From Cellulomonas fimi ATCC 484 (GTDB lineage: Bacteria; Actinomycetota; Actinomycetes; Actinomycetales; Cellulomonadaceae), in assembly GCF_000212695.1 (NCBI RefSeq), contig NC_015514.1:2914001-2978000 (forward strand): a stretch of DNA of 64,000 nucleotides. The letters run 5' to 3'. Under the pieces are notes generated by a model that ran no database searches, was not told the origin of the DNA, and saw only the letters and a program-made list of their open reading frames with translations. The translations under genes were made by a program, and so were the position numbers. How positions within the stretch are numbered: the first letter of the stretch is position 1; each line of letters starts with the position of its first letter. Shown here piece by piece: positions 1-64,000 of the stretch.

Positions 1-1362
1 GGGGCCCGTCAGGGTCGCCCCCGTGATCGCCGGGTCCTGCTTCGTCACCCGCGCGTACAGGCCGGGCAGGCCGGGGACCAGGGCGACGACGACGGGCGCG
101 GCGTAGCGTTCGGCGACCTCGATGACGAGGCCCCACACGGCCGCGATCACGACGGTCACCCACGCGATCTGGAGGCTGCCGCCCCCTGCCCCGCTGCCGA
201 TGAACCCGAGGTCACCGGCGCCCGAGACGGACACCTTGGTCGCGAGGATCGTGACGACGCAGGCGGCGGCGAGCACGGCGGGCGTGACCCATGCGCCGCG
301 CCAGTCCCGGGGGCCGGACGCGAGCAGCCCCCGCACGCCGGCGACGAGCACGCCGATCACGACGAGGGCGAGCGTCAGCCACAGCGCACCGGGGACGTCG
401 TCGGTGAACAGGCTCAGGGTGTTGTCGCCGTCGCTGGCGAGGTCTCCGGTGAGGGTGAGACTGCCGAGGCCGCCGATCGTGGCGACGTAGGCGAGCGCGT
501 TGGGCAGGACGGTCAGGAAGAGCCCCACCGTGCCCGCGAACCCGATCTTGACGAGGCCGACGACGAGCGCGACGACCGCACCGATCCCGGCCGCTGCGAC
601 GGTGCCCGTCGCGACGTTCGCGACCGCCCGTCCCACGAGGGTGGGGACGCGGATGCCGAGCCGGCCGAGGTCGAGGTGACCGCCCGCGGTCGCGTACCCG
701 AGCGCCGCGCCGAGCGTCCCCACGACGAGTCCGCCGAAGAGCACTTCGAACGGCTTGACCCCGATGGACGCGTCCGCGGACAGCAGGTCGAAGTCCGCCG
801 CCCACGTGATCTTCGCGACGCCGGCGACGACCGCACCGATGACGCCGAGGATCGCACCCGCCGACACGGAGTCACGCCAGCGGTCCTTCGCCGTCAGCGA
901 CGGGACGGCTCGCAGCGACGTCACGAGCCACGCCGCGGCGAGGCCCACGAGGGTGAGGCTCAGCGGGACCAGCGTGATCTGGCCGTACGCCGACGCGAGC
1001 CCCTCGTTGGCCGAACCGCCCGCTCGCAGGGGTCCGAACAGCGCCATGCCCGTGAGCAGGAACGGCAGCTTGGTCGTCGCACCGTCGGGCACCGCACCGC
1101 TGTCCGGGGATGCGCTGGACGCGACGACGCCGGCGATGATCGCGACGAGCAGCATCGCCCCGTACGACGCTGCGGCGGCGATCGCCGGCGTCGCGAGGAA
1201 GCCGAGGTTGGGCGCAGTGACGACGATCTGGGTCGTCTGACCGGCGGGGGGCGGCGTCTGCTCCACGGTGGGGGCAGCTTCCTGGACGGGGAGTCCCCGC
1301 GCGGGGGTCGTCGTCTGCGCCTCCTCGGGAAGAGCAGCGTCGGGAGAGTCGGTTGTACTCAT
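1..1362 (-). CDS. Multispanning membrane protein, 3' end beyond window
   Basis: This is an integral membrane protein of unknown function; 454 codons are visible and the C-terminus lies left of the window. It starts at ATG 1362 with an AGAAGGA ribosome site about 7 bases upstream. The first ~45 residues are a hydrophilic Pro/Thr/Glu-rich cytoplasmic tail. They are followed by roughly ten hydrophobic Ala/Val/Leu/Gly segments separated by short loops, and no catalytic motif is visible. The layout (disordered tail followed by many helices) resembles uncharacterised actinobacterial membrane proteins often annotated only by a DUF name. No stop codon interrupts the frame to the edge. It is separated from the tad operon by ~600 bases, so it is probably its own transcription unit. 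Confidence 0.8.
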   Translation of the reverse strand, partial: MSTTDSPDAALPEEAQTTTPARGLPVQEAAPTVEQTPPPAGQTTQIVVTAPNLGFLATPAIAAAASYGAMLLVAIIAGVVASSASPDSGAVPDGATTKLPFLLTGMALFGPLRAGGSANEGLASAYGQITLVPLSLTLVGLAAAWLVTSLRAVPSLTAKDRWRDSVSAGAILGVIGAVVAGVAKITWAADFDLLSADASIGVKPFEVLFGGLVVGTLGAALGYATAGGHLDLGRLGIRVPTLVGRAVANVATGTVAAAGIGAVVALVVGLVKIGFAGTVGLFLTVLPNALAYVATIGGLGSLTLTGDLASDGDNTLSLFTDDVPGALWLTLALVVIGVLVAGVRGLLASGPRDWRGAWVTPAVLAAACVVTILATKVSVSGAGDLGFIGSGAGGGSLQIAWVTVVIAAVWGLVIEVAERYAAPVVVALVPGLPGLYARVTKQDPAITGATLTGP

Positions 1363-1974
1363 TTACGGTCCTTCTTGCACGAGTGGATCGGCGACGTCGA
1401 CAAAGCGCGAACGATATCGCAGAATCAGCCGCACGAGTTCGCACAACCACGCCAAAACGGCCGCCCCCATACAAAGTGGGTCGCGCAGCCGCGGCGTTTT
1501 TCTGGCACGGGTGTCAGAAAAGGAACCCACGGCGCCCTGAGCGCGACACGACGGCCGGACGAGACGGGGGCGAGCCGCACTGTCCCTCGGCGACGTGCCG
1601 AGGGGATGCAGCCGGGCGGCCTGCGGCGAATCCTCCTCCTCGACCAGCGCGTCGATGCGTCCTTTGCCCTCCCCTCAAGCCCCAACACCGCACGGGAATG
1701 CCGCACATCACCGCGCCGGGGCACACCGGACGAAAATGGTCGAAGTCGTGAAAGAATACGGCATGCCGACGACCGACAACGCGACCGACAACGCGACCGA
1801 CAACGCGGCCGACATCGCGGTGGGCAACGAGCGCGAGGTCATGCACCCGCAAATGATTCCGACCACCGGCGCCCCGTGGTGCTCGACGAGCGGATCGGGC
1901 CGTCACGCGACGCCGCCGCGCGCCACGACGAGCGCCACCTCGTCACGGCTCGCGCCTTCCCGGCGTGCCGGGCA
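1363..1974. other. 612-bp intergenic stretch, no convincing gene
   Basis: This lies between the membrane protein and the tadG-like stop and is clearly less GC-rich than its surroundings around 1400-1520. It holds a hairpin at 1498-1521 (TTTTCTG ... CAGAAAA, with a few more pairs inside) and a 12-bp tandem repeat at 1772-1819. A short inverted repeat at 1959-1972 (CCCGGC-GT-GCCGGG) lies just downstream of tadG and may help end the operon. A plus-strand open frame from ATG 1736 has GC-rich third positions for about 40 codons, but it runs antisense into tadG and has no family match I recognise, so it is not called as a gene. Confidence 0.6.
1772..1819. repeat. 12-bp tandem repeat, about four units
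   Basis: Three identical units ACCGACAACGCG at 1772-1783, 1784-1795 and 1796-1807 are followed by a degenerate fourth unit (GCCGACATCGCG) at 1808-1819. The length is a multiple of three, so any frame across it stays open. On the plus strand it would encode a Thr-Asp-Asn-Ala repeat. It sits in otherwise unassigned DNA. Confidence 0.85.
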
Positions 1975-2652
1975 TCACTGGGCCCGCGCCGACGACTCCG
2001 CCGTCACGAGGACCCCCGACGACCACGGGGCCAGGACGGTCCCCACGACCGGGACGCGGACCACCGCGGCCAGTGCGACGTGGGCCGAGCGCCCGTCCGG
2101 CGAGGTGGCCTCCGCGACGCGGACGTCGGCGAACGCGCTCGTCGCCTCCGGGTGGGCGCGCAGATAGGCGTCGACGGCCGAGCGGACGCTCGCATCGGTG
2201 AGCTGCAGGCCGCCGCGGTCCGGGTCGCCCTGACCGGCGCCGGGCGCGTAGTACCCCGGGTCGGCGAGTGCGTCGGCGGCGTCCAGCGCGACGACGTCCG
2301 CCAGCGCGACGAGCCGCTTGCGCTCCAGGTGCACGCCGGTCGCCGCCGAGACGACGAGGACCAGCAGCAGCGCGATCACGACGAACACGAGCGTCAGCAG
2401 CAGGACCTGACCGGAGTCGTCGCCGCGCAGCCCGCGCAGCCGCTGCGCCACCCCCGCGACCATGCGAGCGCTGCGGGTGGACGCCGTCGCAGGCGTCGAC
2501 GAGGCCGTCGCGGCCGATCGGGCCGACGAGGCGGGCGTGGCCGACCAGGCCGACGAGGCCGGCGCGGCCGACGGGGCACGCTGCGCGGCGCGGGAGCGCT
2601 GCGGGCGCTGCGCGCTCTCGCGTCGGATCTGTGCCGTCACCGGTCTCGTCAC
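1975..2652 (-). CDS. TadG-like pilus assembly membrane protein
   Basis: This is a predicted Tad/Flp pilus-associated protein (225 aa) acting at the membrane. After an Ala/Ser/Pro-rich N-terminus of ~60 residues, there is the typical TadG-like segment: an Asp-Asp-Ser-Gly-Gln box, a ~20-residue hydrophobic helix, then a Lys/Arg-containing stretch and an Ala/Asp helix. The remaining ~110 residues look extracytoplasmic. The chosen start is GTG 2652, which overlaps the upstream TadE stop as GTGA and so suggests translational coupling. ATG 2463 is an alternative that would remove the low-complexity N-terminus (162 aa), and neither has a strong ribosome site. It is the last gene of the tad operon. 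Confidence 0.8.
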   Translation of the reverse strand: MTRPVTAQIRRESAQRPQRSRAAQRAPSAAPASSAWSATPASSARSAATASSTPATASTRSARMVAGVAQRLRGLRGDDSGQVLLLTLVFVVIALLLVLVVSAATGVHLERKRLVALADVVALDAADALADPGYYAPGAGQGDPDRGGLQLTDASVRSAVDAYLRAHPEATSAFADVRVAEATSPDGRSAHVALAAVVRVPVVGTVLAPWSSGVLVTAESSARAQ

Positions 2653-3179
2653 GGTCGCGCCCGGTAGGTGTCGACGGGGGCGACGCGGTCGGCGCTCACC
2701 GGGACCTCGAGCGGCACGACGTCGCGCACGAACGTGGGGACGAACGGCAGCGGCACCACGACCTCCACGTGCGCGGCGACCGTGCTGCCCGGCGCCAGGC
2801 ACGGCGACGACGAGCAGCTCAGCGTGAGGGCGGACGACGGGTCGTCGTCGAAGCCCTGGTCGCGCAGCGCGATGCCGGCCGCCGCGGCCGCTCGACGGCT
2901 CGCCTGGGCTGGGTCGTCCGCCGAGACCGCCGTGCGAGCGGCCTCGCGGGCAGCGCCCTCGACCGCGAACGTGGCGGCCTGGAGCCGTCCGAGCACGAGC
3001 ACCAGGTAGACCGTCGGAACGAGCAGGACGAGCGCGACGCCGAGGAACTCCAGCACCGCGTTGCCGTCGTCGGGACCGCCGGCCGTCGCCAGCCGCGCCC
3101 GCAGCCCGTCCACCGCGCGCCGCACCGCCGTGGACGCTCGGGACGCCCTGCGCAGCGCCTGGGGGCGGTCGGTCGTCAC
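2649..3179 (-). CDS. TadE-family pseudopilin-like protein
   Basis: This 176-aa protein is the second TadE-like protein of the operon. It has a ~40-residue basic N-terminus, then Asp-Asp-Gly-Asn-Ala-Val-Leu-Glu-Phe preceding one hydrophobic helix. Ala-Ala-Arg-Glu-Ala-Ala-Arg follows the helix, the usual TadE layout. The rest is probably outside the membrane and has a Cys pair (CSSSPC) that could form a disulfide. It starts at GTG 3179, overlapping the previous stop as GTGA. Family knowledge: TadE/TadF pseudopilins are processed by a prepilin peptidase and are needed for Flp pilus assembly. No peptidase gene is visible in this window. Confidence 0.82.
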   Translation of the reverse strand: MTTDRPQALRRASRASTAVRRAVDGLRARLATAGGPDDGNAVLEFLGVALVLLVPTVYLVLVLGRLQAATFAVEGAAREAARTAVSADDPAQASRRAAAAAGIALRDQGFDDDPSSALTLSCSSSPCLAPGSTVAAHVEVVVPLPFVPTFVRDVVPLEVPVSADRVAPVDTYRARP

Positions 3180-3571
3180 TGGTCCTCCGCGAACGCGTGG
3201 CCGCGCACGGTCAGCGCGTCCCGGGGGCCGATCAGCCCGACGACCGGCAGCGGTGCCCGCACCGTCACCTCGATGACGTCGACGCCGCCGAGCGTGGTGC
3301 GGACGGCCCGGACGTCCTGCGCGTAGCTCGGCGCGAGCGACTGCTCGACGAGCGACCGGGTCCGCGCGACACCGTCCGCTGCCTCGTGACCGTCCAGCGC
3401 CGCGTACCGGGCGCCCTCGGCCGCGCAGTCCACGAGCGTGTTGCGCACGTGCAGGACCAGCGCGAGCTGCACCACGGCGACGAACAGCACCGTGACGAGC
3501 GCGCCGACGAGTGCGAAGTCCACGGCGGCCGAGCCGTCGTCCCCTCGCAGCGCGCGCCGCAAGGGACGCAT
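3176..3571 (-). CDS. TadE-like protein
   Basis: This is a 131-aa TadE-like membrane protein. An N-terminal Asp-Asp-Gly-Ser-Ala-Ala-Val-Asp-Phe-Ala-Leu-Val box leads into a single hydrophobic helix at about residues 14-36. Next comes Val-Arg-Asn-Thr-Leu-Val-Asp-Cys-Ala-Ala-Glu-Gly-Ala-Arg and a C-terminal domain of about 80 residues. The start is ATG 3571, 56 bases after the pilin-like gene, and there is no strong ribosome site. The reading frame stays open upstream through the pilin gene and the minisatellite as far as a GTG at 4213, so an extended product cannot be excluded from sequence alone. The end overlaps the next gene by four bases. Confidence 0.83.
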   Translation of the reverse strand: MRPLRRALRGDDGSAAVDFALVGALVTVLFVAVVQLALVLHVRNTLVDCAAEGARYAALDGHEAADGVARTRSLVEQSLAPSYAQDVRAVRTTLGGVDVIEVTVRAPLPVVGLIGPRDALTVRGHAFAEDQ

Positions 3572-3627
3572 CCGGCCGCCGGCCCGTGGGACAGAGCGGC
3601 CGGCATGCCGGCTGCGCGCCGCGCGTG

Positions 3628-3834
3628 CTAGGGCGTCACGTTCGAGATGGCGTCCTCGAACACGCCGCTCAGGGCGGGCTCCGCGACGAACCACAACGCG
3701 GTGACCAGGCCTGCCGTCATGAGCGTGACGAGCACCCAGCCGGGGACGTCGCCCCGCTCCGGGTCGTCGCCCGTCCGGGCCACCACGATCGTCCGCAGGC
3801 GCCTCCACCAGACCGCGCGTCGCTGGGGCTTCAT
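3628..3834 (-). CDS. DUF4244-like / Flp-type pilin candidate
   Basis: This 68-aa peptide starts at ATG 3834 with a clear AGGAGAG ribosome site 8 bases upstream, the best in this operon. It has a basic N-terminus of ~25 residues, then Glu-Arg-Gly-Asp-Val-Pro-Gly followed by a ~20-residue hydrophobic helix and a short amphipathic tail ending in Asn-Val-Thr-Pro. Position (between tadC and the TadE genes) and architecture match the small pilin-like proteins (DUF4244 type) of actinobacterial tad loci. I infer it is the major pilin or pilin-like subunit, but a canonical Thr-x-Glu-Tyr-Ala motif is absent, so processing at the Gly before the helix is only a suggestion. Confidence 0.75.
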   Translation of the reverse strand: MKPQRRAVWWRRLRTIVVARTGDDPERGDVPGWVLVTLMTAGLVTALWFVAEPALSGVFEDAISNVTP

Positions 3835-3970
3835 GTGTCGTCTCTCCTCGGTCGGTGTCGTCGGGCGGCCCGGCGGACCGCCCCGGTCGTGGTCGAGCGG
3901 TGCAGCAGATCGGGTCCCGCGCGGCACCGACCCGCGTCGAGTCGGCGGGCCGCGCCGCGGTCAGGTGCGC

Positions 3971-4204
3971 CGTCGCGGTCGGGTGCGGCACGGCGGTCAC
4001 GTCCAGCACGGCGGTCGCGTGCGGCACGGTGGTCGGGGGCGGCACGGCGGTCGGGGGCGGCACGGCGGTCGCGTGCGGCACGGCGGTCGGGGGCGGCACG
4101 GCGGTCGGGGGCGGCACGGCGGTCGCGTGCGGCACGGCGGTCGGGGGCGGCACGGCGGTCGGGGGCGGCACGGCGGTCGCGTGCGGCACGGCGGTCGGAG
4201 TCGG
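3971..4204. repeat. 18-bp minisatellite, 13 units with 54-bp higher order
   Basis: Twelve 18-bp units of form CACGGCGGTC-nnnnn-CGG lie at 3989-4204, with a degenerate unit at 3971-3988 before them. The variable pentamer alternates GCGTG, GGGGG, GGGGG, giving a 54-bp higher-order period for at least three cycles. The array separates tadC from the pilin-like gene. On the minus strand a GTG at 4213 overlaps the tadC stop as GTGA and opens a Thr-Ala-Val-Pro repeat frame through the whole array, so the array could be translated. I have not called it a gene because its downstream half overlaps the pilin gene in another frame. Confidence 0.9.
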
Positions 4205-4209
4205 TGAGG

Positions 4210-5142
4210 TCACAGGCCGACCCGGAGGACGAGCAGCGAGGGGAACACGGCGAACGCGACGGTCACCGGAAGGATCAGGAAGACGACCGGCACCATCATG
4301 GCGACCTCCTTGCGGCCGCCGGTCTCCATGAGGTCCCGCCGGACCTCCTCGCGCACGTCCTGGGCCTGGGCGCGCAGGACCTCGGCGAGCGGCGTCCCGC
4401 GCTCGACCGCGACCGCGACGCCCTCGGCGAACCGGGCGAGAGCCGCCAGCCCCGTGCGGTCGGCGAGCCCGTCCAGCGCGGCGGTCAGGGGCGCGCCGGC
4501 TCGCGCGTCGGCGAGCGTGCGCTCGAGCTCGGCCGTGAGCTCACCGCGGGTGCTGCGCACGACCCGCTCGAGCGCACCGGTCGCCCCCTCGCCCGCGCCG
4601 ACCGCGAGGGCCAGCAGCTCGGCGACGGTCGGCATCTCCTGCAGCATCCGGGACTCGCGCTGGGCGACCTGACGACCGAGCGCCCAGTCGCGCGCCAGGA
4701 CCCCCGTGACGGCGCAGAGCACGACGAGCACGACGAGGACGACCGGCGGGGTCCCCCGGGTCGCCGCCAGCAGGAGCGCGAGCGTCAGGCCTGCCGCCAG
4801 GCCCAGCACGCCCCAGACGACCTGCCCGGCGCGGAACTGCTCGACCGTCTCGTCGCGGCCGGCTCGCGTGAGGCGCCGACGCAGGTCGGCGGACGGCGAG
4901 CCGAGCCGCGAGACGAGGTGCACGGCGTCCCGCAGGACCGGCGCGGCGAGCCGCTCGACCGTCGCGAGCGGGCCCGTCGTCGTCGGGGAACGCAGCAGCG
5001 CGGAGGAGGACCGCTGCGGTCGCAGGTACGGCGCGAGGCGCTGATCGAGCCGGATGCGGCGCGCCCGCAGCCGCGACACGACGACGAGGACCCCGAGGCT
5101 CGCGAGGAGTCCGGCGAGCGCGCCGGCCGTCTCCGGCGTCAC
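4210..5142 (-). CDS. TadC-like type II secretion F-domain protein
   Basis: This is a 310-aa inner-membrane platform protein of the Tad system. It has a hydrophobic helix near the N-terminus, then a soluble region and a central pair of helices at about residues 105-150. A T2SF-type cytoplasmic domain follows, with Gly-Ala-Gly-Glu-Gly and a helix pair ending in a basic segment. A C-terminal pair of hydrophobic segments follows a Gly-Gly-Arg-Lys-Glu motif. The start is GTG 5142, overlapping the tadB stop as GTGA. The family forms a heteromeric membrane platform with TadB that couples to the TadA ATPase. The stop lies only six bases from the minisatellite. Confidence 0.87.
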   Translation of the reverse strand: MTPETAGALAGLLASLGVLVVVSRLRARRIRLDQRLAPYLRPQRSSSALLRSPTTTGPLATVERLAAPVLRDAVHLVSRLGSPSADLRRRLTRAGRDETVEQFRAGQVVWGVLGLAAGLTLALLLAATRGTPPVVLVVLVVLCAVTGVLARDWALGRQVAQRESRMLQEMPTVAELLALAVGAGEGATGALERVVRSTRGELTAELERTLADARAGAPLTAALDGLADRTGLAALARFAEGVAVAVERGTPLAEVLRAQAQDVREEVRRDLMETGGRKEVAMMVPVVFLILPVTVAFAVFPSLLVLRVGL

Positions 5143-5999
5143 CGCAGCACCCGGGGGTCCTCGGGAAGCCGCGCGATGCGCAGCATGAGCGCGTACGCGA
5201 CGACGGTGCTGGCGGCACCGGCAGCGAGGACCAGCAGCCCGGCGGTCGAGTCGTACGCGGCTGCGGCCTCGCTGCGGGTCGCGAGCAGGCCGAGCACCAG
5301 CCAGGGCGCCGCGGCGGCGAGCCGGGCGGCGTTCACGGTCCACGACTGGCGCGCCTCGAGCTCACCGCGGGTGCGAAGGTCCTCGCGCAGGAAGGTCGAC
5401 AGCGTCCGCAGCAGGCGGCCGAGGTCGGTTCCGCCGACGTCACGCGTCATCCGCAGCGCCTCGACGATCCGGTCGGCCACGGGGTCGGCGAGACGCGCCT
5501 TGAGCAGGTCGAGGCACTCACCGAACCTGCCGGTCGCGCGGTAGTCCTCGGCGAACGCCACGAACGGCTCCCGCAGCTCGACCGGGCCGCGCTCGCCGAT
5601 CTGCGCCAGGGCCTCGGGCAGCGCGAGCCCGGCGCGGATCCCGGAGGCGAGGTGATCGACGACCTCCGGCCACAGCCGGCGCAGTCGGGCGCGGCGGCGG
5701 CGGGCACGGCTGCGCACGAGCGCCGACGGCGCCATCGCGACGAAGGCACCGAGACACAGCGCCATGGACGGGACGCGCGTCACCGCGAGACCGAGGACGA
5801 GCCCAAGCACGCCCACACCACCGCTGACGAGCACGAGGCCGGCGGGCGTTACACCACCCATCCCGGCCTGGACCAGGTGGTCCTGCGTGCGCGCCTGCCA
5901 GCCGTCGACCTTCGACCCGGAGCCCGGGGAGGGCGCCCAGCACGACCACCAGATGCACGCCAGGCCCGCCCCCAGCAGGAGCCCGACCACCACACCCAT
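5139..5999 (-). CDS. TadB-like type II secretion F-domain protein
   Basis: This 286-aa partner of the TadC-like protein has a first hydrophobic helix at residues 3-22, a helix pair at about 50-90, a cytoplasmic F domain and a C-terminal helix pair at about 225-275. The F domain shows Ile-Arg-Ala-Gly-Leu-Ala-Leu-Pro-Glu-Ala and an Arg-Asp-Val-Gly-Gly-Thr-Asp-Leu-Gly loop. The start is ATG 5999 with GGAGGGG about 8 bases upstream. A 225-bp gap (6000-6224) separates it from tadA. That gap contains an AT-richer patch near 6091-6130 and a consensus AGGAGGTG site followed by a 23-codon open frame ending at 6007, which could be a leader or coupling peptide. Confidence 0.87.
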   Translation of the reverse strand: MGVVVGLLLGAGLACIWWSCWAPSPGSGSKVDGWQARTQDHLVQAGMGGVTPAGLVLVSGGVGVLGLVLGLAVTRVPSMALCLGAFVAMAPSALVRSRARRRRARLRRLWPEVVDHLASGIRAGLALPEALAQIGERGPVELREPFVAFAEDYRATGRFGECLDLLKARLADPVADRIVEALRMTRDVGGTDLGRLLRTLSTFLREDLRTRGELEARQSWTVNAARLAAAAPWLVLGLLATRSEAAAAYDSTAGLLVLAAGAASTVVAYALMLRIARLPEDPRVLR

Positions 6000-6224
6000 C
6001 GCGCCGTCACCCCTCCCCGGGGACCTGCGGCCGGACGGCTCGGACGGGACGCGACGTGCGAGCGGGTCGCCCGGTCACCACGCACCTCCTGCCCGATTGG
6101 TCCGATTCGCGGAGAAAACTAGAGCATCCGTCGGCACGCCGGGGCGCCTCGTCCACAGTCCAGACGCCCGAAGACCATGCCCACGGCCTGCGCGAGGACC
6201 GCGACGAGGTGCGCGGCGACCGGT

Positions 6225-7451
6225 TCAGGGGCGCCCCCGCAGCAGCGCCGCCAGGTCGATGCCCAGCCGCGCGAAGCGCTCCGGGTGGGGCGGGTAGCCG
6301 TCGGCGCGCTGCAGCGGACCGCCGCGCGAGACGAACACGTCCGCCGTCTCGACCACGCCCTGCTCGACCCGGCCCGGCACGGCCACGACCTCGCGGACGC
6401 GTCGTCGCCCGGTGTGGTCGAGGTCCAGGTGCACGACGAGGTCCACCGCGGACGCCACGGTCGGGACGACGAACCGGTCCGAGACGTTGTCGCCCGCGAG
6501 CAGCGGCAGGGTGCAGAGCTTCACGAGCGCCTCGCGGGCCGAGTTGGCGTGGATGGTGCACATGGCCGGGACCCCCGCGTTGAGCGCGATGAGCAGGTCG
6601 AGCGCCTCCGCCTCGCGCACCTCGCCGACGATCAGCCGGCTCGGGCGCATGCGCAGCGCCTCCTTGACGAGTCGCCGCAGCGGGATCTCGCCCGTCCCCT
6701 CCAGGCTCGGCTGCCGGCACTGCAGCGCGACCCAGTCCCGCGCGGCCAGGCGCAGCTCGAAGACCTCCTCGCACGTCACGACGCGCTCACGCGCCGGGAT
6801 GGCACCGGCCAGCGCGTTGAGCATCGTCGTCTTGCCCGCCTGGGTCGAGCCCGACACCAGGACGTTGAGGCCCGCGCGGACGGCGGCGTGCAGGAACGCG
6901 GCGGCGTGCGGCGTGAGCGAGCCCAGGCCGACGAGGTCGTCGAGGTGGTGGGCGCGGACCACGTGCTTGCGGATGTTGACCGCCCAGTGCTGCCGGGTGA
7001 CGTCGGGGATCACCGCGTGCAGGCGCTCCCCACCGGGCAGGGACGCGTCGACGAACGGGCTCGACAGGTCGAGCCGGCGCCCCGAGACCTTGAGCATCTG
7101 CTCGACGAGGTCGCGCACCTGGCCGTCGGTGAGCATCGTGGTCGTGAGCTCGGGCTCGCCGCGGCGCGCGACGAACACCTGCGTCGGGGAGTTTATCCAG
7201 ATCTCCTCGACCTCGGGGTCGTCGAGGTACTTCTGCAGCGGCCCGAGGCCCGCCACGGCGTCGACCACGGCCTTGTGCGCGGCGGCACCGTCGACGAGCG
7301 GCGGGACGGTGCCGCGCAGCGAGCGGTCGTCGTAGTCGGCGATCGCGTCGGAGACGAGAGTCGCGATGCCGGCACGGTCGCGCACCGGGTCGATCCCGCG
7401 CCGCCGGATGAGCTCGCGCACCTCCCGCTCGAGGATCGCCACACCGTCCAC
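6225..7451 (-). CDS. tadA: TadA-family secretion ATPase
   Basis: This is a 408-aa hexameric P-loop ATPase that powers Tad pilus assembly or secretion at the cytoplasmic face. The Walker A motif GSTQAGKT is at residues 201-208. Walker B is Leu-Ile-Val-Gly-Glu-Val-Arg-Glu near 273-280, and the family Thr-Ile-His-Ala-Asn-Ser motif follows. An N-terminal ~150-residue domain precedes these (Glu-Ile-Trp-Ile-Asn-Ser at 83-88). Length fits actinobacterial TadA/CpaF-type proteins. The start is GTG 7451 with an AAGGGG site about 7 bases upstream. It is the first gene of the minus-strand tad operon, diverging from the GH16-like gene across a 191-bp promoter region. Confidence 0.93.
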   Translation of the reverse strand: MDGVAILEREVRELIRRRGIDPVRDRAGIATLVSDAIADYDDRSLRGTVPPLVDGAAAHKAVVDAVAGLGPLQKYLDDPEVEEIWINSPTQVFVARRGEPELTTTMLTDGQVRDLVEQMLKVSGRRLDLSSPFVDASLPGGERLHAVIPDVTRQHWAVNIRKHVVRAHHLDDLVGLGSLTPHAAAFLHAAVRAGLNVLVSGSTQAGKTTMLNALAGAIPARERVVTCEEVFELRLAARDWVALQCRQPSLEGTGEIPLRRLVKEALRMRPSRLIVGEVREAEALDLLIALNAGVPAMCTIHANSAREALVKLCTLPLLAGDNVSDRFVVPTVASAVDLVVHLDLDHTGRRRVREVVAVPGRVEQGVVETADVFVSRGGPLQRADGYPPHPERFARLGIDLAALLRGRP

Positions 7452-7642
7452 GCCGCACCCCTTGCCCGGTTCGTCCCGTTCTCGACCAGGTCAGAAGGTA
7501 GGGCACGGTCGCGATCGCGGTCACGGCCCGTCCACAGGCGACCGCAGGACGCGCTCATGGAAGCTGCTTGTCCGGGGCGGGCCGCCGAGGACGGCGGGAG
7601 CACAAGAGTTCCACCGCGGGCGCGGTCGGCCATGATGGCCGG

Positions 7643-8428
7643 ATGCCGGGGGCGCGCGCGACGTTCGAGGACGACTTCGACGGGACCGACCTGGACCGGT
7701 CGGTGTGGTCGCCGCACTACCTGCCGGCGTGGAGCTCGCGCGCCGCGAGCGCCGCGACGTACGCGGTGCGCGACTCCCGGCTGCACCTGAGCGTCCCGCC
7801 CGAGCAGGGCCTGTGGTGCGCGGGCGACCACGAGCCGCCGCTGCGGGTGTCGGCGGTGCAGTCCGCGAACCTGTCAGGCCCGGTGGGCAGCACGGCAGGG
7901 CAGCAGCCGTACCGCGAGGGGCTCGTCGTGCGCGAGGAGCAGGGCCGGTTCCTGGGGTGGACGCCCGGGCCCGGGTACGTCGAGATGCGGGCGCGGGCCG
8001 TGGTGTCGCCGCGGTCGATGGTGTCGCTGTGGATGGTCGGGCTCGAGGACGTCCCGCAGCGGTGCGCGGAGATCTGCGTCATGGAGGTGTTCGGCGCGGA
8101 CGTCGTGCCGGGCGAGTCGGCGGCCGTCGGCATGGGGCTGCACGCGTTCCGCGACCCGGCGGTTCAGGAGGACTTCGCCGCCGTGCGCCTGCCGCTGGAC
8201 GTCGCGGAGACGCACACCTACGCGGTGCGGTGGACTCCGGAGCGCGCGGACTTCAGCGTCGACGGGACCCTGGTGCGCTCGTGCGACGGCCCGCCGACCT
8301 ACCCGCTGCAGCTCATGCTCGCGGTCTTCGACTTCCCCGCCCGCGCCGAGCCTGGCGACGACATGGTCCCGGAGCTCGTCGTCGAGCACGTCCGCGGGTG
8401 GTCCGACCGTGCCGGACCACCCGCGTGA
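7643..8428 (+). CDS. GH16-like glycoside hydrolase family protein
   Basis: This 261-aa protein has the jelly-roll layout of glycoside hydrolase family 16. The N-terminus reads Phe-Glu-Asp-Asp-Phe-Asp-Gly-Thr-Asp-Leu. The catalytic strand is Glu143-Ile-Cys-Val-Met-Glu148, matching the Glu-x-Asp-x-x-Glu pattern except that the central Asp is Cys145. There is no signal peptide, so it is probably cytoplasmic, unlike secreted beta-glucanases. The start is ATG 7643, preceded by CATGAT at 7631-7636 and no ribosome site, which fits a leaderless transcript. An in-frame start further upstream (7568) is less likely. Substrate is unknown, and a sugar-binding or altered catalytic role is possible. Confidence 0.78.
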   Translation: MPGARATFEDDFDGTDLDRSVWSPHYLPAWSSRAASAATYAVRDSRLHLSVPPEQGLWCAGDHEPPLRVSAVQSANLSGPVGSTAGQQPYREGLVVREEQGRFLGWTPGPGYVEMRARAVVSPRSMVSLWMVGLEDVPQRCAEICVMEVFGADVVPGESAAVGMGLHAFRDPAVQEDFAAVRLPLDVAETHTYAVRWTPERADFSVDGTLVRSCDGPPTYPLQLMLAVFDFPARAEPGDDMVPELVVEHVRGWSDRAGPPA

Positions 8429-8449
8429 GTCGGGCCTCCCGCAGGGACG

Positions 8450-9274
8450 TCAGGAGCGGAGGAACTCCAGGATGTCGGCGTTGATGACGTCGGCGTGCGT
8501 GGTCGGCATGCCGTGCGGGAAGCCCTCGTAGGTCTTGAGCGTGCCGTTCTGCACGAGCTCGGCGGACAGCGGGCCGGAGTTGGCGTAGGGCACGATCTGG
8601 TCGTCGTCGCCGTGCTGCACGAGCACCGGCACGGTGATCTTCTTGAGGTCGTCGGTGAAGTCGGTCTGGGAGAACGCGACGACGCCGTCGTAGTGCGCCT
8701 TGGCGCCGCCCATCATCCCCTGGCGCCACCAGTTGGCGATCACGGCCTCGGACGGCTCCACGCCGGGGCGGTTGTAGCCGTAGAACGGGCCGGACGGCAG
8801 CGCGCGGTAGAAGTCGGAGCGGTGCGCGGCCACCTCGGCCTGCAGACCGTCGAACACGCTCTTCGGCAGGCCGCCCGGGTTGGCGTCGGTCTGCACCATG
8901 AGCGGCGGGACCGCGGCGATGAGCACGGCTTTCGCGACCCGGCTCTCGCCGTGCCGCGCGAGGTAGCGGACGACCTCCCCGCCGCCCGTCGAGTGACCGA
9001 CGTGGATCGCGTCGTGCAGGTCGAGTTGGGCGGTGAGCGCCGCGAGGTCGTCGGCGTAGTGGTCCATGGCGTGGCCGTCGCCGACCTGCGAGGACCGGCC
9101 GTGGCCGCGACGGTCGTGCGCGATCACCCGGTAGCCGTGACCGAGGAAGAACAGGAGCTGCGCGTCCCAGTCGTCCGCCGACAGGGGCCAGCCGTGGCTG
9201 AACACGATCGGCTGCCCGGAGCCCCAGTCCTTGTAGTAGATCTCCACGCCGTCGGTGGTCGTGATCGTTCCCAT
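8450..9274 (-). CDS. Alpha/beta hydrolase, non-haem haloperoxidase/esterase type
   Basis: This 274-aa cytoplasmic alpha/beta-fold hydrolase is probably an esterase or cofactor-free haloperoxidase-like enzyme. The nucleophile elbow is Gly-His-Ser95-Thr-Gly-Gly. The acid lies in His-Gly-Asp-Asp-Asp-Gln-Ile-Val-Pro and the base in Phe-Pro-His-Gly-Met-Pro-Thr-Thr-His. The oxyanion region Ser-His-Gly-Trp-Pro-Leu is at 26-31. Length and motifs are the usual ones for the family. The start is ATG 9274 with GGGAGG 8 bases upstream. It converges on the GH16-like gene and diverges from the alcohol dehydrogenase operon. The natural substrate cannot be read from sequence. Confidence 0.9.
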
Positions 9275-9396
9275 GCGCGCGCCTCCCTGCGATGACGGGT
9301 GTGTCGTCCTCAGCATCGTCACGGGCCGCACGACGGCGCTACGGCCGGCGTGTGAACTCTGTGTTGCGTGCGGCGCGATACGCTACAGTCGACGAC

Positions 9397-9414
9397 ATAC
9401 CGGCCAGTCGGTAT
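9397..9414 (+). promoter_or_regulatory. Predicted TetR operator, site 1
   Basis: The inverted repeat ATACCG-GCCAGT-CGGTAT begins 7 bases downstream of a TACAGT -10 box (9384-9389), so it would cover the transcription start of the alcohol dehydrogenase operon. Three further copies of the same pattern occur at 15846, 24749 and 30332, each in front of a catabolic operon. Confidence 0.78.
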
Positions 9415-9482
9415 TAAGGCGGTCCGGGGTCGCGCGCGGCGCCGGAACCCGTCCACACGTCACCGTCGACGCGGAGGTCGCC

Positions 9483-10601
9483 GTGCAGATCGTCGGGGCC
9501 GTGCTCGAGCGCACGGGCAGCCCGCCGCCGTACGCGTCCTCGCGGCCGTTCACCGTCGGCCCGCTCGAGCTCGACGAGCCGCACGCCGGCGAGCTGCTGG
9601 TGCGCGTCGAGGCGGCGGGCGTGTGCCACTCCGACCTGTCCGTCGTCGACGGCAACCGCGTCCGGCCCACGCCGATGCTCCTCGGGCACGAGGCCGCGGG
9701 CGTCGTCGAGTCGGTCGGCCCGGAGGTCCACGACGTGCGCCCCGGCGACCGCGTCGTCCTCACCTTCCTCCCCCGCTGCGGGGCGTGCCCCGAGTGCGCC
9801 ACCGACGGGCGGCTCCCCTGCCGGGTCGGCAGCGCCGCCAACGCGGCCGGCGCCCTCGTCGGCGGCGGGACGCGCCTGCACCGCGACGGCCGGGACGTGC
9901 ACCACCACCTCGGCGTCTCGGCGTTCGCCACGCACGCCGTCGTGAGCCGGACCTCCGTGGTGCGCGTGGACGACGACGTGCCGCCCGAGGTCGCGGCGCT
10001 GCTCGGGTGCGCGGTGCTGACCGGGGGCGGCGCCGTCGTCAACGCGGGCCGGCCCGCGCCCGACGACACCGTCGCGGTCGTCGGGCTCGGCGGCGTCGGC
10101 ATGGCGGCGCTGCTCGTCGCCGTCGCGCTCGGGCACGAGGTCGTCGGGGTCGACACCCGGCCCGACAAGCTCGCGACGGCCCGCCGGCTGGGCGCCGCGG
10201 TCGCGGTCGAGCCCGACGACCTGGATGCTGCGGGTGTGCGCGCGCCCGTCGTCGTGGAGGCAGCGGGGTCGGCCCGCGCGTTCGAGACAGCGCTCGCGAC
10301 GACCGCACCCGGCGGCACGACGGTGACCGTGGGACTGCCGGCGCCGGGTGCGCGAGCGCAGGTCAGCCCGCTGACGCTCACGGCCGAGGCGCGCACCGTC
10401 GTCGGCTCCTACCTCGGCTCGGCCGTCCCCGAGCGCGACGTGCCCCGGTACGTCGACCTGTGGCGCGCCGGACGGCTCCCCCTGGAGGCCCTCGTCTCCT
10501 CCCGCGTCACCCTCACCGACATCGACCTCGCCATGGACCGGCTCGCCGCCGGCGGCGAGCTGCGTCAGCTCATCACGCCCGACACCCGGACCCGCCCGTG
10601 A
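9483..10601 (+). CDS. Zinc-dependent alcohol dehydrogenase (MDR family)
   Basis: This 372-aa enzyme is predicted to oxidise an alcohol with NAD(P)+. Catalytic zinc ligands are Cys48 and His69-Glu70. The structural zinc site Cys99/102/105/113 is complete, and a Rossmann motif Gly-Leu-Gly-Gly-Val-Gly follows near residue 198. The start is GTG 9483 with a perfect GGAGG 5 bases upstream, and the long open frame before it is non-coding. It begins an operon with a short-chain dehydrogenase and a MaoC hydratase behind the TetR operator at 9397-9414. The context suggests oxidation of a hydroxyl-bearing intermediate before or during beta-oxidation. Confidence 0.9.
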   Translation: MQIVGAVLERTGSPPPYASSRPFTVGPLELDEPHAGELLVRVEAAGVCHSDLSVVDGNRVRPTPMLLGHEAAGVVESVGPEVHDVRPGDRVVLTFLPRCGACPECATDGRLPCRVGSAANAAGALVGGGTRLHRDGRDVHHHLGVSAFATHAVVSRTSVVRVDDDVPPEVAALLGCAVLTGGGAVVNAGRPAPDDTVAVVGLGGVGMAALLVAVALGHEVVGVDTRPDKLATARRLGAAVAVEPDDLDAAGVRAPVVVEAAGSARAFETALATTAPGGTTVTVGLPAPGARAQVSPLTLTAEARTVVGSYLGSAVPERDVPRYVDLWRAGRLPLEALVSSRVTLTDIDLAMDRLAAGGELRQLITPDTRTRP

Positions 10602-10620
10602 CCGACGAGAGGCCCACTCG

Positions 10621-11376
10621 ATGACCACCACTCGCACCGCGATCGTCACCGGCGCCGCCCGCGGCATCGGCGCCGCCACGGCCCTGCGCCTCGCGCGCGA
10701 CGGCCTGCGCGTCGCCGTGCTCGACCTGTCCGAGGAGGCAGCCGACGTGACCGCGCAGGCCGTGCGCGACGCGGGCGGCGAGGCCGTCGCCGTCGGGGCC
10801 GACGTCGCCGACGAGGACGCCGTCGCGGCCGCCGTCGCGCGCGTCGCCGACACCCTCGGGGCACCGACCGTGCTCGTGAACAACGCCGGGATCCTGCGGG
10901 ACAACCTGCTGTTCCGGATGAGCACGAGCGACTTCGACGACGTCCTGCGCGTGCACCTGCGCGGCGCGTTCCTCATGAGCCGCGCGGTGCAGGCCTACCA
11001 GGTCGAGGCGCGGTGGGGCCGCGTCGTCAACCTGTCCAGCACCTCCGCGCTCGGGAACCGGGGGCAGGCGAACTACGCCGCCGCGAAGGCCGGCATGCAG
11101 GGGTTCACCAAGACCCTCGCGATCGAGCTCGGGCAGTTCGGCGTCACCGTGAACGCCGTCGCGCCGGGGTTCATCCAGACCGAGATGACGCGCGCGGTCG
11201 CCGACCGGGTCGGCGTGCCGTTCGAGGAGCTCCTCGCGCACGAGGCGACGCAGGTGCCCGTGCGGCGCGTCGGGCAGCCCGAGGACATCGCCGCCGCGGT
11301 CGCGTTCTTCGTGTCCGAGGAGGCGTCGTTCGTCTCCGGCCAGGTGCTCTACGTCGCGGGAGGGCCGCGCGCATGA
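10621..11376 (+). CDS. Short-chain dehydrogenase, FabG/3-hydroxyacyl-CoA type
   Basis: This is a 251-aa SDR oxidoreductase. The cofactor motif Thr-Gly-Ala-Ala-Arg-Gly-Ile-Gly lies at the N-terminus and Asn-Asn-Ala-Gly near residue 89. The catalytic Ser-(x)12-Tyr-x-x-x-Lys is visible as Ser-Ser-Thr-Ser ... Asn-Tyr-Ala-Ala-Ala-Lys. Overall it resembles 3-oxoacyl-ACP/CoA reductases, and in this operon oxidation of 3-hydroxyacyl-CoA is the likelier direction. The start is ATG 10621 with GAGAGG upstream. It follows the alcohol dehydrogenase by 19 bases and overlaps the MaoC gene by ATGA, so the three are co-transcribed. Confidence 0.9.
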   Translation: MTTTRTAIVTGAARGIGAATALRLARDGLRVAVLDLSEEAADVTAQAVRDAGGEAVAVGADVADEDAVAAAVARVADTLGAPTVLVNNAGILRDNLLFRMSTSDFDDVLRVHLRGAFLMSRAVQAYQVEARWGRVVNLSSTSALGNRGQANYAAAKAGMQGFTKTLAIELGQFGVTVNAVAPGFIQTEMTRAVADRVGVPFEELLAHEATQVPVRRVGQPEDIAAAVAFFVSEEASFVSGQVLYVAGGPRA

Positions 11377-11840
11377 CCATCACCGTCACCGCCCCCGCGG
11401 ACCTCGCCGGCGTCGTCGGACGCTCGGCGACCGGCCCGTGGTCCACCGTCGACCAGCGCCGCATCGACCTGTTCGCCGACGCGACCGACGACCACCAGTG
11501 GATCCACGTCGACCCCGAGCGCGCCGCCGCAGGCCCGTTCGGGGGGACCGTCGCGCACGGGTTCCTCACCCTCGCACTGGTCCCCGCGCTCACCGAGGGG
11601 CTCCTCGACGTCGGCGGCACGTCGGCCGTCGTGAACTACGGCCTCGACAAGGTGCGCTTCCTGCAGCCGGTGCGGGCCGGGTCGAGGGTCCGTGCGACGA
11701 CGACCGTCCGGTCCGCGGAGCCGTCGCCGCAGGGCTGGCGCGTCGCCGCCGACGTGACCGTCGAGGTGGAGGGTGCTGACCGCCCGGCCCTCGTCGCCGC
11801 GACCATCGCGCTGTACGTCCCCGCACCCGACGGCGCCTGA
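11373..11840 (+). CDS. MaoC-like enoyl-CoA hydratase
   Basis: This 155-aa single hot-dog-fold protein is of the (R)-specific enoyl-CoA hydratase/MaoC type. The catalytic Asp/His region reads Phe-Ala-Asp-Ala-Thr-Asp-Asp-His-Gln-Trp-Ile-His-Val-Asp. The following Gly-Gly-Thr-Val-Ala-His-Gly-Phe-Leu-Thr-Leu is characteristic of the family. It would hydrate trans-2-enoyl-CoA to 3-hydroxyacyl-CoA, the substrate for the dehydrogenase just upstream. The ATG overlaps the upstream stop (ATGA), and a hairpin follows directly. Confidence 0.92.
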   Translation: MTITVTAPADLAGVVGRSATGPWSTVDQRRIDLFADATDDHQWIHVDPERAAAGPFGGTVAHGFLTLALVPALTEGLLDVGGTSAVVNYGLDKVRFLQPVRAGSRVRATTTVRSAEPSPQGWRVAADVTVEVEGADRPALVAATIALYVPAPDGA

Positions 11841-11847
11841 GACGAGC

Positions 11848-11883
11848 GAGGGGCCCATCGCGCCCGCAGCGCGAGGGCCCCTC
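11848..11883 (+). terminator. Hairpin terminator candidate
   Basis: The 9-bp stem GAGGGGCCC / GGGCCCCTC with an 18-base loop lies 8 bases after the MaoC stop. There is no U-tract, as is common in actinobacteria. It would end the alcohol dehydrogenase operon before the converging thiolase gene. Confidence 0.65.
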
Positions 11884-12029
11884 CGGACCCGGCCCGGCTT
11901 GAACGGGCAGCCACCCTCTCCGACTGCGGGCTGGGACGCGCCCTCACCAGGTAGACGCGCCTTGGGCGGGTTCACGCGCGACGCTACGACGACCCGCCCA
12001 CCGACGTCATGCCGATACCGCGGACGACC

Positions 12030-13253
12030 TCAGGCGACCCGTTCGACGACCATCGCCATGCCCTGGCCGCCGCCCACGCACATCGTCTCCAGGCCGTAGC
12101 GGCCGCCGGTGGCGGCCAGGCCGTGCAGGAGCGTCGTGGTGATCCGGGCGCCCGTCATGCCGAACGGGTGGCCGACCGCGATCGCGCCGCCGTGCACGTT
12201 GAGCCGCTCGACGTCGACCCCGATCGCCTTGGCCGACGGCAGCACCTGCGCGGCGAACGCCTCGTTGAGCTCGACGAGGTCCACCTGGTCGATCGTCAGA
12301 CCGGCCAGCTCGAGTGCGCGACGGCTCGCCTCGACGGGGCCGAGGCCCATGATCTCGGGCGACAGCGCGCTCACGCCGGTCGAGACGATCCGGCCGAGCG
12401 GCGTGAGCCCCAGCGCCTCCACGATGCGCTCGCTCACGACGACGAGCGCCGCGGCGCCGTCGTTGAGCGGGCAGCAGTTGCCCGCCGTCACGGTGCCGTC
12501 GGGCCGGAAGACGGGCTGCAGGGCCGCGAGCGCCTCGACCGTGACGCCCGCGCGCGGCCCGTCGTCCGCTGCGACGACCGTGCCGTCGGGCAGCGTGACG
12601 GGCGTGATGTCGTCGGCCCAGAAGCCGGACGCGACCGCCGCCTCGGCGCGGTTCTGCGAGAGCGCCGCGTACTCGTCCTGCTCCCACCGGCCGGTGCCGG
12701 TGAGCTGGGCGACGTTCTCGGCGGTCTGCCCCATCGCGACGTAGACGTCGGGCAGCGCGCCGTCCTCGCGCGGGTCGTGCCACGTGGTGCCGCCCGCGGC
12801 GGCCCGGGCGGTGCGGGCGACGGCGTCGGCGAACCGCGGGTTGGTGACGTCCTCGCCGGGGATGTGGTCGGACGAGCCGCGCACCGACCGGCTGACGGAC
12901 TCGACCCCCGCGGAGACGAACACGTCGCCCTCCCCCGCGCGGATCGCGTGGAACGCCATGCGGGTCGTCTGCAGCGACGACGCGCAGTACCGGTTCACGG
13001 TCGTGCCGGGCGTCTCGTCGAGGCCCGACAGGACCGCGACGACGCGCGCCATGTTCATCCCCTGCTCGCCGCCGGGCATGCCGCAGCCGAGGAGCAGGTC
13101 CTCGACGCGGCCCGGGTCGAGCGTGGGGACCTGCGCGAGCGCGGCGCGCACGAGCTGGGCGGCGAGGTCGTCCGCGCGGACGTCCCTGAGCGACCCCTTG
13201 AAGGCACGCCCGATGGGTGAGCGGGCGGCGGCGACGACGAATGCCTCGGGCAC
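12030..13253 (-). CDS. Acetyl-CoA C-acyltransferase (thiolase)
   Basis: This 407-aa degradative thiolase cleaves 3-ketoacyl-CoA to acetyl-CoA (or propionyl-CoA) and a shortened acyl-CoA. The nucleophile is Cys90 in Asn-Arg-Tyr-Cys-Ala-Ser-Ser. The C-terminal motifs Asn-Val-His-Gly-Gly-Ala-Ile-Ala-Val-Gly-His-Pro and Cys-Val-Gly-Gly-Gly-Gln-Gly are intact. The start is GTG 13253 with AGGAGG 6 bases upstream. It lies 100 bases downstream of an acyl-CoA dehydrogenase on the same strand, probably in one operon controlled from the palindrome at 14584-14607. Length is normal for FadA-like enzymes. Confidence 0.94.
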   Translation of the reverse strand: MPEAFVVAAARSPIGRAFKGSLRDVRADDLAAQLVRAALAQVPTLDPGRVEDLLLGCGMPGGEQGMNMARVVAVLSGLDETPGTTVNRYCASSLQTTRMAFHAIRAGEGDVFVSAGVESVSRSVRGSSDHIPGEDVTNPRFADAVARTARAAAGGTTWHDPREDGALPDVYVAMGQTAENVAQLTGTGRWEQDEYAALSQNRAEAAVASGFWADDITPVTLPDGTVVAADDGPRAGVTVEALAALQPVFRPDGTVTAGNCCPLNDGAAALVVVSERIVEALGLTPLGRIVSTGVSALSPEIMGLGPVEASRRALELAGLTIDQVDLVELNEAFAAQVLPSAKAIGVDVERLNVHGGAIAVGHPFGMTGARITTTLLHGLAATGGRYGLETMCVGGGQGMAMVVERVA

Positions 13254-13353
13254 GGCGGACCTCCTGGTGCGACGACGGTGGCGCGGGACGGTGCGGTGGC
13301 GGTTCGGGAGCGGTTCGCGGGCGGTTCGGGGACGGGTCGGTGGCGGGAGCGCG

Positions 13354-14550
13354 TCACACGAACGCGGAGACGCCCGTGATGGCGCGGCCGACGATGAGGT
13401 TGTTCATGTCGCGCGTGCCCTCGAACGAGTAGACCGCCTCGGCGTCGGCGAAGAACTTGGCGACGCCGTGGTCGAGCTGGATGCCGTTGCCGCCGAGCAG
13501 CTCGCGGCACCACGCGACGGTCTCGCGCATGCGGGTCGTCGCGTAGCCCTTGGCGAGCGCGGCGTGCTCGTCGCCGAGGCGGCCGGCGTCCTGCATCCGC
13601 GACGCCTGCAGGCACAGGGCGATCGACGCGGTGATGTTCCCCAGGCACTGCGCGAGCCGGTCCTGCACGAGCTGGAACGACGCGAGCGGCCGCCCGAACT
13701 GCTCGCGCTCGGCGACGTACCGCACGGTCGCCTCGTACGCGCCGACCGCGACGCCGACGGCCTGCCACGCGACCTCGGCGCGCGTGAGCCGCAGCACGAC
13801 GGCGACCTCGCGGAAGGAGTGGATGTTCGGCAGCCGGTCGGCCTCGTCGACCTCGACGCCGTCGAGCGTGATGTCGGCGTTCTGGACGATGCGCAGCGCC
13901 TGCTTGCGCTCGATCTTGGTCGTCGTGAACCCGGGCGTGCCGCGGCGGACGAGGAAGCCCTTGACCTGACCGTCGGCGGTGTCGCGCGCCCAGATCACGA
14001 CGACGTCCGCGAAGGTCGCGTTGCCGATCCACCGCTTGGCGCCGTTGAGGACCCACGTGTCGCCGCGGCGCTCGGCCGTGGTGCGCAGGCCCTTGGAGGC
14101 GTCGGAGCCGGACAACGGCTCGGTCAGCCCGAACGCGCCGATCAGCTCGCCGCGCCCCATGGGCGGCAGCCACTGCGCGCGCTGCTCGGGCGACCCGCCG
14201 ATGGCGATCGAGCTCATCGACAGCCCGCTCTGCACGCCGACGAACGTCGCGGTCGACGGGTCGACGCGGCCGAGCTCGAGCGCGGCCCACCCGCGCCACA
14301 CCGCGGAGTTCTCGAACCGCATCGTCTCGGGCCACATCGCGCCGAACATCCCGCAGTCGGCGAGCCCGGGGATGATCTGGTGCGGGAACTCCGCGCGGTC
14401 CCAGTAGTCGAGCGCGAGGGGCCGGACCTCGCGCTCCATGAAGTCGCGCAGGCGCGCCGAGGCGTCGTGCTCGACGGGCGTGAGGGCCTCCTGGAAGCCG
14501 TAGAAGTCGGCGGCGAGCGGGGCGTGGACGGGGGTGTCGGTGGTGGTCAT
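13354..14550 (-). CDS. Acyl-CoA dehydrogenase, glutaryl-CoA dehydrogenase-like
   Basis: This is a 398-aa FAD enzyme. The acyl-CoA dehydrogenase signature Ala-Phe-Gly-Leu-Thr-Glu-Pro-Leu-Ser-Gly-Ser-Asp is present. The C-terminal Tyr-Ser-Phe-Glu-Gly-Thr-Arg-Asp contains the catalytic Glu in the position used by glutaryl-CoA dehydrogenases. It also has the FAD-binding Arg-Glu-Gln-Phe-Gly-Arg-Pro and Leu-Leu-Gly-Gly-Asn-Gly. The start is ATG 14550 with GAGGAG 8 bases upstream. It diverges from a TetR gene, with a 24-bp palindrome between them. Decarboxylating activity is possible but cannot be decided from the motif alone. Confidence 0.92.
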   Translation of the reverse strand: MTTTDTPVHAPLAADFYGFQEALTPVEHDASARLRDFMEREVRPLALDYWDRAEFPHQIIPGLADCGMFGAMWPETMRFENSAVWRGWAALELGRVDPSTATFVGVQSGLSMSSIAIGGSPEQRAQWLPPMGRGELIGAFGLTEPLSGSDASKGLRTTAERRGDTWVLNGAKRWIGNATFADVVVIWARDTADGQVKGFLVRRGTPGFTTTKIERKQALRIVQNADITLDGVEVDEADRLPNIHSFREVAVVLRLTRAEVAWQAVGVAVGAYEATVRYVAEREQFGRPLASFQLVQDRLAQCLGNITASIALCLQASRMQDAGRLGDEHAALAKGYATTRMRETVAWCRELLGGNGIQLDHGVAKFFADAEAVYSFEGTRDMNNLIVGRAITGVSAFV

Positions 14551-14583
14551 CGTGCGTCTCCTCGATCGTCGTCGACCGTCTGA

Positions 14584-14607
14584 TGCAACATCTTCGAGAA
14601 TGTTGCA
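14584..14607. promoter_or_regulatory. 24-bp palindromic operator
   Basis: The arms TGCAACAT (14584-14591) and ATGTTGCA (14600-14607) form a perfect 8-bp inverted repeat around CTTCGAGA. It lies between the divergent acyl-CoA dehydrogenase and TetR genes, 20 bases upstream of the TetR -10 box TAGAGT (14628-14633). It is unlike the ATACCG operators nearby, so it probably binds the adjacent TetR protein. Confidence 0.78.
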
Positions 14608-14640
14608 CCACGTCCTGGGCCGCGGTCTAGAGTCGGCCGC

Positions 14641-15390
14641 ATGGCCGCGAGCACCCCACCCCCGGACAGCACCTCGGCGACGGCCCACCGGCCGCGCCCC
14701 GGGTCGCTCGCGGCGGTGGGCACGACCGCCGCGCCGTCCTGGCTGTCCGAGCGCCTGGAGGACGGCGAGCACCCCGACGCCGTCCGCGCCTTCCGGCTCG
14801 CCCGCGAGCAGTTCATCGCCGGGGAGCGCGTCGACATGGGCCGCCTGGCCACCCGGCTCGGCATCGACCGCACGTCGCTGTTCCGCTGGGTCGGCAACCG
14901 CGACGCGCTGCTGTCCGAGGTGCTGTGGTCGCTCGCCGTCCCCACGTTGCAGCAGGCCGAGGACGCCGCGGCCGGGCGCGCGGGCGCCGACCGCGTGGCC
15001 GCGGTGCTCACGAGCTTCGCGTCCGACCTGATCCGGGCGCCCTACTTCCGCGCGTTCCTGCGCCGCGAGCCCGCCCGCGCGCTGCGGCTGCTCACGACCA
15101 ACGAGAGCGAGATCCACCGCCGCTACGTCGCGACGGTGCGCGTGCTGGTCCTGGCCGAGCTCGGCGAGCACCCGTTCGGCCGGTCGATCGACGCGGGCGA
15201 CCTCGCGTTCGTCCTGGTCCGGGTGAGCGAGTCGTTCACGTACGCCGACCTCATCTCCGGCGACACCCCCAGCGCGGCGCGCGCCCGGGCGGCGTTCGAC
15301 GTCGTGCTGCGCCCCGAGCCGGCCGCACCGCCCGCCGACGCGCCCCCGCCGGCGGCCACCGACGCCACCCCGCCGCAGGAGCCCGCATGA
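14641..15390 (+). CDS. TetR regulator, QsdR-like
   Basis: This 249-aa transcription factor has a helix-turn-helix around residues 60-90 (Met-Gly-Arg-Leu-Ala-Thr-Arg-Leu-Gly-Ile-Asp-Arg-Thr-Ser-Leu-Phe-Arg-Trp-Val-Gly). The preceding Gly-Glu-His-Pro-Asp-Ala-Val-Arg-Ala and the Arg-Trp-Val-Gly-Asn-Arg-Asp turn recall QsdR-type regulators, known from quorum-signal lactone degradation in Rhodococcus. That assignment is from memory of the family, not a search. The N-terminus and the Pro/Ala-rich tail are low complexity. ATG 14641 follows TAGAGT with a 7-base gap, so the mRNA is probably leaderless. It likely controls the divergent operon through the 24-bp palindrome. Confidence 0.82.
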   Translation: MAASTPPPDSTSATAHRPRPGSLAAVGTTAAPSWLSERLEDGEHPDAVRAFRLAREQFIAGERVDMGRLATRLGIDRTSLFRWVGNRDALLSEVLWSLAVPTLQQAEDAAAGRAGADRVAAVLTSFASDLIRAPYFRAFLRREPARALRLLTTNESEIHRRYVATVRVLVLAELGEHPFGRSIDAGDLAFVLVRVSESFTYADLISGDTPSAARARAAFDVVLRPEPAAPPADAPPPAATDATPPQEPA

Positions 15391-15794
15391 CGTACCCGCA
15401 CCGCGCCGCGTTCCCGACCCGATGGAACGACAACGACCAGTACGGCCACATGAACAACGCCGTCTACTACGAGGCGATGGACACGACGATCAACGTCTGG
15501 CTCCTGCGCGCCGGGCTCGACCCGCTCGCGGGCGGCTGGATCGCGGTGTGCGCGGCGTCGTCGTGCGAGTTCCGGGAGTCGGCCTCGTTCCCCGAGCCGC
15601 TGGAGATCGGCCTGCGCGCCGGGCGCGTCGGCACGACGAGCGTCACCTGGGAGCTGGGCATCCTGCGACCCGAGGCGAAGCAGCCGCTCGCGACGGGCCG
15701 GTTCGTGCACGTCTTCGTCGACCGCGCGTCGCGGCGGCCCGTGCCGGTGCCCGACGAGGTGCGTGCGGCGATCTCCCGCGACCTCGCGTCCTGA
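15387..15794 (+). CDS. Acyl-CoA thioesterase, hot-dog (4HBT) fold
   Basis: This is a 135-aa thioesterase of the 4-hydroxybenzoyl-CoA thioesterase/YbgC group. The active-site motif Arg-Trp-Asn-Asp-Asn-Asp-Gln-Tyr-Gly-His-Met-Asn-Asn-Ala-Val-Tyr-Tyr-Glu is complete with the catalytic Asp. It would hydrolyse an acyl-CoA, perhaps to relieve CoA trapping. The ATG overlaps the TetR stop (ATGA), so regulator and thioesterase are translated together. The TetR operator at 15846 follows shortly after its end. Confidence 0.9.
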   Translation: MTYPHRAAFPTRWNDNDQYGHMNNAVYYEAMDTTINVWLLRAGLDPLAGGWIAVCAASSCEFRESASFPEPLEIGLRAGRVGTTSVTWELGILRPEAKQPLATGRFVHVFVDRASRRPVPVPDEVRAAISRDLAS

Positions 15795-15845
15795 CCGGAC
15801 CGCCGCGGCCACGTCGCGCACGGTGTCCCGCGCACCCGTGACGGC

Positions 15846-15863
15846 ATACCGACCGCGCGGTAT
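15846..15863 (+). promoter_or_regulatory. Predicted TetR operator, site 2
   Basis: ATACCG-ACCGCG-CGGTAT is a perfect 6-6-6 inverted repeat, extendable by two bases on each side (GCATACCG/CGGTATGC). It lies 56 bases upstream of the TTG start of the APH-family gene and shares its pattern with the sites at 9397, 24749 and 30332. Confidence 0.78.
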
Positions 15864-15918
15864 GCTCCTCCCGACGCCCCGGGCACCGCCGCCCGGGCAC
15901 GACCCGCGGAGGCCGCCG

Positions 15919-16980
15919 TTGGCACCCCAGACGCTGCCCGGGCTCGACGTCGCCCGCCTCGACGGCTGGCTGCGCACGCACCGCCCCGACCTCGCGGGCG
16001 ACGGACCGCTGGCCGCGACGCTCCTGACGGGCGGCCGGTCCAACCTCACGTACCGGGTCGACGGCGCGCGCGTCCCGCTCGTCCTGCGCCGCCCTCCCCT
16101 GCACCACGTCCAGGCCACCGCGCACGACATGGCCCGCGAGCACCGCGTCCTGACCGCGCTCGGCCCGACCCCCGTCCCGGTCCCGGGCACGCACGTGCTC
16201 GTCGACGACACCGACGGCGCCGCGGGCACGGGCACCGCGTTCTTCCTCATGGACCGCGTCGACGGCGAGGCGCTCGGCACCCGCGCGCACAACGCCCACC
16301 GCACCCCGGCCGCGCTGCGCACCGTGAGCCTCACGCTCGCCGCGCTCCTCGCCGAGCTCCACCTCGTCGACGCCGACGCGGCCGGCCTGGGCGACCTCGG
16401 CCGCGCCGACGGCTTCCTCGACCGGCAGGTGCACCGCTGGGGCGTCCAGCTCGACGGCTCGCGCTCGCGCGCCGTGCCCGCGCTCGACGACCTCCAGGAC
16501 CGGCTCCGCGAACGCGTCCCGACGACGTGGCGCGCCGCGGTCGTGCACGGTGACTACCGGCTCGACAACGTGCTCGTCGCGGGCACCGACGAGCCGCGCG
16601 TCACCGCGGTGCTCGACTGGGAGATGGCGACGCTCGGCGACGCGGCGGTCGACCTCGGCATGCTCGGCCTCTACTGGGAGCTCGGACGCGTCGCGGGCGA
16701 CGACCCGACCGTGAGCGCCGTCGACCCGGGCGCGGGCTACCCGCCGTTCGACGAGCTCGTCGACGCCTACGCGCAGCGGCTCGGCGCCCCGCCGCCGGAC
16801 CTCGGCTGGTACCGGGCGTTCGCGGCGTACAAGCTCGCGGTGATCCTCGAGGGCGTGCACTTCCGCTACCGCGCGGGCGGCACCGTCGGCGACGGGTTCG
16901 AGCGCATCGGCGGCCTCGTCGACCCGCTCGCGCGCGAGGGCCTCGCGCTGCTCGCCGCGCGCACGACCGGGCGGGGGTGA
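15919..16980 (+). CDS. APH-family phosphotransferase (ACAD10/11 kinase-domain or LvaA-like)
   Basis: This 353-aa protein has a protein-kinase-like aminoglycoside phosphotransferase fold. The catalytic loop is His210-Gly-Asp-Tyr-Arg-Leu-Asp-Asn217 and the metal site Leu-Asp233-Trp-Glu. The phosphate-binding turn Gly-Gly-Arg-Ser-Asn-Leu-Thr-Tyr is at 38-45. The TTG start at 15919 has GGAGG 6 bases upstream, and an in-frame ATG lies inside the operator and is unlikely. The gene precedes an acyl-CoA dehydrogenase by 4 bases. In animals the same two domains are fused (ACAD10/11), and in Pseudomonas levulinate catabolism LvaA phosphorylates 4-hydroxyacyl-CoA. An antibiotic-resistance role is therefore unlikely. 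Confidence 0.85.
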   Translation: MAPQTLPGLDVARLDGWLRTHRPDLAGDGPLAATLLTGGRSNLTYRVDGARVPLVLRRPPLHHVQATAHDMAREHRVLTALGPTPVPVPGTHVLVDDTDGAAGTGTAFFLMDRVDGEALGTRAHNAHRTPAALRTVSLTLAALLAELHLVDADAAGLGDLGRADGFLDRQVHRWGVQLDGSRSRAVPALDDLQDRLRERVPTTWRAAVVHGDYRLDNVLVAGTDEPRVTAVLDWEMATLGDAAVDLGMLGLYWELGRVAGDDPTVSAVDPGAGYPPFDELVDAYAQRLGAPPPDLGWYRAFAAYKLAVILEGVHFRYRAGGTVGDGFERIGGLVDPLAREGLALLAARTTGRG

Positions 16981-16984
16981 CGAC

Positions 16985-18235
16985 GTGGACTTCGCCCCCG
17001 ACGAGCGCACCCGCGAGGTCACCGCACGCGCCCGGGCGTTCCTCGACGACCACGTGCTGCCCGCCGAGCCCGTCCTCGCGGCACAGGTCGCGGCGACTCC
17101 CGACGAGTGGGGCGCGCGCCCGGTCGTGCACGAGCTGCGGGCGCTCGCCCGCGAGCGCGGCCTGTGGAACCTGTTCCTGACGGGCCCGCACGGCGGCGGC
17201 CTGACGACGCTGCAGTACGCGCCCGTCGCCGAGCTCTCCGGACGCAGCCCGCGCCTCGCGCCCGTCGCGATGAACTGCGCCGCACCGGACACGGGCAACA
17301 TGGAGCTGCTCGCCCACGTCGGGACGCCCGAGCAGCAGCGGCGGTGGCTCGCCCCGCTGCTGCGCGCCGACATCCGCTCCGCGTTCTGCATGACCGAGCC
17401 GGACGTCGCGTCCTCGGACGCCACGACGATCCGCACACGCATCCGCCGCGACGGCGCGGACTGGGTCGTCAGCGGGCGCAAGTGGTGGTCGACCGGCGCG
17501 ATGGACCCCGCCGCCGAGCTGCTCGTCGTCCTGGGGATGACCGACCCCGACGCGCCGCGGCACCGGCGGCACGGCATGGTGCTCGTCCCGCGGGACGCGC
17601 CGGGCGTGCGCGTCGTGCGGCCGCTCACCGTCCTCGGCTACGACGACCGGGACCACGGCGGCCACGCGGAGGTCGAGCTCGACGACGTGCGCGTGCCCGC
17701 CGACGCACTGCTCGGCGGGCCCGGTGACGGGTTCGCGATCGCGCAGGCGCGGCTCGGCCCGGGGCGCGTCCACCACTGCATGCGGGCCCTCGGCATGGCG
17801 GAGCGCGCGCTCGACCTGGTGCGCGACCGCGCGAACGCGCGGGTGACCTCCGCGGGGCCGCTCGCCGAGCGCGGCGTCGTGCGCGAGTGGGTCGCGCGGG
17901 CGCGCGTGGACGTCGAGGCGCTGCGGCTGCTCGTGCTCAAGACCGCGTGGCTCATGGACACCGTCGGCAACCGCGCAGCCATGACGGAGATCCAGGCGAT
18001 CAAGGTCGCGGTGCCGTCCGCGGTGCAGCGCATCCTCGACCGCGCCATCCAGGTGTTCGGCGCCGCGGGGCTGTCCGCCGACCAGCCGCTCGCCGAGATG
18101 TTCGCCGCGGCGCGAGCGCTGCGGCTCGCCGACGGGCCCGACGAGGTGCACCTCGCGGCTCTCGGCCGCGCCGAGCTGCGGCCCCGCAGCACCACCGACC
18201 CGCACCACCCGACCGCACCCAGGGAGCCACGATGA
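16985..18235 (+). CDS. Acyl-CoA dehydrogenase, ACAD10/11-like
   Basis: This 416-aa flavoprotein is an acyl-CoA dehydrogenase. Cys-Met-Thr-Glu-Pro-Asp-Val-Ala-Ser-Ser-Asp is the substrate/FAD signature, Val-Phe-Gly-Ala-Ala-Gly-Leu-Ser is the cofactor loop, and Gly-Pro-Asp-Glu-Val-His lies near the C-terminus. These variants match the long-chain ACAD10/11 branch rather than the short-chain enzymes. The GTG start is four bases after the kinase-fold gene, and the end overlaps the ligase gene by ATGA. Inferred role: with its partner kinase, conversion of a 4-hydroxyacyl-CoA (via a phosphorylated form) to an enoyl- or 3-hydroxyacyl-CoA. Confidence 0.9.
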   Translation: MDFAPDERTREVTARARAFLDDHVLPAEPVLAAQVAATPDEWGARPVVHELRALARERGLWNLFLTGPHGGGLTTLQYAPVAELSGRSPRLAPVAMNCAAPDTGNMELLAHVGTPEQQRRWLAPLLRADIRSAFCMTEPDVASSDATTIRTRIRRDGADWVVSGRKWWSTGAMDPAAELLVVLGMTDPDAPRHRRHGMVLVPRDAPGVRVVRPLTVLGYDDRDHGGHAEVELDDVRVPADALLGGPGDGFAIAQARLGPGRVHHCMRALGMAERALDLVRDRANARVTSAGPLAERGVVREWVARARVDVEALRLLVLKTAWLMDTVGNRAAMTEIQAIKVAVPSAVQRILDRAIQVFGAAGLSADQPLAEMFAAARALRLADGPDEVHLAALGRAELRPRSTTDPHHPTAPREPR

Positions 18236-19821
18236 CCACCACGGACCCGGCCCTCCACGGCGAGGGCTACGGCACCATGTCGGTCGCGGCGATCCTCGCC
18301 GAGACCGCGCGCCGCCACCCCGACCGCACCGCGTTCCACATCGGTGACCGCACCGTCGCCTACGGGCCCCTGTGGCAGCAGACGCTCGCGTACGCGGGCG
18401 CCCTGCGCGAGCGCGGGGTCGGACCCGGCGACCGGGTCGCGGTGCACGTGCCGAACGTGCCCGACTTCGCGCGCGTCTACTACGCGGTGCTGTCGCTCGG
18501 CGCGGTCGTGGTGCCCGTGCACCTGCTGTTCAAGTCCGGCGAGATCGAGTTCGTCCTGCGGGACAGCGGGTCCCGGCTGCTGGTCGCCGCCGCACCGCTG
18601 CTGGGCGAGTCGCTCCCGGCGGCCGCGGCGGCCGGTGTCCCCACCGTGACCGTCCTCGTCCCGGACGGCGTCGACGTGCCCGCGCCGCGACTGGAGGACG
18701 AGGCCGCGGCCGCGACCCCGCTGCGGACGTACGCGTCGGTCAACCCGCTGCACCCCGCGACGATCCTCTACACGAGCGGCACGACGGGCCGGCCGAAGGG
18801 CGCGGTGTCGAGCCACCTCGCGCTGGTCGAGCAGGTGCACGTGACCCTCATCGACACGTGCGACATCCGTGCCGACGACGTGATCTTCGGCGGCCTGCCG
18901 TTCTTCCACACGTTCGGGCAGTCGTCGGTGCTCAACACGGCGTTCCGCCGGGGCGCCTCCGTCGTGCTGCTCCCCCGGTTCGACCCCGACGAGGCGCTCG
19001 CCGCGATGACCCGGCACGGCGCCACGATCTTCACCGCGGTCCCGACGATGTACGTCGGCCTGGTGCAGGCGGCCACGCGCACCGCGGACCGCCCGCCGCT
19101 GCGGTTCGCGGTCTCGGGCGGTGCGGCCCTGCCCGTCGCGCTGCTGGAGGCGTTCGAGGCGACGTTCGGCGCGCCCGTGCACGAGGGGTACGGCCTGACG
19201 GAGACCGCGCCGACGGTGTCCTTCAACTACGTGGGCGAGCGGCCGCGCCCGGGCACCGTGGGCCGGCCGCTGTGGGGAGTCGACGTCGAGATCGCCGACC
19301 CGTGGGTCACCGACCGCGTCGACCTGCTCGGCCCCGGTGAGCTGGGCGAGGTCGTGGTCCGCGGCCACAACCTGTTCAAGGGCTACCTCGGCAACCCCGA
19401 GGCGTCGGCCGCCGCGGTCGTCGACGGGTGGTTCCGCACCGGGGACCTCGGCACCAAGGACGAGGACGACGTCGTGACGATCGTCGACCGGACCAAGGAC
19501 ATGATCGTGCGCAGCGGCTACAACGTGTACCCCAGCGAGGTCGAGGGCACCCTCGTGCGGCACCCCGCGGTCGCGCAGGCGGCGGTGTTCGGGGTGCCCG
19601 ACCCCGTGCGCGGGCAGGAGGTGCACGCGGCCGTCGTCCTCGAGCCCGGCGCGCACGCGACGGCCGACGAGCTCGTCGGGTACGTCCGGGACCGGATCGC
19701 CGCCTACAAGTACCCGCGCGTGGTGCACGTGCGGGACGCCCTGCCCATGGGGGGCAGCGGCAAGATCCTCAAGCGCGAGCTCGTCGCGGAGTACGCGCCC
19801 GCACCGGCACCGTCGGCCTGA
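18232..19821 (+). CDS. Acyl-CoA ligase (AMP-binding, FadD-like)
   Basis: This 529-aa adenylate-forming ligase activates a carboxylic acid to its CoA thioester using ATP. The P-loop Tyr-Thr-Ser-Gly-Thr-Thr-Gly-Arg-Pro-Lys-Gly is present, as are the Gly-Tyr-Gly-Leu-Thr-Glu-Thr motif and Gly-Trp-Phe-Arg-Thr-Gly-Asp. So are the hinge Asp-Arg-Thr-Lys-Asp-Met-Ile and the C-terminal catalytic Lys in Gly-Ser-Gly-Lys-Ile-Leu-Lys. It starts at ATG 18232, overlapping the dehydrogenase stop, with AGGGAG upstream. As last gene of the operon it would supply the CoA substrate for the kinase/dehydrogenase pair. Chain-length preference is unknown. Confidence 0.93.
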   Translation: MTTTDPALHGEGYGTMSVAAILAETARRHPDRTAFHIGDRTVAYGPLWQQTLAYAGALRERGVGPGDRVAVHVPNVPDFARVYYAVLSLGAVVVPVHLLFKSGEIEFVLRDSGSRLLVAAAPLLGESLPAAAAAGVPTVTVLVPDGVDVPAPRLEDEAAAATPLRTYASVNPLHPATILYTSGTTGRPKGAVSSHLALVEQVHVTLIDTCDIRADDVIFGGLPFFHTFGQSSVLNTAFRRGASVVLLPRFDPDEALAAMTRHGATIFTAVPTMYVGLVQAATRTADRPPLRFAVSGGAALPVALLEAFEATFGAPVHEGYGLTETAPTVSFNYVGERPRPGTVGRPLWGVDVEIADPWVTDRVDLLGPGELGEVVVRGHNLFKGYLGNPEASAAAVVDGWFRTGDLGTKDEDDVVTIVDRTKDMIVRSGYNVYPSEVEGTLVRHPAVAQAAVFGVPDPVRGQEVHAAVVLEPGAHATADELVGYVRDRIAAYKYPRVVHVRDALPMGGSGKILKRELVAEYAPAPAPSA

Positions 19822-19881
19822 GCGCGCGAGGCCCGCGCCCGCACCCGCCGAGCCCGCCGCACCGACCCCCGCCGGACGGCA

Positions 19882-19917
19882 CGAGGGCGGCGACCCGACC
19901 CGGGGTCGCCGCCCTCG
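19882..19917. terminator. Strong bidirectional hairpin terminator
   Basis: The perfect 15-bp stem CGAGGGCGGCGACCC / GGGTCGCCGCCCTCG with a 6-base loop lies between the convergent ligase and substrate-binding-protein genes, so it can serve both strands. Confidence 0.85.
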
Positions 19918-19932
19918 TCGCGTCGGTGCGTG

Positions 19933-21204
19933 TCAGGTGGCCGGCACGCCCTCGTTCTCCGGCGCGGGAGCCTCGCCGACGTACGGCTCGACGTCCCCGT
20001 CGCCGGTGTCGGTCGTGTACGCCGTGCCGACGTAGTCCTGCACGCCGTCGGCCACGACCGTGATGCCGACCCCGGCGAACGACCGGTGGCTGTCCGCGGA
20101 GTACGCGAGCGGCATGATCCCGTTGCCGGTCACGTCGCCGCTCTCCAGCGCCTCGACGAGCGCCTCGCGCGTCGGCTCCTCGCCCGCCGCGGCGAGCGCC
20201 TGCGCGAAGGTGTACGCGACGGACATCCCGTACACGGTGTTGCCCGTGAACGGCTCGCCGGCGTTGTACTCGTCGTTGACCCGCCGGAACAGCTCGACCC
20301 AGTCGCTGTCGGGGCTGAACGGCAGGTAGTTCGCGGAGACGAACCCCTCGAGCACGGCCGCCGCGACTTCCTCGCCGAGGTACCCCGCGAGCGTCGGGTA
20401 GTCCCCGCCCGACGACGACGCGAGCCACTGCGCGGCGTACCGCATCTGCGCGGCGGTCCCGACGGCGCGTGCCGTGAACCCGTTCACCGTCGCGAGGAAG
20501 TTGTGCGTGCACCCCGCGGCCTGCATCGCGCCGACCTGCGCGGTCACGTCCTGGTCCGACACCGCGTACGTCTCGCTCACGGCGAGCGCGTCGGCGCCCA
20601 GCACCGCCTCGAGCCCGGCGACGAAGTCCTCGCCGTAGTCGTCGTCCTGCGCGAGCACGCAGAACACGGCCGCGTCCCCGCCCTCGTCCTGGGCGTACCG
20701 CGCGAGCGCCTTCCCCTCGGTCGTGTAGTCCACGTTGAACGCGAACGTCCACGGGTGCTCCTCGGGGTCGTCCCACAGCAGCGCCCCCGACGCCACGAAC
20801 AGGTCCGGCACCTCGTTCTCGTTGAGGTAGTCGAGCACCGACGCGTGCGTGGGCGTGCCGAGCCCGTTGAGCACCGCGAAGACCTGGTCCTCCTGCACGA
20901 GCTCGCGCACGACGGTCTGCGTCGTCGCGGGGTTGTAGCCGTCGTCCTTCACGACGTACTCGATGGTCCGGCCGTGCACGCCGCCCTGGTCGTTGAGGTA
21001 GGCGAAGTACGCGGAGACGGCCTTCGAGATCGAGGAGTACCCGGCGGCGGCCGGGCCGGTCAGGGGCGTGTGCGTGCCGACCGTCACGGTGTCGTCGGTG
21101 ACGCCGGGGCTGGCCTCGGGGGTGCTGCACCCCGCGAGCGTCACCGCGAGCGCACCGGCGCTCGCGACGGCGATGGTGCGTGGGTGCGTGCGGAGCAGCG
21201 ACAT
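19933..21204 (-). CDS. ABC transporter substrate-binding lipoprotein (LivK-like)
   Basis: This is a 423-aa extracytoplasmic binding protein of the branched-chain amino acid/amide family. The signal peptide ends in a lipobox Leu-Ala-Gly-Cys at about residues 23-26, so the mature protein is lipid-anchored. The periplasmic-binding fold type I begins with Val-Thr-Val-Gly-Thr-His-Thr-Pro-Leu-Thr-Gly-Pro. The start is ATG 21204, two bases from the permease stop, with a CGAGGG site upstream. Although the family is named for amino acids, many members in catabolic clusters bind aromatic or short carboxylic acids, and the position beside CoA-ligase genes favours an organic-acid ligand. Confidence 0.92.
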   Translation of the reverse strand: MSLLRTHPRTIAVASAGALAVTLAGCSTPEASPGVTDDTVTVGTHTPLTGPAAAGYSSISKAVSAYFAYLNDQGGVHGRTIEYVVKDDGYNPATTQTVVRELVQEDQVFAVLNGLGTPTHASVLDYLNENEVPDLFVASGALLWDDPEEHPWTFAFNVDYTTEGKALARYAQDEGGDAAVFCVLAQDDDYGEDFVAGLEAVLGADALAVSETYAVSDQDVTAQVGAMQAAGCTHNFLATVNGFTARAVGTAAQMRYAAQWLASSSGGDYPTLAGYLGEEVAAAVLEGFVSANYLPFSPDSDWVELFRRVNDEYNAGEPFTGNTVYGMSVAYTFAQALAAAGEEPTREALVEALESGDVTGNGIMPLAYSADSHRSFAGVGITVVADGVQDYVGTAYTTDTGDGDVEPYVGEAPAPENEGVPAT

Positions 21205-21205
21205 C

Positions 21206-22363
21206 TCATCCCTCGCTTTCGGTTCCGGACAGGGGGGACCCGGCGGTGACGTCCGCGCGGGGCGGTGCGGCGCTGCCGGGGGCTGGGGCGGCGGGGGCGG
21301 CCGGGGCCGTCGTCCCGCGGGGTGCCGTGGCGGCGGCGCGGGCGGCCCTGCGGCGGGCGCGCGCGGCGTCCCACGCGCCGGCGAGACCGGTGGGCGCCGC
21401 GGCCATGAGCACGACGAGCAGGAGCCCGAACACGAGCAGCGCGAGGTTGCCGTCGAGGCGCTGAGCGAGCTCGCCGGGCACGGGCAGCGCGTCCACGACC
21501 GTCCCGACGAGCCACGGCAGCAGCACGACGAGGACCGCACCGGCGGCCGCGCCGCGCAACGAGCCGAGCCCGCCGACGACGACGGCGACGAGCAGCAGCA
21601 GCGACGTCGCGAGGCCGTACCCGCCCGGGGCGACGGTCTGCGTGACGACGGCCAGGACGGCACCGCCCAGGCCCGCCGCGACGGAGCTGACCACGAACGC
21701 GAGGACCTTGGCCCGTCCGGGGGCGATGCCGGCGAGCGCGGCGGCCGTCGCGTCGTCCCGCACCGCGCGCAGCCGGAGCCCCGTGCGGCCGCGGACGAGG
21801 ACGTGCAGGACGCCCAGCACGGCCGCCGTCACGAGGATCGCGACCCATGCGTGCCACTGCTCGAGCGCGATCACGCGCCGCAGCGCGTCCGGCACAGGCT
21901 CGAGCGGGGCTCGCACCCCCTGGTCGCCCCCGAGCGCGCGCACGCTCGACGCGATCGCGGGCAGCGCCACGACGAGGGTGAGGGTCAGCCCGGCGAGGTA
22001 CGGGCCGTGCAGCCGCGCCCCGGCGAGGCCGAGCAGCAGGCCCACCGCCCCCGAGAGCACCGCGCCACCGAGCAAGCCGGCGGCCACGCGCAGCGCGCCG
22101 GGTGCGTCCGGCAGCGCCCCGGCCGTCAGCGCGTACCCGTAGCCGCCCGCGGCCATGAGCGCGGCGTGCCCGAGCGAGAGCTGCCCCGACAGGCCGACGA
22201 GGACGGTCAGCCCGGCTGTGGCGCACAGGTACGCCGCCACGAGCGCGAGCTGGTAGTTGCGGTAGGGGTCGAGCAGGAACGTCCCCGCGACCGCGGCGAG
22301 GGCCCCGAGCAGCGCCACGGCGACGGTGCGCGGCACCCCGGGACGGGACGGCAGCAGGCTCAT
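21206..22363 (-). CDS. ABC permease, LivM-like
   Basis: This 385-aa inner-membrane permease has about ten hydrophobic segments. It carries the family signature Gly-Leu-Ser-Gly-Gln-Leu-Ser-Leu-Gly-His-Ala in the second helix region and a cytoplasmic Arg-Ala-Val-Arg-Asp-Asp-Ala-Thr-Ala-Ala loop that contacts the ATPase. The last ~50 residues are an Ala/Pro/Arg-rich cytoplasmic tail, longer than usual. The ATG overlaps the LivH-like stop by four bases (ATGA). It is the second permease of the five-gene importer. Confidence 0.92.
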   Translation of the reverse strand: MSLLPSRPGVPRTVAVALLGALAAVAGTFLLDPYRNYQLALVAAYLCATAGLTVLVGLSGQLSLGHAALMAAGGYGYALTAGALPDAPGALRVAAGLLGGAVLSGAVGLLLGLAGARLHGPYLAGLTLTLVVALPAIASSVRALGGDQGVRAPLEPVPDALRRVIALEQWHAWVAILVTAAVLGVLHVLVRGRTGLRLRAVRDDATAAALAGIAPGRAKVLAFVVSSVAAGLGGAVLAVVTQTVAPGGYGLATSLLLLVAVVVGGLGSLRGAAAGAVLVVLLPWLVGTVVDALPVPGELAQRLDGNLALLVFGLLLVVLMAAAPTGLAGAWDAARARRRAARAAATAPRGTTAPAAPAAPAPGSAAPPRADVTAGSPLSGTESEG

Positions 22364-23232
22364 GCGCTCCTCGCCTCCACCCCGGCGACGAGCCCCTGCG
22401 GACGCACGAGGAGCACGAGGACGAGCATCGCGAGCACCGCGACGGGAGTCGCCCCGGCACCGACGTACCCCGTGACGAGGCTCATGAGCACCCCTACCCC
22501 GAGTCCCGCGACGAGCGCCCCGCCCGGCGAGTCGAGCCCGCCGACGACGGCGACGGTGAACGCGAGGACGAACAGCACGTCGGTCGCGTGCGGGTTGAGC
22601 CCGAGCTCGGTGGGCAGCAGGAGCAGCGCGGCGAGCGCCGCGACCGCCGACGCGAGCGCCCACGCGACGGTGCGCATGCGGGCGACCCGCACGCCGAGCA
22701 GCCGGGACACCTCGGGCGCGAACGCCGACGCGCGCAGCTGCAGCCCGAGCGTCGTCCGGGTGAACAGGAGCCGCAGCCCCAGCATGAGGCCGAGCGCGAC
22801 GACGACGACGAGCAGGTCGTACGGCGACCCGAGCGGCACGCCGGCGACCGACCACGGCGCGTCGCTCACGGGCGGCGCCACGGGCACGTACTGCGGCCCG
22901 GCGAGGATCCCCAGCACGGACTGCAGCACCATGACGAGCCCGATCGCGAGGATCACGCCGCCCAGCGGGGTCGTGGCGTACCGCATCACACCCCGCTCGA
23001 CGACGCCGCCGAGCACCCCACCGGCGACGACGCCCGCGAGCGCACCCCACCACCAGCCGCCCGTCGCCGTGGCGACGGCGACGGCCACGTAGGCGGCGAC
23101 CACCGCCATCGCGCCCGCTGCGAAGTTGACGATCCGCGCGGCCCGCCAGATGAGCACGAGCGACAGCGCGAACAGGGCCAGGACGGTGCCGCGGGCGACA
23201 CCGGTGCCCACGAGGAAGACGAAGCGGTCCAC
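22360..23232 (-). CDS. ABC permease, LivH-like
   Basis: This is a 290-aa permease with about eight hydrophobic segments. The hallmark Val-Asn-Phe-Ala-Ala-Gly-Ala-Met-Ala near residue 35 is typical of LivH-type subunits. So are Arg-Ala-Ser-Ala-Phe-Ala-Pro-Glu in the coupling loop and Gly-Gly-Leu-Asp-Ser-Pro-Gly-Gly-Ala near the C-terminus. The start is GTG 23232, immediately after the LivF-like stop. It forms the heterodimeric channel with the LivM-like subunit. Confidence 0.92.
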   Translation of the reverse strand: MDRFVFLVGTGVARGTVLALFALSLVLIWRAARIVNFAAGAMAVVAAYVAVAVATATGGWWWGALAGVVAGGVLGGVVERGVMRYATTPLGGVILAIGLVMVLQSVLGILAGPQYVPVAPPVSDAPWSVAGVPLGSPYDLLVVVVALGLMLGLRLLFTRTTLGLQLRASAFAPEVSRLLGVRVARMRTVAWALASAVAALAALLLLPTELGLNPHATDVLFVLAFTVAVVGGLDSPGGALVAGLGVGVLMSLVTGYVGAGATPVAVLAMLVLVLLVRPQGLVAGVEARSA

Positions 23233-23949
23233 TCAGAACCCCAGGTAGGCGTGGCGGAGGGCCTCGTCGTGCGCGAGGTCCGGGGCGGGTCGGGCCGCGA
23301 CGACGCGCCCGAGGTCGAGGACGACGCCGCGGTCGGCGACGGACAGGGCCGCGGCGACGTTCTGCTCCGCGAGCAGCACCGCGAGCCCGTCGTCGCACCG
23401 CGCGCGCAGCAGGCCCATGATCTGCGCGACGACCTGCGGGGCGAGCCCGAGCGACGGCTCGTCTAGCAGCAGCACCCGCGGTCGGGCGACGAGCGCGCGT
23501 CCGAGCGCGAGCATCTGGCGCTCGCCGCCCGAGAGCTGGTGGCCGAGTGCCGACCGGCGCCGGTCGAGCGACGGCAGCAGCGCGTACACGTCCTCGACGG
23601 CCGCGCGCCGGGCGGCGGCGCTGCGGTGCGCCCACAGCGCACCGAGCAGCAGGTTCTCGTCGGTGCTGAGCTCGACGACCACGCCGCGCCCCTCGGGCAC
23701 GTGGGCGATCCCCCGGCGGGCCCGGTCCTCGACCGCGACCGACGCGAGGTCGGCGCCGTCGAGCCGCACGCCGCCGGCGCGCAGGGGCAGGAGCCCCGAC
23801 GCGGCACGCAGCAGCGTCGTCTTGCCCGCGCCGTTGGCCCCGACGAGCGCGACGAGGGTCCCGGGCGGGACGTCGAGCGTGACGTCGTGCAGGACGGGCG
23901 CCCCGCCGTACCCGGCGGTGACGCCGTGCAGGGCGAGCCCGGCCGTCAT
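23233..23949 (-). CDS. ABC ATPase, LivF-like
   Basis: This 238-aa ATP-binding subunit has Walker A Gly-Ala-Asn-Gly-Ala-Gly-Lys-Thr, the signature Leu-Ser-Gly-Gly-Glu-Arg-Gln, Walker B Val-Leu-Leu-Leu-Asp-Glu-Pro-Ser-Leu-Gly-Leu-Ala-Pro and a downstream Glu-Gln-Asn. The Pro-Glu-Gly-Arg-Gly loop and the short length are diagnostic of LivF rather than LivG. The ATG overlaps the LivG-like stop by four bases. Confidence 0.93.
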   Translation of the reverse strand: MTAGLALHGVTAGYGGAPVLHDVTLDVPPGTLVALVGANGAGKTTLLRAASGLLPLRAGGVRLDGADLASVAVEDRARRGIAHVPEGRGVVVELSTDENLLLGALWAHRSAAARRAAVEDVYALLPSLDRRRSALGHQLSGGERQMLALGRALVARPRVLLLDEPSLGLAPQVVAQIMGLLRARCDDGLAVLLAEQNVAAALSVADRGVVLDLGRVVAARPAPDLAHDEALRHAYLGF

Positions 23950-24698
23950 CGCGCGCCTCCGGCCGCCGCCACGCCGAGGTAGGCCTCCTCGACGCGGGGG
24001 TCCCGCTGCACGTCCTGCGGGGCACCGACCGCGATGACGTGGCCGAAGTCGAGCACGACCACCCGGTCGCTCACGCCCATGACGAAGTCGACGTGGTGCT
24101 CGACGAGCAGCACCGCGGTGCCGCGCGCGGCGACGTCCCGCACGACCCGGCCCAACGCGGCGATGTCGTCGTGGCCGAGCCCGCCTGCGGGCTCGTCGAG
24201 CAGCAGCAGCCGGGGCCGGGCGACGAGCGCGCGGGCGAGCGCGACCCGGGCGCGCTCGGCGTACGGCAGCGCCCCGACCGGCCGTGCCGCGTGCTCCCCG
24301 AGGCCGAGGACGTCGAGCTCCTTGCGCGCACGCTCGTGCGCCCGGGGCTCCCCGGCGGGGACGCCCACGACGACGTTCTCGAGGACGGTCAGCCCGGGGA
24401 ACACGCCCAGTCCTTGCAGCGTGCGGGCGACGCCACGGCGGGTGAGGCCTGCCGTGGGGCCGAGCGGTCGCCCGTCGAGCGTGACCGTGCCGCGCGCCGG
24501 GCGGACGAGCCCGCAGACCGCGTTGAACACGGTGGTCTTGCCCGCGCCGTTGGGACCGATGAGCGCGACCACCTCGCCGTCGTCGACGTGGAGGTCGACG
24601 TCCTCGACGGCCGTCAGGCCGCCGAAGCGGACGGTGAGGCCGCGCACGGCGAGGCCCGTGTCGGCCCGCGCCGTCGGCGCGGTCGTGGCTCGGCTCAC
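23946..24698 (-). CDS. ABC ATPase, LivG-like
   Basis: This second ATP-binding subunit of the importer is 250 aa from GTG 24698. Walker A is Gly-Pro-Asn-Gly-Ala-Gly-Lys-Thr and Walker B Leu-Leu-Leu-Leu-Asp-Glu-Pro-Ala-Gly-Gly-Leu. The family's Arg-Thr-Leu-Gln motif is present after a Thr-Arg-Arg-Gly turn. The usual Leu-Ser-Gly-Gly signature is replaced by Leu-Pro-Tyr-Ala-Glu, as often in LivG. GTG 24698 has GGAGG only four bases ahead. GTG 24716 (256 aa) is an alternative with no clear ribosome site. First gene of the five-gene operon, 50 bases downstream of the TetR operator. Confidence 0.9.
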   Translation of the reverse strand: MSRATTAPTARADTGLAVRGLTVRFGGLTAVEDVDLHVDDGEVVALIGPNGAGKTTVFNAVCGLVRPARGTVTLDGRPLGPTAGLTRRGVARTLQGLGVFPGLTVLENVVVGVPAGEPRAHERARKELDVLGLGEHAARPVGALPYAERARVALARALVARPRLLLLDEPAGGLGHDDIAALGRVVRDVAARGTAVLLVEHHVDFVMGVSDRVVVLDFGHVIAVGAPQDVQRDPRVEEAYLGVAAAGGAR

Positions 24699-24748
24699 TG
24701 GCCCTCCGTCGTGCACCTCGTCGTGACGATGGGGCGACGGTACAACAG

Positions 24749-24766
24749 AAACCGACTAGCCGGTAT
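24749..24766 (-). promoter_or_regulatory. Predicted TetR operator, site 3
   Basis: Read towards the ABC importer operon it is ATACCG-GCTAGT-CGGTTT, matching the sites at 9397, 15846 and 30332. A TACCGT hexamer (24742-24737 on the minus strand) just downstream could be the -10 box, with the operator between -10 and -35. Confidence 0.77.
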
Positions 24767-24814
24767 GCCCTGCACGGCGCGATCGGAAACGCCGCCCTGC
24801 CGCAGGTGCGGGGC

Positions 24815-26488
24815 TCAGGCCGCGACGCGCCTCCCCACGTGCGAGCGCGCGTGCGCGAGGGCGCGGTCCAGGTCGTCGAACAGGTGGCTCTCGTGGCGCA
24901 GCTCGTCGAGCACGCCCACGCGCGTGAGCAGCTGGCGGTGCCGGTCCTGCACGCCCTTGACCAGCACCGTCACGCCCGACCGCTCGAGGTCCGCCACGAG
25001 CTCCCCGAGCGCGTGCGCCCCGGTCGCGTCGACCAGGCGCAGGTGCGACAGCCGCAGCACCACGACGTAGGCGTCCGCGTCGGCCCGGATCTCCGAACGG
25101 ATCCGGTCCGCGGCGCCGAAGAACATCGCCCCGTCGAGGCGGTAGAGCGCGATGTGCTCGTCACCCTCGTGCGCCGGACCGGGCAGCGGCTCGCGGTGCA
25201 CGGCCGTGGCCTTCGCGACGGAGCGCAGCGCGAAGAACGCGGCGACGAGCAGCCCGATCTGGACCGCCTCGACGAGGTCGACCGCGAGCGTGACGACGGC
25301 CGTCACGACGAGCACGACGGCGTCGGCGCGCGTCGAGCCGAGCACCGCGCGCACGGTCGCGAGCGACACCATGCGGGTCGCCGTCACGACGAGCACGCCC
25401 GCGAGCGCCGCGAGCGGCACGGCCGAGACGGGCCCCGTCGCGAACGCGATCACCGCGAGGATCACGAGCGCGTGCACGACCGCCGAGGCGCGCGTGCGGG
25501 CACCCGCGCGCACGTTGACGGCCGTCCGGGCGATCGCGCCCGTCGCGGGCATGCCGCCGAACACGCCCGACGCGAGCGACGCGAGCCCCTGGCCCACGAG
25601 CTCGCGGTCGGGGTCGTAGCGCCGCAGCTCGTCGTCGTCGCCTCCCCCGCCCGGCAGCGGGGGCACGGGCATCGCTGCCGCCACCCGGGCGGACAGGAGC
25701 GACTCGATCGCGGCGAGCGCGGCGACCGCGACGGCAGGCCCGATCAGCGCGCGCAGCGTGCCTGCGTCGAGCACGGGCAGTGCGGGCGCCGGCAGCGACG
25801 CGGGCAGCGCACCGATCCGCGCGACGGGCGCGTCGGCCACCTGCGCGACCACCGTGGCCAGGACGACCGCGACGAGCGACGCCGGGACCGCGGGGGCCAC
25901 ACGCGGCAGGGCGAGCATGACGACGGCGACCGCCGCCACGATCGCCAGGGTCCACAGCGTCGTGACCCCGTTGCCGAGGCTGTCCCCCACCGCGCGGACG
26001 GCCGTGACCAGAGGGTTGCCGCCGACCGGCTCCGTCACGCCCAGCGCCGCGGGCACCTGCTGCAGCGCGATGATCGCCGCGATCCCGAGCGTGAACCCCT
26101 CGACCACGGGCCACGGCACGAACGTCACGACCCGCCCGAGCCGCGCGACCCCCGCGAGCACGACGAGCACGCCCGCGAGCACCGCGACGACGGGCACCGC
26201 GCCCGCGCCGTGCTGCGCGACCAGCGGCGCGAGGACGACGGCCATCGCGCCGGTGGGCCCGGAGATCTGCACGTGCGAGCCGCCGAAGACCGCCGCGACG
26301 ACGCCCGCCACGACCGCCGTCACGAGCCCGGCGGCGGGGCCGACACCCGCACTGACGCCGAACGCGAGCGCGAGCGGCAGCGCCACGACGCCCACGGTCA
26401 GCCCGGCGAGCAGGTCGGCCCGCGCGACCCGCGGACGCAGGTCGACGTCGGCCCGGCCCGGCAGCAGGGCCCGCACGGACGCGATCAC
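24815..26488 (-). CDS. SulP-family anion transporter with STAS domain
   Basis: This 557-aa transporter is predicted to move sulfate, bicarbonate or another small anion. It has ten or more hydrophobic segments covering residues ~20-400. These include the SulP signature region Gly-Val-Val-Ala-Leu-Pro-Leu-Ala-Leu-Ala-Phe and Gly-Gly-Met-Pro-Ala-Thr-Gly-Ala-Ile-Ala-Arg-Thr. A cytoplasmic STAS domain makes up the last ~110 residues. An acidic Gly-Gly-Gly-Asp-Asp-Asp-Glu loop interrupts the transmembrane domain near residue 290. The start is GTG 26488, overlapping the ArsR stop as GTGA. It is co-transcribed with and probably controlled by that regulator. Confidence 0.92.
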   Translation of the reverse strand: MIASVRALLPGRADVDLRPRVARADLLAGLTVGVVALPLALAFGVSAGVGPAAGLVTAVVAGVVAAVFGGSHVQISGPTGAMAVVLAPLVAQHGAGAVPVVAVLAGVLVVLAGVARLGRVVTFVPWPVVEGFTLGIAAIIALQQVPAALGVTEPVGGNPLVTAVRAVGDSLGNGVTTLWTLAIVAAVAVVMLALPRVAPAVPASLVAVVLATVVAQVADAPVARIGALPASLPAPALPVLDAGTLRALIGPAVAVAALAAIESLLSARVAAAMPVPPLPGGGGDDDELRRYDPDRELVGQGLASLASGVFGGMPATGAIARTAVNVRAGARTRASAVVHALVILAVIAFATGPVSAVPLAALAGVLVVTATRMVSLATVRAVLGSTRADAVVLVVTAVVTLAVDLVEAVQIGLLVAAFFALRSVAKATAVHREPLPGPAHEGDEHIALYRLDGAMFFGAADRIRSEIRADADAYVVVLRLSHLRLVDATGAHALGELVADLERSGVTVLVKGVQDRHRQLLTRVGVLDELRHESHLFDDLDRALAHARSHVGRRVAA

Positions 26489-27081
26489 CGGGCGTCCCGG
26501 GCGTCGTCGGCGGGCGGCTCGTCGGCACCCGCACGCGTGCCGACGCCCTGCGGGGCGCCGGCTCCCACCGTCGCACCGGCTCCCGCGGGACCGGCGGCCG
26601 CCACCTCGGGACCCGGACGCGCGGCGGCCCCCGGGGGCATGTCGGCGCCGGTCAGCGCGGGCAGCGCGTCGGCCGCGGCGAGGCGCGCCCCCGAGTCGGC
26701 GAGCGTCTCGCGCAGGAAGGCCCGCGCGACGACGAGCAGCTCGGCGACGAGCGGGCGCCCGAGCCGGTACACGACCGCGTTGCCCGAGCGCGTGGAGGTC
26801 ACGACCCCCGCCCGCTTGAGCACGGCCAGGTGCTGCGAGAGGACCGACGCCTCGACCCCCGTCGCGGCGAGGAGCTCGCTCACGGGAGCGGCGTGCTCGG
26901 GTGCGGCGCTGAGCACCTCGAGCGCCTGGATGCGCGTCGGGTGGGCGAGGCACCGGAACAGCTCGGCCTTGATCGCGTACAGCGGCGCGGTCGCGGAGCT
27001 GGGGGTCGCGGGGCCGGTGGTGGCGGGGCCGGGGGTGGCGCCGGGGGTGGCAGGGCTGGGGGTGGCGGTACTGCCGGGCAC
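26485..27081 (-). CDS. ArsR-family regulator
   Basis: This is a 198-aa winged-helix repressor. The core (residues ~35-110) has Phe-Arg-Cys-Leu-Ala-His-Pro-Thr-Arg-Ile-Gln-Ala-Leu-Glu-Val-Leu and recognition helix Glu-Ala-Ser-Val-Leu-Ser-Gln-His-Leu-Ala-Val-Leu-Lys. It is flanked by a Pro/Thr/Ala-rich N-terminus of ~32 residues and a Pro/Ala/Gly-rich C-terminal tail of ~70 residues, both unusual for ArsR. A single Cys in the core argues against a classic Cys-pair metal site. GTG 27081 has AGGAGG four bases upstream, and that ribosome site overlaps the palindrome at 27091, so binding there would block translation and transcription alike. Confidence 0.9.
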   Translation of the reverse strand: MPGSTATPSPATPGATPGPATTGPATPSSATAPLYAIKAELFRCLAHPTRIQALEVLSAAPEHAAPVSELLAATGVEASVLSQHLAVLKRAGVVTSTRSGNAVVYRLGRPLVAELLVVARAFLRETLADSGARLAAADALPALTGADMPPGAAARPGPEVAAAGPAGAGATVGAGAPQGVGTRAGADEPPADDARDAR

Positions 27082-27090
27082 ATGACCTCC

Positions 27091-27120
27091 TGAGGACTTG
27101 CGGAGTTTAGCAAGTCCTCA
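27091..27120. promoter_or_regulatory. 30-bp perfect palindrome, ArsR operator
   Basis: TGAGGACTTGC (27091-27101) and its exact complement GCAAGTCCTCA (27110-27120) flank GGAGTTTA. It lies 9 bases upstream of the ArsR start. The inner ACTTGC/GCAAGT is a common ArsR half-site pattern. As RNA it could also fold into an 11-bp hairpin next to the ribosome site. Confidence 0.85.
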
Positions 27121-27160
27121 ATCCGTGCTGGGCGGGCCGTTGGTCCGGCACACCGCGCGC

Positions 27161-27892
27161 TCAGCCGTGCGGGACGCCCGCGATCATGCCGCCGTCGACC
27201 ACCAGCTCGGCGCCCGTGACGTACCGCGACTCGGCGGAGGCCAGGAACACCACGACACCCGCGACGTCCTGCGGCTCCGCGGGACGCCCGAGCGGGATGC
27301 GCTGCCGCGACACGTCGAGGTGCTCCGTCATGGGCGTCACGACGAACCCCGGGTGCACGGAGTTCACCCGGATGCCCGCGGGCCCGAGCTCCACCGCGAG
27401 CGACTTCGTCAGGCCGCGCACGCCGAACTTCGACGCCACGTACCCGTGCAGGCCCGCGTCGCCCCGCATCCCCTCGACCGACGAGATGTTGACGATCGAC
27501 CCGCGCCCCGCCGCGCGCATACCGGGCACGACGGCCCGCACCCCGAGGAAGGTCCCGGTCAGGTTGACCGCGAGGACCGCGTCCCACTGCTCCCGGCCGT
27601 ACCGTTCGATCCGTCCCGCGTTCGCGATCCCCGCGTTGTTGACGAGCACGTCGACCACCCCGAGCGCACCGGCGCGCTCGACCGCCGCCGACCACGACTC
27701 CTCGGACGTCACGTCGAGCGGCACCGCGACCGCCCGCTCCCCCAGCTCCGCGGCCAAGGCGTCGGCCTCGTCGGTCAGGACGTCCCCGACGACGACCGCC
27801 GCACCCGCCGCGTGCAGCGCGCGCACGTAGGCGGCCCCGAGCCCGCGCGCCCCGCCGCTCACGAGCGCCACGGCACCGTCGAGCCGCGTCAC
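27161..27892 (-). CDS. Short-chain dehydrogenase (SDR)
   Basis: This 243-aa NAD(P)-dependent oxidoreductase has Ser-Gly-Gly-Ala-Arg-Gly-Leu-Gly at the N-terminus and Asn-Asn-Ala-Gly near residue 85. The catalytic Ser ... Tyr-Val-Ala-Ser-Lys and the Pro-Gly motif His-Pro-Gly-Phe-Val are also present. It resembles 3-alpha/beta-hydroxysteroid and 3-hydroxyacyl dehydrogenase types. The start is GTG 27892, in the last of three tandem copies of an initiation region (27878-27964). It is the fourth gene of the SDR-TetR-oxidoreductase-SDR operon behind operator site 4. Confidence 0.9.
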   Translation of the reverse strand: MTRLDGAVALVSGGARGLGAAYVRALHAAGAAVVVGDVLTDEADALAAELGERAVAVPLDVTSEESWSAAVERAGALGVVDVLVNNAGIANAGRIERYGREQWDAVLAVNLTGTFLGVRAVVPGMRAAGRGSIVNISSVEGMRGDAGLHGYVASKFGVRGLTKSLAVELGPAGIRVNSVHPGFVVTPMTEHLDVSRQRIPLGRPAEPQDVAGVVVFLASAESRYVTGAELVVDGGMIAGVPHG

Positions 27893-27964
27893 CGCACAAG
27901 CCCTGGGTCGAGCCGCGTCACCGCGCACCCCCGGGGTCGAGCCGCGTCACCGCGCACCCCCGGC
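27878..27964. repeat. 29-bp tandem triplication of a start region
   Basis: Three 29-bp copies begin at 27878, 27907 and 27936. The last two are identical at 28 of 29 positions, and the first is diverged in its final third. Each contains, on the minus strand, GTGACGCGGCTCGAC, the beginning of the SDR gene. The copy at 27936 overlaps the upstream oxidoreductase stop as GTGA. Because 29 is not a multiple of three, the two outer copies open 10-codon frames that stop exactly on the next GTG. Confidence 0.92.
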
Positions 27965-28957
27965 GCCGTCCGCCCCCGACGCCACCGCGACGACCAGGCG
28001 GCCCGTCGTCCCCCCGGCGGCCAGCCGGGCCACGGCGTCGGGCGCGTCCGCGAAGGCGACGACGTCGCTCACCACGGGCCGCACGGCCCCCGAGGCGACG
28101 AGCGCGGACAGCGCCCGGTGCGCCGCCCGCACGAGGTCGGGGCGCCGGCGTGCGTACAGCGCCCAGTGCAGGCCGAGGACGCCGTAGTTCTTCACGAGCG
28201 CGTGCCCCGCGCGCACGTCCTGGATGGTGCCGGCCGCGAAGCCCACGACGACAACGCGCCCCTCGAACGCCACGCACCGTGTCGCGGCCTCGAACGCGTC
28301 ACCGCCGACGGGGTCGACGACCACGTCCGCCCCGGCACCGCCCGTGGCCTCGCGCACGGCGGCGACGACGTCCTGCGTCGAGCGGTCCACGACGACGTGC
28401 GCCCCGGCCGCGCGTGCGGCATCCGCCTTCGCGGCGGACCCGACGACGGCGACGACGCGCGCACCCGCTGCGACGGCGAGCTGCACGGTCGCGGTCCCCA
28501 CCCCGCCCGCCGCCGCGGTCACGAGGACCGTCTCCCCGGGCTGCAGCGACGCCCGCCGGTGCAGCGCGAACCACGCCGTCTGGTACGCGATGACGAAGCC
28601 CGCGGCCTCGGCGTCCGACAGCTCCGGCGGGCACGGCCACACCTCGTCGGCGCCGAGCAGCGCCTGCTCGGCGAGCACCCCGATCCGGGAGCCGACCACG
28701 CGGTCCCCGACGGCGACGTGCGCGACGCCGTCGCCGACCGCCCGGACCTCCCCGCACAGCTCGATGCCGGGCACGAACGGCAGCGGCGGACGCTCCTGGT
28801 ACTGCCCGCGAGCGAGGAGCACGTCCGGGAAGTTCACCGCCACGGCGCGCACGCCCACGAGGACCTGGCCGGGACCGGGGGCAGGCGGGTCGTCGACGTC
28901 GACGAGGTGCAGCACGTCGTCCGGCTCCCCGTACCGCACCACGTGCCACGCGCGCAC
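27947..28957 (-). CDS. Quinone oxidoreductase-like MDR dehydrogenase
   Basis: This is a 336-aa medium-chain reductase without zinc ligands, of the NADPH:quinone/enoyl reductase group. The N-terminal substrate domain contains Asn-Phe-Pro-Asp-Val-Leu-Leu-Ala-Arg-Gly, and the nucleotide motif Ala-Ala-Gly-Gly-Val-Gly lies near residue 150. The start is GTG 28957, two bases after the TetR stop. Family members reduce quinones, 2-alkenals or enoyl thioesters. In this operon an enoyl-CoA or unsaturated intermediate is a reasonable guess. Confidence 0.9.
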   Translation of the reverse strand: MRAWHVVRYGEPDDVLHLVDVDDPPAPGPGQVLVGVRAVAVNFPDVLLARGQYQERPPLPFVPGIELCGEVRAVGDGVAHVAVGDRVVGSRIGVLAEQALLGADEVWPCPPELSDAEAAGFVIAYQTAWFALHRRASLQPGETVLVTAAAGGVGTATVQLAVAAGARVVAVVGSAAKADAARAAGAHVVVDRSTQDVVAAVREATGGAGADVVVDPVGGDAFEAATRCVAFEGRVVVVGFAAGTIQDVRAGHALVKNYGVLGLHWALYARRRPDLVRAAHRALSALVASGAVRPVVSDVVAFADAPDAVARLAAGGTTGRLVVAVASGADGAGGAR

Positions 28958-28959
28958 GG

Positions 28960-29550
28960 TCAGCCCCGTCCCGGCCCGGCGGCGATGCCGGTGAGGAACA
29001 GCTCCGTGAGCTGCGCGGCGACCTGCTCCTTCGTCTCGGGCCCCTCGGGCGAGAACCACGTCGGAAGGTAGTGCACGTCGGCGAAGAAGTGCGCGACGAG
29101 CACGCCGCGCGGGACGTCGGTCCGGTACAGCCCCTCGGCCTGGCCCTTCTCGACGAGCCCGGCGAAGGTGTCGTGGTAGGCGCGGCGGCGGCGCGTGACC
29201 TCCTGCTGCCGCGGCTGCGACAGCATGTGCACGCTGCGGAAGAAGACCGTGCCCTCCAGCAGGAAGTCGATCGACGTCTCGATGACGTCGACGCACACCG
29301 CCCGCAGCGTCACCTCGATCGGCTCGCCCCGCGCGACGATCGCGTCGAGGTGGTCGGTCTGCAGCGTGAGCATCCGGTCGTAGATCGCGAAGAGCAGGTC
29401 GTCCTTCGACTGGAAGTAGTGGTACATGGCGCCCTTGGTGACGCCGGCCTGCTCGACCACCTGCTGCACGGAGGTGTTCGCGTACCCCTGGGCCGCGAAC
29501 AGCCCGAGTGCGGCCCGCAGGACGTCGTCGGCCACGCTGGTCTGCTTCAT
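28960..29550 (-). CDS. TetR-family regulator, candidate controller of the regulon
   Basis: This 196-aa repressor has a canonical TetR helix-turn-helix at residues ~10-55, including Thr-Ser-Val-Gln-Gln-Val-Val-Glu-Gln-Ala-Gly-Val-Thr-Lys-Gly-Ala-Met-Tyr-His-Tyr-Phe. This ending is typical of KstR2/FadR-like acyl-CoA-responsive members. The C-terminal ligand domain is helical. The start is ATG 29550 with AAGGA 9 bases upstream, after the SDR stop. Its operon begins with operator site 4, so it is probably autoregulated and is the best candidate to bind all four ATACCG-N6-CGGTwT sites. The inducer would be a CoA thioester of the pathway; this is inference. Confidence 0.9.
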   Translation of the reverse strand: MKQTSVADDVLRAALGLFAAQGYANTSVQQVVEQAGVTKGAMYHYFQSKDDLLFAIYDRMLTLQTDHLDAIVARGEPIEVTLRAVCVDVIETSIDFLLEGTVFFRSVHMLSQPRQQEVTRRRRAYHDTFAGLVEKGQAEGLYRTDVPRGVLVAHFFADVHYLPTWFSPEGPETKEQVAAQLTELFLTGIAAGPGRG

Positions 29551-29554
29551 GCGG

Positions 29555-30313
29555 TCATCCTTCCCCCCACGGGCGCACGCTGACGCCACCGTCGAGCACG
29601 AGCGTCTGCCCCGTCACCCAGGAGGCGTCGTCGGACAGCAGGAACGCGACCGGCCCGGCGACGTCCTCGGGCTCGCCGAGCCGGCCGAGCGGGTAGCGCG
29701 CGGCGACGGCCGCCTCGTCGTCCTCGTACAGGCGCCGCGCGAGCCGCGTCCGCACCACGGCGGGGGCGACGGCGTTGACGCGCACGCGCGGCGCGAGCTC
29801 GACCGCGAGCTGGGCCGTGAGGTTGAGCAGGGCAGCCTTGGACACGCCGTAGAACGCGATCCCGGGGCTCGCCGTGAGCCCTGCGGCCGACCCCGTGCAG
29901 ACGACGGACGCACCCTCGTGCGCACCCAGTCCCGCCGCCACGGCGTCGCGCGTCCACTCGAGCGCGGCGACGACGTTGACGGCGAGGATCTTGTCGACCG
30001 CAGCGCGCTCGATCTGCAGCGCGGGTCCGTAGACGGGGTTGATGCCGGCGTTGTTGACGAGGTGGTCGATCCGGCCGAACCGCTCGACGGTCGTGGCGAC
30101 CGCCTGCGCTCGGTGCCCGGCGTCGTCGACCTTGCCCGCGACGGCGGCGGCACGGTCCGCCCCGAGCGCCTCGACCGCCGCCGCGAGGGTGTCCGGGTCG
30201 CGGCCCGTCAGGACGACGCGCGCCCCCTCGTCGACGAGCCGCCGCGCGACGGCGAGACCGATCCCCCGGCTCGCGCCGGTGACCAGCGCGACGCGGTCCT
30301 CGAACCTGCGCAC
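29555..30313 (-). CDS. Short-chain dehydrogenase (SDR)
   Basis: This is a 252-aa SDR with Thr-Gly-Ala-Ser-Arg-Gly-Ile-Gly, Asn-Asn-Ala-Gly and the catalytic Ser-Ala-Ala-Gly ... Tyr-Gly-Val-Ser-Lys. Its start is GTG 30313 with GAGGGGG 6 bases upstream. It is the first gene of a four-gene operon and lies 18 bases downstream of operator site 4, so its leader is very short. By family it could oxidise a 3-hydroxyacyl-CoA or a secondary alcohol, the step that LvaD performs in levulinate catabolism. Confidence 0.9.
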   Translation of the reverse strand: MRRFEDRVALVTGASRGIGLAVARRLVDEGARVVLTGRDPDTLAAAVEALGADRAAAVAGKVDDAGHRAQAVATTVERFGRIDHLVNNAGINPVYGPALQIERAAVDKILAVNVVAALEWTRDAVAAGLGAHEGASVVCTGSAAGLTASPGIAFYGVSKAALLNLTAQLAVELAPRVRVNAVAPAVVRTRLARRLYEDDEAAVAARYPLGRLGEPEDVAGPVAFLLSDDASWVTGQTLVLDGGVSVRPWGEG

Positions 30314-30331
30314 CGGGACCCCCTCGTCTCG

Positions 30332-30349
30332 AAACCGACCGTTCGGTAT
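30332..30349 (-). promoter_or_regulatory. Predicted TetR operator, site 4
   Basis: Read towards the SDR-TetR operon it is ATACCG-AACGGT-CGGTTT. A TACCCT -10 box lies 5 bases upstream (30360-30355 on the minus strand), so the operator covers the start of transcription. This is the same geometry as site 1. Confidence 0.78.
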
Positions 30350-30402
30350 GTCGGAGGGTACACGACGGTCCCGGCCGCCGTGCACCCCTCGCCCACTACC
30401 GT

Positions 30403-31344
30403 GTGAGCGTGAACACGAGCACCGCCCCCGCCCGGCCCGCCCGCGCGCTGCCGACCGGTACCCAGCACACCCTCACGCACGGCGACCAGCACGCCGTCGT
30501 CGCCGCCGTCGGCGCGAGCCTGCGCTCGTACCGCGTCGGCGACCGCGACGTCGTGCTGCCGTTCGCCGAGACGGACTCCGCCCCCGCGTTCTCGGGCGCC
30601 GTCCTCGCCCCGTGGCCCAACCGCCTGACCGACGGCGAGTACACGTTCGACGGCACCGACTACGAGGTGCCCGTCACCGAGCACGCGCGCGGCACCGCCC
30701 TGCACGGGCTCGTCGCCTACGTCGCGTTCTCCGCGACCACCGCGACGGACACGCACCTCGTCCTCGAGCACACCGTCGTGCCGACGCCCGGCTACCCGTG
30801 GTCCGTCCACCTCGCGGTCGCCTACACGCTCGACGACGCCGGCCTGCGCGTCGAGGTCACCGCGACCAACGTCGACGCGACCGAGGCGCCCTACGGCATC
30901 GGCTTCCACCCCTGGCTGTCCCCCGGGGACGCCGCGGTCGACGACTGCACGCTCCAGGTCGACGCGACCACGCACGTCACGGTCGACGGGCGCCTGCTGC
31001 CCACCGGCACCGAGCCGGTGCACGGGCAGTTCGACCTGCGCACCCCGGCCGCGCTGCGCGGCGTGGCGCTTGACGACGCGTGGCTCGACGTCACGCGCGA
31101 CGCCGACGGCCTGTCGTGGATCCGGCTCGCGGCCCCCGACGGCCGCACGGCCGCGCTGTGGGCCGACGACACGTTCGACGCGTGGCAGGTCTGCACCGGC
31201 GACGGCATCCCCCGCATCGACCGCCGCGGCGTCGCGGCCGAGCCGATGACGTGCATCGCGGACGCCTTCCGCACCGGCGACCTGCTGGTCCGCCTCGCGC
31301 CGGGGTCCAGCCACCGCGTCACCTGGGGCCTGCGCCTGCTCTGA
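30403..31344 (+). CDS. Aldose 1-epimerase family protein
   Basis: This ~313-aa galactose-mutarotase-fold enzyme interconverts sugar anomers. The catalytic regions are visible: Ala-Pro-Trp-Pro-Asn-Arg-Leu near residue 68, His-Gly-Leu near 100, and Gly-Ile-Gly-Phe-His-Pro-Trp-Leu near 167. The C-terminal Trp-Gln-Val-Cys-Thr-Gly-Asp and Val-Ala-Ala-Glu-Pro-Met-Thr-Cys region supplies the general-base Glu. GTG 30403 and GTG 30409 are both possible. A TACCGT -10 box (30397-30402) places leaderless initiation at 30409. It diverges from the SDR-TetR operon and is followed by a hairpin. Confidence 0.92.
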   Translation: MSVNTSTAPARPARALPTGTQHTLTHGDQHAVVAAVGASLRSYRVGDRDVVLPFAETDSAPAFSGAVLAPWPNRLTDGEYTFDGTDYEVPVTEHARGTALHGLVAYVAFSATTATDTHLVLEHTVVPTPGYPWSVHLAVAYTLDDAGLRVEVTATNVDATEAPYGIGFHPWLSPGDAAVDDCTLQVDATTHVTVDGRLLPTGTEPVHGQFDLRTPAALRGVALDDAWLDVTRDADGLSWIRLAAPDGRTAALWADDTFDAWQVCTGDGIPRIDRRGVAAEPMTCIADAFRTGDLLVRLAPGSSHRVTWGLRLL

Positions 31345-31350
31345 CGCACC

Positions 31351-31384
31351 GCCCGGGTCGTCGGCGTCCGCCGGCGGCCCGGGC
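31351..31384 (+). terminator. Hairpin terminator candidate
   Basis: GCCCGGG (31351-31357) pairs with CCCGGGC (31378-31384), and there is further GC pairing inside the loop. It lies 6 bases after the epimerase stop, ahead of the converging carboxypeptidase gene. Confidence 0.6.
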
Positions 31385-31481
31385 CGGCACGGCCCTGCCG
31401 CGAGGCCGCCGCGACGTCCTCGGCGACAATGCCGCCCCTCACCGCCGGTCAGACGGGGAAGGAGCCGCCGCTCAGCGGCGG

Positions 31482-33125
31482 TCAGCCGTAGTACTCGCCG
31501 TCCTCCTGGACGCCCTTCGCGTACTCCCAGTGCCACGGCTCGTAGGGGCCGCTGCCGCCGCGCTTCGCCCAGGCCGGGTTCTCCCAGCCGAACGCGGGGC
31601 CGTTCTCGGTGATCCAGGCCCACTTGGTGCCGGACGTCTGGTTCTGGCACAGGTCGATCGCCAGGCCCCAGCCGTGGTTGCTCTTGCCGGGCGCGGCGGC
31701 GAGGCCGCCCTTCTGCGCCTTGACGGCCCGCTGCTGCGCGAGCGAGCGATACCCCGAGCTCAGGCAGAGGTCGGCGCCGAACCGGGCGACGAACGCCTGG
31801 TTGAACTCGGCGAGCGAGACGGCGGCGTCGGCCCGCAGCTGCGTGTGCCCGTCCCAGAGCGTGCACAGGTCGGACGTCTTGAGCAGGCCGTTCTCGCCGG
31901 ACGGCCGCGTCGTGCCGTCGCAGTTCGCGAGCGCGGACCGCTCCTCCGAGCGGCTGGCCGCACCCGCGGCCGCCTGCCGCGCCGCGAGCGCGCCGTCGGC
32001 GGACACCAGGGACGACGGCGGCAGGATCGACAGCGACCCCGCGGTGAGCGCGGTGACCGTGTCCGGGAGGGTCGACTCGGCGAGCGCCGCGTCGGACCCG
32101 GGCAGGCCCACCCCGTCGAGCGCACCCTGGCTGACGGTCGGGATGACGACGGTGACGCCCGCGAGCGCACCGAGCACCCCGAGCCGGACCGCGGCGCGCG
32201 GCATGCGCGACATCCCGCGGCCCGCCGGGCGGGTCGCGGCCGACGCGCCGCGCGCGGAGCGCGTGGCCCGCTCGCCGGAGCGGTCGCGGTCGGTGCGCAC
32301 CGGCGGCTCGGCGTCGACGGCGCTCGCGGCGACGAGGCGCTCGGCGGCGGGCTCGTCGTCCTCGAACGTCAGGGGCGCCATCACGCTCGTCTCGGCGACG
32401 GCCGGCGTTCCGGCGGCACCGAGGGACGCGGGCTGCCCGACCGGGGCCGCAGCGGGGGCCGCCGTCCCGGACGACCAGGACGGCCACGACGACGACGGAG
32501 CCGGTGCGACGGGGGCGGGGCTCGCGGGCGCGCTCGCCTCGGCGGGGCGCCCCGCGAGGGGCCCCGGCGCCGGGAGCGTGGTGCGCGGAGCCGCGGGCTC
32601 GACGGGGCGCGGGGCCGACGTGCCGGGGGCCGTCGGGCGGAGCGCGTCGGCGGTGCGGGGGGCCGGCGCGTCCGCCGTGCGCGGGCCGGACGTGCTCACG
32701 GTGCGCGGGCCGGGCGCGCCGACCGTGCGCGCAGCGGGGCTGCTGACGGTGCGCGGACCAGGGGTGCTGACCGTGCGCGGGGCGGGCGGGCCACCCACGG
32801 ACCCGGGGGCGGGCAGCGTCCCGAGCCCGGCGGGGGCGGGCGTCGTGGCGCGGGGGCGCGACGACGGCCCGGACGTCACGCTGCCGGGCACGGGGAGGCC
32901 CGTGCGCGGCCCCGGGGCCGGCGGCACGGACGACGCGACGGCGGGCGCGGTCCGCGTCCAGGACGGGACGGCGGGCGGCTCGGCGGGGACGGACCGGCGC
33001 GACGCGGGGGCGACGGGCACCCCGGGCGGGGTGAGGACGGCGCTGGAGGCCTGCGCGCGACGCTCGGCCTCGCGGAGCTCGCGACGGGTCGGCCGTGCCG
33101 GGGTCGACTCTCGATCGGGCCCCAC
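31482..33125 (-). CDS. VanY-type D-alanyl-D-alanine carboxypeptidase, membrane-anchored
   Basis: This 547-aa protein has three parts. Residues 1-305 are cytoplasmic, Pro/Ala/Arg-rich and largely disordered, with an 8-residue repeat at ~116-187. A single membrane helix spans ~311-330. The last ~130 residues form the extracellular zinc peptidase, with Ser-Gly-Tyr-Arg-Ser, the metal motif Ser-Asn-His-Gly-Trp-Gly-Leu-Ala-Ile-Asp-Leu and Trp-His-Trp-Glu-Tyr. It would trim D-Ala from peptidoglycan stems. GTG 33125 has GGAGG 6 bases upstream. The cytoplasmic region is far longer than in typical VanY enzymes and may recruit division or kinase partners. Confidence 0.88.
   Translation of the reverse strand: MGPDRESTPARPTRRELREAERRAQASSAVLTPPGVPVAPASRRSVPAEPPAVPSWTRTAPAVASSVPPAPGPRTGLPVPGSVTSGPSSRPRATTPAPAGLGTLPAPGSVGGPPAPRTVSTPGPRTVSSPAARTVGAPGPRTVSTSGPRTADAPAPRTADALRPTAPGTSAPRPVEPAAPRTTLPAPGPLAGRPAEASAPASPAPVAPAPSSSWPSWSSGTAAPAAAPVGQPASLGAAGTPAVAETSVMAPLTFEDDEPAAERLVAASAVDAEPPVRTDRDRSGERATRSARGASAATRPAGRGMSRMPRAAVRLGVLGALAGVTVVIPTVSQGALDGVGLPGSDAALAESTLPDTVTALTAGSLSILPPSSLVSADGALAARQAAAGAASRSEERSALANCDGTTRPSGENGLLKTSDLCTLWDGHTQLRADAAVSLAEFNQAFVARFGADLCLSSGYRSLAQQRAVKAQKGGLAAAPGKSNHGWGLAIDLCQNQTSGTKWAWITENGPAFGWENPAWAKRGGSGPYEPWHWEYAKGVQEDGEYYG
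32565..32780. repeat. 24-bp coding repeat in the carboxypeptidase gene
   Basis: About nine in-frame units of ~24 bp encode an 8-residue motif of form Pro-Arg-Thr-Val-Ser-Thr-Pro-Gly. They become more diverged towards the C-terminal side (Pro-Arg-Thr-Ala-Asp-Ala-Pro-Ala, Pro-Arg-Pro-Val-Glu-Pro-Ala-Ala). Multiple Thr/Ser followed by Pro could be phosphorylation sites, but that is conjecture. Confidence 0.8.
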
Positions 33126-33503
33126 GACACCTCCACTCGCTCCCGCCGGGCTGTCCGGCTCTGCGCACGTGCGCGGTCGGGGAGCCCCAGGCTTCGGGCG
33201 GCTCCGGCGACCGCGGTCACGAAACCATAACGGGTCGCGGTCGCGCTTCCAAGCCCCCTGGACGGCCGTCCAACGCCGGCGCACGCCGACACGCGGTGCA
33301 TACCGGGCGCTTGCGACCGCGGGAGGTGCCACGAGCCACCCGTCCGGCGCGCCGACCGATGCCTCACCCCGACCGGCAGGCGACCCCGACCGGACGCGCC
33401 CCCGTCCGGCACGGGACCCGGACCGGGACGTGACCCCGACCGGCACGGGAGCCGCACGGGCACGTCGGCCTGACGTGTCAGGACCCCTCGACGCGCTCGT
33501 CGC
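33126..33503. other. 378-bp intergenic region with promoter and hairpin
   Basis: No gene is seen. Near 33220-33240 the minus strand reads GTTATGGTTTCGTGA, an AT-richer patch whose TATGGT may be the -10 box of the carboxypeptidase gene. The right half has repeated CCCCGACCGG motifs (33366-33445). An inverted repeat CACGTC/GACGTG at 33461-33477, 27 bases after the CNNM stop, may be the terminator of that operon. Confidence 0.5.
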
Positions 33504-34547
33504 TCAGAACGCCTGCCCGCGCTGCATCGCGTCGCGGACCTCGCCGACGAGCTCCTCGAGGATGTCCTCGAGGAACACGACCCCGACCGTCCGGCCCCCG
33601 TCGTCCACGCGCGCGAGGTGCGAGCCGGACCGCTGCATCGCGGCGAGCGCGTCCTCGACCTCGTCGCCCGGTGCGACGACCGCGAGCGCGCGCACCCGCC
33701 ACGGCGGCACGGGAAGGTGCCGTGCGTCGGCGTCGGCGTACAGCACGTCCTTGAGGTGCAGGTAGCCGGTGGGCGCGCCGCCCTCGTCGACCACGGGGAA
33801 CCGGCTGTACCCCGTGCGCGCGACGAGCCGCTCGACGTCGTCCGGAGTCCCCCCGGGGCCGACCGTGACGAGCGCGTCGACGGCCACCATGACGTCGCCC
33901 GCGGTGCGGTCCGAGAACTCGATGGCACCCGTGAGCAGGCCCTGCTCGTCCTCCAGCAGGCCCTCGGCCTGCGACCGCTCGACGATCGAGTGCACCTCCT
34001 GCGCGGTGAACGCCGACGAGACCTCGTCCTTCGGCTCGACGCCGACGAGGCGCAGCGCGTGGTTGGCGAGCCAGTTGAGCGCGCCGATGACGGGCCGCAC
34101 GACGCGCGCGATCCACACCAGCGGGGGCCCGAACACCAGCACGGCCCGCTCGGGACCCGCGACGGCGAGGTTCTTCGGCACCATCTCGCCGAGCACGACG
34201 TGCAGGTAGACGACGAGCGCGAGCGCGAGGACGAACGCGATCGGGTGCGTGAGGTCCTCGCTGACCCCCAGCGCGTGCAGCGGGTCCTCGATGAGGTGCG
34301 CGATCGCGGGCTCGGCGACGACGCCGAGGCTCGTCGAGCACACGGTGATGCCGAGCTGCGCGCACGCGAGCATGAGCGACACGTGCTCCATGGCCCACAG
34401 CACGGTCCGGGCCCGCCGGTCGCCGGCCTCGGCGAGCGGCTCGACCTGGCTGCGCCGCGCGGAGATGATCGCGAACTCGGCGCCGACGAAGAAGGCGTTG
34501 CCGGCGAGCAGCAGGACGCCGAGGACGAGGGCCGCGGTGCTGCTCAC
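33504..34547 (-). CDS. CNNM/CorC-HlyC family membrane protein
   Basis: This 347-aa protein has the CNNM transmembrane domain (about residues 1-180, four hydrophobic segments, with Val-Leu-Gly-Glu-Met-Val-Pro-Lys-Asn-Leu-Ala). A pair of CBS domains follows (Gly-Tyr-Ser-Arg-Phe-Pro-Val-Val and Val-Gly-Val-Val-Phe-Leu-Glu-Asp-Ile-Leu-Glu-Glu-Leu-Val-Gly-Glu). The CorC-type C-terminal domain of longer paralogues is absent. Family members are linked to Mg2+ or Co2+ export or sensing. The start is GTG 34547, overlapping the upstream paralogue's stop as GTGA. Confidence 0.92.
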   Translation of the reverse strand: MSSTAALVLGVLLLAGNAFFVGAEFAIISARRSQVEPLAEAGDRRARTVLWAMEHVSLMLACAQLGITVCSTSLGVVAEPAIAHLIEDPLHALGVSEDLTHPIAFVLALALVVYLHVVLGEMVPKNLAVAGPERAVLVFGPPLVWIARVVRPVIGALNWLANHALRLVGVEPKDEVSSAFTAQEVHSIVERSQAEGLLEDEQGLLTGAIEFSDRTAGDVMVAVDALVTVGPGGTPDDVERLVARTGYSRFPVVDEGGAPTGYLHLKDVLYADADARHLPVPPWRVRALAVVAPGDEVEDALAAMQRSGSHLARVDDGGRTVGVVFLEDILEELVGEVRDAMQRGQAF

Positions 34548-35872
34548 GCGCCCTCCCCCGCGTCGTCGCCGTCCGGCACGGCCTGCACGCGCACGCGCTC
34601 GACGCGCCGCCCGGCCATGCGCTCCACGACGATCCGCACCCGGTCGACCTCGACCTCGTCGCCCTGGGCGGGGATGCGTCCGAGCCGGTGCATGAGCAGC
34701 CCGCCGAGCGTCTCGTAGGGACCGTCGTCGGGCACGCGCAGCCCGGTCACCTCGGCGAGCTCGTCGGGCCGCAGCACCCCGGCCAGCACCCAGGAGCCGT
34801 CGGCGGCGCGGGCGGCGGACTGGCGGCGGCGGTCGTGCTCGTCGGCGACGTCGCCCACGAGCTCCTCGACGACGTCCTCCAGGGTCACGACGCCCGACGT
34901 GCCGCCGTACTCGTCGACCACGACGGCGATCTGGTCGCCCTGCTCGCGCAGCTCGACGAGCAGCGGTCCGAGGTGCACGGTCTCCGGGACGCGGGCGACC
35001 TCGGCCATGAGCGCGGCGGCGGGGACCTCGGCACGCCGCTCGTAGGGCACCGCGACCGCGCGGCGCAGGTGGACGAGGCCGACGACGTCGTCCGCGGAGT
35101 CGCCGATGACGAGGAACCGCGAGTGCCCGCTGGTGCGCGCGAGCGCGACCACGTCGGCCGCGGAGTCCTCGTCGCGGCGCACCACGACGAGCCGCTGGCG
35201 GTCGGTCATGACGTCGACGGCCGTCAGCGCGGTGAACTCGACCGAGTTGATGAGAAGCGTCGCGGTGGACTCGTCGAGCGTGCCGACCTCGGCCGAACGG
35301 CGCACGAGCGCGGCGAGCTCCTGCGGCGACCGCCCGCCCGAGAGCTCCTCGCGCGGCTCGACGCCGACGCGCCGCAGCAGGGCGTTCGCGCTGCCGTTGA
35401 ACAGGGCGATGAGGGGGCGCAGCGTCGTGGTGAAGCCGCGCTGCAGCGGGGCGACGGCGCGCGCGGTACCCATCGGGCGGCTGATCGCGAAGTTCTTCGG
35501 GATGAGCTCGCCGACGACCATGGAGAACCCGTTGACGAGCACGAGCGCGAGCAGCCCGGCGACGGCCCCGCCGACGACGTCCCCGAGGAACGACCCCTCG
35601 AGCGGCCCGCCGAGCAGCCGGACGACCGCGGGCTGGGTCGTGTAGCCGAGCAGGATCGTGGTGATCGTGATGCCGACCTGCGCGCCGGACAGCTCGGTGG
35701 ACAGCCGCCGCAGCGCCTTGAGCACGGACTGGCCGCGCCGGTCGTCGGGGCGGGTCTGCTTGTCGACGACACCGGGGTCGAGCGTCACGAGGGAGAACTC
35801 GGCGGCCACGAAGACCGCGGTGCCCAGCGTGAGGACGACGCCGAGCCCGACGAGGAGCCACTCCGTCAGCAC
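34544..35872 (-). CDS. CNNM/CorC-HlyC family protein with C-terminal CorC domain
   Basis: This 442-aa paralogue of the next gene has a CNNM transmembrane domain ([11 protein letters not shown]). Two CBS domains follow ([18 protein letters not shown]). A ~85-residue CorC/HlyC domain at the end contains [12 protein letters not shown]. The start is GTG 35872 without a strong ribosome site. Such tandem long/short pairs are common in actinobacteria, and the two may form a heterodimer. Upstream (35873-36167) lies a divergent promoter region shared with the response regulator. Confidence 0.92.
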
Positions 35873-36167
35873 GGCGCACCGTCCGGGGTCGACGAGCTCG
35901 GGTCGGTCGGGAGGAGGGGGACACGGGAGCCGGCGTGGTCGCCCCCGGGCTCGTCGGCCCGGGCGGGACGCCGGCAGCTACTTGAGCCGCTCATGGTGGC
36001 GACATCCTACGAGGAAGGCCGCGCGCACGCCGGGGGTGGACGCCGCGTTACGGCGACGCGCCCTGCACGGGTCCGACACGTTCTCTTCCCTGCTCCCACG
36101 CGCCTTCCCCCCGCGTCGTGCCACGTGGATGCGGGTGCGAGGAGACCCGCTGTGCCACCCTGACGTC

Positions 36168-36923
36168 ATGGTGAACAGCAGCGGTACGCAGGTGCCCGGC
36201 GCGCCCGCGACGACCGTCCTCGTGGTGGAGGACGAGCCCGCCATCGCCCAGGCCGTCGCCCACCGGTTCTCGGCGGAGGGGTGGCGGGTCGAGGTGGCCG
36301 CCGACGGGCCGTCCGGGGTGAGCGCGGCGACGCGCGTGCAGCCGGACCTCGTCGTCCTCGACGTCATGCTCCCCGGCATCGACGGGCTGGAGGTGTGCCG
36401 GCAGATCCAGGCCGAGCGCCCCGTCCCGGTGCTCATGCTCACGGCGCGCGACGACGAGACGGACATGCTCGTCGGGCTCGGCGTCGGCGCGGACGACTAC
36501 ATGACCAAGCCGTTCTCGATGCGCGAGCTCGTGGCGCGCACGAAGGCGCTGCTGCGGCGGCAGGAGCGCGCGGCCCGGGCCGCCGAGATCGCGGTGGCGG
36601 CGGTGCCCGACCCGCCGCTGGTGATCGGTGACGTGACGGTCGACCGGGCGCAGCGGCGCGTCACGCGCGGCGACCGCGAGGTGCACCTGACACCGACGGA
36701 GTTCGACCTGCTGGTCGCGCTCGCGAACTCCTCGCGCACCGTCCTGACCCGTGAGCGCCTGCTGGCCGAGGTGTGGGACTGGGTCGACGCGAGCGGCACC
36801 CGGACCGTGGACTCGCACGTCAAGGCGCTGCGGCGCAAGCTCGGGGCGGACCTGATCCGCACCGTGCACGGCGTGGGGTACGCGTTCGAGCCCGCCGACG
36901 AGGCCGGGGCCGGCGGGTCGTGA
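36168..36923 (+). CDS. OmpR/PhoB-family response regulator
   Basis: This 251-aa two-component regulator has a receiver domain (~17-130) with acidic Glu21-Asp22, phospho-acceptor Asp65, Thr in Met-Leu-Thr-Ala and Lys in Tyr-Met-Thr-Lys-Pro-Phe. The winged-helix DNA-binding domain is at ~150-245 (Leu-Thr-Pro-Thr-Glu-Phe-Asp-Leu-Leu; Arg-Thr-Val-Asp-Ser-His-Val-Lys-Ala-Leu-Arg-Arg-Lys). The start is ATG 36168, preceded by CACCCT 6 bases upstream and no ribosome site, so possibly leaderless. Its stop overlaps the kinase start as GTGA. The stimulus is unknown. Confidence 0.95.
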   Translation: MVNSSGTQVPGAPATTVLVVEDEPAIAQAVAHRFSAEGWRVEVAADGPSGVSAATRVQPDLVVLDVMLPGIDGLEVCRQIQAERPVPVLMLTARDDETDMLVGLGVGADDYMTKPFSMRELVARTKALLRRQERAARAAEIAVAAVPDPPLVIGDVTVDRAQRRVTRGDREVHLTPTEFDLLVALANSSRTVLTRERLLAEVWDWVDASGTRTVDSHVKALRRKLGADLIRTVHGVGYAFEPADEAGAGGS

Positions 36924-38005
36924 GCGCCGTTCCGCGCCACGTGCGCGGCGAGGGTCGGGCGCGACTGCCGGACGTGCGCCCGCTGGACCGGTTCCGCTCG
37001 ATCAAGATCAAGCTGGGCGTGCTGGTGGCCGCGTCGGTCGCGCTCGCGTCGTTCGTGACGTGGGTGGGGCTGTCGCAGTTCCACCTGGGGCCGAGCCGCA
37101 CGCTGCCGATCGCGATCGCCGTCTCGCTCGTGGTGACGCAGCTCCTGGCCCGGGGCATGACGTCGCCGCTGCGCGAGATGACGCACGCGGCGGGCCGCAT
37201 GGCGGAGGGCGACTACAGCGGGCGCGTGCGGGCGACGAGCGCGGACGAGGTGGGGCAGCTCGCGGACGCGTTCAACACGATGGCGGACGACCTCGAGCAG
37301 GCGGACACGTTCCGCCGGGAGCTCGTCGCGAACGTCGCGCACGAGCTGCGCACACCCGTGACGGCGCTGCAGGCCCAGCTGGAGAACATCGTCGACGGCG
37401 TGAGCGACCCGGACCCGGTGACGATGCAGGCGGCGCTCGCGCAGACGGAGCGGCTGGGCCGCCTCGTGACGTACCTGCTCGACCTGTCCCGGCTGGAGGC
37501 GGGTGCGGTGCCGCTGCAGGTCGAGGAGGTCCGGCTGGACGAGTTCCTGCAGGAGGCCGCCGACGGCGCGACGCTCGTCGGGGCGACGAAGCGGCTGCAC
37601 TTCCCGGTGGTCGTGGACCCGCCCGACCTGACGGTCGAGGCCGACCGCGAGCGCCTGCACCAGGTCGTGGCGAACCTCCTGCACAACGCGGTGCGGCACT
37701 CCCCGCCGGACGACGAGGTGCGGCTGGTGGCGACGCGCGTGGGCCCGGACGTGCGGATCGACGTGGTGGACCACGGGCCGGGGATCGCGCCGGAGCAGCG
37801 TGCGCACGTGTTCGAGCGGTTCGTTCGGGGCAACACCCCCGCGATCACGGGCCAGGGGTCGACGGGCGGGACGGGGCTGGGGCTCGCGATCGTGCGCTGG
37901 GCGGTCGCGCTGCACGGGGGCCGGATCGAGGTCGCCGACGCGGGTCCCGGGTGCACGATGCGCGTGACCCTGCCGGCGCAGGGGCGCGCTCGCTCCGCCG
38001 GGTGA
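36920..38005 (+). CDS. Sensor histidine kinase, HAMP type
   Basis: This is a 361-aa membrane kinase. Two hydrophobic segments at ~32-50 and ~62-78 enclose a very short outside loop of about a dozen residues, so sensing is probably intramembrane or through partners. A HAMP domain follows, then the phospho-acceptor His141 in Asn-Val-Ala-His-Glu-Leu-Arg-Thr-Pro. The ATPase has Asn-Leu-Leu-His-Asn-Ala, Asp-His-Gly-Pro-Gly-Ile and Gly-Thr-Gly-Leu-Gly-Leu-Ala-Ile boxes. It is translationally coupled to the response regulator upstream. Confidence 0.94.
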   Translation: MSAVPRHVRGEGRARLPDVRPLDRFRSIKIKLGVLVAASVALASFVTWVGLSQFHLGPSRTLPIAIAVSLVVTQLLARGMTSPLREMTHAAGRMAEGDYSGRVRATSADEVGQLADAFNTMADDLEQADTFRRELVANVAHELRTPVTALQAQLENIVDGVSDPDPVTMQAALAQTERLGRLVTYLLDLSRLEAGAVPLQVEEVRLDEFLQEAADGATLVGATKRLHFPVVVDPPDLTVEADRERLHQVVANLLHNAVRHSPPDDEVRLVATRVGPDVRIDVVDHGPGIAPEQRAHVFERFVRGNTPAITGQGSTGGTGLGLAIVRWAVALHGGRIEVADAGPGCTMRVTLPAQGRARSAG

Positions 38006-38015
38006 TTGTTCTAGT

Positions 38016-38034
38016 CGCGATATAACAGTAGGGT
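38016..38034 (+). promoter_or_regulatory. ABC exporter promoter with PadR-type motif
   Basis: CGCGATATAAC (38016-38026) is followed by the -10 box TAGGGT (38029-38034) and, seven bases later, the ATG of the ATPase gene. The 11-mer recurs exactly (on the minus strand) upstream of the DUF4097-PadR operon at 47569-47559. Confidence 0.65.
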
Positions 38035-38041
38035 CGGCCGC

Positions 38042-39010
38042 ATGGCCCTCCCGTCGACGAACCCGGCCGCCCCGGGCACCGACCGCACGATCCGCGTGGA
38101 CCACCTGTCGAAGTCGTTCGGCCAGGTCCGCGCGGTCGACGACCTCTCGTTCGAGGTGCACCCCGGCCGCGTCACCGGCTTCCTCGGCCCCAACGGCGCG
38201 GGCAAGACCACGACGCTGCGGATGCTGCTGGGCCTCGTGCGGCCGACGTCGGGCACCGCGACCATCGGCGGCCTGCCGTACGGGCGGATCCGCCGCCCCC
38301 TGCGGACCGTCGGCGCGGCGCTCGAGGCCGCGAGCTTCCACCCGGGACGCACCGCGCTCGACCACCTGCGCACGTACGCGCCGCAGGTCGGCGTGCCCGA
38401 CCCGCGCGCCCAGGAGGTGCTCGACCTCGTCGGGCTCACGGACGCGGCCCGGCGCCGCGTCGGCGGCTTCTCGCTCGGCATGCGGCAGCGGCTCGCGCTC
38501 GCGACGACCCTGCTCGGCGACCCGCCCGTCCTGCTCCTCGACGAGCCGGCCAACGGCCTGGACCCCGAGGGCATCCGGTGGCTGCGCGGGTTCCTGCGCG
38601 CCCTCGCCGCCGAGGGGCGCACGGTCCTCGTCTCGAGCCACGTGCTGTCCGAGGTCGAGCAGACGGTGGACGACGTCGTGATCATCGCGCGCGGCCGCCT
38701 CGTGCACGCGTCGTCCCTGGCGGACCTCGCCCGGCTCGCCCGGCCGCACGTCACGGTCGCCTCGCCCGACGCCGCGGGCCTGGCCGCTCTCGTCGAGCGC
38801 GCCGGCTGGTCGCGCGCCCCGGGCGGACGGACCCTCGCACCCGGAGCGGTCGAGCTCGTCGACGTCGACGCCGCGACCGTGGGCGCCGCGGCGTTCGGGG
38901 CGCGCCTCGAGCTGCACGAGCTGAGCACGCGCGACCCCGGGCTGGAGGGGCTGTTCCTCGAGCTCGTGGACGGTCCCGCCGCGGACGCGACCCGGACGGT
39001 GGCCGCCTGA
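38042..39010 (+). CDS. ABC transporter ATPase (drug/antibiotic exporter type)
   Basis: This 322-aa ATP-binding protein has Walker A Gly-Pro-Asn-Gly-Ala-Gly-Lys-Thr at 49-56, signature Phe-Ser-Leu-Gly-Met-Arg-Gln-Arg and Walker B Leu-Leu-Leu-Asp-Glu-Pro-Ala-Asn-Gly-Leu-Asp. The switch His is in Val-Ser-Ser-His-Val-Leu-Ser-Glu. A ~90-residue C-terminal extension is typical of DrrA/CcmA-type exporters. ATG 38042 is probably leaderless (-10 box TAGGGT). The stop overlaps the permease start by one base. The substrate is unknown, and the shared promoter motif suggests control by the PadR protein at 46102-46710. Confidence 0.93.
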   Translation: MALPSTNPAAPGTDRTIRVDHLSKSFGQVRAVDDLSFEVHPGRVTGFLGPNGAGKTTTLRMLLGLVRPTSGTATIGGLPYGRIRRPLRTVGAALEAASFHPGRTALDHLRTYAPQVGVPDPRAQEVLDLVGLTDAARRRVGGFSLGMRQRLALATTLLGDPPVLLLDEPANGLDPEGIRWLRGFLRALAAEGRTVLVSSHVLSEVEQTVDDVVIIARGRLVHASSLADLARLARPHVTVASPDAAGLAALVERAGWSRAPGGRTLAPGAVELVDVDAATVGAAAFGARLELHELSTRDPGLEGLFLELVDGPAADATRTVAA

Positions 39011-39819
39011 TGGGCGCCGCGCTGCGCACCGAGTACCGCAAGCTCGTCACGACGCGCCTGTGGTGGATCCTGCTGCTCGCCATGGTCGGGTACATGGGCT
39101 TCCTGTCCGCGATCATGGCGTGGGCCGTGACGCAGGGCGCGGACATGACGGGCGGCGCCGGCGGCGACGCCCCGCCGCTCGGTCCCGACGCCGTCGTGCG
39201 GGCCGTCTACACGATCTCCGTGACGTTCGGGTACGTGTTCCCGCTGGTCGTGGGCGCGCTGAGCGTCGCGTCGGAGTTCCGCCACCAGACGATCACGCCG
39301 ACGCTGCTGGCCGAGCCGCGGCGCGACGTGGTCGTCGGGGCCAAGCTCGTGGCGGGTGCCGCGGTCGGCCTGCTGTTCGGGCTCGCGGGGACCGCCGCGG
39401 CCGCGGGCGTCGGGGCGGGCGTCCTCGCGCTGCTCGGCGAGCCGACGTTCCTCGACGTCGGCTCGACGTGGGGCACCCTCGCGCTGTCGACGGTCGCGCT
39501 CGCGCTCTGGGCCGTCGTGGGCGTGGGCTTCGGCGCGCTGCTGCCGAACCAGGTCGCGGTCGTCGTCGTCGTGCTGGCGTTCACGCAGTTCGTCGAACCC
39601 GTGCTGCGCTTCGTGCTCGTGCTGACCTCGTGGGGTGGCGACGTCGCGAAGTTCCTCCCCGGGGCGGCCGGCGAGGCGGTCTCCGGCGGCAGCTTCTACT
39701 CGGAGTCGGGCCTCGGGGAGCTGCTCGAGCCGTGGCAGGGGGCGCTGGTCCTGCTGGGCTACGCGGTGGCCTTCGCGGTCGTCGGCCGGCTCACGACGTT
39801 CCGTCGCGATATCACCTGA
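39010..39819 (+). CDS. ABC-2 type permease
   Basis: This is a 269-aa membrane partner of the upstream ATPase. It has six hydrophobic segments, with Thr-Glu-Tyr-Arg-Lys-Leu before the first helix and Ser-Glu-Phe-Arg-His-Gln-Thr-Ile-Thr-Pro-Thr in the coupling loop, both usual in ABC-2 permeases. It ends in a short basic tail. The start ATG shares one base with the upstream TGA. The last codons contain CGCGATATC by coincidence of Arg-Asp-Ile coding. Confidence 0.92.
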   Translation: MGAALRTEYRKLVTTRLWWILLLAMVGYMGFLSAIMAWAVTQGADMTGGAGGDAPPLGPDAVVRAVYTISVTFGYVFPLVVGALSVASEFRHQTITPTLLAEPRRDVVVGAKLVAGAAVGLLFGLAGTAAAAGVGAGVLALLGEPTFLDVGSTWGTLALSTVALALWAVVGVGFGALLPNQVAVVVVVLAFTQFVEPVLRFVLVLTSWGGDVAKFLPGAAGEAVSGGSFYSESGLGELLEPWQGALVLLGYAVAFAVVGRLTTFRRDIT

Positions 39820-39931
39820 CGGACCGACGTCGTCTCACCCCTCGTCGCACCCAGGGCGAGGCATGACCTCCCGGGCGTCGCACGGACCTCACCTTGAGGC
39901 CCCGCCGGGGGCGCCGTTGCCCGCCGTTGAC

Positions 39932-40030
39932 CCTGGTGTGCCGACCAGGTGAAGACCGCGGACGGATCCGCTCGGGACCCCCCGCCCGGCCGGGTGCGCG
40001 GCGCCGCAGGCCGTAATGTTGTCATCAACA
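39932..40030 (+). promoter_or_regulatory. kgd upstream region with two inverted repeats and -10 box
   Basis: CCTGGT-GTGCCG-ACCAGG (39932-39949) is a perfect 6-6-6 inverted repeat. Further down, TAATGT (40014-40019) is a plausible -10 box, overlapped by TGTTG-TCAT-CAACA (40017-40030). These lie between the ABC permease and kgd. Either repeat could be an operator, but I recognise no specific regulator. Confidence 0.45.
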
Positions 40031-40081
40031 GATCCGGCGACGACGCGGTCACGAACCGCAGCGGAAGTGGGCGATCCCAGC

Positions 40082-43000
40082 GTGACCCAGAAGGCGGAGC
40101 CAGACTCGACCCGTGCCGACTTCGGCGCCAACGAGTGGCTCGTGGACGAGCTGTACGAGCAGTTCAAGCGCGACCGGAACGCGGTGGACCCCGCGTGGTG
40201 GGACTTCTTCGAGGGGTACCGGCCCGACGACGGCGCGACCGACGCCTCCGACGGCGCACCCGCCCGCCCCGCCGGCACCCCGGCCACCACCCCGGCGCCC
40301 GCCGCTCCGACGCCCGCGGCCGCGTCGCCCGCCCCGGCCGCGTCGCCGTCGGCTCCGGCCCGGCCCGCCGCCGCCGCCCCGCAGCAGGCCGCCGCGCAGC
40401 AGTCCGCCGCGCCCGCGGAGCCGCCGGCCGTGACCTCGCCCGTCGCCACGGCCCAGCCCGCGACCGCGCCCTACGCGCAGGTCGCCCGCAAGCCCTCCCC
40501 GGTCGAGCACCCCGAGTCGGGCGACGACGTGCAGAAGCTGCGCGGCCCGGCCGCCCGCGTCGTCACGAACATGGAGTCCTCGCTCGAGGTCCCGACGGCC
40601 ACGTCGGTGCGCGCGGTCCCGGCCAAGCTCATGGTCGACAACCGCATCGTCATCAACAACCACCTCGCCCGCGGCCGCGGCGGCAAGGTGTCGTTCACGC
40701 ACCTCATCGGCTTCGCCCTGGTCGAGGCGCTGGCGGAGATGCCGGCGATGAACGCCTCCTACACGCTCGTCGACGGCAAGCCCGGCGTGCTCCAGCCCGC
40801 GCACGTCGCGCTCGGCATCGCGATCGACCTCGCCAAGCCGGACGGCACCCGCCAGCTGCTCGTCCCGTCCATCAAGAAGGCCGACACGCTCGACTTCGCG
40901 CAGTTCTGGACGGCGTACGAGGACGTCGTGCGGCGCGCGCGCGGCGGCAAGCTCACGGTCGACGACTTCGCCGGCACGACCATCTCGCTGACCAACCCGG
41001 GCACGATCGGCACGGTCCACTCGGTCCCCCGGCTCATGCAGGGCCAGGGCACGATCGTCGGCGTCGGCGCCATGGACTACCCGGCGGAGTTCGCGGGCAC
41101 GTCCGAGGACCGCCTCAACGCGATGGGCGTCTCCAAGGTCCTCACGCTCACGAGCACGTACGACCACCGCATCATCCAGGGCGCGCAGTCGGGCGACTTC
41201 CTGCGCATCCTCGGCCTCAAGCTGCTCGGCGAGGACAACTTCTACGACCGCGTCTTCGCGGCGCTGCGCGTGCCCTACGAGCCCGTGCGCTGGGTGCGGG
41301 ACACCTCGAACGACCCCGACGCGGAGGCGATGAAGCCCGCGCGCATCGGCGAGCTCATCCACGCCTACCGCTCGCGCGGACACCTCATGGCGGACACCGA
41401 CCCGCTCGCCTACCGCCAGCGCAAGCACCCCGACCTGGACGTGCAGAACCACGGCCTGACGCTGTGGGACCTCGACCGCACGTTCCCGACCGGCGGGTTC
41501 ACCGGCAAGCCCCGTGCGCGTCTGCGCGACGTGCTCGGCCTGCTGCGCGACTCGTACTGCCGCAGCATCGGCGTCGAGTACATGCACCTGCAGGACCCGC
41601 GGCAGCGCCGCTGGCTCCAGGAGCGTCTGGAGTCCGGGTACGCGCGCACGCGCCGCGAGGACCAGCTGCGCATCCTGCGCCGGCTCAACGCCGCCGAGGC
41701 GTTCGAGACGTTCCTGCAGACGAAGTACGTGGGCCAGAAGCGCTTCTCGCTCGAGGGCGGCGAGTCCGTCATCGCGCTGCTCGACGCGATCCTGTCCAAG
41801 GCCGCCAACTCGGGCCTCGACGAGGTCGGCATCGGCATGGCGCACCGCGGGCGGCTCAACGTGCTCGCCAACATCGCGGGCAAGTCGTACGCGCAGATCT
41901 TCAGCGAGTTCGAGGGCAACCAGGACCCGAAGTCGGTGCAGGGCTCGGGCGACGTGAAGTACCACCTCGGCACCGAGGGCGCGTTCACCGCCGAGTCGGG
42001 CGCGACCACGCAGGTCTACCTCGCCGCGAACCCGTCGCACCTCGAGGCGGTCGACCCGGTGCTCGAGGGCATCGTGCGCGCCAAGCAGGACCGCATCGAC
42101 CTCGGCGGGGACGGCTTCTCCGTGCTGCCGATCCTCATCCACGGCGACGCGGCCTTCGCCGGCCAGGGCGTGGTGTTCGAGACGCTCAACCTCGCGCAGC
42201 TCCGCGGCTACCGCACGGGCGGCACGATCCACGTCATCATCAACAACCAGGTCGGGTTCACCACGGGCCCGTCGTCGTCGCGCTCCTCGCAGTACGCGAC
42301 CGACGTGGTCAAGGGCCTGCAGGTGCCGGTGTTCCACGTCAACGGGGACGACCCCGAGGCGTGCGTGCGCGTCGCCGAGCTCGCGTTCGAGTACCGCGAG
42401 CAGTTCGACCGCGACGTCGTCATCGACATGCTCTGCTACCGCCGCCGCGGTCACAACGAGGGCGACGACCCGTCGATGACGCAGCCGCTCATGTACAACC
42501 TCATCGAGGCCAAGCGCTCGGTGCGCAAGCTCTACACCGAGACGCTCGTGGCGCGCGGCGACATCACGCTCGCCGAGGCCGAGCAGGCGCTGCAGGACTA
42601 CCAGCAGCAGCTCGAGCGGGTGTTCGCGGAGACGCGCGAGGACGGCTGGACGCCCCCGCCGGCGGACTCCGAGACCGTCGCGGGCCTGGAGCGGCCGGAG
42701 TCCCAGCTCGAGGACGCGGGCGTCATGGTCGGCTGGAAGACGGCCGTCGACGTCTCGACGCTCGAGCGCATCGGCCGCGCGCACGTGCGCCCGCCCGAGG
42801 GCTTCACGGTCCACCCCAAGCTGCAGCAGCTGCTGGCCAAGCGTGAGCAGATGTCGCGCGAGGGCGGCATCGACTGGGGCTTCGGCGAGCTGCTCGCGTT
42901 CGGCTCGCTGCTCATCGAGGGCACCCCCGTGCGCCTCGCGGGGCAGGACTCGCGCCGCGGCACGTTCGTCCAGCGGCACGCCGTCTTCCACGACCGGGAG

Positions 43001-43891
43001 ACGGGCGCCGAGTGGACGCCGCTGCTCTACCTGTCGGCGGACCAGGCGAAGTTCTGGGTGTACGACTCCTCGCTCTCGGAGTACGCCGCGCTGGGGTTCG
43101 AGTACGGCTACTCCGTCGAGCGCCCCGACGCGCTCGTGCTGTGGGAGGCGCAGTTCGGCGACTTCGTCAACGGCGCGCAGACGGTCATCGACGAGTTCAT
43201 CTCCTCCGCCGAGCAGAAGTGGGGCCAGCGCTCGTCCGTCGTGCTGCTGCTCCCCCACGGCTACGAGGGCCAGGGGCCGGACCACTCGTCCGCGCGCATC
43301 GAGCGGTTCCTCCAGCTCGCCGCCGAGGACAACATGGTCATCGCGCAGCCGTCGACGCCCGCGTCGCACTTCCACCTGCTGCGCCGCCAGGCCTACCACC
43401 GCCCGCGCAAGCCGCTCGTGGTGTTCACGCCGAAGTCGATGCTGCGCCTCAAGGCCGCGTCGTCGGCCGTCGAGGACTTCACGACGGGGACGTTCCGGCC
43501 GGTCATCGGCGACGACCTCGCGGCGGCCAAGGCCGGGCAGGTCACGCGCGTGCTGCTGTGCTCCGGCAAGGTCTACTGGGACCTGCTCGCGGAGCGTGTG
43601 AAGAGCGGCGACGAGCAGACCGCGATCCTGCGGCTCGAGCAGCTGTACCCGCTCGACGAGGACGCGCTGCGCGAGGCCCTCGCGCCGTACGGCGACGCCG
43701 AGCTGGTGTGGGTGCAGGACGAGCCGCGCAACCAGGGCCCGTGGACGTTCCTGTCGGCGCACCTGCCCGAGCTCGTCGGCCGCCCGCTGCGCGCGGTGTC
43801 CCGCCCCGAGTCCGCGTCGCCCGCGGCCGGCTCGGCGAAGATGCACCAGGCCCAGCAGGCCGAGCTCGTCTCGCAGGCCTTCGCGCGCTGA
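40082..43891 (+). CDS. kgd: Multifunctional 2-oxoglutarate decarboxylase/dehydrogenase E1-E2 (Kgd)
   Basis: This large TCA-cycle enzyme (1269 aa) combines an E2-type succinyltransferase domain with a thiamin-diphosphate E1 domain, as in mycobacterial Kgd/SucA. A short N-terminal helix (Asn-Glu-Trp-Leu-Val-Asp-Glu-Leu-Tyr) leads into a Pro/Ala linker at ~50-120. The acyltransferase domain runs to ~375 with Tyr-Asp-His-Arg-Ile-Ile-Gln-Gly. The E1 domain shows Gly-Met-Ala-His-Arg-Gly-Arg-Leu-Asn and Asn-Asn-Gln-Val-Gly-Phe-Thr-Thr. There is no lipoyl domain. GTG 40082 is chosen because the likely -10 box at 40014 lies on top of the alternative ATG 40016. A strong hairpin follows. Confidence 0.95.
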
Positions 43892-43900
43892 CGACGACCG

Positions 43901-43938
43901 ACGCCCCCAGGACGAGCCCACGGCCGTCCTGGGGGCGT
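43901..43938. terminator. Strong hairpin terminator
   Basis: The 14-bp perfect stem ACGCCCCCAGGACG / CGTCCTGGGGGCGT with a 10-base loop starts 9 bases after the kgd stop, between it and the converging GlxA-type gene. It probably acts on both strands. Confidence 0.87.
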
Positions 43939-43975
43939 CGTCGTGCGTGCGGGGCCGGCCGTCCGCCGAGCCGCG

Positions 43976-44932
43976 TCAGGCGACGGGCTGGGGCACCGCG
44001 AACGTCCGGCGGTAGGACTGCGGGCTCGTGCCGAGCGTGCGCGCGAAGTGGTGGCGCAGGACGGCGGCCGTCCCGAAGCCGCACAGGCGCGCGATCTCCT
44101 CGACCGTCGCGTCGGAACGCTCGAGCATCTCCTGCGCGCGCACGAGGCGCTGCCGCGTGATCCAGGCCGCGGGCGTCGTCCCGGTCTCGGCCTTGAACCG
44201 GCGGGCGAAGGTCCGCTCGGAGACGAACGCGCGCGCAGCGAGCTCGGGCACCGTGAGGTCCTGCTCGAGGTTCTCGACCATCCACGCGAGCAGCGGCGCG
44301 AGCGTGTCGGCGTCGCACGGCAGGGGCGTGTCGACGTACTGCGCCTGACCGCCGTCACGGTGGGGCGGGACGACCATGCGGCGCGCGACGGCGGACGCCA
44401 TCGCCGCGCCGAGCTCGCGGCGCACGAGGTGCAGGCACGCGTCGATCCCGGCCGCGGTGCCGGCGCTGGTGATGACGCGGTCGTCGTCGACGTAGAGCAC
44501 GGCCGGGTCGATCACGGCGCGCGGGAAGCGGCGCGCGAGCTGGTCCGTGTACATCCAGTGCGTGGTGCACCGGCGCCCGTCGAGCAGGCCGGCCTCCCCG
44601 AGCGCGAACGCCCCGCTGCAGATGCTCATGATCCAGGCGCCGCGGGCGTGCGCGCGGCGCAGCGCGTCGAGCACCACCTCGGGCACCTCGGTGGGATCGC
44701 CGTAGGCGGGCATGACGACCAGGTCGGCGTGCTCGGTGACGTCGAGCCCCTGCTCCACGAGCAGCGAGAACCCAGCCTTCGTCGTCACGAGGCCGGGCTC
44801 CGGCGTGCAGACGGTGAAGTCGAAGCGCGGGCCGCCGGTGTCGGTCCGGTCGATGCCGAACACCTCGCACACCACGCCGAGCTCGAACGGGGCCGTGTTG
44901 GGGAGCGTGATCGCGGCGACGGAACGAAGCAT
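43976..44932 (-). CDS. GlxA-type AraC regulator with DJ-1/PfpI domain
   Basis: This 318-aa transcription factor has an N-terminal class-I glutamine-amidotransferase-like (DJ-1/PfpI) domain with the nucleophile-elbow Ser-Ile-Cys-Ser-Gly-Ala-Phe. The C-terminal AraC double helix-turn-helix contains Phe-Val-Ser-Glu-Arg-Thr-Phe-Ala-Arg-Arg-Phe-Lys and Cys-Gly-Phe-Gly-Thr-Ala-Ala-Val-Leu-Arg-His-His-Phe. Start ATG 44932 is supported by a GATACT -10 box (44944-44939) six bases upstream. A TTG at 44968 is an alternative. It stands alone, and its target genes are not evident. Confidence 0.92.
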   Translation of the reverse strand: MLRSVAAITLPNTAPFELGVVCEVFGIDRTDTGGPRFDFTVCTPEPGLVTTKAGFSLLVEQGLDVTEHADLVVMPAYGDPTEVPEVVLDALRRAHARGAWIMSICSGAFALGEAGLLDGRRCTTHWMYTDQLARRFPRAVIDPAVLYVDDDRVITSAGTAAGIDACLHLVRRELGAAMASAVARRMVVPPHRDGGQAQYVDTPLPCDADTLAPLLAWMVENLEQDLTVPELAARAFVSERTFARRFKAETGTTPAAWITRQRLVRAQEMLERSDATVEEIARLCGFGTAAVLRHHFARTLGTSPQSYRRTFAVPQPVA

Positions 44933-45026
44933 GCCGCCAGTATCGTCACGAGCCTGGCGGGATTTCAATGGTCACCGTCTCTCCTGCCACTCGTGGCGCG
45001 CGATCGACGGTCGCAGACTTTCTGCC

Positions 45027-45200
45027 ATGACCACGTTCTGGATCGTCCTCGTCCTTGCCACCGCGGCCTGGTGGGTGGCCCGCCTCGTCGTCACCGTCCG
45101 CCGCGACGGCCTCGGCACGACTCCCCCGCCGGCCTCGCACGCCGACTGGGCGGACGCCACCTCCGACCTCCCGAGCAGCCCCTTCCGCTCCGCCGCCTGA
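45027..45200 (+). CDS. Small membrane protein, 57 aa
   Basis: This hypothetical single-pass membrane peptide starts with a hydrophobic helix at residues 3-22 (Trp-Ile-Val-Leu-Val-Leu-Ala). A basic Val-Arg-Arg-Asp-Gly segment follows, then a Pro/Ser/Asp-rich cytoplasmic tail. The positive-inside pattern and GC-rich third positions support it as real. It diverges from the GlxA-type regulator, and I recognise no family. Confidence 0.6.
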   Translation: MTTFWIVLVLATAAWWVARLVVTVRRDGLGTTPPPASHADWADATSDLPSSPFRSAA

Positions 45201-45320
45201 CGCCGCGCGGCCCGCCGCTCCGGGCCGCGCCGTCACGCCGTCGGGCGACAGGCCCACCGATGAGCCGCGTCCGACGCCTCCGCCCTGAGACACTGGGCTC
45301 CGGACGGCGCCACCGGCGTC

Positions 45321-45944
45321 GTGAGCGGCGTGGGCGAGAGCGAGGGCACGGTGGGAGAGCTGCGACTGGCGGTGGTCGGCGACGAGCTGGCCGCCGGCGC
45401 CGGCGACCCGAAGGGGCTCGGCTGGGTCGGCCGCGTCGTCGCCCGCACCCCCGCACCCGAGCCGCTGACCGCCCTCACGCTCGCGGTCCCCGGGGAGACG
45501 ACCTCGGGCCTCGGCGCCCGCTGGGAGGACGAGGTCGGCCGCCGGCTCTCCGCGGAGGCCGACAACCGCCTCGTCGTCGCGCTCGGGCGGGCGGACGTCG
45601 CCGCCGGGCTCTCGCTGGCCCGCAGCCGGCTGAACCTCGCCAACATCCTCGACGTCGCGGAGCAGCGCCGGATCCCCGCGTTCGTCGTCGGCCCCCCGCC
45701 CGGGGCGACCGCCGACGCCGAGAAGCTGGCCGACCTCTCGGCGGCGTTCGCCGACGTCGCGCTGCGTCGGCGCGTGCCGTACGTCGACACGTACACGCCG
45801 CTCGCCGCGCACGACCAGTGGCTCGGCGACCTCGCGGCGGGCAACGGCGTGCTGCCCGGGCAGGCCGGGTACGGCCTCATGGCCTGGCTCGTGCTGCACA
45901 CCGGCTGGCACGCCTGGCTGGGCCTGCCGGACGACACCGCCTGA
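45321..45944 (+). CDS. GDSL/SGNH-like protein lacking catalytic residues
   Basis: This 207-aa SGNH-hydrolase-like protein reads Val-Val-Gly-Asp-Glu-Leu-Ala-Ala-Gly in block I, so the nucleophile Ser of Gly-Asp-Ser-Leu is Glu22. The block V region reads Asn-Gly-Val-Leu-Pro-Gly-Gln-Ala-Gly-Tyr instead of Asp-x-x-His-Pro-x-x-x-Gly-Tyr, so both Asp and His of the triad are replaced. The fold landmarks (Gly-Arg-Ala-Asp in block III and Gly-Tyr at the end) remain. No signal peptide is visible. It is probably a non-hydrolytic relative, and its role is unknown. GTG 45321 is the likely start, and a later GTG (45330) is possible. Confidence 0.75.
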   Translation: MSGVGESEGTVGELRLAVVGDELAAGAGDPKGLGWVGRVVARTPAPEPLTALTLAVPGETTSGLGARWEDEVGRRLSAEADNRLVVALGRADVAAGLSLARSRLNLANILDVAEQRRIPAFVVGPPPGATADAEKLADLSAAFADVALRRRVPYVDTYTPLAAHDQWLGDLAAGNGVLPGQAGYGLMAWLVLHTGWHAWLGLPDDTA

Positions 45945-45949
45945 GGGTC

Positions 45950-46033
45950 GGCACAGGCCGACCGGCACAGCCCGACCGGCACAGCCCGACCGGCACAGCC
46001 CGACCGGCACAGCCCGACCGGCGCAGCCGGACC
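45950..46033. repeat. 14-bp tandem repeat, six units
   Basis: Six consecutive 14-bp units GGCACAGCCCGACC occupy 45950-46033. The first (GGCACAGGCCGACC) and last (GGCGCAGCCGGACC) are variant and the middle four identical. It lies between the converging GDSL-like and PadR genes, right after the GDSL stop. Confidence 0.92.
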
Positions 46034-46101
46034 GCGAGCCAGAACGGCACGGGGCCGGCGCCCGCGCACCGGCTGGCGCAGGCGCAGGCGCCGACCCCGG
46101 G

Positions 46102-46710
46102 TCAGCGCAGCGTCTGCCGCACCGCGGAGAGTGCCGAGTCGAGGACCGCGCGCAGCGTCTCGACCGTGAGCTGCTCGACCTTCCCCTGGGCGTCGGCCCG
46201 CCGGAGATCGGCGCGCAGCTCGTCGCGGAACCGGCCGATCATGGCCTCGGCGTCCGCGCGCCGCACGTGCGACGCGAGGTGCGGGTCGTCGGGCTTGCCC
46301 GCGGCGTGCTGCACGGCCGTCGCCCGGGCCTGCTGCGCGGCGGCGGCGAGGTCGGCCCGCAGGCCGCGCATCGAGCCGCGCACGTCGTCCCGCACGGCCT
46401 CGGCCCTGTCCCGCACGGTCTCGGCGATGCCCTCCTCGAGCTCGGCGAGGTCCGCGCTGCGGGCCGCGAGCTCGGCACGTCCGGCGTCGGTGAGGGCGTA
46501 CGTGCTCTTGCGCTCCTCGTCGACACGGACGACGAGCCCCTCCTCCTCGAGCCGGGCGAGCCGCGGGTAGATCGTCCCCGCGCTCGGACGGTAGGTGCCG
46601 CCGAACCGGTCGGACAGCGCGGTCATGAGCTCGTAGCCGTGCTTGGGGCCGGACTCGAGCAGCGACAGCAGGTAGAGCCGCAGCTGCCCGTGCGCGAACA
46701 CCGGGGCCAT
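46102..46710 (-). CDS. PadR-family regulator
   Basis: This is a 202-aa repressor. The N-terminal winged helix (~8-85) has Leu-Arg-Leu-Tyr-Leu-Leu-Ser-Leu-Leu-Glu, Lys-His-Gly-Tyr-Glu-Leu-Met, and Thr-Ile-Tyr-Pro-Arg-Leu-Ala-Arg-Leu-Glu-Glu-Glu-Gly-Leu, all diagnostic of PadR. The remaining ~110 residues are charged Ala/Arg/Asp/Glu-rich helices, a long dimerisation tail. ATG 46710 shares one base with the DUF4097 stop. The promoter upstream of the pair carries motifs matching the ABC exporter promoter. Confidence 0.92.
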   Translation of the reverse strand: MAPVFAHGQLRLYLLSLLESGPKHGYELMTALSDRFGGTYRPSAGTIYPRLARLEEEGLVVRVDEERKSTYALTDAGRAELAARSADLAELEEGIAETVRDRAEAVRDDVRGSMRGLRADLAAAAQQARATAVQHAAGKPDDPHLASHVRRADAEAMIGRFRDELRADLRRADAQGKVEQLTVETLRAVLDSALSAVRQTLR

Positions 46711-47516
46711 CACTTGCCGGCCCCCCGCAGGACGGTGACGTGCCCGGACACGGTGCTGGCCTGCACGAAGCACGCACCGTCGCCCGTGCGCAGGTCGACC
46801 TTGCGCTGGCCCGGCTTCGAGCCCTTGAACTCCTCGCCGTCGACCACGAGACGGCCCGACACGGACTGCGCCTTGACCTGCACGCCCTTGCCCGCGGGCA
46901 GCCGCACGGTGACGTCACCGGAGACGGTCGACGCGGTGAGCGAGGAGCTGCCCGAGGTGACGTCGACGCTCAGCGCGCCGGAGACCGTGTTGGCCTGCAC
47001 GACGGCGAGGTCACCGGACACGGCCAGCTCGCCCGAGACCGAGTTGAGGCGCAGGTCGCCGCCGTGGTCGCGCACGACGATCTCTCCCGAGACGGTGTTC
47101 GCCGACAGCCGCCCGCGGGTGCCGTCGACGACGAGCGACCCGGACACGGTGGACACCGACGAGTCGGACACGACGCCCGCGAGCAGGCCCTCCGCGCTCA
47201 CGGTGCCGACCTTGGCGTGCACGTCGCGGGGCACGGCGATGTGCACGTCGGCGCGGTCCTTGTCGCGGAAGTTGAGGAACCGCTCGACGAACCCGTCCCA
47301 GCCGGTCAGGGTGAACGCGTAGCCGACGCGCAGCTCCCCGTCGACGAGCGTGATCTCGAGCGGCCGCCCGTCGACGCCGTGCACCTCGATGCGGGCGCCC
47401 GGCTCGTCGCGCGCCACGACGTCGACGCGTCCGCCGACGAGCTGGACGCGCAGGGCCTCCACCTTCTCGACCTCGATGATCTGCGGGCCGGCGACGACCC
47501 AGGACTCCGTGGCCAT
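46710..47516 (-). CDS. DUF4097 beta-strand-repeat protein
   Basis: This 268-aa protein contains seven or more repeats of about 20 residues centred on Val-Ser-Gly-x-Leu/Val-x-Val, forming a right-handed beta-solenoid as in the DUF4097 adhesin-like family. No signal peptide or membrane helix is visible, so it is likely cytoplasmic. The start is ATG 47516 with AGGAG 7 bases upstream. DUF4097 proteins are regularly found beside PadR regulators and ABC exporters in actinobacteria. A scaffold or sensor role is plausible but untested. Confidence 0.9.
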   Translation of the reverse strand: MATESWVVAGPQIIEVEKVEALRVQLVGGRVDVVARDEPGARIEVHGVDGRPLEITLVDGELRVGYAFTLTGWDGFVERFLNFRDKDRADVHIAVPRDVHAKVGTVSAEGLLAGVVSDSSVSTVSGSLVVDGTRGRLSANTVSGEIVVRDHGGDLRLNSVSGELAVSGDLAVVQANTVSGALSVDVTSGSSSLTASTVSGDVTVRLPAGKGVQVKAQSVSGRLVVDGEEFKGSKPGQRKVDLRTGDGACFVQASTVSGHVTVLRGAGK

Positions 47517-47530
47517 GCTGTGCTCCTGTT

Positions 47531-47569
47531 CGCGATATATCTCGTCTCCTTCAGACACGTTATATCGCG
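47531..47569 (-). promoter_or_regulatory. DUF4097-PadR promoter with paired operator
   Basis: CGCGATATA (47531-47539) and TATATCGCG (47561-47569) form an inverted repeat with 21 bases between. Read on the minus strand, the distal arm is CGCGATATAAC, identical to 38016-38026, and its TATAAC could itself be the -10 box. The proximal arm abuts the ribosome site. Confidence 0.7.
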
Positions 47570-47651
47570 TCTCGATCCCGGGCAAGCCCTGGGACGACGA
47601 AGCGCGCGACCCGCCGCAGGACGGGACGCGCGCTCCGGGGGACGCCGAGGG

Positions 47652-48740
47652 TCAGGACACGAGGCCGGCCTGGCGCAGCTCGACCGTGAGGTCGTGCGGG
47701 TTCGAGGACGCCGACATGGCCTCCTCGTAGGTGATGACGTCGTCGCGCACCATCTGGAACAGGTGCTGGTCGAACGTCTGCATCTTGTAGAAGTCGCCCT
47801 CGCGGATCAGGTCCAGCAGCGGCGGGCCGCTCGTCGGGTCGAGGATCACCTCGGCCGTGCGGCCCGTGTTGACCAGCACCTCGATCGCCGGCCGGCGCCC
47901 GTTGCCGTCCGCACGGCGCACGAGGCGCTGCGACACGATCCCCCGCAACGCCTGCGACAGGGCGACACGCACCTGCTTCTGCTCGTGCGGCGGGAAGAAG
48001 TCGATGATGCGGTTGATCGACTCCGCCGCGTCGATCGTGTGCAGCGTCGTCAGCACCAGGTGGCCCGTCTCCGCCGCGGAGAGCGCCGCCCGCACGGTCT
48101 CCACGTCACGCATCTCGCCGACCAGGATCACGTCCGGGTCCTGCCGCATCGCGGCCCGCAGCGCGACCGTGAAGTCGGCGGTGTCCTGCCGGACCTCGCG
48201 CTGCGACACGATCGCCTTCTTGTCCTGGTGCAGGATCTCGATCGGGTCCTCGATCGTGACGATGTTGACCTCGCGGTACGTGTTGATGAGGTCGACCATC
48301 GACGCGAGCGTCGTCGTCTTGCCCGAGCCCGTCGGCCCCGTCACCAGCACCAGGCCACACGGCTCGAGCGCGAGCTCCCCCACGACCTCGGGCAGGCCCA
48401 GGCTGCCCAGCGACTCCGCCCCCACGGCGACACGTCGGAACACCAGGCCGAACGTGCCGCGCGCCTGGTACGCGTTGACGCGGAACCGGCCGACGCCCGA
48501 CAGCGAGTACGCGAAGTCCGCCTCGTGCGTGTCGCGGAACTTCTCGACGAGGTCGTCCGGCAGCACCTCCTCGAGCATCCGCTCGGTGTCCGCGGGGCGC
48601 AGGTCCGGCACCTGCAGCTTGCGCAGCCGCCCGTCGACGCGCACGCGCGGCGCCGACCCGACCTTGCAGTGCAGGTCGGACCCGCCCGTGCTGGCGAGGG
48701 CGTGCAGGAACGGGATGACGGACTGCGTGCTGGGGCTCAC
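47652..48740 (-). CDS. PilT-type twitching motility ATPase
   Basis: This is a 362-aa retraction ATPase of type IV pili. Walker A is Gly-Pro-Thr-Gly-Ser-Gly-Lys-Thr-Thr and the Asp box is Thr-Ile-Glu-Asp-Pro-Ile-Glu. Walker B is Asp-Pro-Asp-Val-Ile-Leu-Val-Gly-Glu-Met-Arg-Asp and the His box is Thr-Leu-His-Thr. The retraction-associated Ala-Ile-Arg-Asn-Leu-type C-terminal motif is not evident. No pilin, PilB or PilC gene lies beside it. GTG 48740 has GATAAC six bases upstream (48752-48747), so leaderless; GTG 48758 is an alternative. Confidence 0.92.
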   Translation of the reverse strand: MSPSTQSVIPFLHALASTGGSDLHCKVGSAPRVRVDGRLRKLQVPDLRPADTERMLEEVLPDDLVEKFRDTHEADFAYSLSGVGRFRVNAYQARGTFGLVFRRVAVGAESLGSLGLPEVVGELALEPCGLVLVTGPTGSGKTTTLASMVDLINTYREVNIVTIEDPIEILHQDKKAIVSQREVRQDTADFTVALRAAMRQDPDVILVGEMRDVETVRAALSAAETGHLVLTTLHTIDAAESINRIIDFFPPHEQKQVRVALSQALRGIVSQRLVRRADGNGRRPAIEVLVNTGRTAEVILDPTSGPPLLDLIREGDFYKMQTFDQHLFQMVRDDVITYEEAMSASSNPHDLTVELRQAGLVS

Positions 48741-48880
48741 GCCTCGGTTATCGGACACCCGCCGGGCGGACTTGAGGACCCGCCGGATGTGGGACGATGG
48801 AGGGCAGTCCGGCCGGCGCACGGGTTCGTCCCGTGGTGGATCAGGACCCAGCCGGCACAGACCCTTTCGAGGAGACACCC

Positions 48881-48955
48881 ATGAGCAAGCGCGGCCGCAA
48901 GCGTCGTTCCCGTGCCGGGAGCGGCGCGAACCACGGCAAGCGTCCCAACGCCTGA
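48881..48955 (+). CDS. Ribosomal protein bL37
   Basis: This 24-residue, extremely basic peptide matches the actinobacterial 50S protein bL37. It begins Met-Ser-Lys-Arg-Gly-Arg-Lys-Arg-Arg and ends with the hallmark Ala-Asn-His-Gly-Lys-Arg-Pro-Asn-Ala. In mycobacterial ribosomes bL37 lies near 23S rRNA helices of the large subunit. A GGAG ribosome site lies 7 bases upstream of ATG 48881. The 140-bp region before it is shared with the divergent PilT gene, and a long hairpin follows. Such genes are often missed because of their size. Confidence 0.93.
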   Translation: MSKRGRKRRSRAGSGANHGKRPNA

Positions 48956-48981
48956 GCGTTCGGCGCGACACCGCACCAGCA

Positions 48982-49017
48982 CGAAGGCCCGGAACCCCGC
49001 GGGGTACCGGGCCTTCG
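48982..49017. terminator. Long hairpin terminator
   Basis: The 11-bp stem CGAAGGCCCGG / CCGGGCCTTCG is extended by inner pairing ACCCC/GGGGT. It lies between bL37 and the converging rsrA gene and would stop transcription from both sides. Confidence 0.87.
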
Positions 49018-49023
49018 ACGTGC

Positions 49024-49314
49024 TCAGGACGGCGTCTGGTCCACGTCCATGACCGTGAGCTGCCGGTGGATCCGCACCCGCAGCGTGTCCGGTGCGACCT
49101 CCTGGCAGCCCCGGCGTACGAGGTGCTTGACCACGACGTCGACGTCGTACTCCTCGAGGCAGCCCGGGCACTCGGCCAGGTGGGTCCGCACCGTCTGCGC
49201 GTCGATGTCCGCGAGCTCGGCGTCCAGGTACTCCCACAGCCGGTCGAGCGCGTCCTGACAGTTGTTCCCGCACGTGCCGGTCACCTGCTGGACCGACTCG
49301 TCCTTCTCGCTCAT
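49024..49314 (-). CDS. rsrA: Mycothiol-system anti-sigma factor RsrA
   Basis: This 96-aa zinc-binding anti-sigma factor holds SigR inactive in reduced cytosol and releases it when disulfide stress oxidises the zinc Cys residues. The ZAS motif His45-x3-Cys49-x2-Cys52 (His-Leu-Ala-Glu-Cys-Pro-Gly-Cys) is intact. An upstream Cys (15 or 19) supplies the remaining ligand. It starts at ATG 49314, overlapping the sigR stop by four bases, the usual arrangement. Length and C-terminal region match actinobacterial RsrA. Confidence 0.94.
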
Positions 49315-49937
49315 CGAGCACCCTCCGCCGTGCCCGGGGTCGCCGCGACCAGGCCGCGCTCGCGCGCGTAGTCGGTGAGCATCTCCCGCAGCTGCCCTCG
49401 ACCCCGGTGCAGACGGGACATCACCGTCCCGATCGGCGTCCCCATGATCTCCGCGATCTCCTTGTAGGCGAACCCCTCGACGTCGGCGAGGTACACCGCG
49501 ATCCGGAACTCCTCCGGGATGCGCTGCAGCGCGTCCTTCACGTCGGAGTCCGGCAGGTGGTCCAGCGCCTCCGCCTCGGCGGATCGCAGGCCGCTCGACG
49601 TGTGCGACTCCGCACGCGCGAGCTGCCAGTCCTCGATCTCCTCCGACCGCGACTGCTGCGGCTCGCGCTGCTTCTTGCGGTAGGAGTTGATGTAGGTGTT
49701 GGTGAGGATCCGGTAGAGCCACGCCTTGAGGTTCGTGCCCGGCCGGTACTGGTGGAAGGCCGCGAAGGCCTTCGTGAACGTCTCCTGCACCAGGTCCTCG
49801 GCGTCGGCCGGGTTCCGGGTCATGCGCAGCGCAGCGCCGTACAGCTGGTCCAGGTAGACCAGCGCCTCGGCCTCGAACCGCTCGGTCCGGGCGCCCTCGT
49901 CCTCGGCGTCGGGCGCGCGGTGGGTGTCCTCGCTCAT
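49311..49937 (-). CDS. sigR: Sigma factor SigR (ECF, redox stress)
   Basis: This 208-aa ECF sigma factor has region 2 ([15 protein letters not shown] and [14 protein letters not shown]) followed by region 4 ([22 protein letters not shown]). ATG 49937 has a TAGGCT -10 box 8 bases upstream. The frame stays open to ATG 50096, adding 53 residues. That start lies just behind a sigma-R-type promoter (50106-50132), as for the unstable sigma-R-prime of Streptomyces. The short form is given here as the constitutive product. Confidence 0.94.
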
Positions 49938-50105
49938 CGACCACGAGCCTAGTCCGCCGACGGGGGTGCCACCGGCGGGCGCGTCCGCGCTCGTCCCGGG
50001 CCACCCGATGACGACACCGGGCACGACCCCCGGCGCGGCACCAGCCACGGCGTCGTCGAGGGCGGGCGCGGTGCGCTCCTGGACGGCTGAGGTCATGCGC
50101 TGCAC

Positions 50106-50132
50106 AACGACACGCAGGCGCGGCGCATTCCC
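50106..50132 (-). promoter_or_regulatory. Sigma-R-type autoregulatory promoter
   Basis: On the minus strand GGGAAT (50132-50127) and GTT (50108-50106) are separated by exactly 18 bases, the spacing of the sigma-R consensus described in Streptomyces. ATG 50096, in frame with sigR, lies 9 bases after GTT. Confidence 0.78.
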
Positions 50133-50172
50133 GCCGTCGCGGCACCTGGCACCTGCGGGCTAGCGTGCTGCC

Positions 50173-50718
50173 ATGACGACGACCCCGGCGGGTTCCGAGT
50201 TCCTGCGGCTGCTGCGCGAGCAGATCGGGCACGAGTTCGACGCGCACCAGCAGTACGTCGCGATCGCGGTCTGGTGCGACAACCAGGACCTGCCGCAGCT
50301 CGCACGGCACTACTACCGGCAGGCGCTCGAGGAGCGCAACCACGCGATGATGCTCGTCCAGTACCTGCTCGACCGGGACCTCGACGTCGAGATCCCCGCC
50401 GGGAGCCCCGTGCGCAACGCGTTCTCCACCGTGCTCGAGCCCCTCGCGCTCGCGCTCGCGCAGGAGCAGCAGGTGACCGACCAGATCGAGGCGATCTTCC
50501 GGGCCGCCCGCGCCGAGGGCGACGCGCTGGGCGAGCAGTTCCTCCTGTGGTTCCTCAAGGAGCAGGTCGAGGAGGTGGCGGCTGCGCGCACGCTGCTCAC
50601 CGTCGCGACCCGCGCGGGCGACAACCTCTTCGACCTGGAGAACTACGTCGCCCGCGAGACGATCGGCGACTCCGGCGAGTCGCCCGACGCCCCGGCCGCC
50701 GCCGGCGGCGCGATCTAG
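50173..50718 (+). CDS. Ferritin
   Basis: This is a 181-aa iron-storage protein of the BfrB/ferritin type. The four-helix bundle carries ferroxidase ligands in Gly-His-Glu-Phe-Asp-Ala-His-Gln-Gln-Tyr (Glu near 21), Glu-Glu-Arg-Asn-His-Ala (near 54-59), Gln-Glu-Gln-Gln-Val and Phe-Leu-Lys-Glu-Gln-Val-Glu-Glu. There is no haem Met as in bacterioferritin. ATG 50173 follows TAGCGT (50161-50166) by six bases, a leaderless arrangement. It diverges from sigR, and the two promoters are only a few tens of bases apart. Confidence 0.92.
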   Translation: MTTTPAGSEFLRLLREQIGHEFDAHQQYVAIAVWCDNQDLPQLARHYYRQALEERNHAMMLVQYLLDRDLDVEIPAGSPVRNAFSTVLEPLALALAQEQQVTDQIEAIFRAARAEGDALGEQFLLWFLKEQVEEVAAARTLLTVATRAGDNLFDLENYVARETIGDSGESPDAPAAAGGAI

Positions 50719-50730
50719 GAGGAGGCCGCC

Positions 50731-51234
50731 GTGCTGCTGCGTCGCATCGCCCGTCCGCTGCTCGCCACGTGGTTCGTCACCGAGGGGCTCGACGTCGTCC
50801 GGCACCCGGCCTCGCACGCCGCCGAGGCCCGCGCCGCGCTCGACGCCGCCGGCACGCGCCTGCCCGCCTCGGTGCGCGGGCGCGGGGCGACGCGTGGCGT
50901 CCTCGGCTTCGACGTCACCGAGAAGCAGCTGCGCACCGCGGTCCAGGCGCACGGCGCCGCGCTCGCGACCGCGGGCGTGCTGCTCGCGGTGGGCAAGGCG
51001 CCGCGCACCGCCGCGCTCGCGCTCGCGGCGCTCACGGCCCCGCTCGTCGTCGTCAACCTGCCGGACCGCTCCCGCGACGTCGACGCGTCGGCGCGCACGC
51101 ACCGGCGGGCTCGTCTCGTCCGGGCGCTGTCGTCGCTCGGCGGCGCGCTCCTCGCCGCCGCGGACCACGAGGGCCGGCCCGGCCTGTCGTGGCGGGTGCA
51201 GCAGGCGCGCGCCCGGCACGCCGCGCACGACTGA
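50731..51234 (+). CDS. DoxX-family membrane protein
   Basis: This 167-aa protein is related to the DoxX family. The N-terminal helix (Ile-Ala-Arg-Pro-Leu-Leu-Ala-Thr-Trp-Phe-Val-Thr-Glu-Gly) and two further hydrophobic segments at ~74-110 fit. A charged central region and a basic tail complete it. The GTG start has AGGAGG 5 bases upstream and lies 12 bases after the ferritin stop, so the two genes are probably co-transcribed. Function is not established; DoxX proteins have been linked to redox membrane complexes. Confidence 0.82.
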   Translation: MLLRRIARPLLATWFVTEGLDVVRHPASHAAEARAALDAAGTRLPASVRGRGATRGVLGFDVTEKQLRTAVQAHGAALATAGVLLAVGKAPRTAALALAALTAPLVVVNLPDRSRDVDASARTHRRARLVRALSSLGGALLAAADHEGRPGLSWRVQQARARHAAHD

Positions 51235-51352
51235 CGGGCGGCCCCGTCGCGCGGCCGCGGAGCCGAGCCGCGGAGCCGAGCCAGCCCCGCGCGGGCGCTC
51301 GCACGCCGGGCGCTGCCGACGGCCGTCCGCGGCACGCCAGTAACCTGGCGCC

Positions 51353-52663
51353 ATGACCGCCCTGGACGCCCAGCCGCACCCGACCGCCGCGCTCTGGCCC
51401 GCCCCGCAGGCCTCCGGGGCGCTCGACGCGCTCGTCGAGGTGCCCGGCTCCAAGTCGCTCAGCAACCGCTACCTCGTCCTCGCGGCGCTCGCCGACGGGC
51501 CGAGCCGCCTGCGCTCCGTGCTGTCGTCCCGCGACACCCGCCTCATGGCCGGCGCGCTGGAGACGCTCGGCGTCGGCGTCGAGACAGGGCGCGACTGGCT
51601 CGTGTCCCCCGCGCCGCTGCGCGGTCACGTGACGATCGACTGCGGCCTCGCCGGTACGGTCATGCGGTTCCTGCCCGCGGTGGCCGCCCTCGCGGACGGC
51701 CCTGTGCACTTCAAGGGGGACCCCGAGGCGCTGGTGCGCCCCATGGGTCCGGTGATCCAGGCCCTGCGCGCGCTCGGCGTGCGCGTCGACGAGGACGGCG
51801 AGCCCGGGCACCTGCCCCTCACCGTGCACGGCCGGGGGCAGGTGCGCGGCGGGCAGGTCGACGTCGACGCGTCCGGGTCGAGCCAGTTCGTGTCCGGCCT
51901 GCTGCTCGCGGGTGCGCGGTTCGAGCAGGGGCTCACGGTCCGGCACACGGGGCGGACGCTGCCGAGCCTGCCCCACATCGAGATGACCGTCGACGTGCTG
52001 CGCGCGGCCGGTGTGGCGGTCGACGACTCGCGGCCCGACATCTGGCGCGTCGAGCCCGGCCCGGTCGCGGGGCGCGACGTGCGCGTCGAGCCCGACCTGT
52101 CGAACGCGGGTGCCTTCCTCGTCGCCGCGCTCGCGGTCGGCGGCACGGTGCGCGTCCCCGGCTGGCCCGCGACGACGACGCAGCCCGGCGGCCTGCTGCC
52201 CGGCATCCTCGAGCGCATGGGCGCCACGACGCGCCTGGACGGTGACGTGCTGTCCGTGACCGGCACGGGCACCGTGCACGGCGTCGACCTCGACCTCAAG
52301 CCCGCCGGGGAGCTCGCCCCCACCCTCGCGGCGCTCGCGACGTTCGCCGACTCCCCCACCCGGCTGCGCGGCATCGCGCACCTGCGCGGCCACGAGACGG
52401 ACCGGCTCGCGGCGCTGGCGAGCGAGATCACCCGCCTCGGCGGTCAGGCGGAGCAGACCGCCGACGGCCTCGTCATCACGCCGCGCCCGCTCACGGGCGG
52501 GGTGTGGCGCACCTACGCGGACCACCGCATGGCCACCGCGGGCGCGCTCGTGGGCCTGCGGGTCCCGGGTGTCGAGGTGGAGGACGTCGCCACCACCGGC
52601 AAGACGCTCCCCGACTTCGTCGCGATGTGGGACGCCATGCTCGCCGGGACGCAGGGCCGCTGA
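51353..52663 (+). CDS. aroA: 3-phosphoshikimate 1-carboxyvinyltransferase (EPSP synthase)
   Basis: This 436-aa shikimate-pathway enzyme transfers enolpyruvyl from PEP to shikimate-3-phosphate. Pro-Gly-Ser-Lys-Ser-Leu-Ser-Asn-Arg is the substrate site near the N-terminus, Gly-Leu-Ala-Gly-Thr-Val-Met-Arg-Phe is the PEP site, and Asp-Ala-Ser-Gly-Ser-Ser-Gln-Phe is in the middle. The C-terminal motifs Arg-Gly-His-Glu-Thr-Asp-Arg and Asp-His-Arg-Met-Ala follow. ATG 51353 has TAACCT six bases upstream (leaderless). It shares one base with rsgA (TGATG). Confidence 0.96.
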
Positions 52664-53745
52664 TGGCGGGTCGCCGCTACGACGAACGGGACGTGCGCAT
52701 CCGTCCCGGTCGCGGGACGCGGCCGCGCACCAAGATCCGTCCGGAGCACGCCGACGCGGACGTCGCCCTCGTCACGGGCGTCGACCGCGGCCGCTACGCG
52801 GTCCTCGTCGACCCGGGCGGCCCCGACGAGCGCCGTGCGACCGCCATGAAGGCACGCGAGCTCGGGCGCGAGCGCGTCGTGCCCGGTGACCGGGTCGACG
52901 TCGTGGGCGACACGACCGGCGACGACGGCTCGCTCGCCCGGATCGTGCGCATCGGCGAGCGCCGGACGGTGCTGCGTCGCACGGCCGACGACACCGACCC
53001 CGTCGAGCGCGTCATCGTCGCGAACGCCGACCAGCTCGTGATCGTCACGGCCCTCGCCGACCCCGAGCCGCGCACGCGCATGATCGACCGCTGCGTCGCG
53101 GCGGCGTACGACGCGGGCATGGACGTCCTTCTCGCGCTCACCAAGGCGGACCTCGCGGACCCGGCCGAGCTCGTCGCGATGTACGCGCCGATCGGCGTGC
53201 GCGTCGTCGTGACGCGCACCGAGGGGCCGAGCGACGAGCGGGTCATCCACGGCTTCGACGACCTGCGGGCCGCGCTCGACGGGCGCACGTCGGTGCTCGT
53301 CGGGCACTCCGGCGTCGGCAAGTCCACGCTGGTCAACGCGCTGGTGCCGCACGCGGCGCGCGCGACGGGCGTGGTGAACGACGTGACGGGCCGCGGACGG
53401 CACACGTCGACGTCCGCGGTGGCCCTGCGGGTGCCCGGCGAGGGTGCACCGACCTGGGTCATCGACACCCCGGGGGTGCGGTCGTTCGGTCTCGCGCACG
53501 TCGACCCCGCCCACCTGCTCGGCGCCTTCGCCGACCTCGCGGAGGTCGCGCAGGAGTGCCCGCGCGGGTGCACGCACGCGGGCGACTCCCCCGACTGCGC
53601 GCTCGACGACTGGGTCGCGGACGCGCAGGGCGAGACGCGTGACGCACGGGCGGCCCGCGTCGAGTCGTTCCGCCGCCTGCTCGCGAGCCGGCTCGGCACC
53701 ACCGACCCGGACCCGCGCGAGTCCCGGGAGTCCGCGCGTCCGTGA
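52663..53745 (+). CDS. rsgA: Ribosome small subunit-dependent GTPase RsgA
   Basis: This 360-aa circularly permuted GTPase matures the 30S subunit. It has an N-terminal OB-fold (~35-115). The G4-like Thr-Lys-Ala-Asp at 160-163 precedes the P-loop Gly-His-Ser-Gly-Val-Gly-Lys-Ser at 214-221, and Asp-Thr-Pro-Gly is G3, the permuted order. A zinc finger with Cys-Pro-Arg-Gly-Cys-Thr-His and a following Cys is near 305-320. The ATG overlaps the aroA stop, a conserved neighbourhood in actinobacteria. Confidence 0.95.
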   Translation: MAGRRYDERDVRIRPGRGTRPRTKIRPEHADADVALVTGVDRGRYAVLVDPGGPDERRATAMKARELGRERVVPGDRVDVVGDTTGDDGSLARIVRIGERRTVLRRTADDTDPVERVIVANADQLVIVTALADPEPRTRMIDRCVAAAYDAGMDVLLALTKADLADPAELVAMYAPIGVRVVVTRTEGPSDERVIHGFDDLRAALDGRTSVLVGHSGVGKSTLVNALVPHAARATGVVNDVTGRGRHTSTSAVALRVPGEGAPTWVIDTPGVRSFGLAHVDPAHLLGAFADLAEVAQECPRGCTHAGDSPDCALDDWVADAQGETRDARAARVESFRRLLASRLGTTDPDPRESRESARP

Positions 53746-53794
53746 CGCGCTGACCTGCGGCTCGCGCGCGGGCTCGGACGCTACGGTGTCCGCC

Positions 53795-54592
53795 ATGAGC
53801 CTGCGCCCCGGGTACGACGACGACCTGCGCCTCGCCCACGTGATGGCGGACCAGGTCGACTCCCTGACCATGTCGCGGTTCAAGGCGCAGGACCTGCGCG
53901 TCGAGACGAAGCCCGACCTGACGCCGGTGTCCGACGCGGACCGCGCGGCCGAGGAGCTCATCCGCGGCCAGCTCTCCCGCGCCCGCTCCCGCGACGCCGT
54001 GCAGGGCGAGGAGATGCCCGACACCGGGCACGGGCCGCGGCGGTGGGTGGTCGACCCGATCGACGGCACCAAGAACTTCGTGCGGGGCGTGCCGGTGTGG
54101 GCGACGCTCATCGCGCTGATCGACGGCGACGAGGTCGTCGTCGGCCTGGTCAGCGCCCCCGCGCTCGGCCGCCGGTGGTGGGCCGCGCAGGGCTCGGGCG
54201 CGTGGACGGGCCGCTCGCTCGCCTCCGCGACGCGCATGCAGGTGTCCGGCGTGGACCGGCTCGAGGACGCGTCGCTGTCGTACTCGAGCCTCACCGGCTG
54301 GGAGGAGCACGGCGGTCTCGACCGGTTCCTCGACCTCACCCGGCGCGTGTGGCGCACCCGCGCGTACGGTGACTTCTGGAGCCACGTGCTCGTCGCCGAG
54401 GGGGCTGTCGACCTGTCGGCGGAGCCGGAGCTCGCGCTGCACGACATGGCCGCCCTCGTGCCGATCGTCACCGAGGCGGGCGGGCGGTTCACGTCCGTGC
54501 GCGGCGTGCCCGGCCCGTTCGGCGGATCGGCCCTGGTGAGCAACGGGCTCCTGCACGAGCAGGCGCTGGAGCTGCTGGACCCGATGCCCTGA
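53795..54592 (+). CDS. hisN: Histidinol-phosphatase, inositol-monophosphatase family
   Basis: This 265-aa Mg-dependent phosphatase contains Trp-Val-Val-Asp-Pro-Ile-Asp-Gly-Thr-Lys-Asn-Phe and the C-terminal Gly-Asp-Phe-Trp-Ser-His-Val-Leu-Val-Ala-Glu-Gly. The Asn-Phe-Val-Arg-Gly variant and the position after aroA-rsgA fit the HisN type that dephosphorylates histidinol phosphate. ATG 53795 follows TACGGT (53782-53787) by seven bases, so it is probably leaderless. Confidence 0.9.
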   Translation: MSLRPGYDDDLRLAHVMADQVDSLTMSRFKAQDLRVETKPDLTPVSDADRAAEELIRGQLSRARSRDAVQGEEMPDTGHGPRRWVVDPIDGTKNFVRGVPVWATLIALIDGDEVVVGLVSAPALGRRWWAAQGSGAWTGRSLASATRMQVSGVDRLEDASLSYSSLTGWEEHGGLDRFLDLTRRVWRTRAYGDFWSHVLVAEGAVDLSAEPELALHDMAALVPIVTEAGGRFTSVRGVPGPFGGSALVSNGLLHEQALELLDPMP

Positions 54593-54624
54593 CGGCCCGG
54601 GTCCGTCGGCCGGAGGGGGACGCG

Positions 54625-55359
54625 ATGGACCAGAGGGCTGCACGGGCGGCGTCGTTCGAGCACGGCGTCGCCGCGTACCAGGCCGCCCGGCCCGGCTACC
54701 CCGACGAGGTGGTCCGCTGGTGCGTGCCGCACGGCGCGCGCGACGTGCTCGACCTCGCCGCGGGGACCGGCAAGCTCACCGCACGCCTCGTCGCGTCCGG
54801 CTACGACGTCGTCGCGGTCGAGCCGTCGGACGGCATGCGCGCCGAGCTGGAGCGCTCGGTCCCCGAGGCGGACGCGCGCCCCGGCAGCGCCGAGGCCACC
54901 GGGCTGCCCGACGCGTGCGTGGACGCCGTGACGGTCGCGCAGGCGTGGCACTGGTTCGACGAGGCCGCCGCGGCGAGCGAGGTCGCGCGCGTGCTGCGCC
55001 CCGGCGGGCGGCTCGCGGTCCTGTGGAACGTGCGTGACGCGACGACCGACTGGGTCGCGCGCTGGACGGAGATCGTGCACACGGGAGACCCGCTCGACAC
55101 GAGCGCCCGCGAGCCGGGCCTCGGGCCGGCGTTCGACGCACCCGAGCACCGCACGTTCACCTGGTCGATGCGGATGGCGACGTCCGACCTGCGGGTCCTG
55201 GCCGCGAGCCGCAGCCACCTGCTCACGCTCCCCGCCGGCGAGCGTGACGCGCTCCTGGACCGCGTGGACGAGCTCGTCGCCACCCACCCCGACCTGCGCG
55301 GCCGCACCGAGGTCGACGTCCCCTACGTCACCCGCGCATGGCGGGCGAGCCGCCGCTGA
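54625..55359 (+). CDS. Class I SAM-dependent methyltransferase
   Basis: This is a 244-aa methyltransferase. The SAM-binding motif Val-Leu-Asp-Leu-Ala-Ala-Gly-Thr-Gly-Lys is at ~40-49, followed by acidic Val-Glu-Pro-Ser-Asp-Gly-Met and Ala-Gln-Ala-Trp-His-Trp-Phe-Asp, a motif common in methyltransferase type 11 proteins. It has a GGAGGGG site 6 bases before ATG 54625. It follows hisN by 32 bases and converges on the HAD gene. The methyl acceptor is unknown. Confidence 0.9.
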   Translation: MDQRAARAASFEHGVAAYQAARPGYPDEVVRWCVPHGARDVLDLAAGTGKLTARLVASGYDVVAVEPSDGMRAELERSVPEADARPGSAEATGLPDACVDAVTVAQAWHWFDEAAAASEVARVLRPGGRLAVLWNVRDATTDWVARWTEIVHTGDPLDTSAREPGLGPAFDAPEHRTFTWSMRMATSDLRVLAASRSHLLTLPAGERDALLDRVDELVATHPDLRGRTEVDVPYVTRAWRASRR

Positions 55360-55378
55360 CCCGCGGTCGCGTGCGGGC

Positions 55379-56155
55379 TCAGCGGCCCGCGCGCAGGCCG
55401 AGCGCGCCGGGCAGGTCGGCCAGCGAGCCGATCACCCGGACGCCCGCCGCCCGGGCGGTCGCGACGTCCTCGTCCGGGACCGGCACGCGGCGCGGGCCGG
55501 GGCGGTCGAGCCAGACACCGACGAGACCGGCCGCGCGGGCGGCGGCCGCGTCGACGTCGAGCTCGTCGCCCACGTAGGCGGTCCGCGCGGGCGACGTGCC
55601 GAGCAGGCGGCAGGCCTCGACGAACACGCGGGGGTCGGGCTTGCCGAAGCCGAGCGTGTCGACGCCCACGAGCATGGGCACCCGGTCGACGAGACCGACG
55701 CGGCGCAGCTTGTCCGTCTGCAGCGCGACCGACGCGTTCGACAGGGCCCCGACCGCGAGCCCGGCCGCGAGCAGGTCGTCGACGACCGCCTCCACGTCGA
55801 CGTGCGCCGCCCACGCGCCGCGGAACCCGTCGTCGAACACCTCGCTCCACGCGCGGTAGCCGTCCTCGTCGAGGGCCGGGCCGCCGTACCGGGCGTGCAG
55901 CTCGTTCGCGCGGGCGCGCCGCTGCGCGTGGTAGTCGACCTCCCCGCGCGTGTAGCGGGCGTAGTGACCGCCCACGTCGGCACGCCACGTCGTCACGAGC
56001 TCGTGGTCGCGGTCCGGCGTGACGTCGGGCAGCCAGCGGCGCGCGACGTCGGCCAGCGCGACGGCGAACGCGCCACGCGTGTCGACGAGCGTGTCGTCGA
56101 TGTCGAACAGGACGCCGTCGACGAGGCGCTCCGGCGCGGCGGAGCGGTCGGTCAC
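55379..56155 (-). CDS. HAD-superfamily hydrolase
   Basis: This 258-aa haloacid-dehalogenase-fold phosphatase has motif I Phe-Asp-Ile-Asp-Asp-Thr (nucleophile Asp18, acid Asp20), motif II Ala-Leu-Ser-Asn-Ala-Ser, motif III Lys in Gly-Phe-Gly-Lys-Pro-Asp-Pro and motif IV Val-Gly-Asp-Glu-Leu-Asp-Val-Asp. The helical cap between I and II places it in subfamily IA. The start is GTG 56155, overlapping the gltX stop as GTGA. The substrate is unknown. Confidence 0.91.
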
Positions 56156-57666
56156 AGGGCCGCGCGCAGGCGGTCGATCCGCGCGAGCGTGGACGCCTGG
56201 CCGAGGATCTCCATCGACTCGAACAGCGGCGGCGAGACCCGGCGCCCCGACAGCGCGACGCGCAGCGGCGTGTACGCGAACCGCGGCTTGATCCCGAGCC
56301 CGCCCTCGTCGACGAGCGCGGCCTGCAGGGCCTCCTGCGTCGCCTCCGTCGTGAAGCCGTCCGCGGGCAGCGCCGCGAGCGCGGTACGGGACGCGGCGAG
56401 GACCGTGGCCGCGTCGTCGCGCAGGGCCTTGTGCGCGTCCTCGGCCACCTCGACGGCGTCGTCGGCCGTGAACAGGAACCCGAGCATGCCGACGGCCTCA
56501 CCGAGCAGCGTGATGCGCGTCTGGATGAGCGGCGCCCCGGCGTCCAGCAGCGCGCGGTGCTCGGCCGACAGGTCCGCGTAGGAGTCGGCCGGGACCAGCC
56601 CGCCCGCGTGCAGGTACGGCACGAGCCGGTCGCGGAAGTCGTCGGGCGCGAGCAGGCGCACGTGCTCGGCGTTGATGGCCTCGGCCTTCTTCAGGTCGAA
56701 GCGCGCCGGGTTCGGGTTGACGTCGGCGATGTCGAACGCCTGCGCCATCTCCTCGAGCGAGAACACGTCGCGGTCCGGCGCGATCGACCAGCCGAGCAGC
56801 GCGAGGTAGTTGAGCAGGCCCTCGCGCGTGAAGCCCCGCTCGCGGTGCAGGAACAGGTTCGACTCGGGGTCGCGCTTGGAGAGCTTCTTGTTGCCCTCGC
56901 CCATGACGTACGGCATGTGGCCGAACTGCGGCATGACGGTCGCGACGCCCAGGTCGAGCAGCGCGCGGTAGAGCACGACCTGCCGCGGCGTGGACGACAG
57001 CAGGTCCTCGCCGCGCAGCACGTGCGTGATGCCCATGAACGCGTCGTCGACGGGGTTGACGAGCGTGTAGAGCGGGTGGCCGTTCGCGCGCACGATGACG
57101 TAGTCCGGCACCGAGCCGGCCTTGAACGTGATCTCGCCGCGCACGAGGTCCGTGAAGGTCACGTCCTCGTCGGGCATCCGCAGCCGCAGCACCGGCGAGC
57201 GCCCCTCAGCGCGGTAGGCAGCCTTCTGCTCGTCGGTCAGGTCGCGGTCGAACCCGTCGTACCCGAGCTTCGGGTCGCGGCCCGCGGCGCGGTGCCGGGC
57301 CTCGATCTCCTCCGGCGTCGCGAACGACTCGTACGCGTAGCCGCCCTCGACGAGCCGGCGCACGACGTCCGTGTACAGGTCGTAGCGCTGCGACTGCCGG
57401 TACGGCTCGTGCGGGCCGCCAACCTCGACGCCCTCGTCCCAGTCCAGCCCCAGCCAGCGCAGCGCGTCGAGGAGCTGAAGGTAGCTCTCCTCCGAGTCCC
57501 GCTCGGCGTCCGTGTCCTCGATCCGGAACACGAACGTCCCGCCCGTGCGCCGGGCGTACGCCCAGTTGAACAGGGCCGTGCGGATGAGGCCGACGTGCGG
57601 CGTTCCGGTCGGCGACGGGCAGAAGCGGACGCGCACGGCCGAGGTCGCGGAGGTGGGGGTGGTCAC
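56152..57666 (-). CDS. gltX: Glutamyl-tRNA synthetase
   Basis: This is a 504-aa class I aminoacyl-tRNA synthetase charging tRNA-Glu (and perhaps tRNA-Gln where Gat amidotransferase is used). The HIGH-like motif [10 protein letters not shown] is at 17-26, the Glu-binding Arg-Ile-Glu-Asp-Thr-Asp follows, and the KMSKS-like loop is Lys-Lys-Leu-Ser-Lys-Arg. Length and C-terminal anticodon-binding helices are normal. Its GTG 57666 has TACCCT seven bases upstream, suggesting a leaderless mRNA. No tRNA gene is visible nearby. Confidence 0.96.
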
Positions 57667-57776
57667 GGCGTCCAGGGTAGTCGCCCGGCCGGGGCGACCC
57701 GATCGGTCACCCGTCCGGGCGGCGCCACCCGCGGGCTCGTCCGGTAGACACGTCGGGACCCGTCGAGGAGGTGACC

Positions 57777-58280
57777 GTGCCGACGACGTACCGCTGCGCG
57801 GACGCGTCCTGCCTGCGGCACGGCGTGGACACCCACGACGCCCTGTGCGCGCTGTGCGGACGGCGGTCGACACCCGCCGGCGGTCCGGCCGAGCCCCCAC
57901 GACGCCCCGCCCGGCGTCCGCCGGTGCGCGGCTGCGTGCAGGAGGGCTGCCGCCGTGCGGGCCGCGCCGAGCCCCGGCACGTGTGCGCCGTGTGCGGGTC
58001 GCCGACGGTGCCGCTGCCGCCCGTGCGCCGGAGCCACGTGGCCCTCGTCGTCGTCGTCACGGCGCTGCCGTGCCTGCTGGGCCTCGTCCAGCTCGCCGCG
58101 GTCGGCGTGCTCGGCGCCGTCCCGGCGGCGGTCGCGACCCGCCGGCTCGCGGACCGGGGGCGCCGGACGTCCGCCTACTGGGTCGCGTTCGCCGCCACGA
58201 TCGTCGCCGCGCCGGTGCTCGTCGTCGTGGCGGTCTGGACGCTGTTCATCACGACAGGACTGCTCGGCACGCACGTGTGA
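57777..58280 (+). CDS. Zinc-ribbon membrane protein
   Basis: This 167-aa protein of unknown function has two N-terminal Cys-rich modules at about residues 6-30 and 52-76. Each has the form Cys-x4-Cys ... Cys-x2-Cys (Cys-Ala-Leu-Cys; Cys-Ala-Val-Cys), joined by a Pro/Arg linker. Two hydrophobic segments follow at ~88-115 and ~132-160. The tandem zinc ribbons are probably cytoplasmic. GTG 57777 is chosen because GAGGAG ends six bases before it; GTG 57771 directly abuts that site. It diverges from gltX. Confidence 0.75.
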
Positions 58281-58290
58281 CGCGCGGACC

Positions 58291-59076
58291 TCACCCCCGG
58301 CGGAGCACCGGGTTGCGCAGGACGCCGATCGACTCGACCTCCACCTCGACGACGTCGCGGTCGACGATCGGGCTCACGCCCGCGGGCGTGCCCGTCAGGA
58401 TCACGTCGCCCGGCAGGAGCGTGAACGCCTCGGAGACGTAGGACACGAGGTAGGCGGTGTCGAAGATCATCTGGGACGTGCGGCCGTCCTGCTTCGTCTC
58501 GCCGTTGACGCGCGCGGTGACCGCCAGGTCGTCGACGTCGAGGCCGGGGACGATCCACGGTCCGATCGGGCACGACCCGTCGAAGCCCTTGGCGCGCGTC
58601 CACTGGAGGTCGCTGCGCTGGACGTCGCGCGCGGTGACGTCGTTCGCGACCGTGAACCCGAACACGTGGTCGAGCGCCCGCTCCGGGCTCACGTCCTTCG
58701 TGACCTTGCCGATCACGACGGCCAGCTCGGCCTCGTGCTCGACGTGCTCGGTCCAGTCGGGCAGGACGATCGGGTCGTCCGGGCCGATGACCGACGTGTT
58801 GGGCTTGAGGAACAGCAGCGGAGCCGTCGGGACCTCGTTGCCCATCTCCTGGGCGTGGTCGGCGTAGTTGCGGCCGACGCCGATGATCTTGGACCGCGGG
58901 ATCACGGGGGCGAGCAGGCGGACGCCGTCGTCGTCGAGGCGACGCCGCTCCCCCGTGGGCTGGATAGGCGTGTAGATCGGGTCGCCGGAGATGACGACGA
59001 GCTCCTCCGCGCCGGGCTCGCCCTCGACGACGGCGTAGCGCGGGTCCTGACCTGTGGTGAAGCGGGCGATGCGCAC
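58291..59076 (-). CDS. Fumarylacetoacetate hydrolase family protein
   Basis: This 261-aa enzyme has the FAH fold, with an N-terminal ~60-residue domain then Gly-Val-Gly-Arg-Asn-Tyr-Ala-Asp-His-Ala. The metal ligands lie in Glu-His-Glu-Ala-Glu-Leu-Ala-Val-Val and Asn-Asp-Val-Thr-Ala-Arg-Asp. Members cleave or decarboxylate beta-diketo acids such as acylpyruvates. GTG 59076 follows TAACCT by six bases (leaderless). In many actinobacteria this gene accompanies gltX, so a housekeeping acylpyruvase-like role is plausible. Confidence 0.92.
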   Translation of the reverse strand: MRIARFTTGQDPRYAVVEGEPGAEELVVISGDPIYTPIQPTGERRRLDDDGVRLLAPVIPRSKIIGVGRNYADHAQEMGNEVPTAPLLFLKPNTSVIGPDDPIVLPDWTEHVEHEAELAVVIGKVTKDVSPERALDHVFGFTVANDVTARDVQRSDLQWTRAKGFDGSCPIGPWIVPGLDVDDLAVTARVNGETKQDGRTSQMIFDTAYLVSYVSEAFTLLPGDVILTGTPAGVSPIVDRDVVEVEVESIGVLRNPVLRRG

Positions 59077-59096
59077 GGGCCCAGGTTACGTGGACC

Positions 59097-59918
59097 TCAG
59101 GCCCGCGCGACGACCTCGCCGTGCAGCACGGTGAACCAGCCGTCGGGCTCGGCGCCCCACTCGCGCCACGCGTCGGCGAGCAGCTCGAGGCCGACCTCGT
59201 CGGCGAGCCGGTGGTCGATGGCCTGGGCGGCGAAGTTCGACTTCACGCAGCGGTCGGCCCACAGGTCCGCCCACCAGGTGCGGTCCTCGGGCGTCGCGTA
59301 GCACCACACGCCCGCGGACGGGGCGATCCCGGCCGGGTCGAAGCCCGCGGCGCGGACCCACGACAGCAGGCGGCGGCCCGCGTCGGCCTCCGCGCGGTTG
59401 GCCTCGGTGACCTCCTGGTAGAGCGCCTGCCACTCGTCGAGACCGGGCGACGGCGGGTACCACGTCATGCCCGCGTAGTCCGCGTCGCGCACCGCGACGA
59501 CGCCGCCCGGCTTCGCGACGCGGCGCATCTCGCGCAGCGCCGCGACCGGGTCGGACAGGTGCTGGAGCACCTGGTGCGCGTGGACGACGTCGAACGCGTC
59601 GTCCTCGAACGGCAGGGAGTACGCGTCGGCGACCGCGAACGTCACGTTGGCGGCGCCGGCGTCGGCCGCGGCGGTGCGCGCGCTGTCGATCACCTTCGCC
59701 GACATGTCGACGCCGATCACCTCGCCGGGTGCGACCCGCGACGCGAGGTCGATCGTCACCGAGCCCGGGCCGCAGCCGACGTCGAGCAGGCGCAGGCCGG
59801 GGCGCAGCGACGGCAGCAGGTACGCGGCGGAGTTCTCGGCGGTGCGCCACCGGTGCGAGCGCAGGACCGACTCGTGGTGGCCGTGCGTGTACACGTCGGC
59901 GTGGACGGGGGTGTTCAC
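59097..59918 (-). CDS. Class I SAM-dependent methyltransferase (UbiE-like)
   Basis: This is a 273-aa methyltransferase with Leu-Leu-Asp-Val-Gly-Cys-Gly-Pro-Gly at ~45-53. Asp-Met-Ser-Ala-Lys and the Ala-His-Gln-Val-Leu-Gln-His-Leu post-motif typical of UbiE/type 11 enzymes follow. The C-terminal ~110 residues form a substrate cap with several Trp. GTG 59918 lies five bases after TAGAGT (59929-59924), so it is probably leaderless. It follows the divergent promoter region of the membrane acyltransferase-like gene. The substrate is unknown. Confidence 0.91.
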   Translation of the reverse strand: MNTPVHADVYTHGHHESVLRSHRWRTAENSAAYLLPSLRPGLRLLDVGCGPGSVTIDLASRVAPGEVIGVDMSAKVIDSARTAAADAGAANVTFAVADAYSLPFEDDAFDVVHAHQVLQHLSDPVAALREMRRVAKPGGVVAVRDADYAGMTWYPPSPGLDEWQALYQEVTEANRAEADAGRRLLSWVRAAGFDPAGIAPSAGVWCYATPEDRTWWADLWADRCVKSNFAAQAIDHRLADEVGLELLADAWREWGAEPDGWFTVLHGEVVARA

Positions 59919-60050
59919 ACCGAACTCTAATCATCTGTGCGACGACGGTTTCAAGAACCGGGACGCGACGTACCGCTTCGTGAGACCGGGCGGTGTCGCC
60001 CGAGTCCCCGGGCACCGACCTCGTGGGCCGCCGCGCCTAGCATGCGACCC

Positions 60051-61163
60051 ATGCGCCGCATCGCCGGAGTGGACGTCGCCCGGGGCCTCGCCGTGCTTGG
60101 CATGATGACCGCGCACGTGGGCCCCGACGACCACGGACCCGTCCCCCCGGGCGGCTGGTCGCAGCTCGCCGACGGCCGCCCGTCCGCGCTGTTCGTGGTC
60201 CTCGCCGGCGTGGGGCTCGCGCTGCTGTCCGGCGGCGTCGCCCCCGTGTCCGGCACCCGGCTCGTCCAGTCCCGGCTGCGCGTGCTCGTCCGCGCCGTGC
60301 TGCTCTTCGTCGTCGGCGAGCTGCTCGTCATGCTGGGGACGCCGGTCGCGGTGATCCTGCCGACGTACGCGCTGCTGTTCGCCGTCGGCTGCCTCGCGCT
60401 GCGGTGGCCCGTGCGCGCGCTCGTCGCGGCCGCGGTCGCCGTCGCGCTCGTGGGCCCGTTCGCCCGCACCGCGCTCGAGGCCCTGCTGGAGGGGCGCGCC
60501 GCACCGACGCTGCTCGCCGAGATGCTGGTCGGCCACTTCTACCCCGCAGTGGTTTGGCTCGCCTACCTGCTCGCCGGGCTCGCCGTCGGGCGCAGCGACC
60601 TGCGCTCGACGCGCGTGCGGCTCGTGGCGGCCGGGACCGGGGCCGCGCTCGTGGTCGTCGGGCACGGCGGCGCGTGGCTGGCCCGCGAGGTGCTCGGCTG
60701 GCCGACGACGATCGCCACGACCGAGCCGCACACGTCCACCACGTTCGAGGTGCTGGGCAACACCGGGGTCGCGCTGGTCGTCCTGGTCGCGTGCCTGGTC
60801 GTCGCCGAGCGGCTCCCGCGCCTGGTCAGCCCGCTCGGCGCGGTGGGCGAGCTCGCGCTCAGCGCCTACACGATCCACGTCGTCGTCATCGCGCTGCTCG
60901 GCGCCGACGTCGTGTGGGCGCAGCGCACCGAGACGTGGCTCGCGTTCCTCCTCACCACGACCGTGCTGTGCTGGTCGTGGCGCACCGCGCTGGGCCGCGG
61001 GCCGTTCGAGCGCCTGCTGCACGGCGTCTCGACCCGCGCCGCGGACGTCCGCCCGGACACCCTCCCGCCCGTGCCCGCGCAGCCCGGCGGGCCCGCGGAC
61101 GCGTCGCACCTGGCGGCCGCCCCGGCACCCGAGCCGCCCGCCGCCGGCACGCGCCTCGCCTGA
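60051..61163 (+). CDS. HGSNAT/DUF418-like membrane protein
   Basis: This 370-aa protein has about ten hydrophobic segments. Its N-terminal Arg-Ile-Ala-Gly-Val-Asp-Val-Ala-Arg-Gly-Leu-Ala-Val-Leu-Gly-Met-Met is characteristic of heparan-alpha-glucosaminide N-acetyltransferase-like and DUF418 proteins. The C-terminal Arg-Gly-Pro-Phe-Glu-Arg-Leu-Leu-His supports the latter, and a Pro/Ala-rich cytoplasmic tail follows. Such proteins may acylate cell-surface glycans, but activity is unproven. ATG 60051 has TAGCAT seven bases upstream and no ribosome site (leaderless). Confidence 0.86.
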   Translation: MRRIAGVDVARGLAVLGMMTAHVGPDDHGPVPPGGWSQLADGRPSALFVVLAGVGLALLSGGVAPVSGTRLVQSRLRVLVRAVLLFVVGELLVMLGTPVAVILPTYALLFAVGCLALRWPVRALVAAAVAVALVGPFARTALEALLEGRAAPTLLAEMLVGHFYPAVVWLAYLLAGLAVGRSDLRSTRVRLVAAGTGAALVVVGHGGAWLAREVLGWPTTIATTEPHTSTTFEVLGNTGVALVVLVACLVVAERLPRLVSPLGAVGELALSAYTIHVVVIALLGADVVWAQRTETWLAFLLTTTVLCWSWRTALGRGPFERLLHGVSTRAADVRPDTLPPVPAQPGGPADASHLAAAPAPEPPAAGTRLA

Positions 61164-61169
61164 GGCGCG

Positions 61170-61556
61170 TCAGGCGGCGAGCGCCGCGACGGCCGCGACC
61201 ACGGCCAGCAGCGGCACGGTGCCCTGCGTCGCCGCCGCACGGCCCATGCGCCGGTCCGACGCGACGAGCACGAGCGCCGCGGCGAGCATCGAGCCGCACG
61301 ACAGCAGGACGAGCGCGAGGCCCACGTCGTCGGGCCCGAGCGCCGCCGCGAGCACCCCCGCGAACGCGCCCAGCGCGAGGAACAGGTTGTAGAAGCCCTG
61401 GTTGTACGCCCACGGCCGCACGGCAGCGACGTCCTCGGGGCGCGTGCGGAACCGCGCGTGCACGTCGGGGCGCTCGAACAGCACCGACTCGAGGACGAAG
61501 ATGACGACGTGCAGCACTCCGGCGAGCGCAGCCAGGACCAGGGCGGCGACGAGCAT
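61170..61556 (-). CDS. DUF1304-family membrane protein
   Basis: This 128-aa protein with four hydrophobic segments contains the conserved Val-Leu-Glu-Ser-Val-Leu-Phe and Trp-Ala-Tyr-Asn-Gln-Gly-Phe-Tyr-Asn-Leu-Phe-Leu-Ala of DUF1304. Function is unknown. It converges on the upstream membrane protein with only six bases between stops and diverges from the next gene. Confidence 0.9.
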   Translation of the reverse strand: MLVAALVLAALAGVLHVVIFVLESVLFERPDVHARFRTRPEDVAAVRPWAYNQGFYNLFLALGAFAGVLAAALGPDDVGLALVLLSCGSMLAAALVLVASDRRMGRAAATQGTVPLLAVVAAVAALAA

Positions 61557-61600
61557 GCGGCCAGTGTGGCACCGCGTCGCGCCGACCTACCCTGGAGGGC

Positions 61601-62485
61601 GTGACCGCGACCGCCGCCCCCGCGCTGACCGCCACGACGTGGCGTGCACGGGCCGACGCGCACGCCGCACGCGCGGACGCCTTCACCGCCGGGCACCGTG
61701 ACCGCCGCTCGCGGCACGAGCGGCACGCGGTCGAGGACTTCCTGTTCGAGTACTACCCCGCCAAGCCGGCCGCGCTGCGGCGCTGGCACCCGGGCGCCGG
61801 CGTCAGCCTGGCCCCGGACGGCGACGGCCCCGCGCCGCACGCCGCGTGGCGGTGGTTCGCGACCGCGCACGACGGGACCGTCGCGCTCGACGTCGACGCC
61901 TTCCTCGCCGACCGGGGCGACACCGTGCGGTTCGTCGCGGCGCTCCTCGAGGCGACCCTGGGCCGGCCCGCCCAGACCGGCTGCTTCGGCCTGCACGAGT
62001 GGGCGATGGTCTACCGCGAGGGCCAGGACGCCCACCGCCACCCGCTCCCCCTGCGGCTCGGCGGCGCCGGCACGGACGCGGTCGTCGAGGCGCACCGGAT
62101 CCGCTGCACGCACTTCGACGCGTTCCGGTTCTTCACGCCCGAGGCCGCGCCCCGCAACACCCTCCAGCCGACACGGGAGCAGCAGGTCGCGCTCGAGCAG
62201 CCCGGCTGCCTGCACGCGGGGATGGACGTCTACAAGTGGGCGCTCAAGCTCGGGCCCGCGGTGCCGGGCGAGCTGCTGCTCGACTGCTTCGCGCTCGCGC
62301 GCGAGATCCGGACGCTCGACATGCAGGCCTCCCCCTACGACGTCGGCGCGTACGGGCTCGCGCCGGTCGCGATCGAGACGGCCGAGGGCAAGGCGGAGTA
62401 CGTGCGGCGGCAGCGCGCGCACGCGGAGCAGGGCAACGCGCTGCGTCGTCGGCTCCTGGACGTCACGGCGCTGCTGCTGGGCTGA
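61601..62485 (+). CDS. Conserved protein annotated as 3-methyladenine DNA glycosylase
   Basis: This is a 294-aa cytoplasmic protein of a widespread actinobacterial family often labelled 3-methyladenine DNA glycosylase, although no helix-hairpin-helix or MPG-type motif can be seen. It has notable conserved-looking stretches: Phe-Leu-Phe-Glu-Tyr-Tyr-Pro-Ala-Lys-Pro, Gly-Leu-His-Glu-Trp-Ala-Met-Val-Tyr, His-Phe-Asp-Ala-Phe-Arg-Phe-Phe-Thr, and Asp-Val-Tyr-Lys-Trp-Ala. The His/Glu/Asp-rich core hints at metal or nucleotide binding. GTG 61601 follows TACCCT by seven bases, and GGAGGG also lies in that gap. Confidence 0.78.
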   Translation: MTATAAPALTATTWRARADAHAARADAFTAGHRDRRSRHERHAVEDFLFEYYPAKPAALRRWHPGAGVSLAPDGDGPAPHAAWRWFATAHDGTVALDVDAFLADRGDTVRFVAALLEATLGRPAQTGCFGLHEWAMVYREGQDAHRHPLPLRLGGAGTDAVVEAHRIRCTHFDAFRFFTPEAAPRNTLQPTREQQVALEQPGCLHAGMDVYKWALKLGPAVPGELLLDCFALAREIRTLDMQASPYDVGAYGLAPVAIETAEGKAEYVRRQRAHAEQGNALRRRLLDVTALLLG

Positions 62486-62518
62486 CCCTGCTGCGCGGAC
62501 GTGGCGGCGGGCGGGCGC

Positions 62519-62725
62519 TCAGGCGACCGAGACGAGGACACGCAGCAGCAGCACGACGACGGTGAGCGCGCCGGCCGTGAGCGCGACCGGCACGAGGCGG
62601 CGCTCGGCGCGGCGGTTGACCTCGATCTCGTCGACGAGGGCGTCGTGGTCGAGCGTCGCCCACCACGCCGCGCGCTCCTCGTCGCTCCCGGGCGTGCGCC
62701 GGGCCGGGGTCGCGGGTGTCGTCAT
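62519..62725 (-). CDS. Small membrane protein, partner of glycosyltransferase
   Basis: This 68-aa peptide has a charged N-terminal half (Asp-Glu-Glu-Arg-Ala-Ala-Trp-Trp-Ala-Thr-Leu) and one C-terminal hydrophobic helix of ~20 residues. Its ATG overlaps the glycosyltransferase stop by four bases (ATGA), so it is translationally coupled. Small single-pass partners are known for processive polysaccharide synthases such as PgaD beside PgaC. A similar assembly role is inferred from position only. Confidence 0.75.
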   Translation of the reverse strand: MTTPATPARRTPGSDEERAAWWATLDHDALVDEIEVNRRAERRLVPVALTAGALTVVVLLLRVLVSVA

Positions 62726-64000
62726 GCCGCCACCGTGCCCTTCTTCTCGGTCTTGTCCCACGTCTGCGCGGCGCCCTGCCACTCCTTGATGTACGCGTCG
62801 GCGGACACCGCGCACAGCACGGGCCCGTACCCCACGAGGTAGACGAGGAACCGGGTGAGCCGGGTGCCGGCGGGCACGCGCTCGAGCTGCTTGAGGCCCC
62901 ACGCGCACACCATCGACAGCACGGGCCAGGCGTACAGCAGCAGCACCCAGGCCGTGACGGCGGCGGGCGTCGGTTCGATGCCGAGCGCGGCGGGCAGCTT
63001 CTCGTCCCACAGCCCGGGGACGAAGACGGCGGCCATGATGACGAGGAACCCGGCGCCCGGGAACAGCAGGGCCTCGAACCACGACCGGCGGGCCGTCAGC
63101 GGGTCGAGCATGAGCGACGTCGCGGTGATGAAGACGTACGCGGTGATCGCGACCCACCACAGCAGCTGGAACATCTGTGCCGCCAGCAGCTCGTCCAGCA
63201 GGAACAGCCCGATGAGCCCGACGCTGGCCGCCGTCATGAAGAACGGCAGCAGGTAGATCGCGAACCACATGAACCCGAACACGAACGAGCCGAGGTTGTG
63301 CTTGCGCGCCGGCCGGAACCACATGTCGCGGAACCGGCTGGAGATCTGCACGTTCCCGCGGCCCCAGCGCAGCCGCTGCTTCCACAGGCCGGTGACCGAG
63401 TCGGGCTCTTCGGCCAGCACCACCGCCGACGGGTCGAAGACGACGAGGCGGCCGTCGAGCTGCGTGAGGAACGTCGTCATCGTGTCCTCCGCGAGCGTCG
63501 AGGTGTCGACCTGCCCGCCGATCGCCTCGATGTTCGTGCGCGAGTGCAGCTGCGCACCGCCCGCCAGGCAGTCCATCGCACCGACGACGTTCTCGGCCCG
63601 ACGCGCCGCCGCCTGCCCGGTGACGTACTCGTAGCCGATGAACCGCGTGACCGCGCTCGGCCGGACGGAGCCCTCGCGGATGTACCCCGACACGGCACCG
63701 ACGCGCGGGTCCGCGAGGTGCCGGGTCATGCGCCGCAGCGAGTCGGGCCGGTAGACGACGTCGGCGTCCATGATGAGCAGCGCCTGCATCCAGTCGTCCG
63801 CGAGCGCGTGCCGGATGCCGTGGTTGAGCGTGTGCGCCTTGCCCTGCCCGCCCTTCTCGCGACGCAGGTGCACGATCCGTCCGGGGAACCGGTCGGCGAC
63901 CGCGGCGACGACCGCGGGGGTGTCGTCGGTGCTCGCGTCGTCGATCACGAGCACCCGCAGCCGGTCCGGAGGGTACTCGAGCGCCATGAGCCGCTCGAGC
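62722..64000 (-). CDS. GT2-family processive glycosyltransferase, 5' end beyond window
   Basis: This membrane polysaccharide synthase is of the hyaluronan/PgaC/cellulose-synthase-like type; its N-terminus lies right of the window. Visible are the UDP-sugar Asp-Asp in Val-Leu-Val-Ile-Asp-Asp-Ala-Ser-Thr-Asp and the metal motif Met-Asp-Ala-Asp. The acceptor/base Thr-Leu-Ala-Glu-Asp-Thr-Met and the Gln-x-x-Arg-Trp motif (Lys-Gln-Arg-Leu-Arg-Trp-Gly-Arg-Gly) are also present. Four or five C-terminal membrane helices would form the translocation channel. About 425 residues are seen and the frame is open to the edge. It is followed by a coupled small membrane protein. Confidence 0.93.
   Translation of the reverse strand, partial: LERLMALEYPPDRLRVLVIDDASTDDTPAVVAAVADRFPGRIVHLRREKGGQGKAHTLNHGIRHALADDWMQALLIMDADVVYRPDSLRRMTRHLADPRVGAVSGYIREGSVRPSAVTRFIGYEYVTGQAAARRAENVVGAMDCLAGGAQLHSRTNIEAIGGQVDTSTLAEDTMTTFLTQLDGRLVVFDPSAVVLAEEPDSVTGLWKQRLRWGRGNVQISSRFRDMWFRPARKHNLGSFVFGFMWFAIYLLPFFMTAASVGLIGLFLLDELLAAQMFQLLWWVAITAYVFITATSLMLDPLTARRSWFEALLFPGAGFLVIMAAVFVPGLWDEKLPAALGIEPTPAAVTAWVLLLYAWPVLSMVCAWGLKQLERVPAGTRLTRFLVYLVGYGPVLCAVSADAYIKEWQGAAQTWDKTEKKGTVAA

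Follow-up and report, generated by a model that had tools for sequence, protein, structure and literature searches.

The closest described counterparts of the gene cluster presented here, which lies in the genome of Cellulomonas fimi ATCC 484, are the lva operon of P. putida and the mammalian ACAD10/ACAD11 pathway, the assignment of the latter dating from papers published in 2024 and 2025. According to the accessible text of two ACAD10/11 papers (PMC12440821, PMC11342911), these systems combine a kinase with an ACAD10/11-type dehydrogenase marked by an HCMR motif, an upstream arginine and a catalytic aspartate, and the same elements recur in C. fimi. The available parts of these papers identify the ACAD11 residues holding the 4-phosphate (PMC12440821), describe bacterial relatives from two genera that carry out the 4-hydroxyacyl reaction (PMC11342911), and do not use the name LvaB. 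As in the lva operon, so far as its description was accessible, a CoA ligase and reductases lie in the cluster. In contrast to the lva operon, the C. fimi cluster contains a LIV-type ABC importer and no LvaB/DUF6285, and is proposed to be under TetR control at four dispersed operators, whereas P. putida uses LvaR, which is an activator. The profile of DUF6285, which we take to be LvaB of the P. putida pathway, scored above the cut-off in none of 18 genomes.

Further points of comparison are regulators. QsdR of Rhodococcus erythropolis (PDB 4ZA6) responds, in the text available, to the homoserine lactone ring and has its Arg96 docked to the lactone carbonyl (PMC6262395); a response to gamma-caprolactone is described in the accessible part of another paper (PMC6476934). 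The ARE boxes of the Streptomyces hormone receptors ArpA, ScbR and AvaR, as given in the available portions of the literature (PMC5744401, PMC4150764, PMC4595836), resemble the four sites of C. fimi. All features of the cluster are listed in Table 1.

Table 1. Features of the C. fimi cluster. Positions refer to the window, i.e., the whole 64-kb stretch of DNA that was analysed.
Feature	Description	Position	Strand	Basis or remark
Operator 1	ATACCG-GCCAGT-CGGTAT	9397..9414	+	precedes adh1-sdr1; 7 bases behind TACAGT
adh1	zinc-type alcohol dehydrogenase	9483..10601	+	Pfam ADH_N, ADH_zinc_N; orthologues in mapped relatives 71-81% identical
sdr1	FabG-like short-chain dehydrogenase	10621..11376	+	Pfam PF13561; NCBIfam
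thl	thiolase	12030..13253	-	Pfam Thiolase_N/C
acad1	acyl-CoA dehydrogenase, acyl-CoA oxidase 4 / glutaryl-CoA dehydrogenase branch	13354..14511	-	5' end approximate
Second operator (candidate)	GCAACAT-N8-ATGTTGC	14585..14606		between acad1 and TetR_A; proposed for TetR_A
TetR_A	QsdR-family regulator	14641..15390	+	PF18598; start codon may lie further in
tes	4HBT-family thioesterase	15399..15794	+	Pfam 4HBT_2; 5' end approximate
Operator 2	ATACCG-ACCGCG-CGGTAT	15846..15863	+	precedes aph-acad2-lig
aph	4-hydroxyacyl-CoA kinase candidate (LvaA / ACAD11 kinase-domain type)	15919..16980	+	PDB matches
acad2	phospho-acyl-CoA dehydrogenase candidate (LvaC / ACAD10/11 type)	16985..18235	+	ACAD11 match, residues
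lig	AMP-forming acyl-CoA ligase	18232..19821	+	Pfam AMP-binding, obtained with the longer frame 17887-19821
pbp	branched-chain-amino-acid-type substrate-binding protein	19933..21090	-	Pfam Peripla_BP_6; PDB matches LivK-like; 5' end (signal peptide) not fixed
livM	second ABC permease	21206..22366	-	Pfam BPD_transp_2; frame conserved at 54-73%; 5' end approximate
livH	ABC permease	22360..23232	-	Pfam BPD_transp_2
livF	ABC ATPase	23233..23949	-	Pfam ABC_tran
livG	ABC ATPase, first gene behind operator 3	23946..24716	-	Pfam ABC_tran + BCA_ABC_TP_C
Operator 3	ATACCG-GCTAGT-CGGTTT	24749..24766	-	precedes livGFHM-pbp
sdr2	short-chain dehydrogenase	27161..27928	-	Pfam/NCBIfam
qor	zinc-binding quinone-reductase-like dehydrogenase	27947..28957	-	Pfam ADH_zinc_N, ADH_N
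TetR_B (tetB)	proposed repressor of the four-operator regulon	28960..29550	-	Pfam TetR_N + TetR_C_24; motif co-occurrence
sdr3	short-chain dehydrogenase, first in TetR_B operon	29555..30313	-	Pfam adh_short_C2; tetB-adjoining gene 63-78% identical in 20 other mapped TetR_B genomes
Operator 4	ATACCG-AACGGT-CGGTTT	30332..30349	-	precedes sdr3-tetB-qor-sdr2; 5 bases behind TACCCT

Operator sequences and their conservation

A pattern scan of the window with ATACCG-N6-CGGTWT returned four matches, the same that a first-pass annotation of this DNA had listed, and 100 dinucleotide-shuffled versions of the window gave none. The annotation had found no fifth full site in the window, and this could be extended to the complete genome of 4,266,344 bases (4.27 Mb), in which the slightly wider pattern AWACCG-N6-CGGTWT occurs at four places, all inside the window. 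The reversed-pattern control gave no place in the complete genome, and permitting one mismatch added three scattered places. Two of the sites had been described as lying 5-7 bases behind a -10 box, which applies to operators 1 and 4. By eye, operator 2 was seen to overlap a possible -10 box, TATGCT.

The earlier statement that each site precedes a separate catabolic or transport operon also applies to relatives: in the 21 genomes mapped, out of 32 with a TetR_B orthologue, sites head the same four operons. With C. fimi included in each count, operator 1 (at most one mismatch) was present in all 11 mapped genomes with adh1 and its upstream DNA, operator 2 in all 15 where aph heads its own run, operator 3 in all 20 mapped TetR_B genomes with livG and operator 4 in 21/21. 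The 12 fixed operator positions hold on average 1.76-1.97 bits of information, compared with 0.36-0.47 bits in the flanks, a high value which is partly built in because the sites were picked by the motif. Among 55 distant loci, many of them from Streptomyces and Nocardiopsis, a site with at most one mismatch lies within 300 bp upstream of aph in 32 of the 41 testable cases, while nine have no such site in these 300 bp and the reversed-pattern control produced one match. In Streptomyces, homologues lie next to a kinase/dehydrogenase pair that has an almost identical site.

TetR_B as candidate regulator of the four sites

The TetR gene in the operon behind operator 4 had been named as the natural candidate regulator. 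Its product scores 66.5 bits with PF00440 (cut-off 24) and 76.6 bits with PF17932 (cut-off 26.4), and its AlphaFold2 model reaches a pLDDT of 93.7. The distribution of the motif is in line with the candidacy: among 150 genomes of the family it was present in 32/32 with a TetR_B orthologue and in 10/118 without, and at least two sites occurred in 25/32 and 0/118, respectively, those ten genomes carrying a single site each. In an order-wide sample of 396 genomes, 35 of them shared with the family sample, at least two sites were found in 20/21 genomes with TetR_B and 22/375 without (13/14 and 22/347 outside the own family), and at least four in 10/21 and 0/375; as the sampled genomes are mutually related, Fisher values overstate the independence of these counts. 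The order genome G426 encodes a TetR_B homologue (56% identical) and has no exact site. At least one site was also detected in 80 of the 375 TetR_B-negative order genomes, six of which have three. Since these 80 and the ten family genomes carry the motif without TetR_B, the motif taken alone lacks full specificity. On the co-occurrence data, TetR_B is strongly supported as the regulator of the four predicted operators. An acyl-CoA, proposed previously, is a plausible predicted ligand.

Among NCBIfam models, TetR_B scores best with that of the ScbR family, NF041196, which is matched by all 19 TetR_B relatives compared. Its 61.9 bits fall below the curated cut-off of 150 for this model of the ScbR/ArpA gamma-butyrolactone receptors, and the highest score in the C. 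fimi genome (77) belongs to another TetR. Read on one strand against the degenerate ARE-like consensus of AvaR1/AvaR2, as available, operators 1-3 have no mismatch and operator 4 has one. In contrast to this likeness, the ChIP-seq motifs of ScbR and ScbR2, in the accessible description, look different from the operator motif, and the regulon of TetR_B is catabolic, unlike that of ArpA, ScbR and AvaR. KstR2 and other acyl-CoA-responsive TetRs share with TetR_B full-length similarity (about 59 bits for KstR2) and an acyl-CoA catabolic regulon, but 3dcf, whose only name is TetR/AcrR-family regulator, scores higher (83 bits), and the KstR2 operator is unlike ATACCG-N6-CGGTWT.

The kinase/dehydrogenase pair and the QsdR-type regulator

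The PDB matches of aph are 9o56 (191 bits), 3dxp (164) and ACAD11 8v3v (136), followed by the next group at 44. Its catalytic D and N are kept, and the D/N word is found in 29/29 and 44/44 proteins. The protein encoded by acad2 matches ACAD11 with 434 bits (next class 131), and the HCMR motif, the upstream arginine and the catalytic aspartate are all present in the alignment. HCMR together with the arginine was detected in 39/39 close and 42/46 distant acad2 proteins and the catalytic-aspartate word in 38/39 and 41/46; acad1, used as a control, showed HCMR in none of 19 orthologues. All 32 TetR_B genomes carry acad2, and outside them it is present in a single genome, G044, where the motif is missing. 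Judged by these residues, aph and acad2 are a split ACAD10/ACAD11 (LvaA/LvaC) pair, which makes a 4-hydroxy acid, gamma-lactone or 4-keto acid the probable substrate; the two enzymes are candidates for activity on 4-hydroxyacyl-CoA. The four operons had been joined into one pathway. Two points can be added: the interspersed thl/acad1 operon lacks such a site and has a regulator and a candidate operator of its own, and the pathway can putatively be named 4-hydroxyacyl-CoA catabolism.

This second TetR gene and its palindrome had not been part of the first-pass annotation. TetR_A carries the C-terminal domain PF18598 (127 bits, cut-off 33.7), its sole PDB match is 4za6 (51.6 bits), and many relatives bear the NCBI product name 'QsdR family'. 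Chemically, gamma-caprolactone is the lactone of 4-hydroxyhexanoate, and a 4-hydroxy acid is the opened form of a gamma-lactone. The position of Arg96 of QsdR is an arginine in 26/26 TetR_A proteins. Differing from QsdR, TetR_A has not kept Glu90 and is neighbored by an acyl-CoA dehydrogenase, a thiolase and a thioesterase instead of a qsdA-type lactonase: in a search covering the PTE type, none of the 32 TetR_B genomes had one at the cluster, and in seven PTE scored above the cut-off, each time away from it. The palindrome is the only place in the genome matching GCAWCAT-N8-ATGWTGC with up to one mismatch. With at most two mismatches the pattern lies within 350 bp upstream of 22/26 TetR_A loci, including such without acad1 alongside. 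It is a candidate operator of TetR_A.

Alternative readings and the proposed regulon

That the motif serves as a regulatory word of general use in these GC-rich genomes, clustered here by chance or within DNA conserved for another reason, would fit its occurrence in genomes without TetR_B, but is contradicted by its absence elsewhere in the genome, by the little conserved flanks and by the confinement of at least four sites to TetR_B carriers in the order sample; we regard it as highly improbable. Binding of the four sites by TetR_A instead of TetR_B is very unlikely as well, although TetR_A adjoins operator 2 in the same cluster and its association with the motif is almost as strong (29/32 versus 13/118). 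It is absent from three genomes of one genus which have TetR_B and retain four, three and four sites (G014, G037 and G054), whereas three others with TetR_A and no TetR_B orthologue (G031, G092 and G123, two of them from another genus) have zero, and TetR_A comes with its own candidate palindrome, which differs from the motif.

With TetR_B controlling the four sites, the kinase/dehydrogenase pair could still act on another hydroxylated acyl-CoA, derived from a steroid side chain, a terpenoid or an aromatic-chain acid. The LivK-type binding protein and the broad ligase matches leave the substrate unfixed, and the zinc and short-chain dehydrogenases point to a step at the alcohol or ketone level. 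We consider this rather unlikely in view of the 4-phosphate-holding residues kept in acad2 (PMC12440821, accessible text), the 4-hydroxyacyl reaction of the bacterial relatives (PMC11342911, likewise) and the QsdR-family regulator linked to the cluster. An unlikely, speculative extension is that an ARE-type operator is common to TetR_B and ArpA/ScbR/AvaR through shared ancestry and chemistry, gamma-butyrolactone receptors having arisen from this kind of repressor of 4-hydroxy-acid / gamma-lactone catabolism, which is still found beside aph-acad2 in Streptomyces. If so, TetR_B would sense a gamma-lactone or 4-hydroxyacyl compound, cross-talk between the catabolic and hormonal systems of Streptomyces through their respective boxes could persist, and the two sensors, TetR_B and the QsdR-type regulator, would mark the cluster as an island devoted to scavenging gamma-lactones and possibly to quenching signals.

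As a whole, we hold it to be likely that TetR_B represses four operons for 4-hydroxy-acid catabolism and that TetR_A is a separate regulator. The sites and their uniqueness in the genome, their co-inheritance with TetR_B, the ACAD10/11 assignment with its residues and the second palindrome are computational results, whereas for binding, repression, ligand and exact substrate we infer the following course. A TetR_B dimer would bind the four palindromes, all of which are located at or next to a promoter-like box, and would thereby silence the four operons, its own included. The products of the regulon (the importer LivGFHM-Pbp, the ligase, the kinase, the acad2 dehydrogenase and several further dehydrogenases) would import a 4-hydroxy acid, or the related 4-keto compound or gamma-lactone, and join it to CoA. 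Phosphorylation of the 4-hydroxyl group and subsequent removal of the phosphate would yield a 2-enoyl-CoA for beta-oxidation. The repressor would most likely be released by a pathway compound, i.e., the 4-hydroxyacyl-CoA, the acid or the lactone. TetR_A may separately control the divergent acad1-thl and tetA(-tes) via its palindrome.

The ACAD10/ACAD11 pair, the QsdR-family TetR_A, its candidate operator and the resemblance to ARE boxes are new compared with the first-pass annotation. A regulator, an operator and a substrate class are now proposed for a set of genes that many Actinobacteria possess and that may serve as a model of the ACAD10/ACAD11 pathway in bacteria, and the two operators, unique in the genome, have a possible use in biosensors. 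That one catabolic cluster holds two regulators, of which one belongs to a family of lactone sensors, bears on the consumption of lactones by Actinobacteria, lactone signals included.

Four proposed operators and the operons behind them

The motif ATACCG-N6-CGGTWT is present at the four coordinates of the first-pass annotation, and 0 of 100 shuffles of the window matched it. The genome, searched as one complete contig of 4,266,344 bases, contains AWACCG-N6-CGGTWT at four places, all inside the window, in agreement with the earlier statement that a fifth full site is missing. An equal frequency at random positions was not seen in this genome-wide scan, in which the reversed pattern matched 0 places; with one mismatch tolerated, three more, scattered places were added. 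Gene calls around all four sites placed a separate operon behind each of them, as had been claimed, and the features are listed in the table. The DNA between sites 1 and 2 holds acad1-thl and tetA-tes, which are divergent and encode a further acyl-CoA dehydrogenase, a thiolase, a second TetR and a thioesterase; no ATACCG-type site was found there.

Operators and further features of the C. fimi window
Feature	Position	Strand	Description
Alpha/beta hydrolase gene	8450-9274		Divergent from operator 1
Operator 1	9397	+	Heads adh1-sdr1
Proposed candidate operator of TetR_A	14585-14606		GCAACAT-N8-ATGTTGC, acad1-tetA intergenic
tetA	14641-15390		Encodes TetR_A
Operator 2	15846	+	Heads aph-acad2-lig (4-hydroxyacyl-CoA kinase candidate, ACAD10/11-type dehydrogenase, CoA ligase)
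Operator 3	24749	-	Heads livGFHM-pbp (importer)
SulP-type sulfate permease gene	24815-26500		Between sdr2 and operator 3
tetB	28960-29550		Encodes TetR_B
Operator 4	30332	-	Heads sdr3-tetB-qor-sdr2
Fused 2-oxoglutarate dehydrogenase gene	40016-43891		1291 residues, acyltransferase and E1 domains

As judged by eye, -10-like boxes are overlapped or touched by site 1 (TACAGT), site 2 (TATGCT) and site 4 (TACCCT), and at site 3 such a box is located after the operator. Operators on or against these predicted boxes represent the arrangement expected for promoter-blocking repression, by which TetR_B would act. No description of the regulon or its operator was found among the open-access papers listed.

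Other genes of the window include the sulfate permease and the alpha/beta hydrolase, both without a match in the other mapped clusters; the latter has one 59% match in a Streptomyces locus (L184). The fused 2-oxoglutarate dehydrogenase is of the known actinobacterial KGD type.

Distribution of the operator and its proposed regulator

The earlier naming of TetR_B as the natural candidate for the regulator was supported across the family, as the motif occurs in all 32 genomes with a TetR_B orthologue (best E 1e-77 or lower) and in 10 of the 118 others, i.e., in 42 of 150. These ten carry a single site each; two or more sites were found in 25 of the 32 TetR_B genomes vs. none of the 118. TetR_A, which was also found in 32 of the 150 genomes, can be separated from TetR_B, since the motif follows TetR_B and not TetR_A where only one of them is encoded. 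Three genomes with TetR_B and without TetR_A (G014, G037, and G054) have four, three and four sites, respectively, and three with TetR_A and no TetR_B orthologue (G031, G092, and G123, the last with only a weak TetR_B match of 9.5e-21 and therefore scored as lacking it) have none; the former belong to one genus and two of the latter to another, so that independent events are few.

The order sample comprised 396 genomes, 35 of them shared with the family sample. Two or more sites were present in 20 of 21 TetR_B genomes vs. 22 of 375 others, and in 13 of 14 vs. 22 of 347 after removal of the own family, with Fisher values for the family and order counts ignoring relatedness. The exception was G426, which has no exact site and whose TetR_B homologue is 56% identical. 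At least one site was detected in 80 of the 375 genomes without TetR_B, and single sites are thus common background at that range. Two genomes of the genus g30 (G451 and G498) have three motif sites each and no TetR_B at E 1e-45; here, a different regulator may use the same word.

In 21 of the 32 TetR_B family genomes, C. fimi included, the sites were mapped with at most one mismatch. A site precedes the sdr3-tetB operon in all 21, the livG operon in all 20 having livG, and aph in 15; the remaining six belong to one genus, in which aph is part of a single run behind the importer or sdr2. For adh1 the count was 11 of 11 genomes with upstream DNA (the adh1 of G124 and two side loci excluded), and G132, G137, and G149 have a site ahead of sdr1 and no adh1 match. 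Mean information was 1.76-1.97 bits at the 12 fixed positions vs. 0.36-0.47 in the flanks, of which the low flank value is the informative part, since the sites were chosen by the motif. Lone perfect sites far from the cluster are located beside an arabinofuranosidase gene in G078 (L082 near 5481) and beside a gene for a LuxR-type regulator in G137 (L088 near 4988). A shared role for such extra sites was rejected, as the genes tested beside them in these two genomes have no function in common.

A scan of named genomes for TetR_B homologues yielded at least 582 confirmed stretches, of which the best 80 were retained. Close relatives in Microbacterium, Leifsonia, Nesterenkonia, Demequina and others are among these 80 loci, and the majority of them carry the same sites; the set also includes homologues with 44-51% identity in Streptomyces, Nocardiopsis, Nocardioides and others; the loci L109-L133 include genomes also mapped in the family (e.g., L127, which is G064). 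Among the best 80 of at least 582, a site with no more than one mismatch was present in 45 of 55 distant loci. For aph, 32 of the 41 testable loci have such a site in the upstream 300 bp, matches below 100 bits and genes with their 300 bp upstream region outside the locus being excluded from these gene counts. The centres of 25 of the 32 aph sites fall 46-58 bases away from the estimated aph start, the usual form in Streptomyces is ATGCCGACCRGTCGGTAT, and the reversed pattern matched once in the same 957 kb. An upstream site was also found for three of eight acad1 matches in this count; the Microbacterium matches beside sites are a gene of only about 40% identity, divergent from the TetR_B operon. 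The Arthrobacter locus L130 (TetR_B homologue 59% identical) has only sites with two mismatches, of which one is found immediately ahead of TetR_B; L112 has one such two-mismatch site about 760 bp upstream of its TetR_B match, and no site was found near TetR_B in L129, L134, and L135.

The operators resemble the ARE-like consensus of AvaR1/AvaR2, AWWCCRBBHDDNMSGTWT (PMC5744401): operators 1, 2, and 3 match this loose consensus on one strand with no mismatch and operator 4 with one; the sites ahead of aph in Streptomyces deviate from it at two positions. The likeness suggests that TetR_B would work on an ARE-like box. The ChIP-seq motifs of ScbR/ScbR2 differ from the TetR_B operators (PMC4595836). 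TetR_B scored 61.9 bits on the ScbR model (cut-off 150) and is outscored by another TetR of this genome; its membership of the ScbR family was therefore rejected, and it was not classed as a hormone receptor. The AlphaFold2 model of TetR_B was good (pLDDT 93.7).

TetR_A and its candidate operator

The first-pass annotation does not mention tetA, the second tetR gene of the cluster. TetR_A scored 127 bits on PF18598 (cut-off 33.7), many of its relatives bear the NCBI name “QsdR family” (the closest named one, from C. biazotea, being 89% identical), and its sole PDB match is 4za6, which is QsdR of Rhodococcus erythropolis (PMC6262395). According to that study, QsdR releases DNA when homoserine lactone is added and does not do so with 3-oxo-C8-HSL, and docking placed Arg96 on the lactone carbonyl (PMC6262395); gamma-caprolactone is a further effector according to a second study (PMC6476934). 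The Arg96 position is conserved in 26 of 26 TetR_A proteins, and Glu90 is not kept.

The palindrome GCAWCAT-N8-ATGWTGC occurs once in the genome, even with one mismatch allowed. With at most two mismatches it was found within 350 bp upstream of tetA in 22 of 26 TetR_A loci, a count that is not blind, since the palindrome was first spotted by eye in intergenic DNA and tested on partly the same regions; this corresponds to 22 of 25 genomes, with L127 and G064 scored as one genome and as a miss. Elsewhere, four matches were found in 2.19 Mb (reversed control: one). An automatic palindrome count placed GATCG-N4-CGATC first (8 of 14 regions), ahead of GCAWCAT-N8-ATGWTGC. This element is upstream of acad1 in ten mapped genomes, including G014 (L070 near 1414) and G054, both without TetR_A, and was not found in G105, G006, G031, G123, G077, G128, and G064, all of which encode TetR_A and gave no match to acad1. 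The occurrence of this rival element thus follows acad1, not TetR_A; it may be a leader, a ribosome-binding region or the site of another regulator. In the window it is represented only in part, by the 12-mer CGATCGTCGTCG near 14563. GCAWCAT-N8-ATGWTGC, in contrast, goes with TetR_A: it is present in G092 and G123, which lack TetR_B (G031 has none at the two-mismatch threshold), as well as in G105, G006, G123, G077, and G128 with no acad1 match adjoining, and was not found in G014 and G054.

In G137 and G149, a version of the fuller TetR_A palindrome with four mismatches lies just upstream of livG by the TetR_B site (L095:7131-7152 and L102:19841-19862, respectively). To judge from these positions, joint control of livG by TetR_A and TetR_B is possible in that genus.

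The kinase/dehydrogenase pathway

Among PDB entries, acad2 matched ACAD11 chains with 424-434 bits and the putative acyl-CoA dehydrogenase 4hr3 with 410 (next listed, 131), and aph matched 9o56, named an aminoglycoside phosphotransferase, with 191 bits, 3dxp with 164 and the kinase domain of ACAD11 with 136 (next, 44). According to two studies, ACAD10 and ACAD11 phosphorylate the 4-hydroxyl of 4-hydroxyacyl-CoA and convert the product to 2-enoyl-CoA, a reaction also carried out by bacterial relatives; the second step of mouse ACAD11 stops when R626, H634, R637 or the catalytic aspartate D753 is changed, H634 and R637 belonging to the HCMR motif (PMC12440821, PMC11342911). All four residues have counterparts in acad2 (residue numbers of the aligned chain are one below those of the paper). 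The word R-x-GPGR-x-H-x-CMR is present in 39 of 39 acad2 proteins with at least 65% identity and in 42 of 46 below, the catalytic-aspartate word in 38 of the former and 41 of the latter, and HCMR in 0 of 19 acad1 proteins; aph retains its catalytic D and N in all 29 close and all 44 distant proteins. These counts rest on best matches covering more than 60% of the query, and some genomes were counted twice; the 29 acad1 matches of low identity were excluded, as this group is mixed with acad2 matches.

Of the 32 TetR_B genomes, 7 gave a PTE-type lactonase (PF02126) match above the cut-off, in no case at the cluster, and no lactonase was found among ten gap or side genes of the relatives, which encode MFS, Fic, PAP2, DUF1361, RibD_C, TetR, arabinofuranosidase or LuxR-type proteins or belong to no clear family. 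DUF6285, the family of LvaB of P. putida, was over the cut-off in 0 of 18 genomes searched.

Within the family, acad2 is encoded in 33 of 150 genomes, namely the 32 motif-carrying TetR_B genomes and G044, in which TetR_B and motif are both absent; this distribution indicates that regulator, operator and pathway were inherited together. Since gamma-caprolactone is the lactone of 4-hydroxyhexanoate, the effector of QsdR independently indicates the same substrate class.
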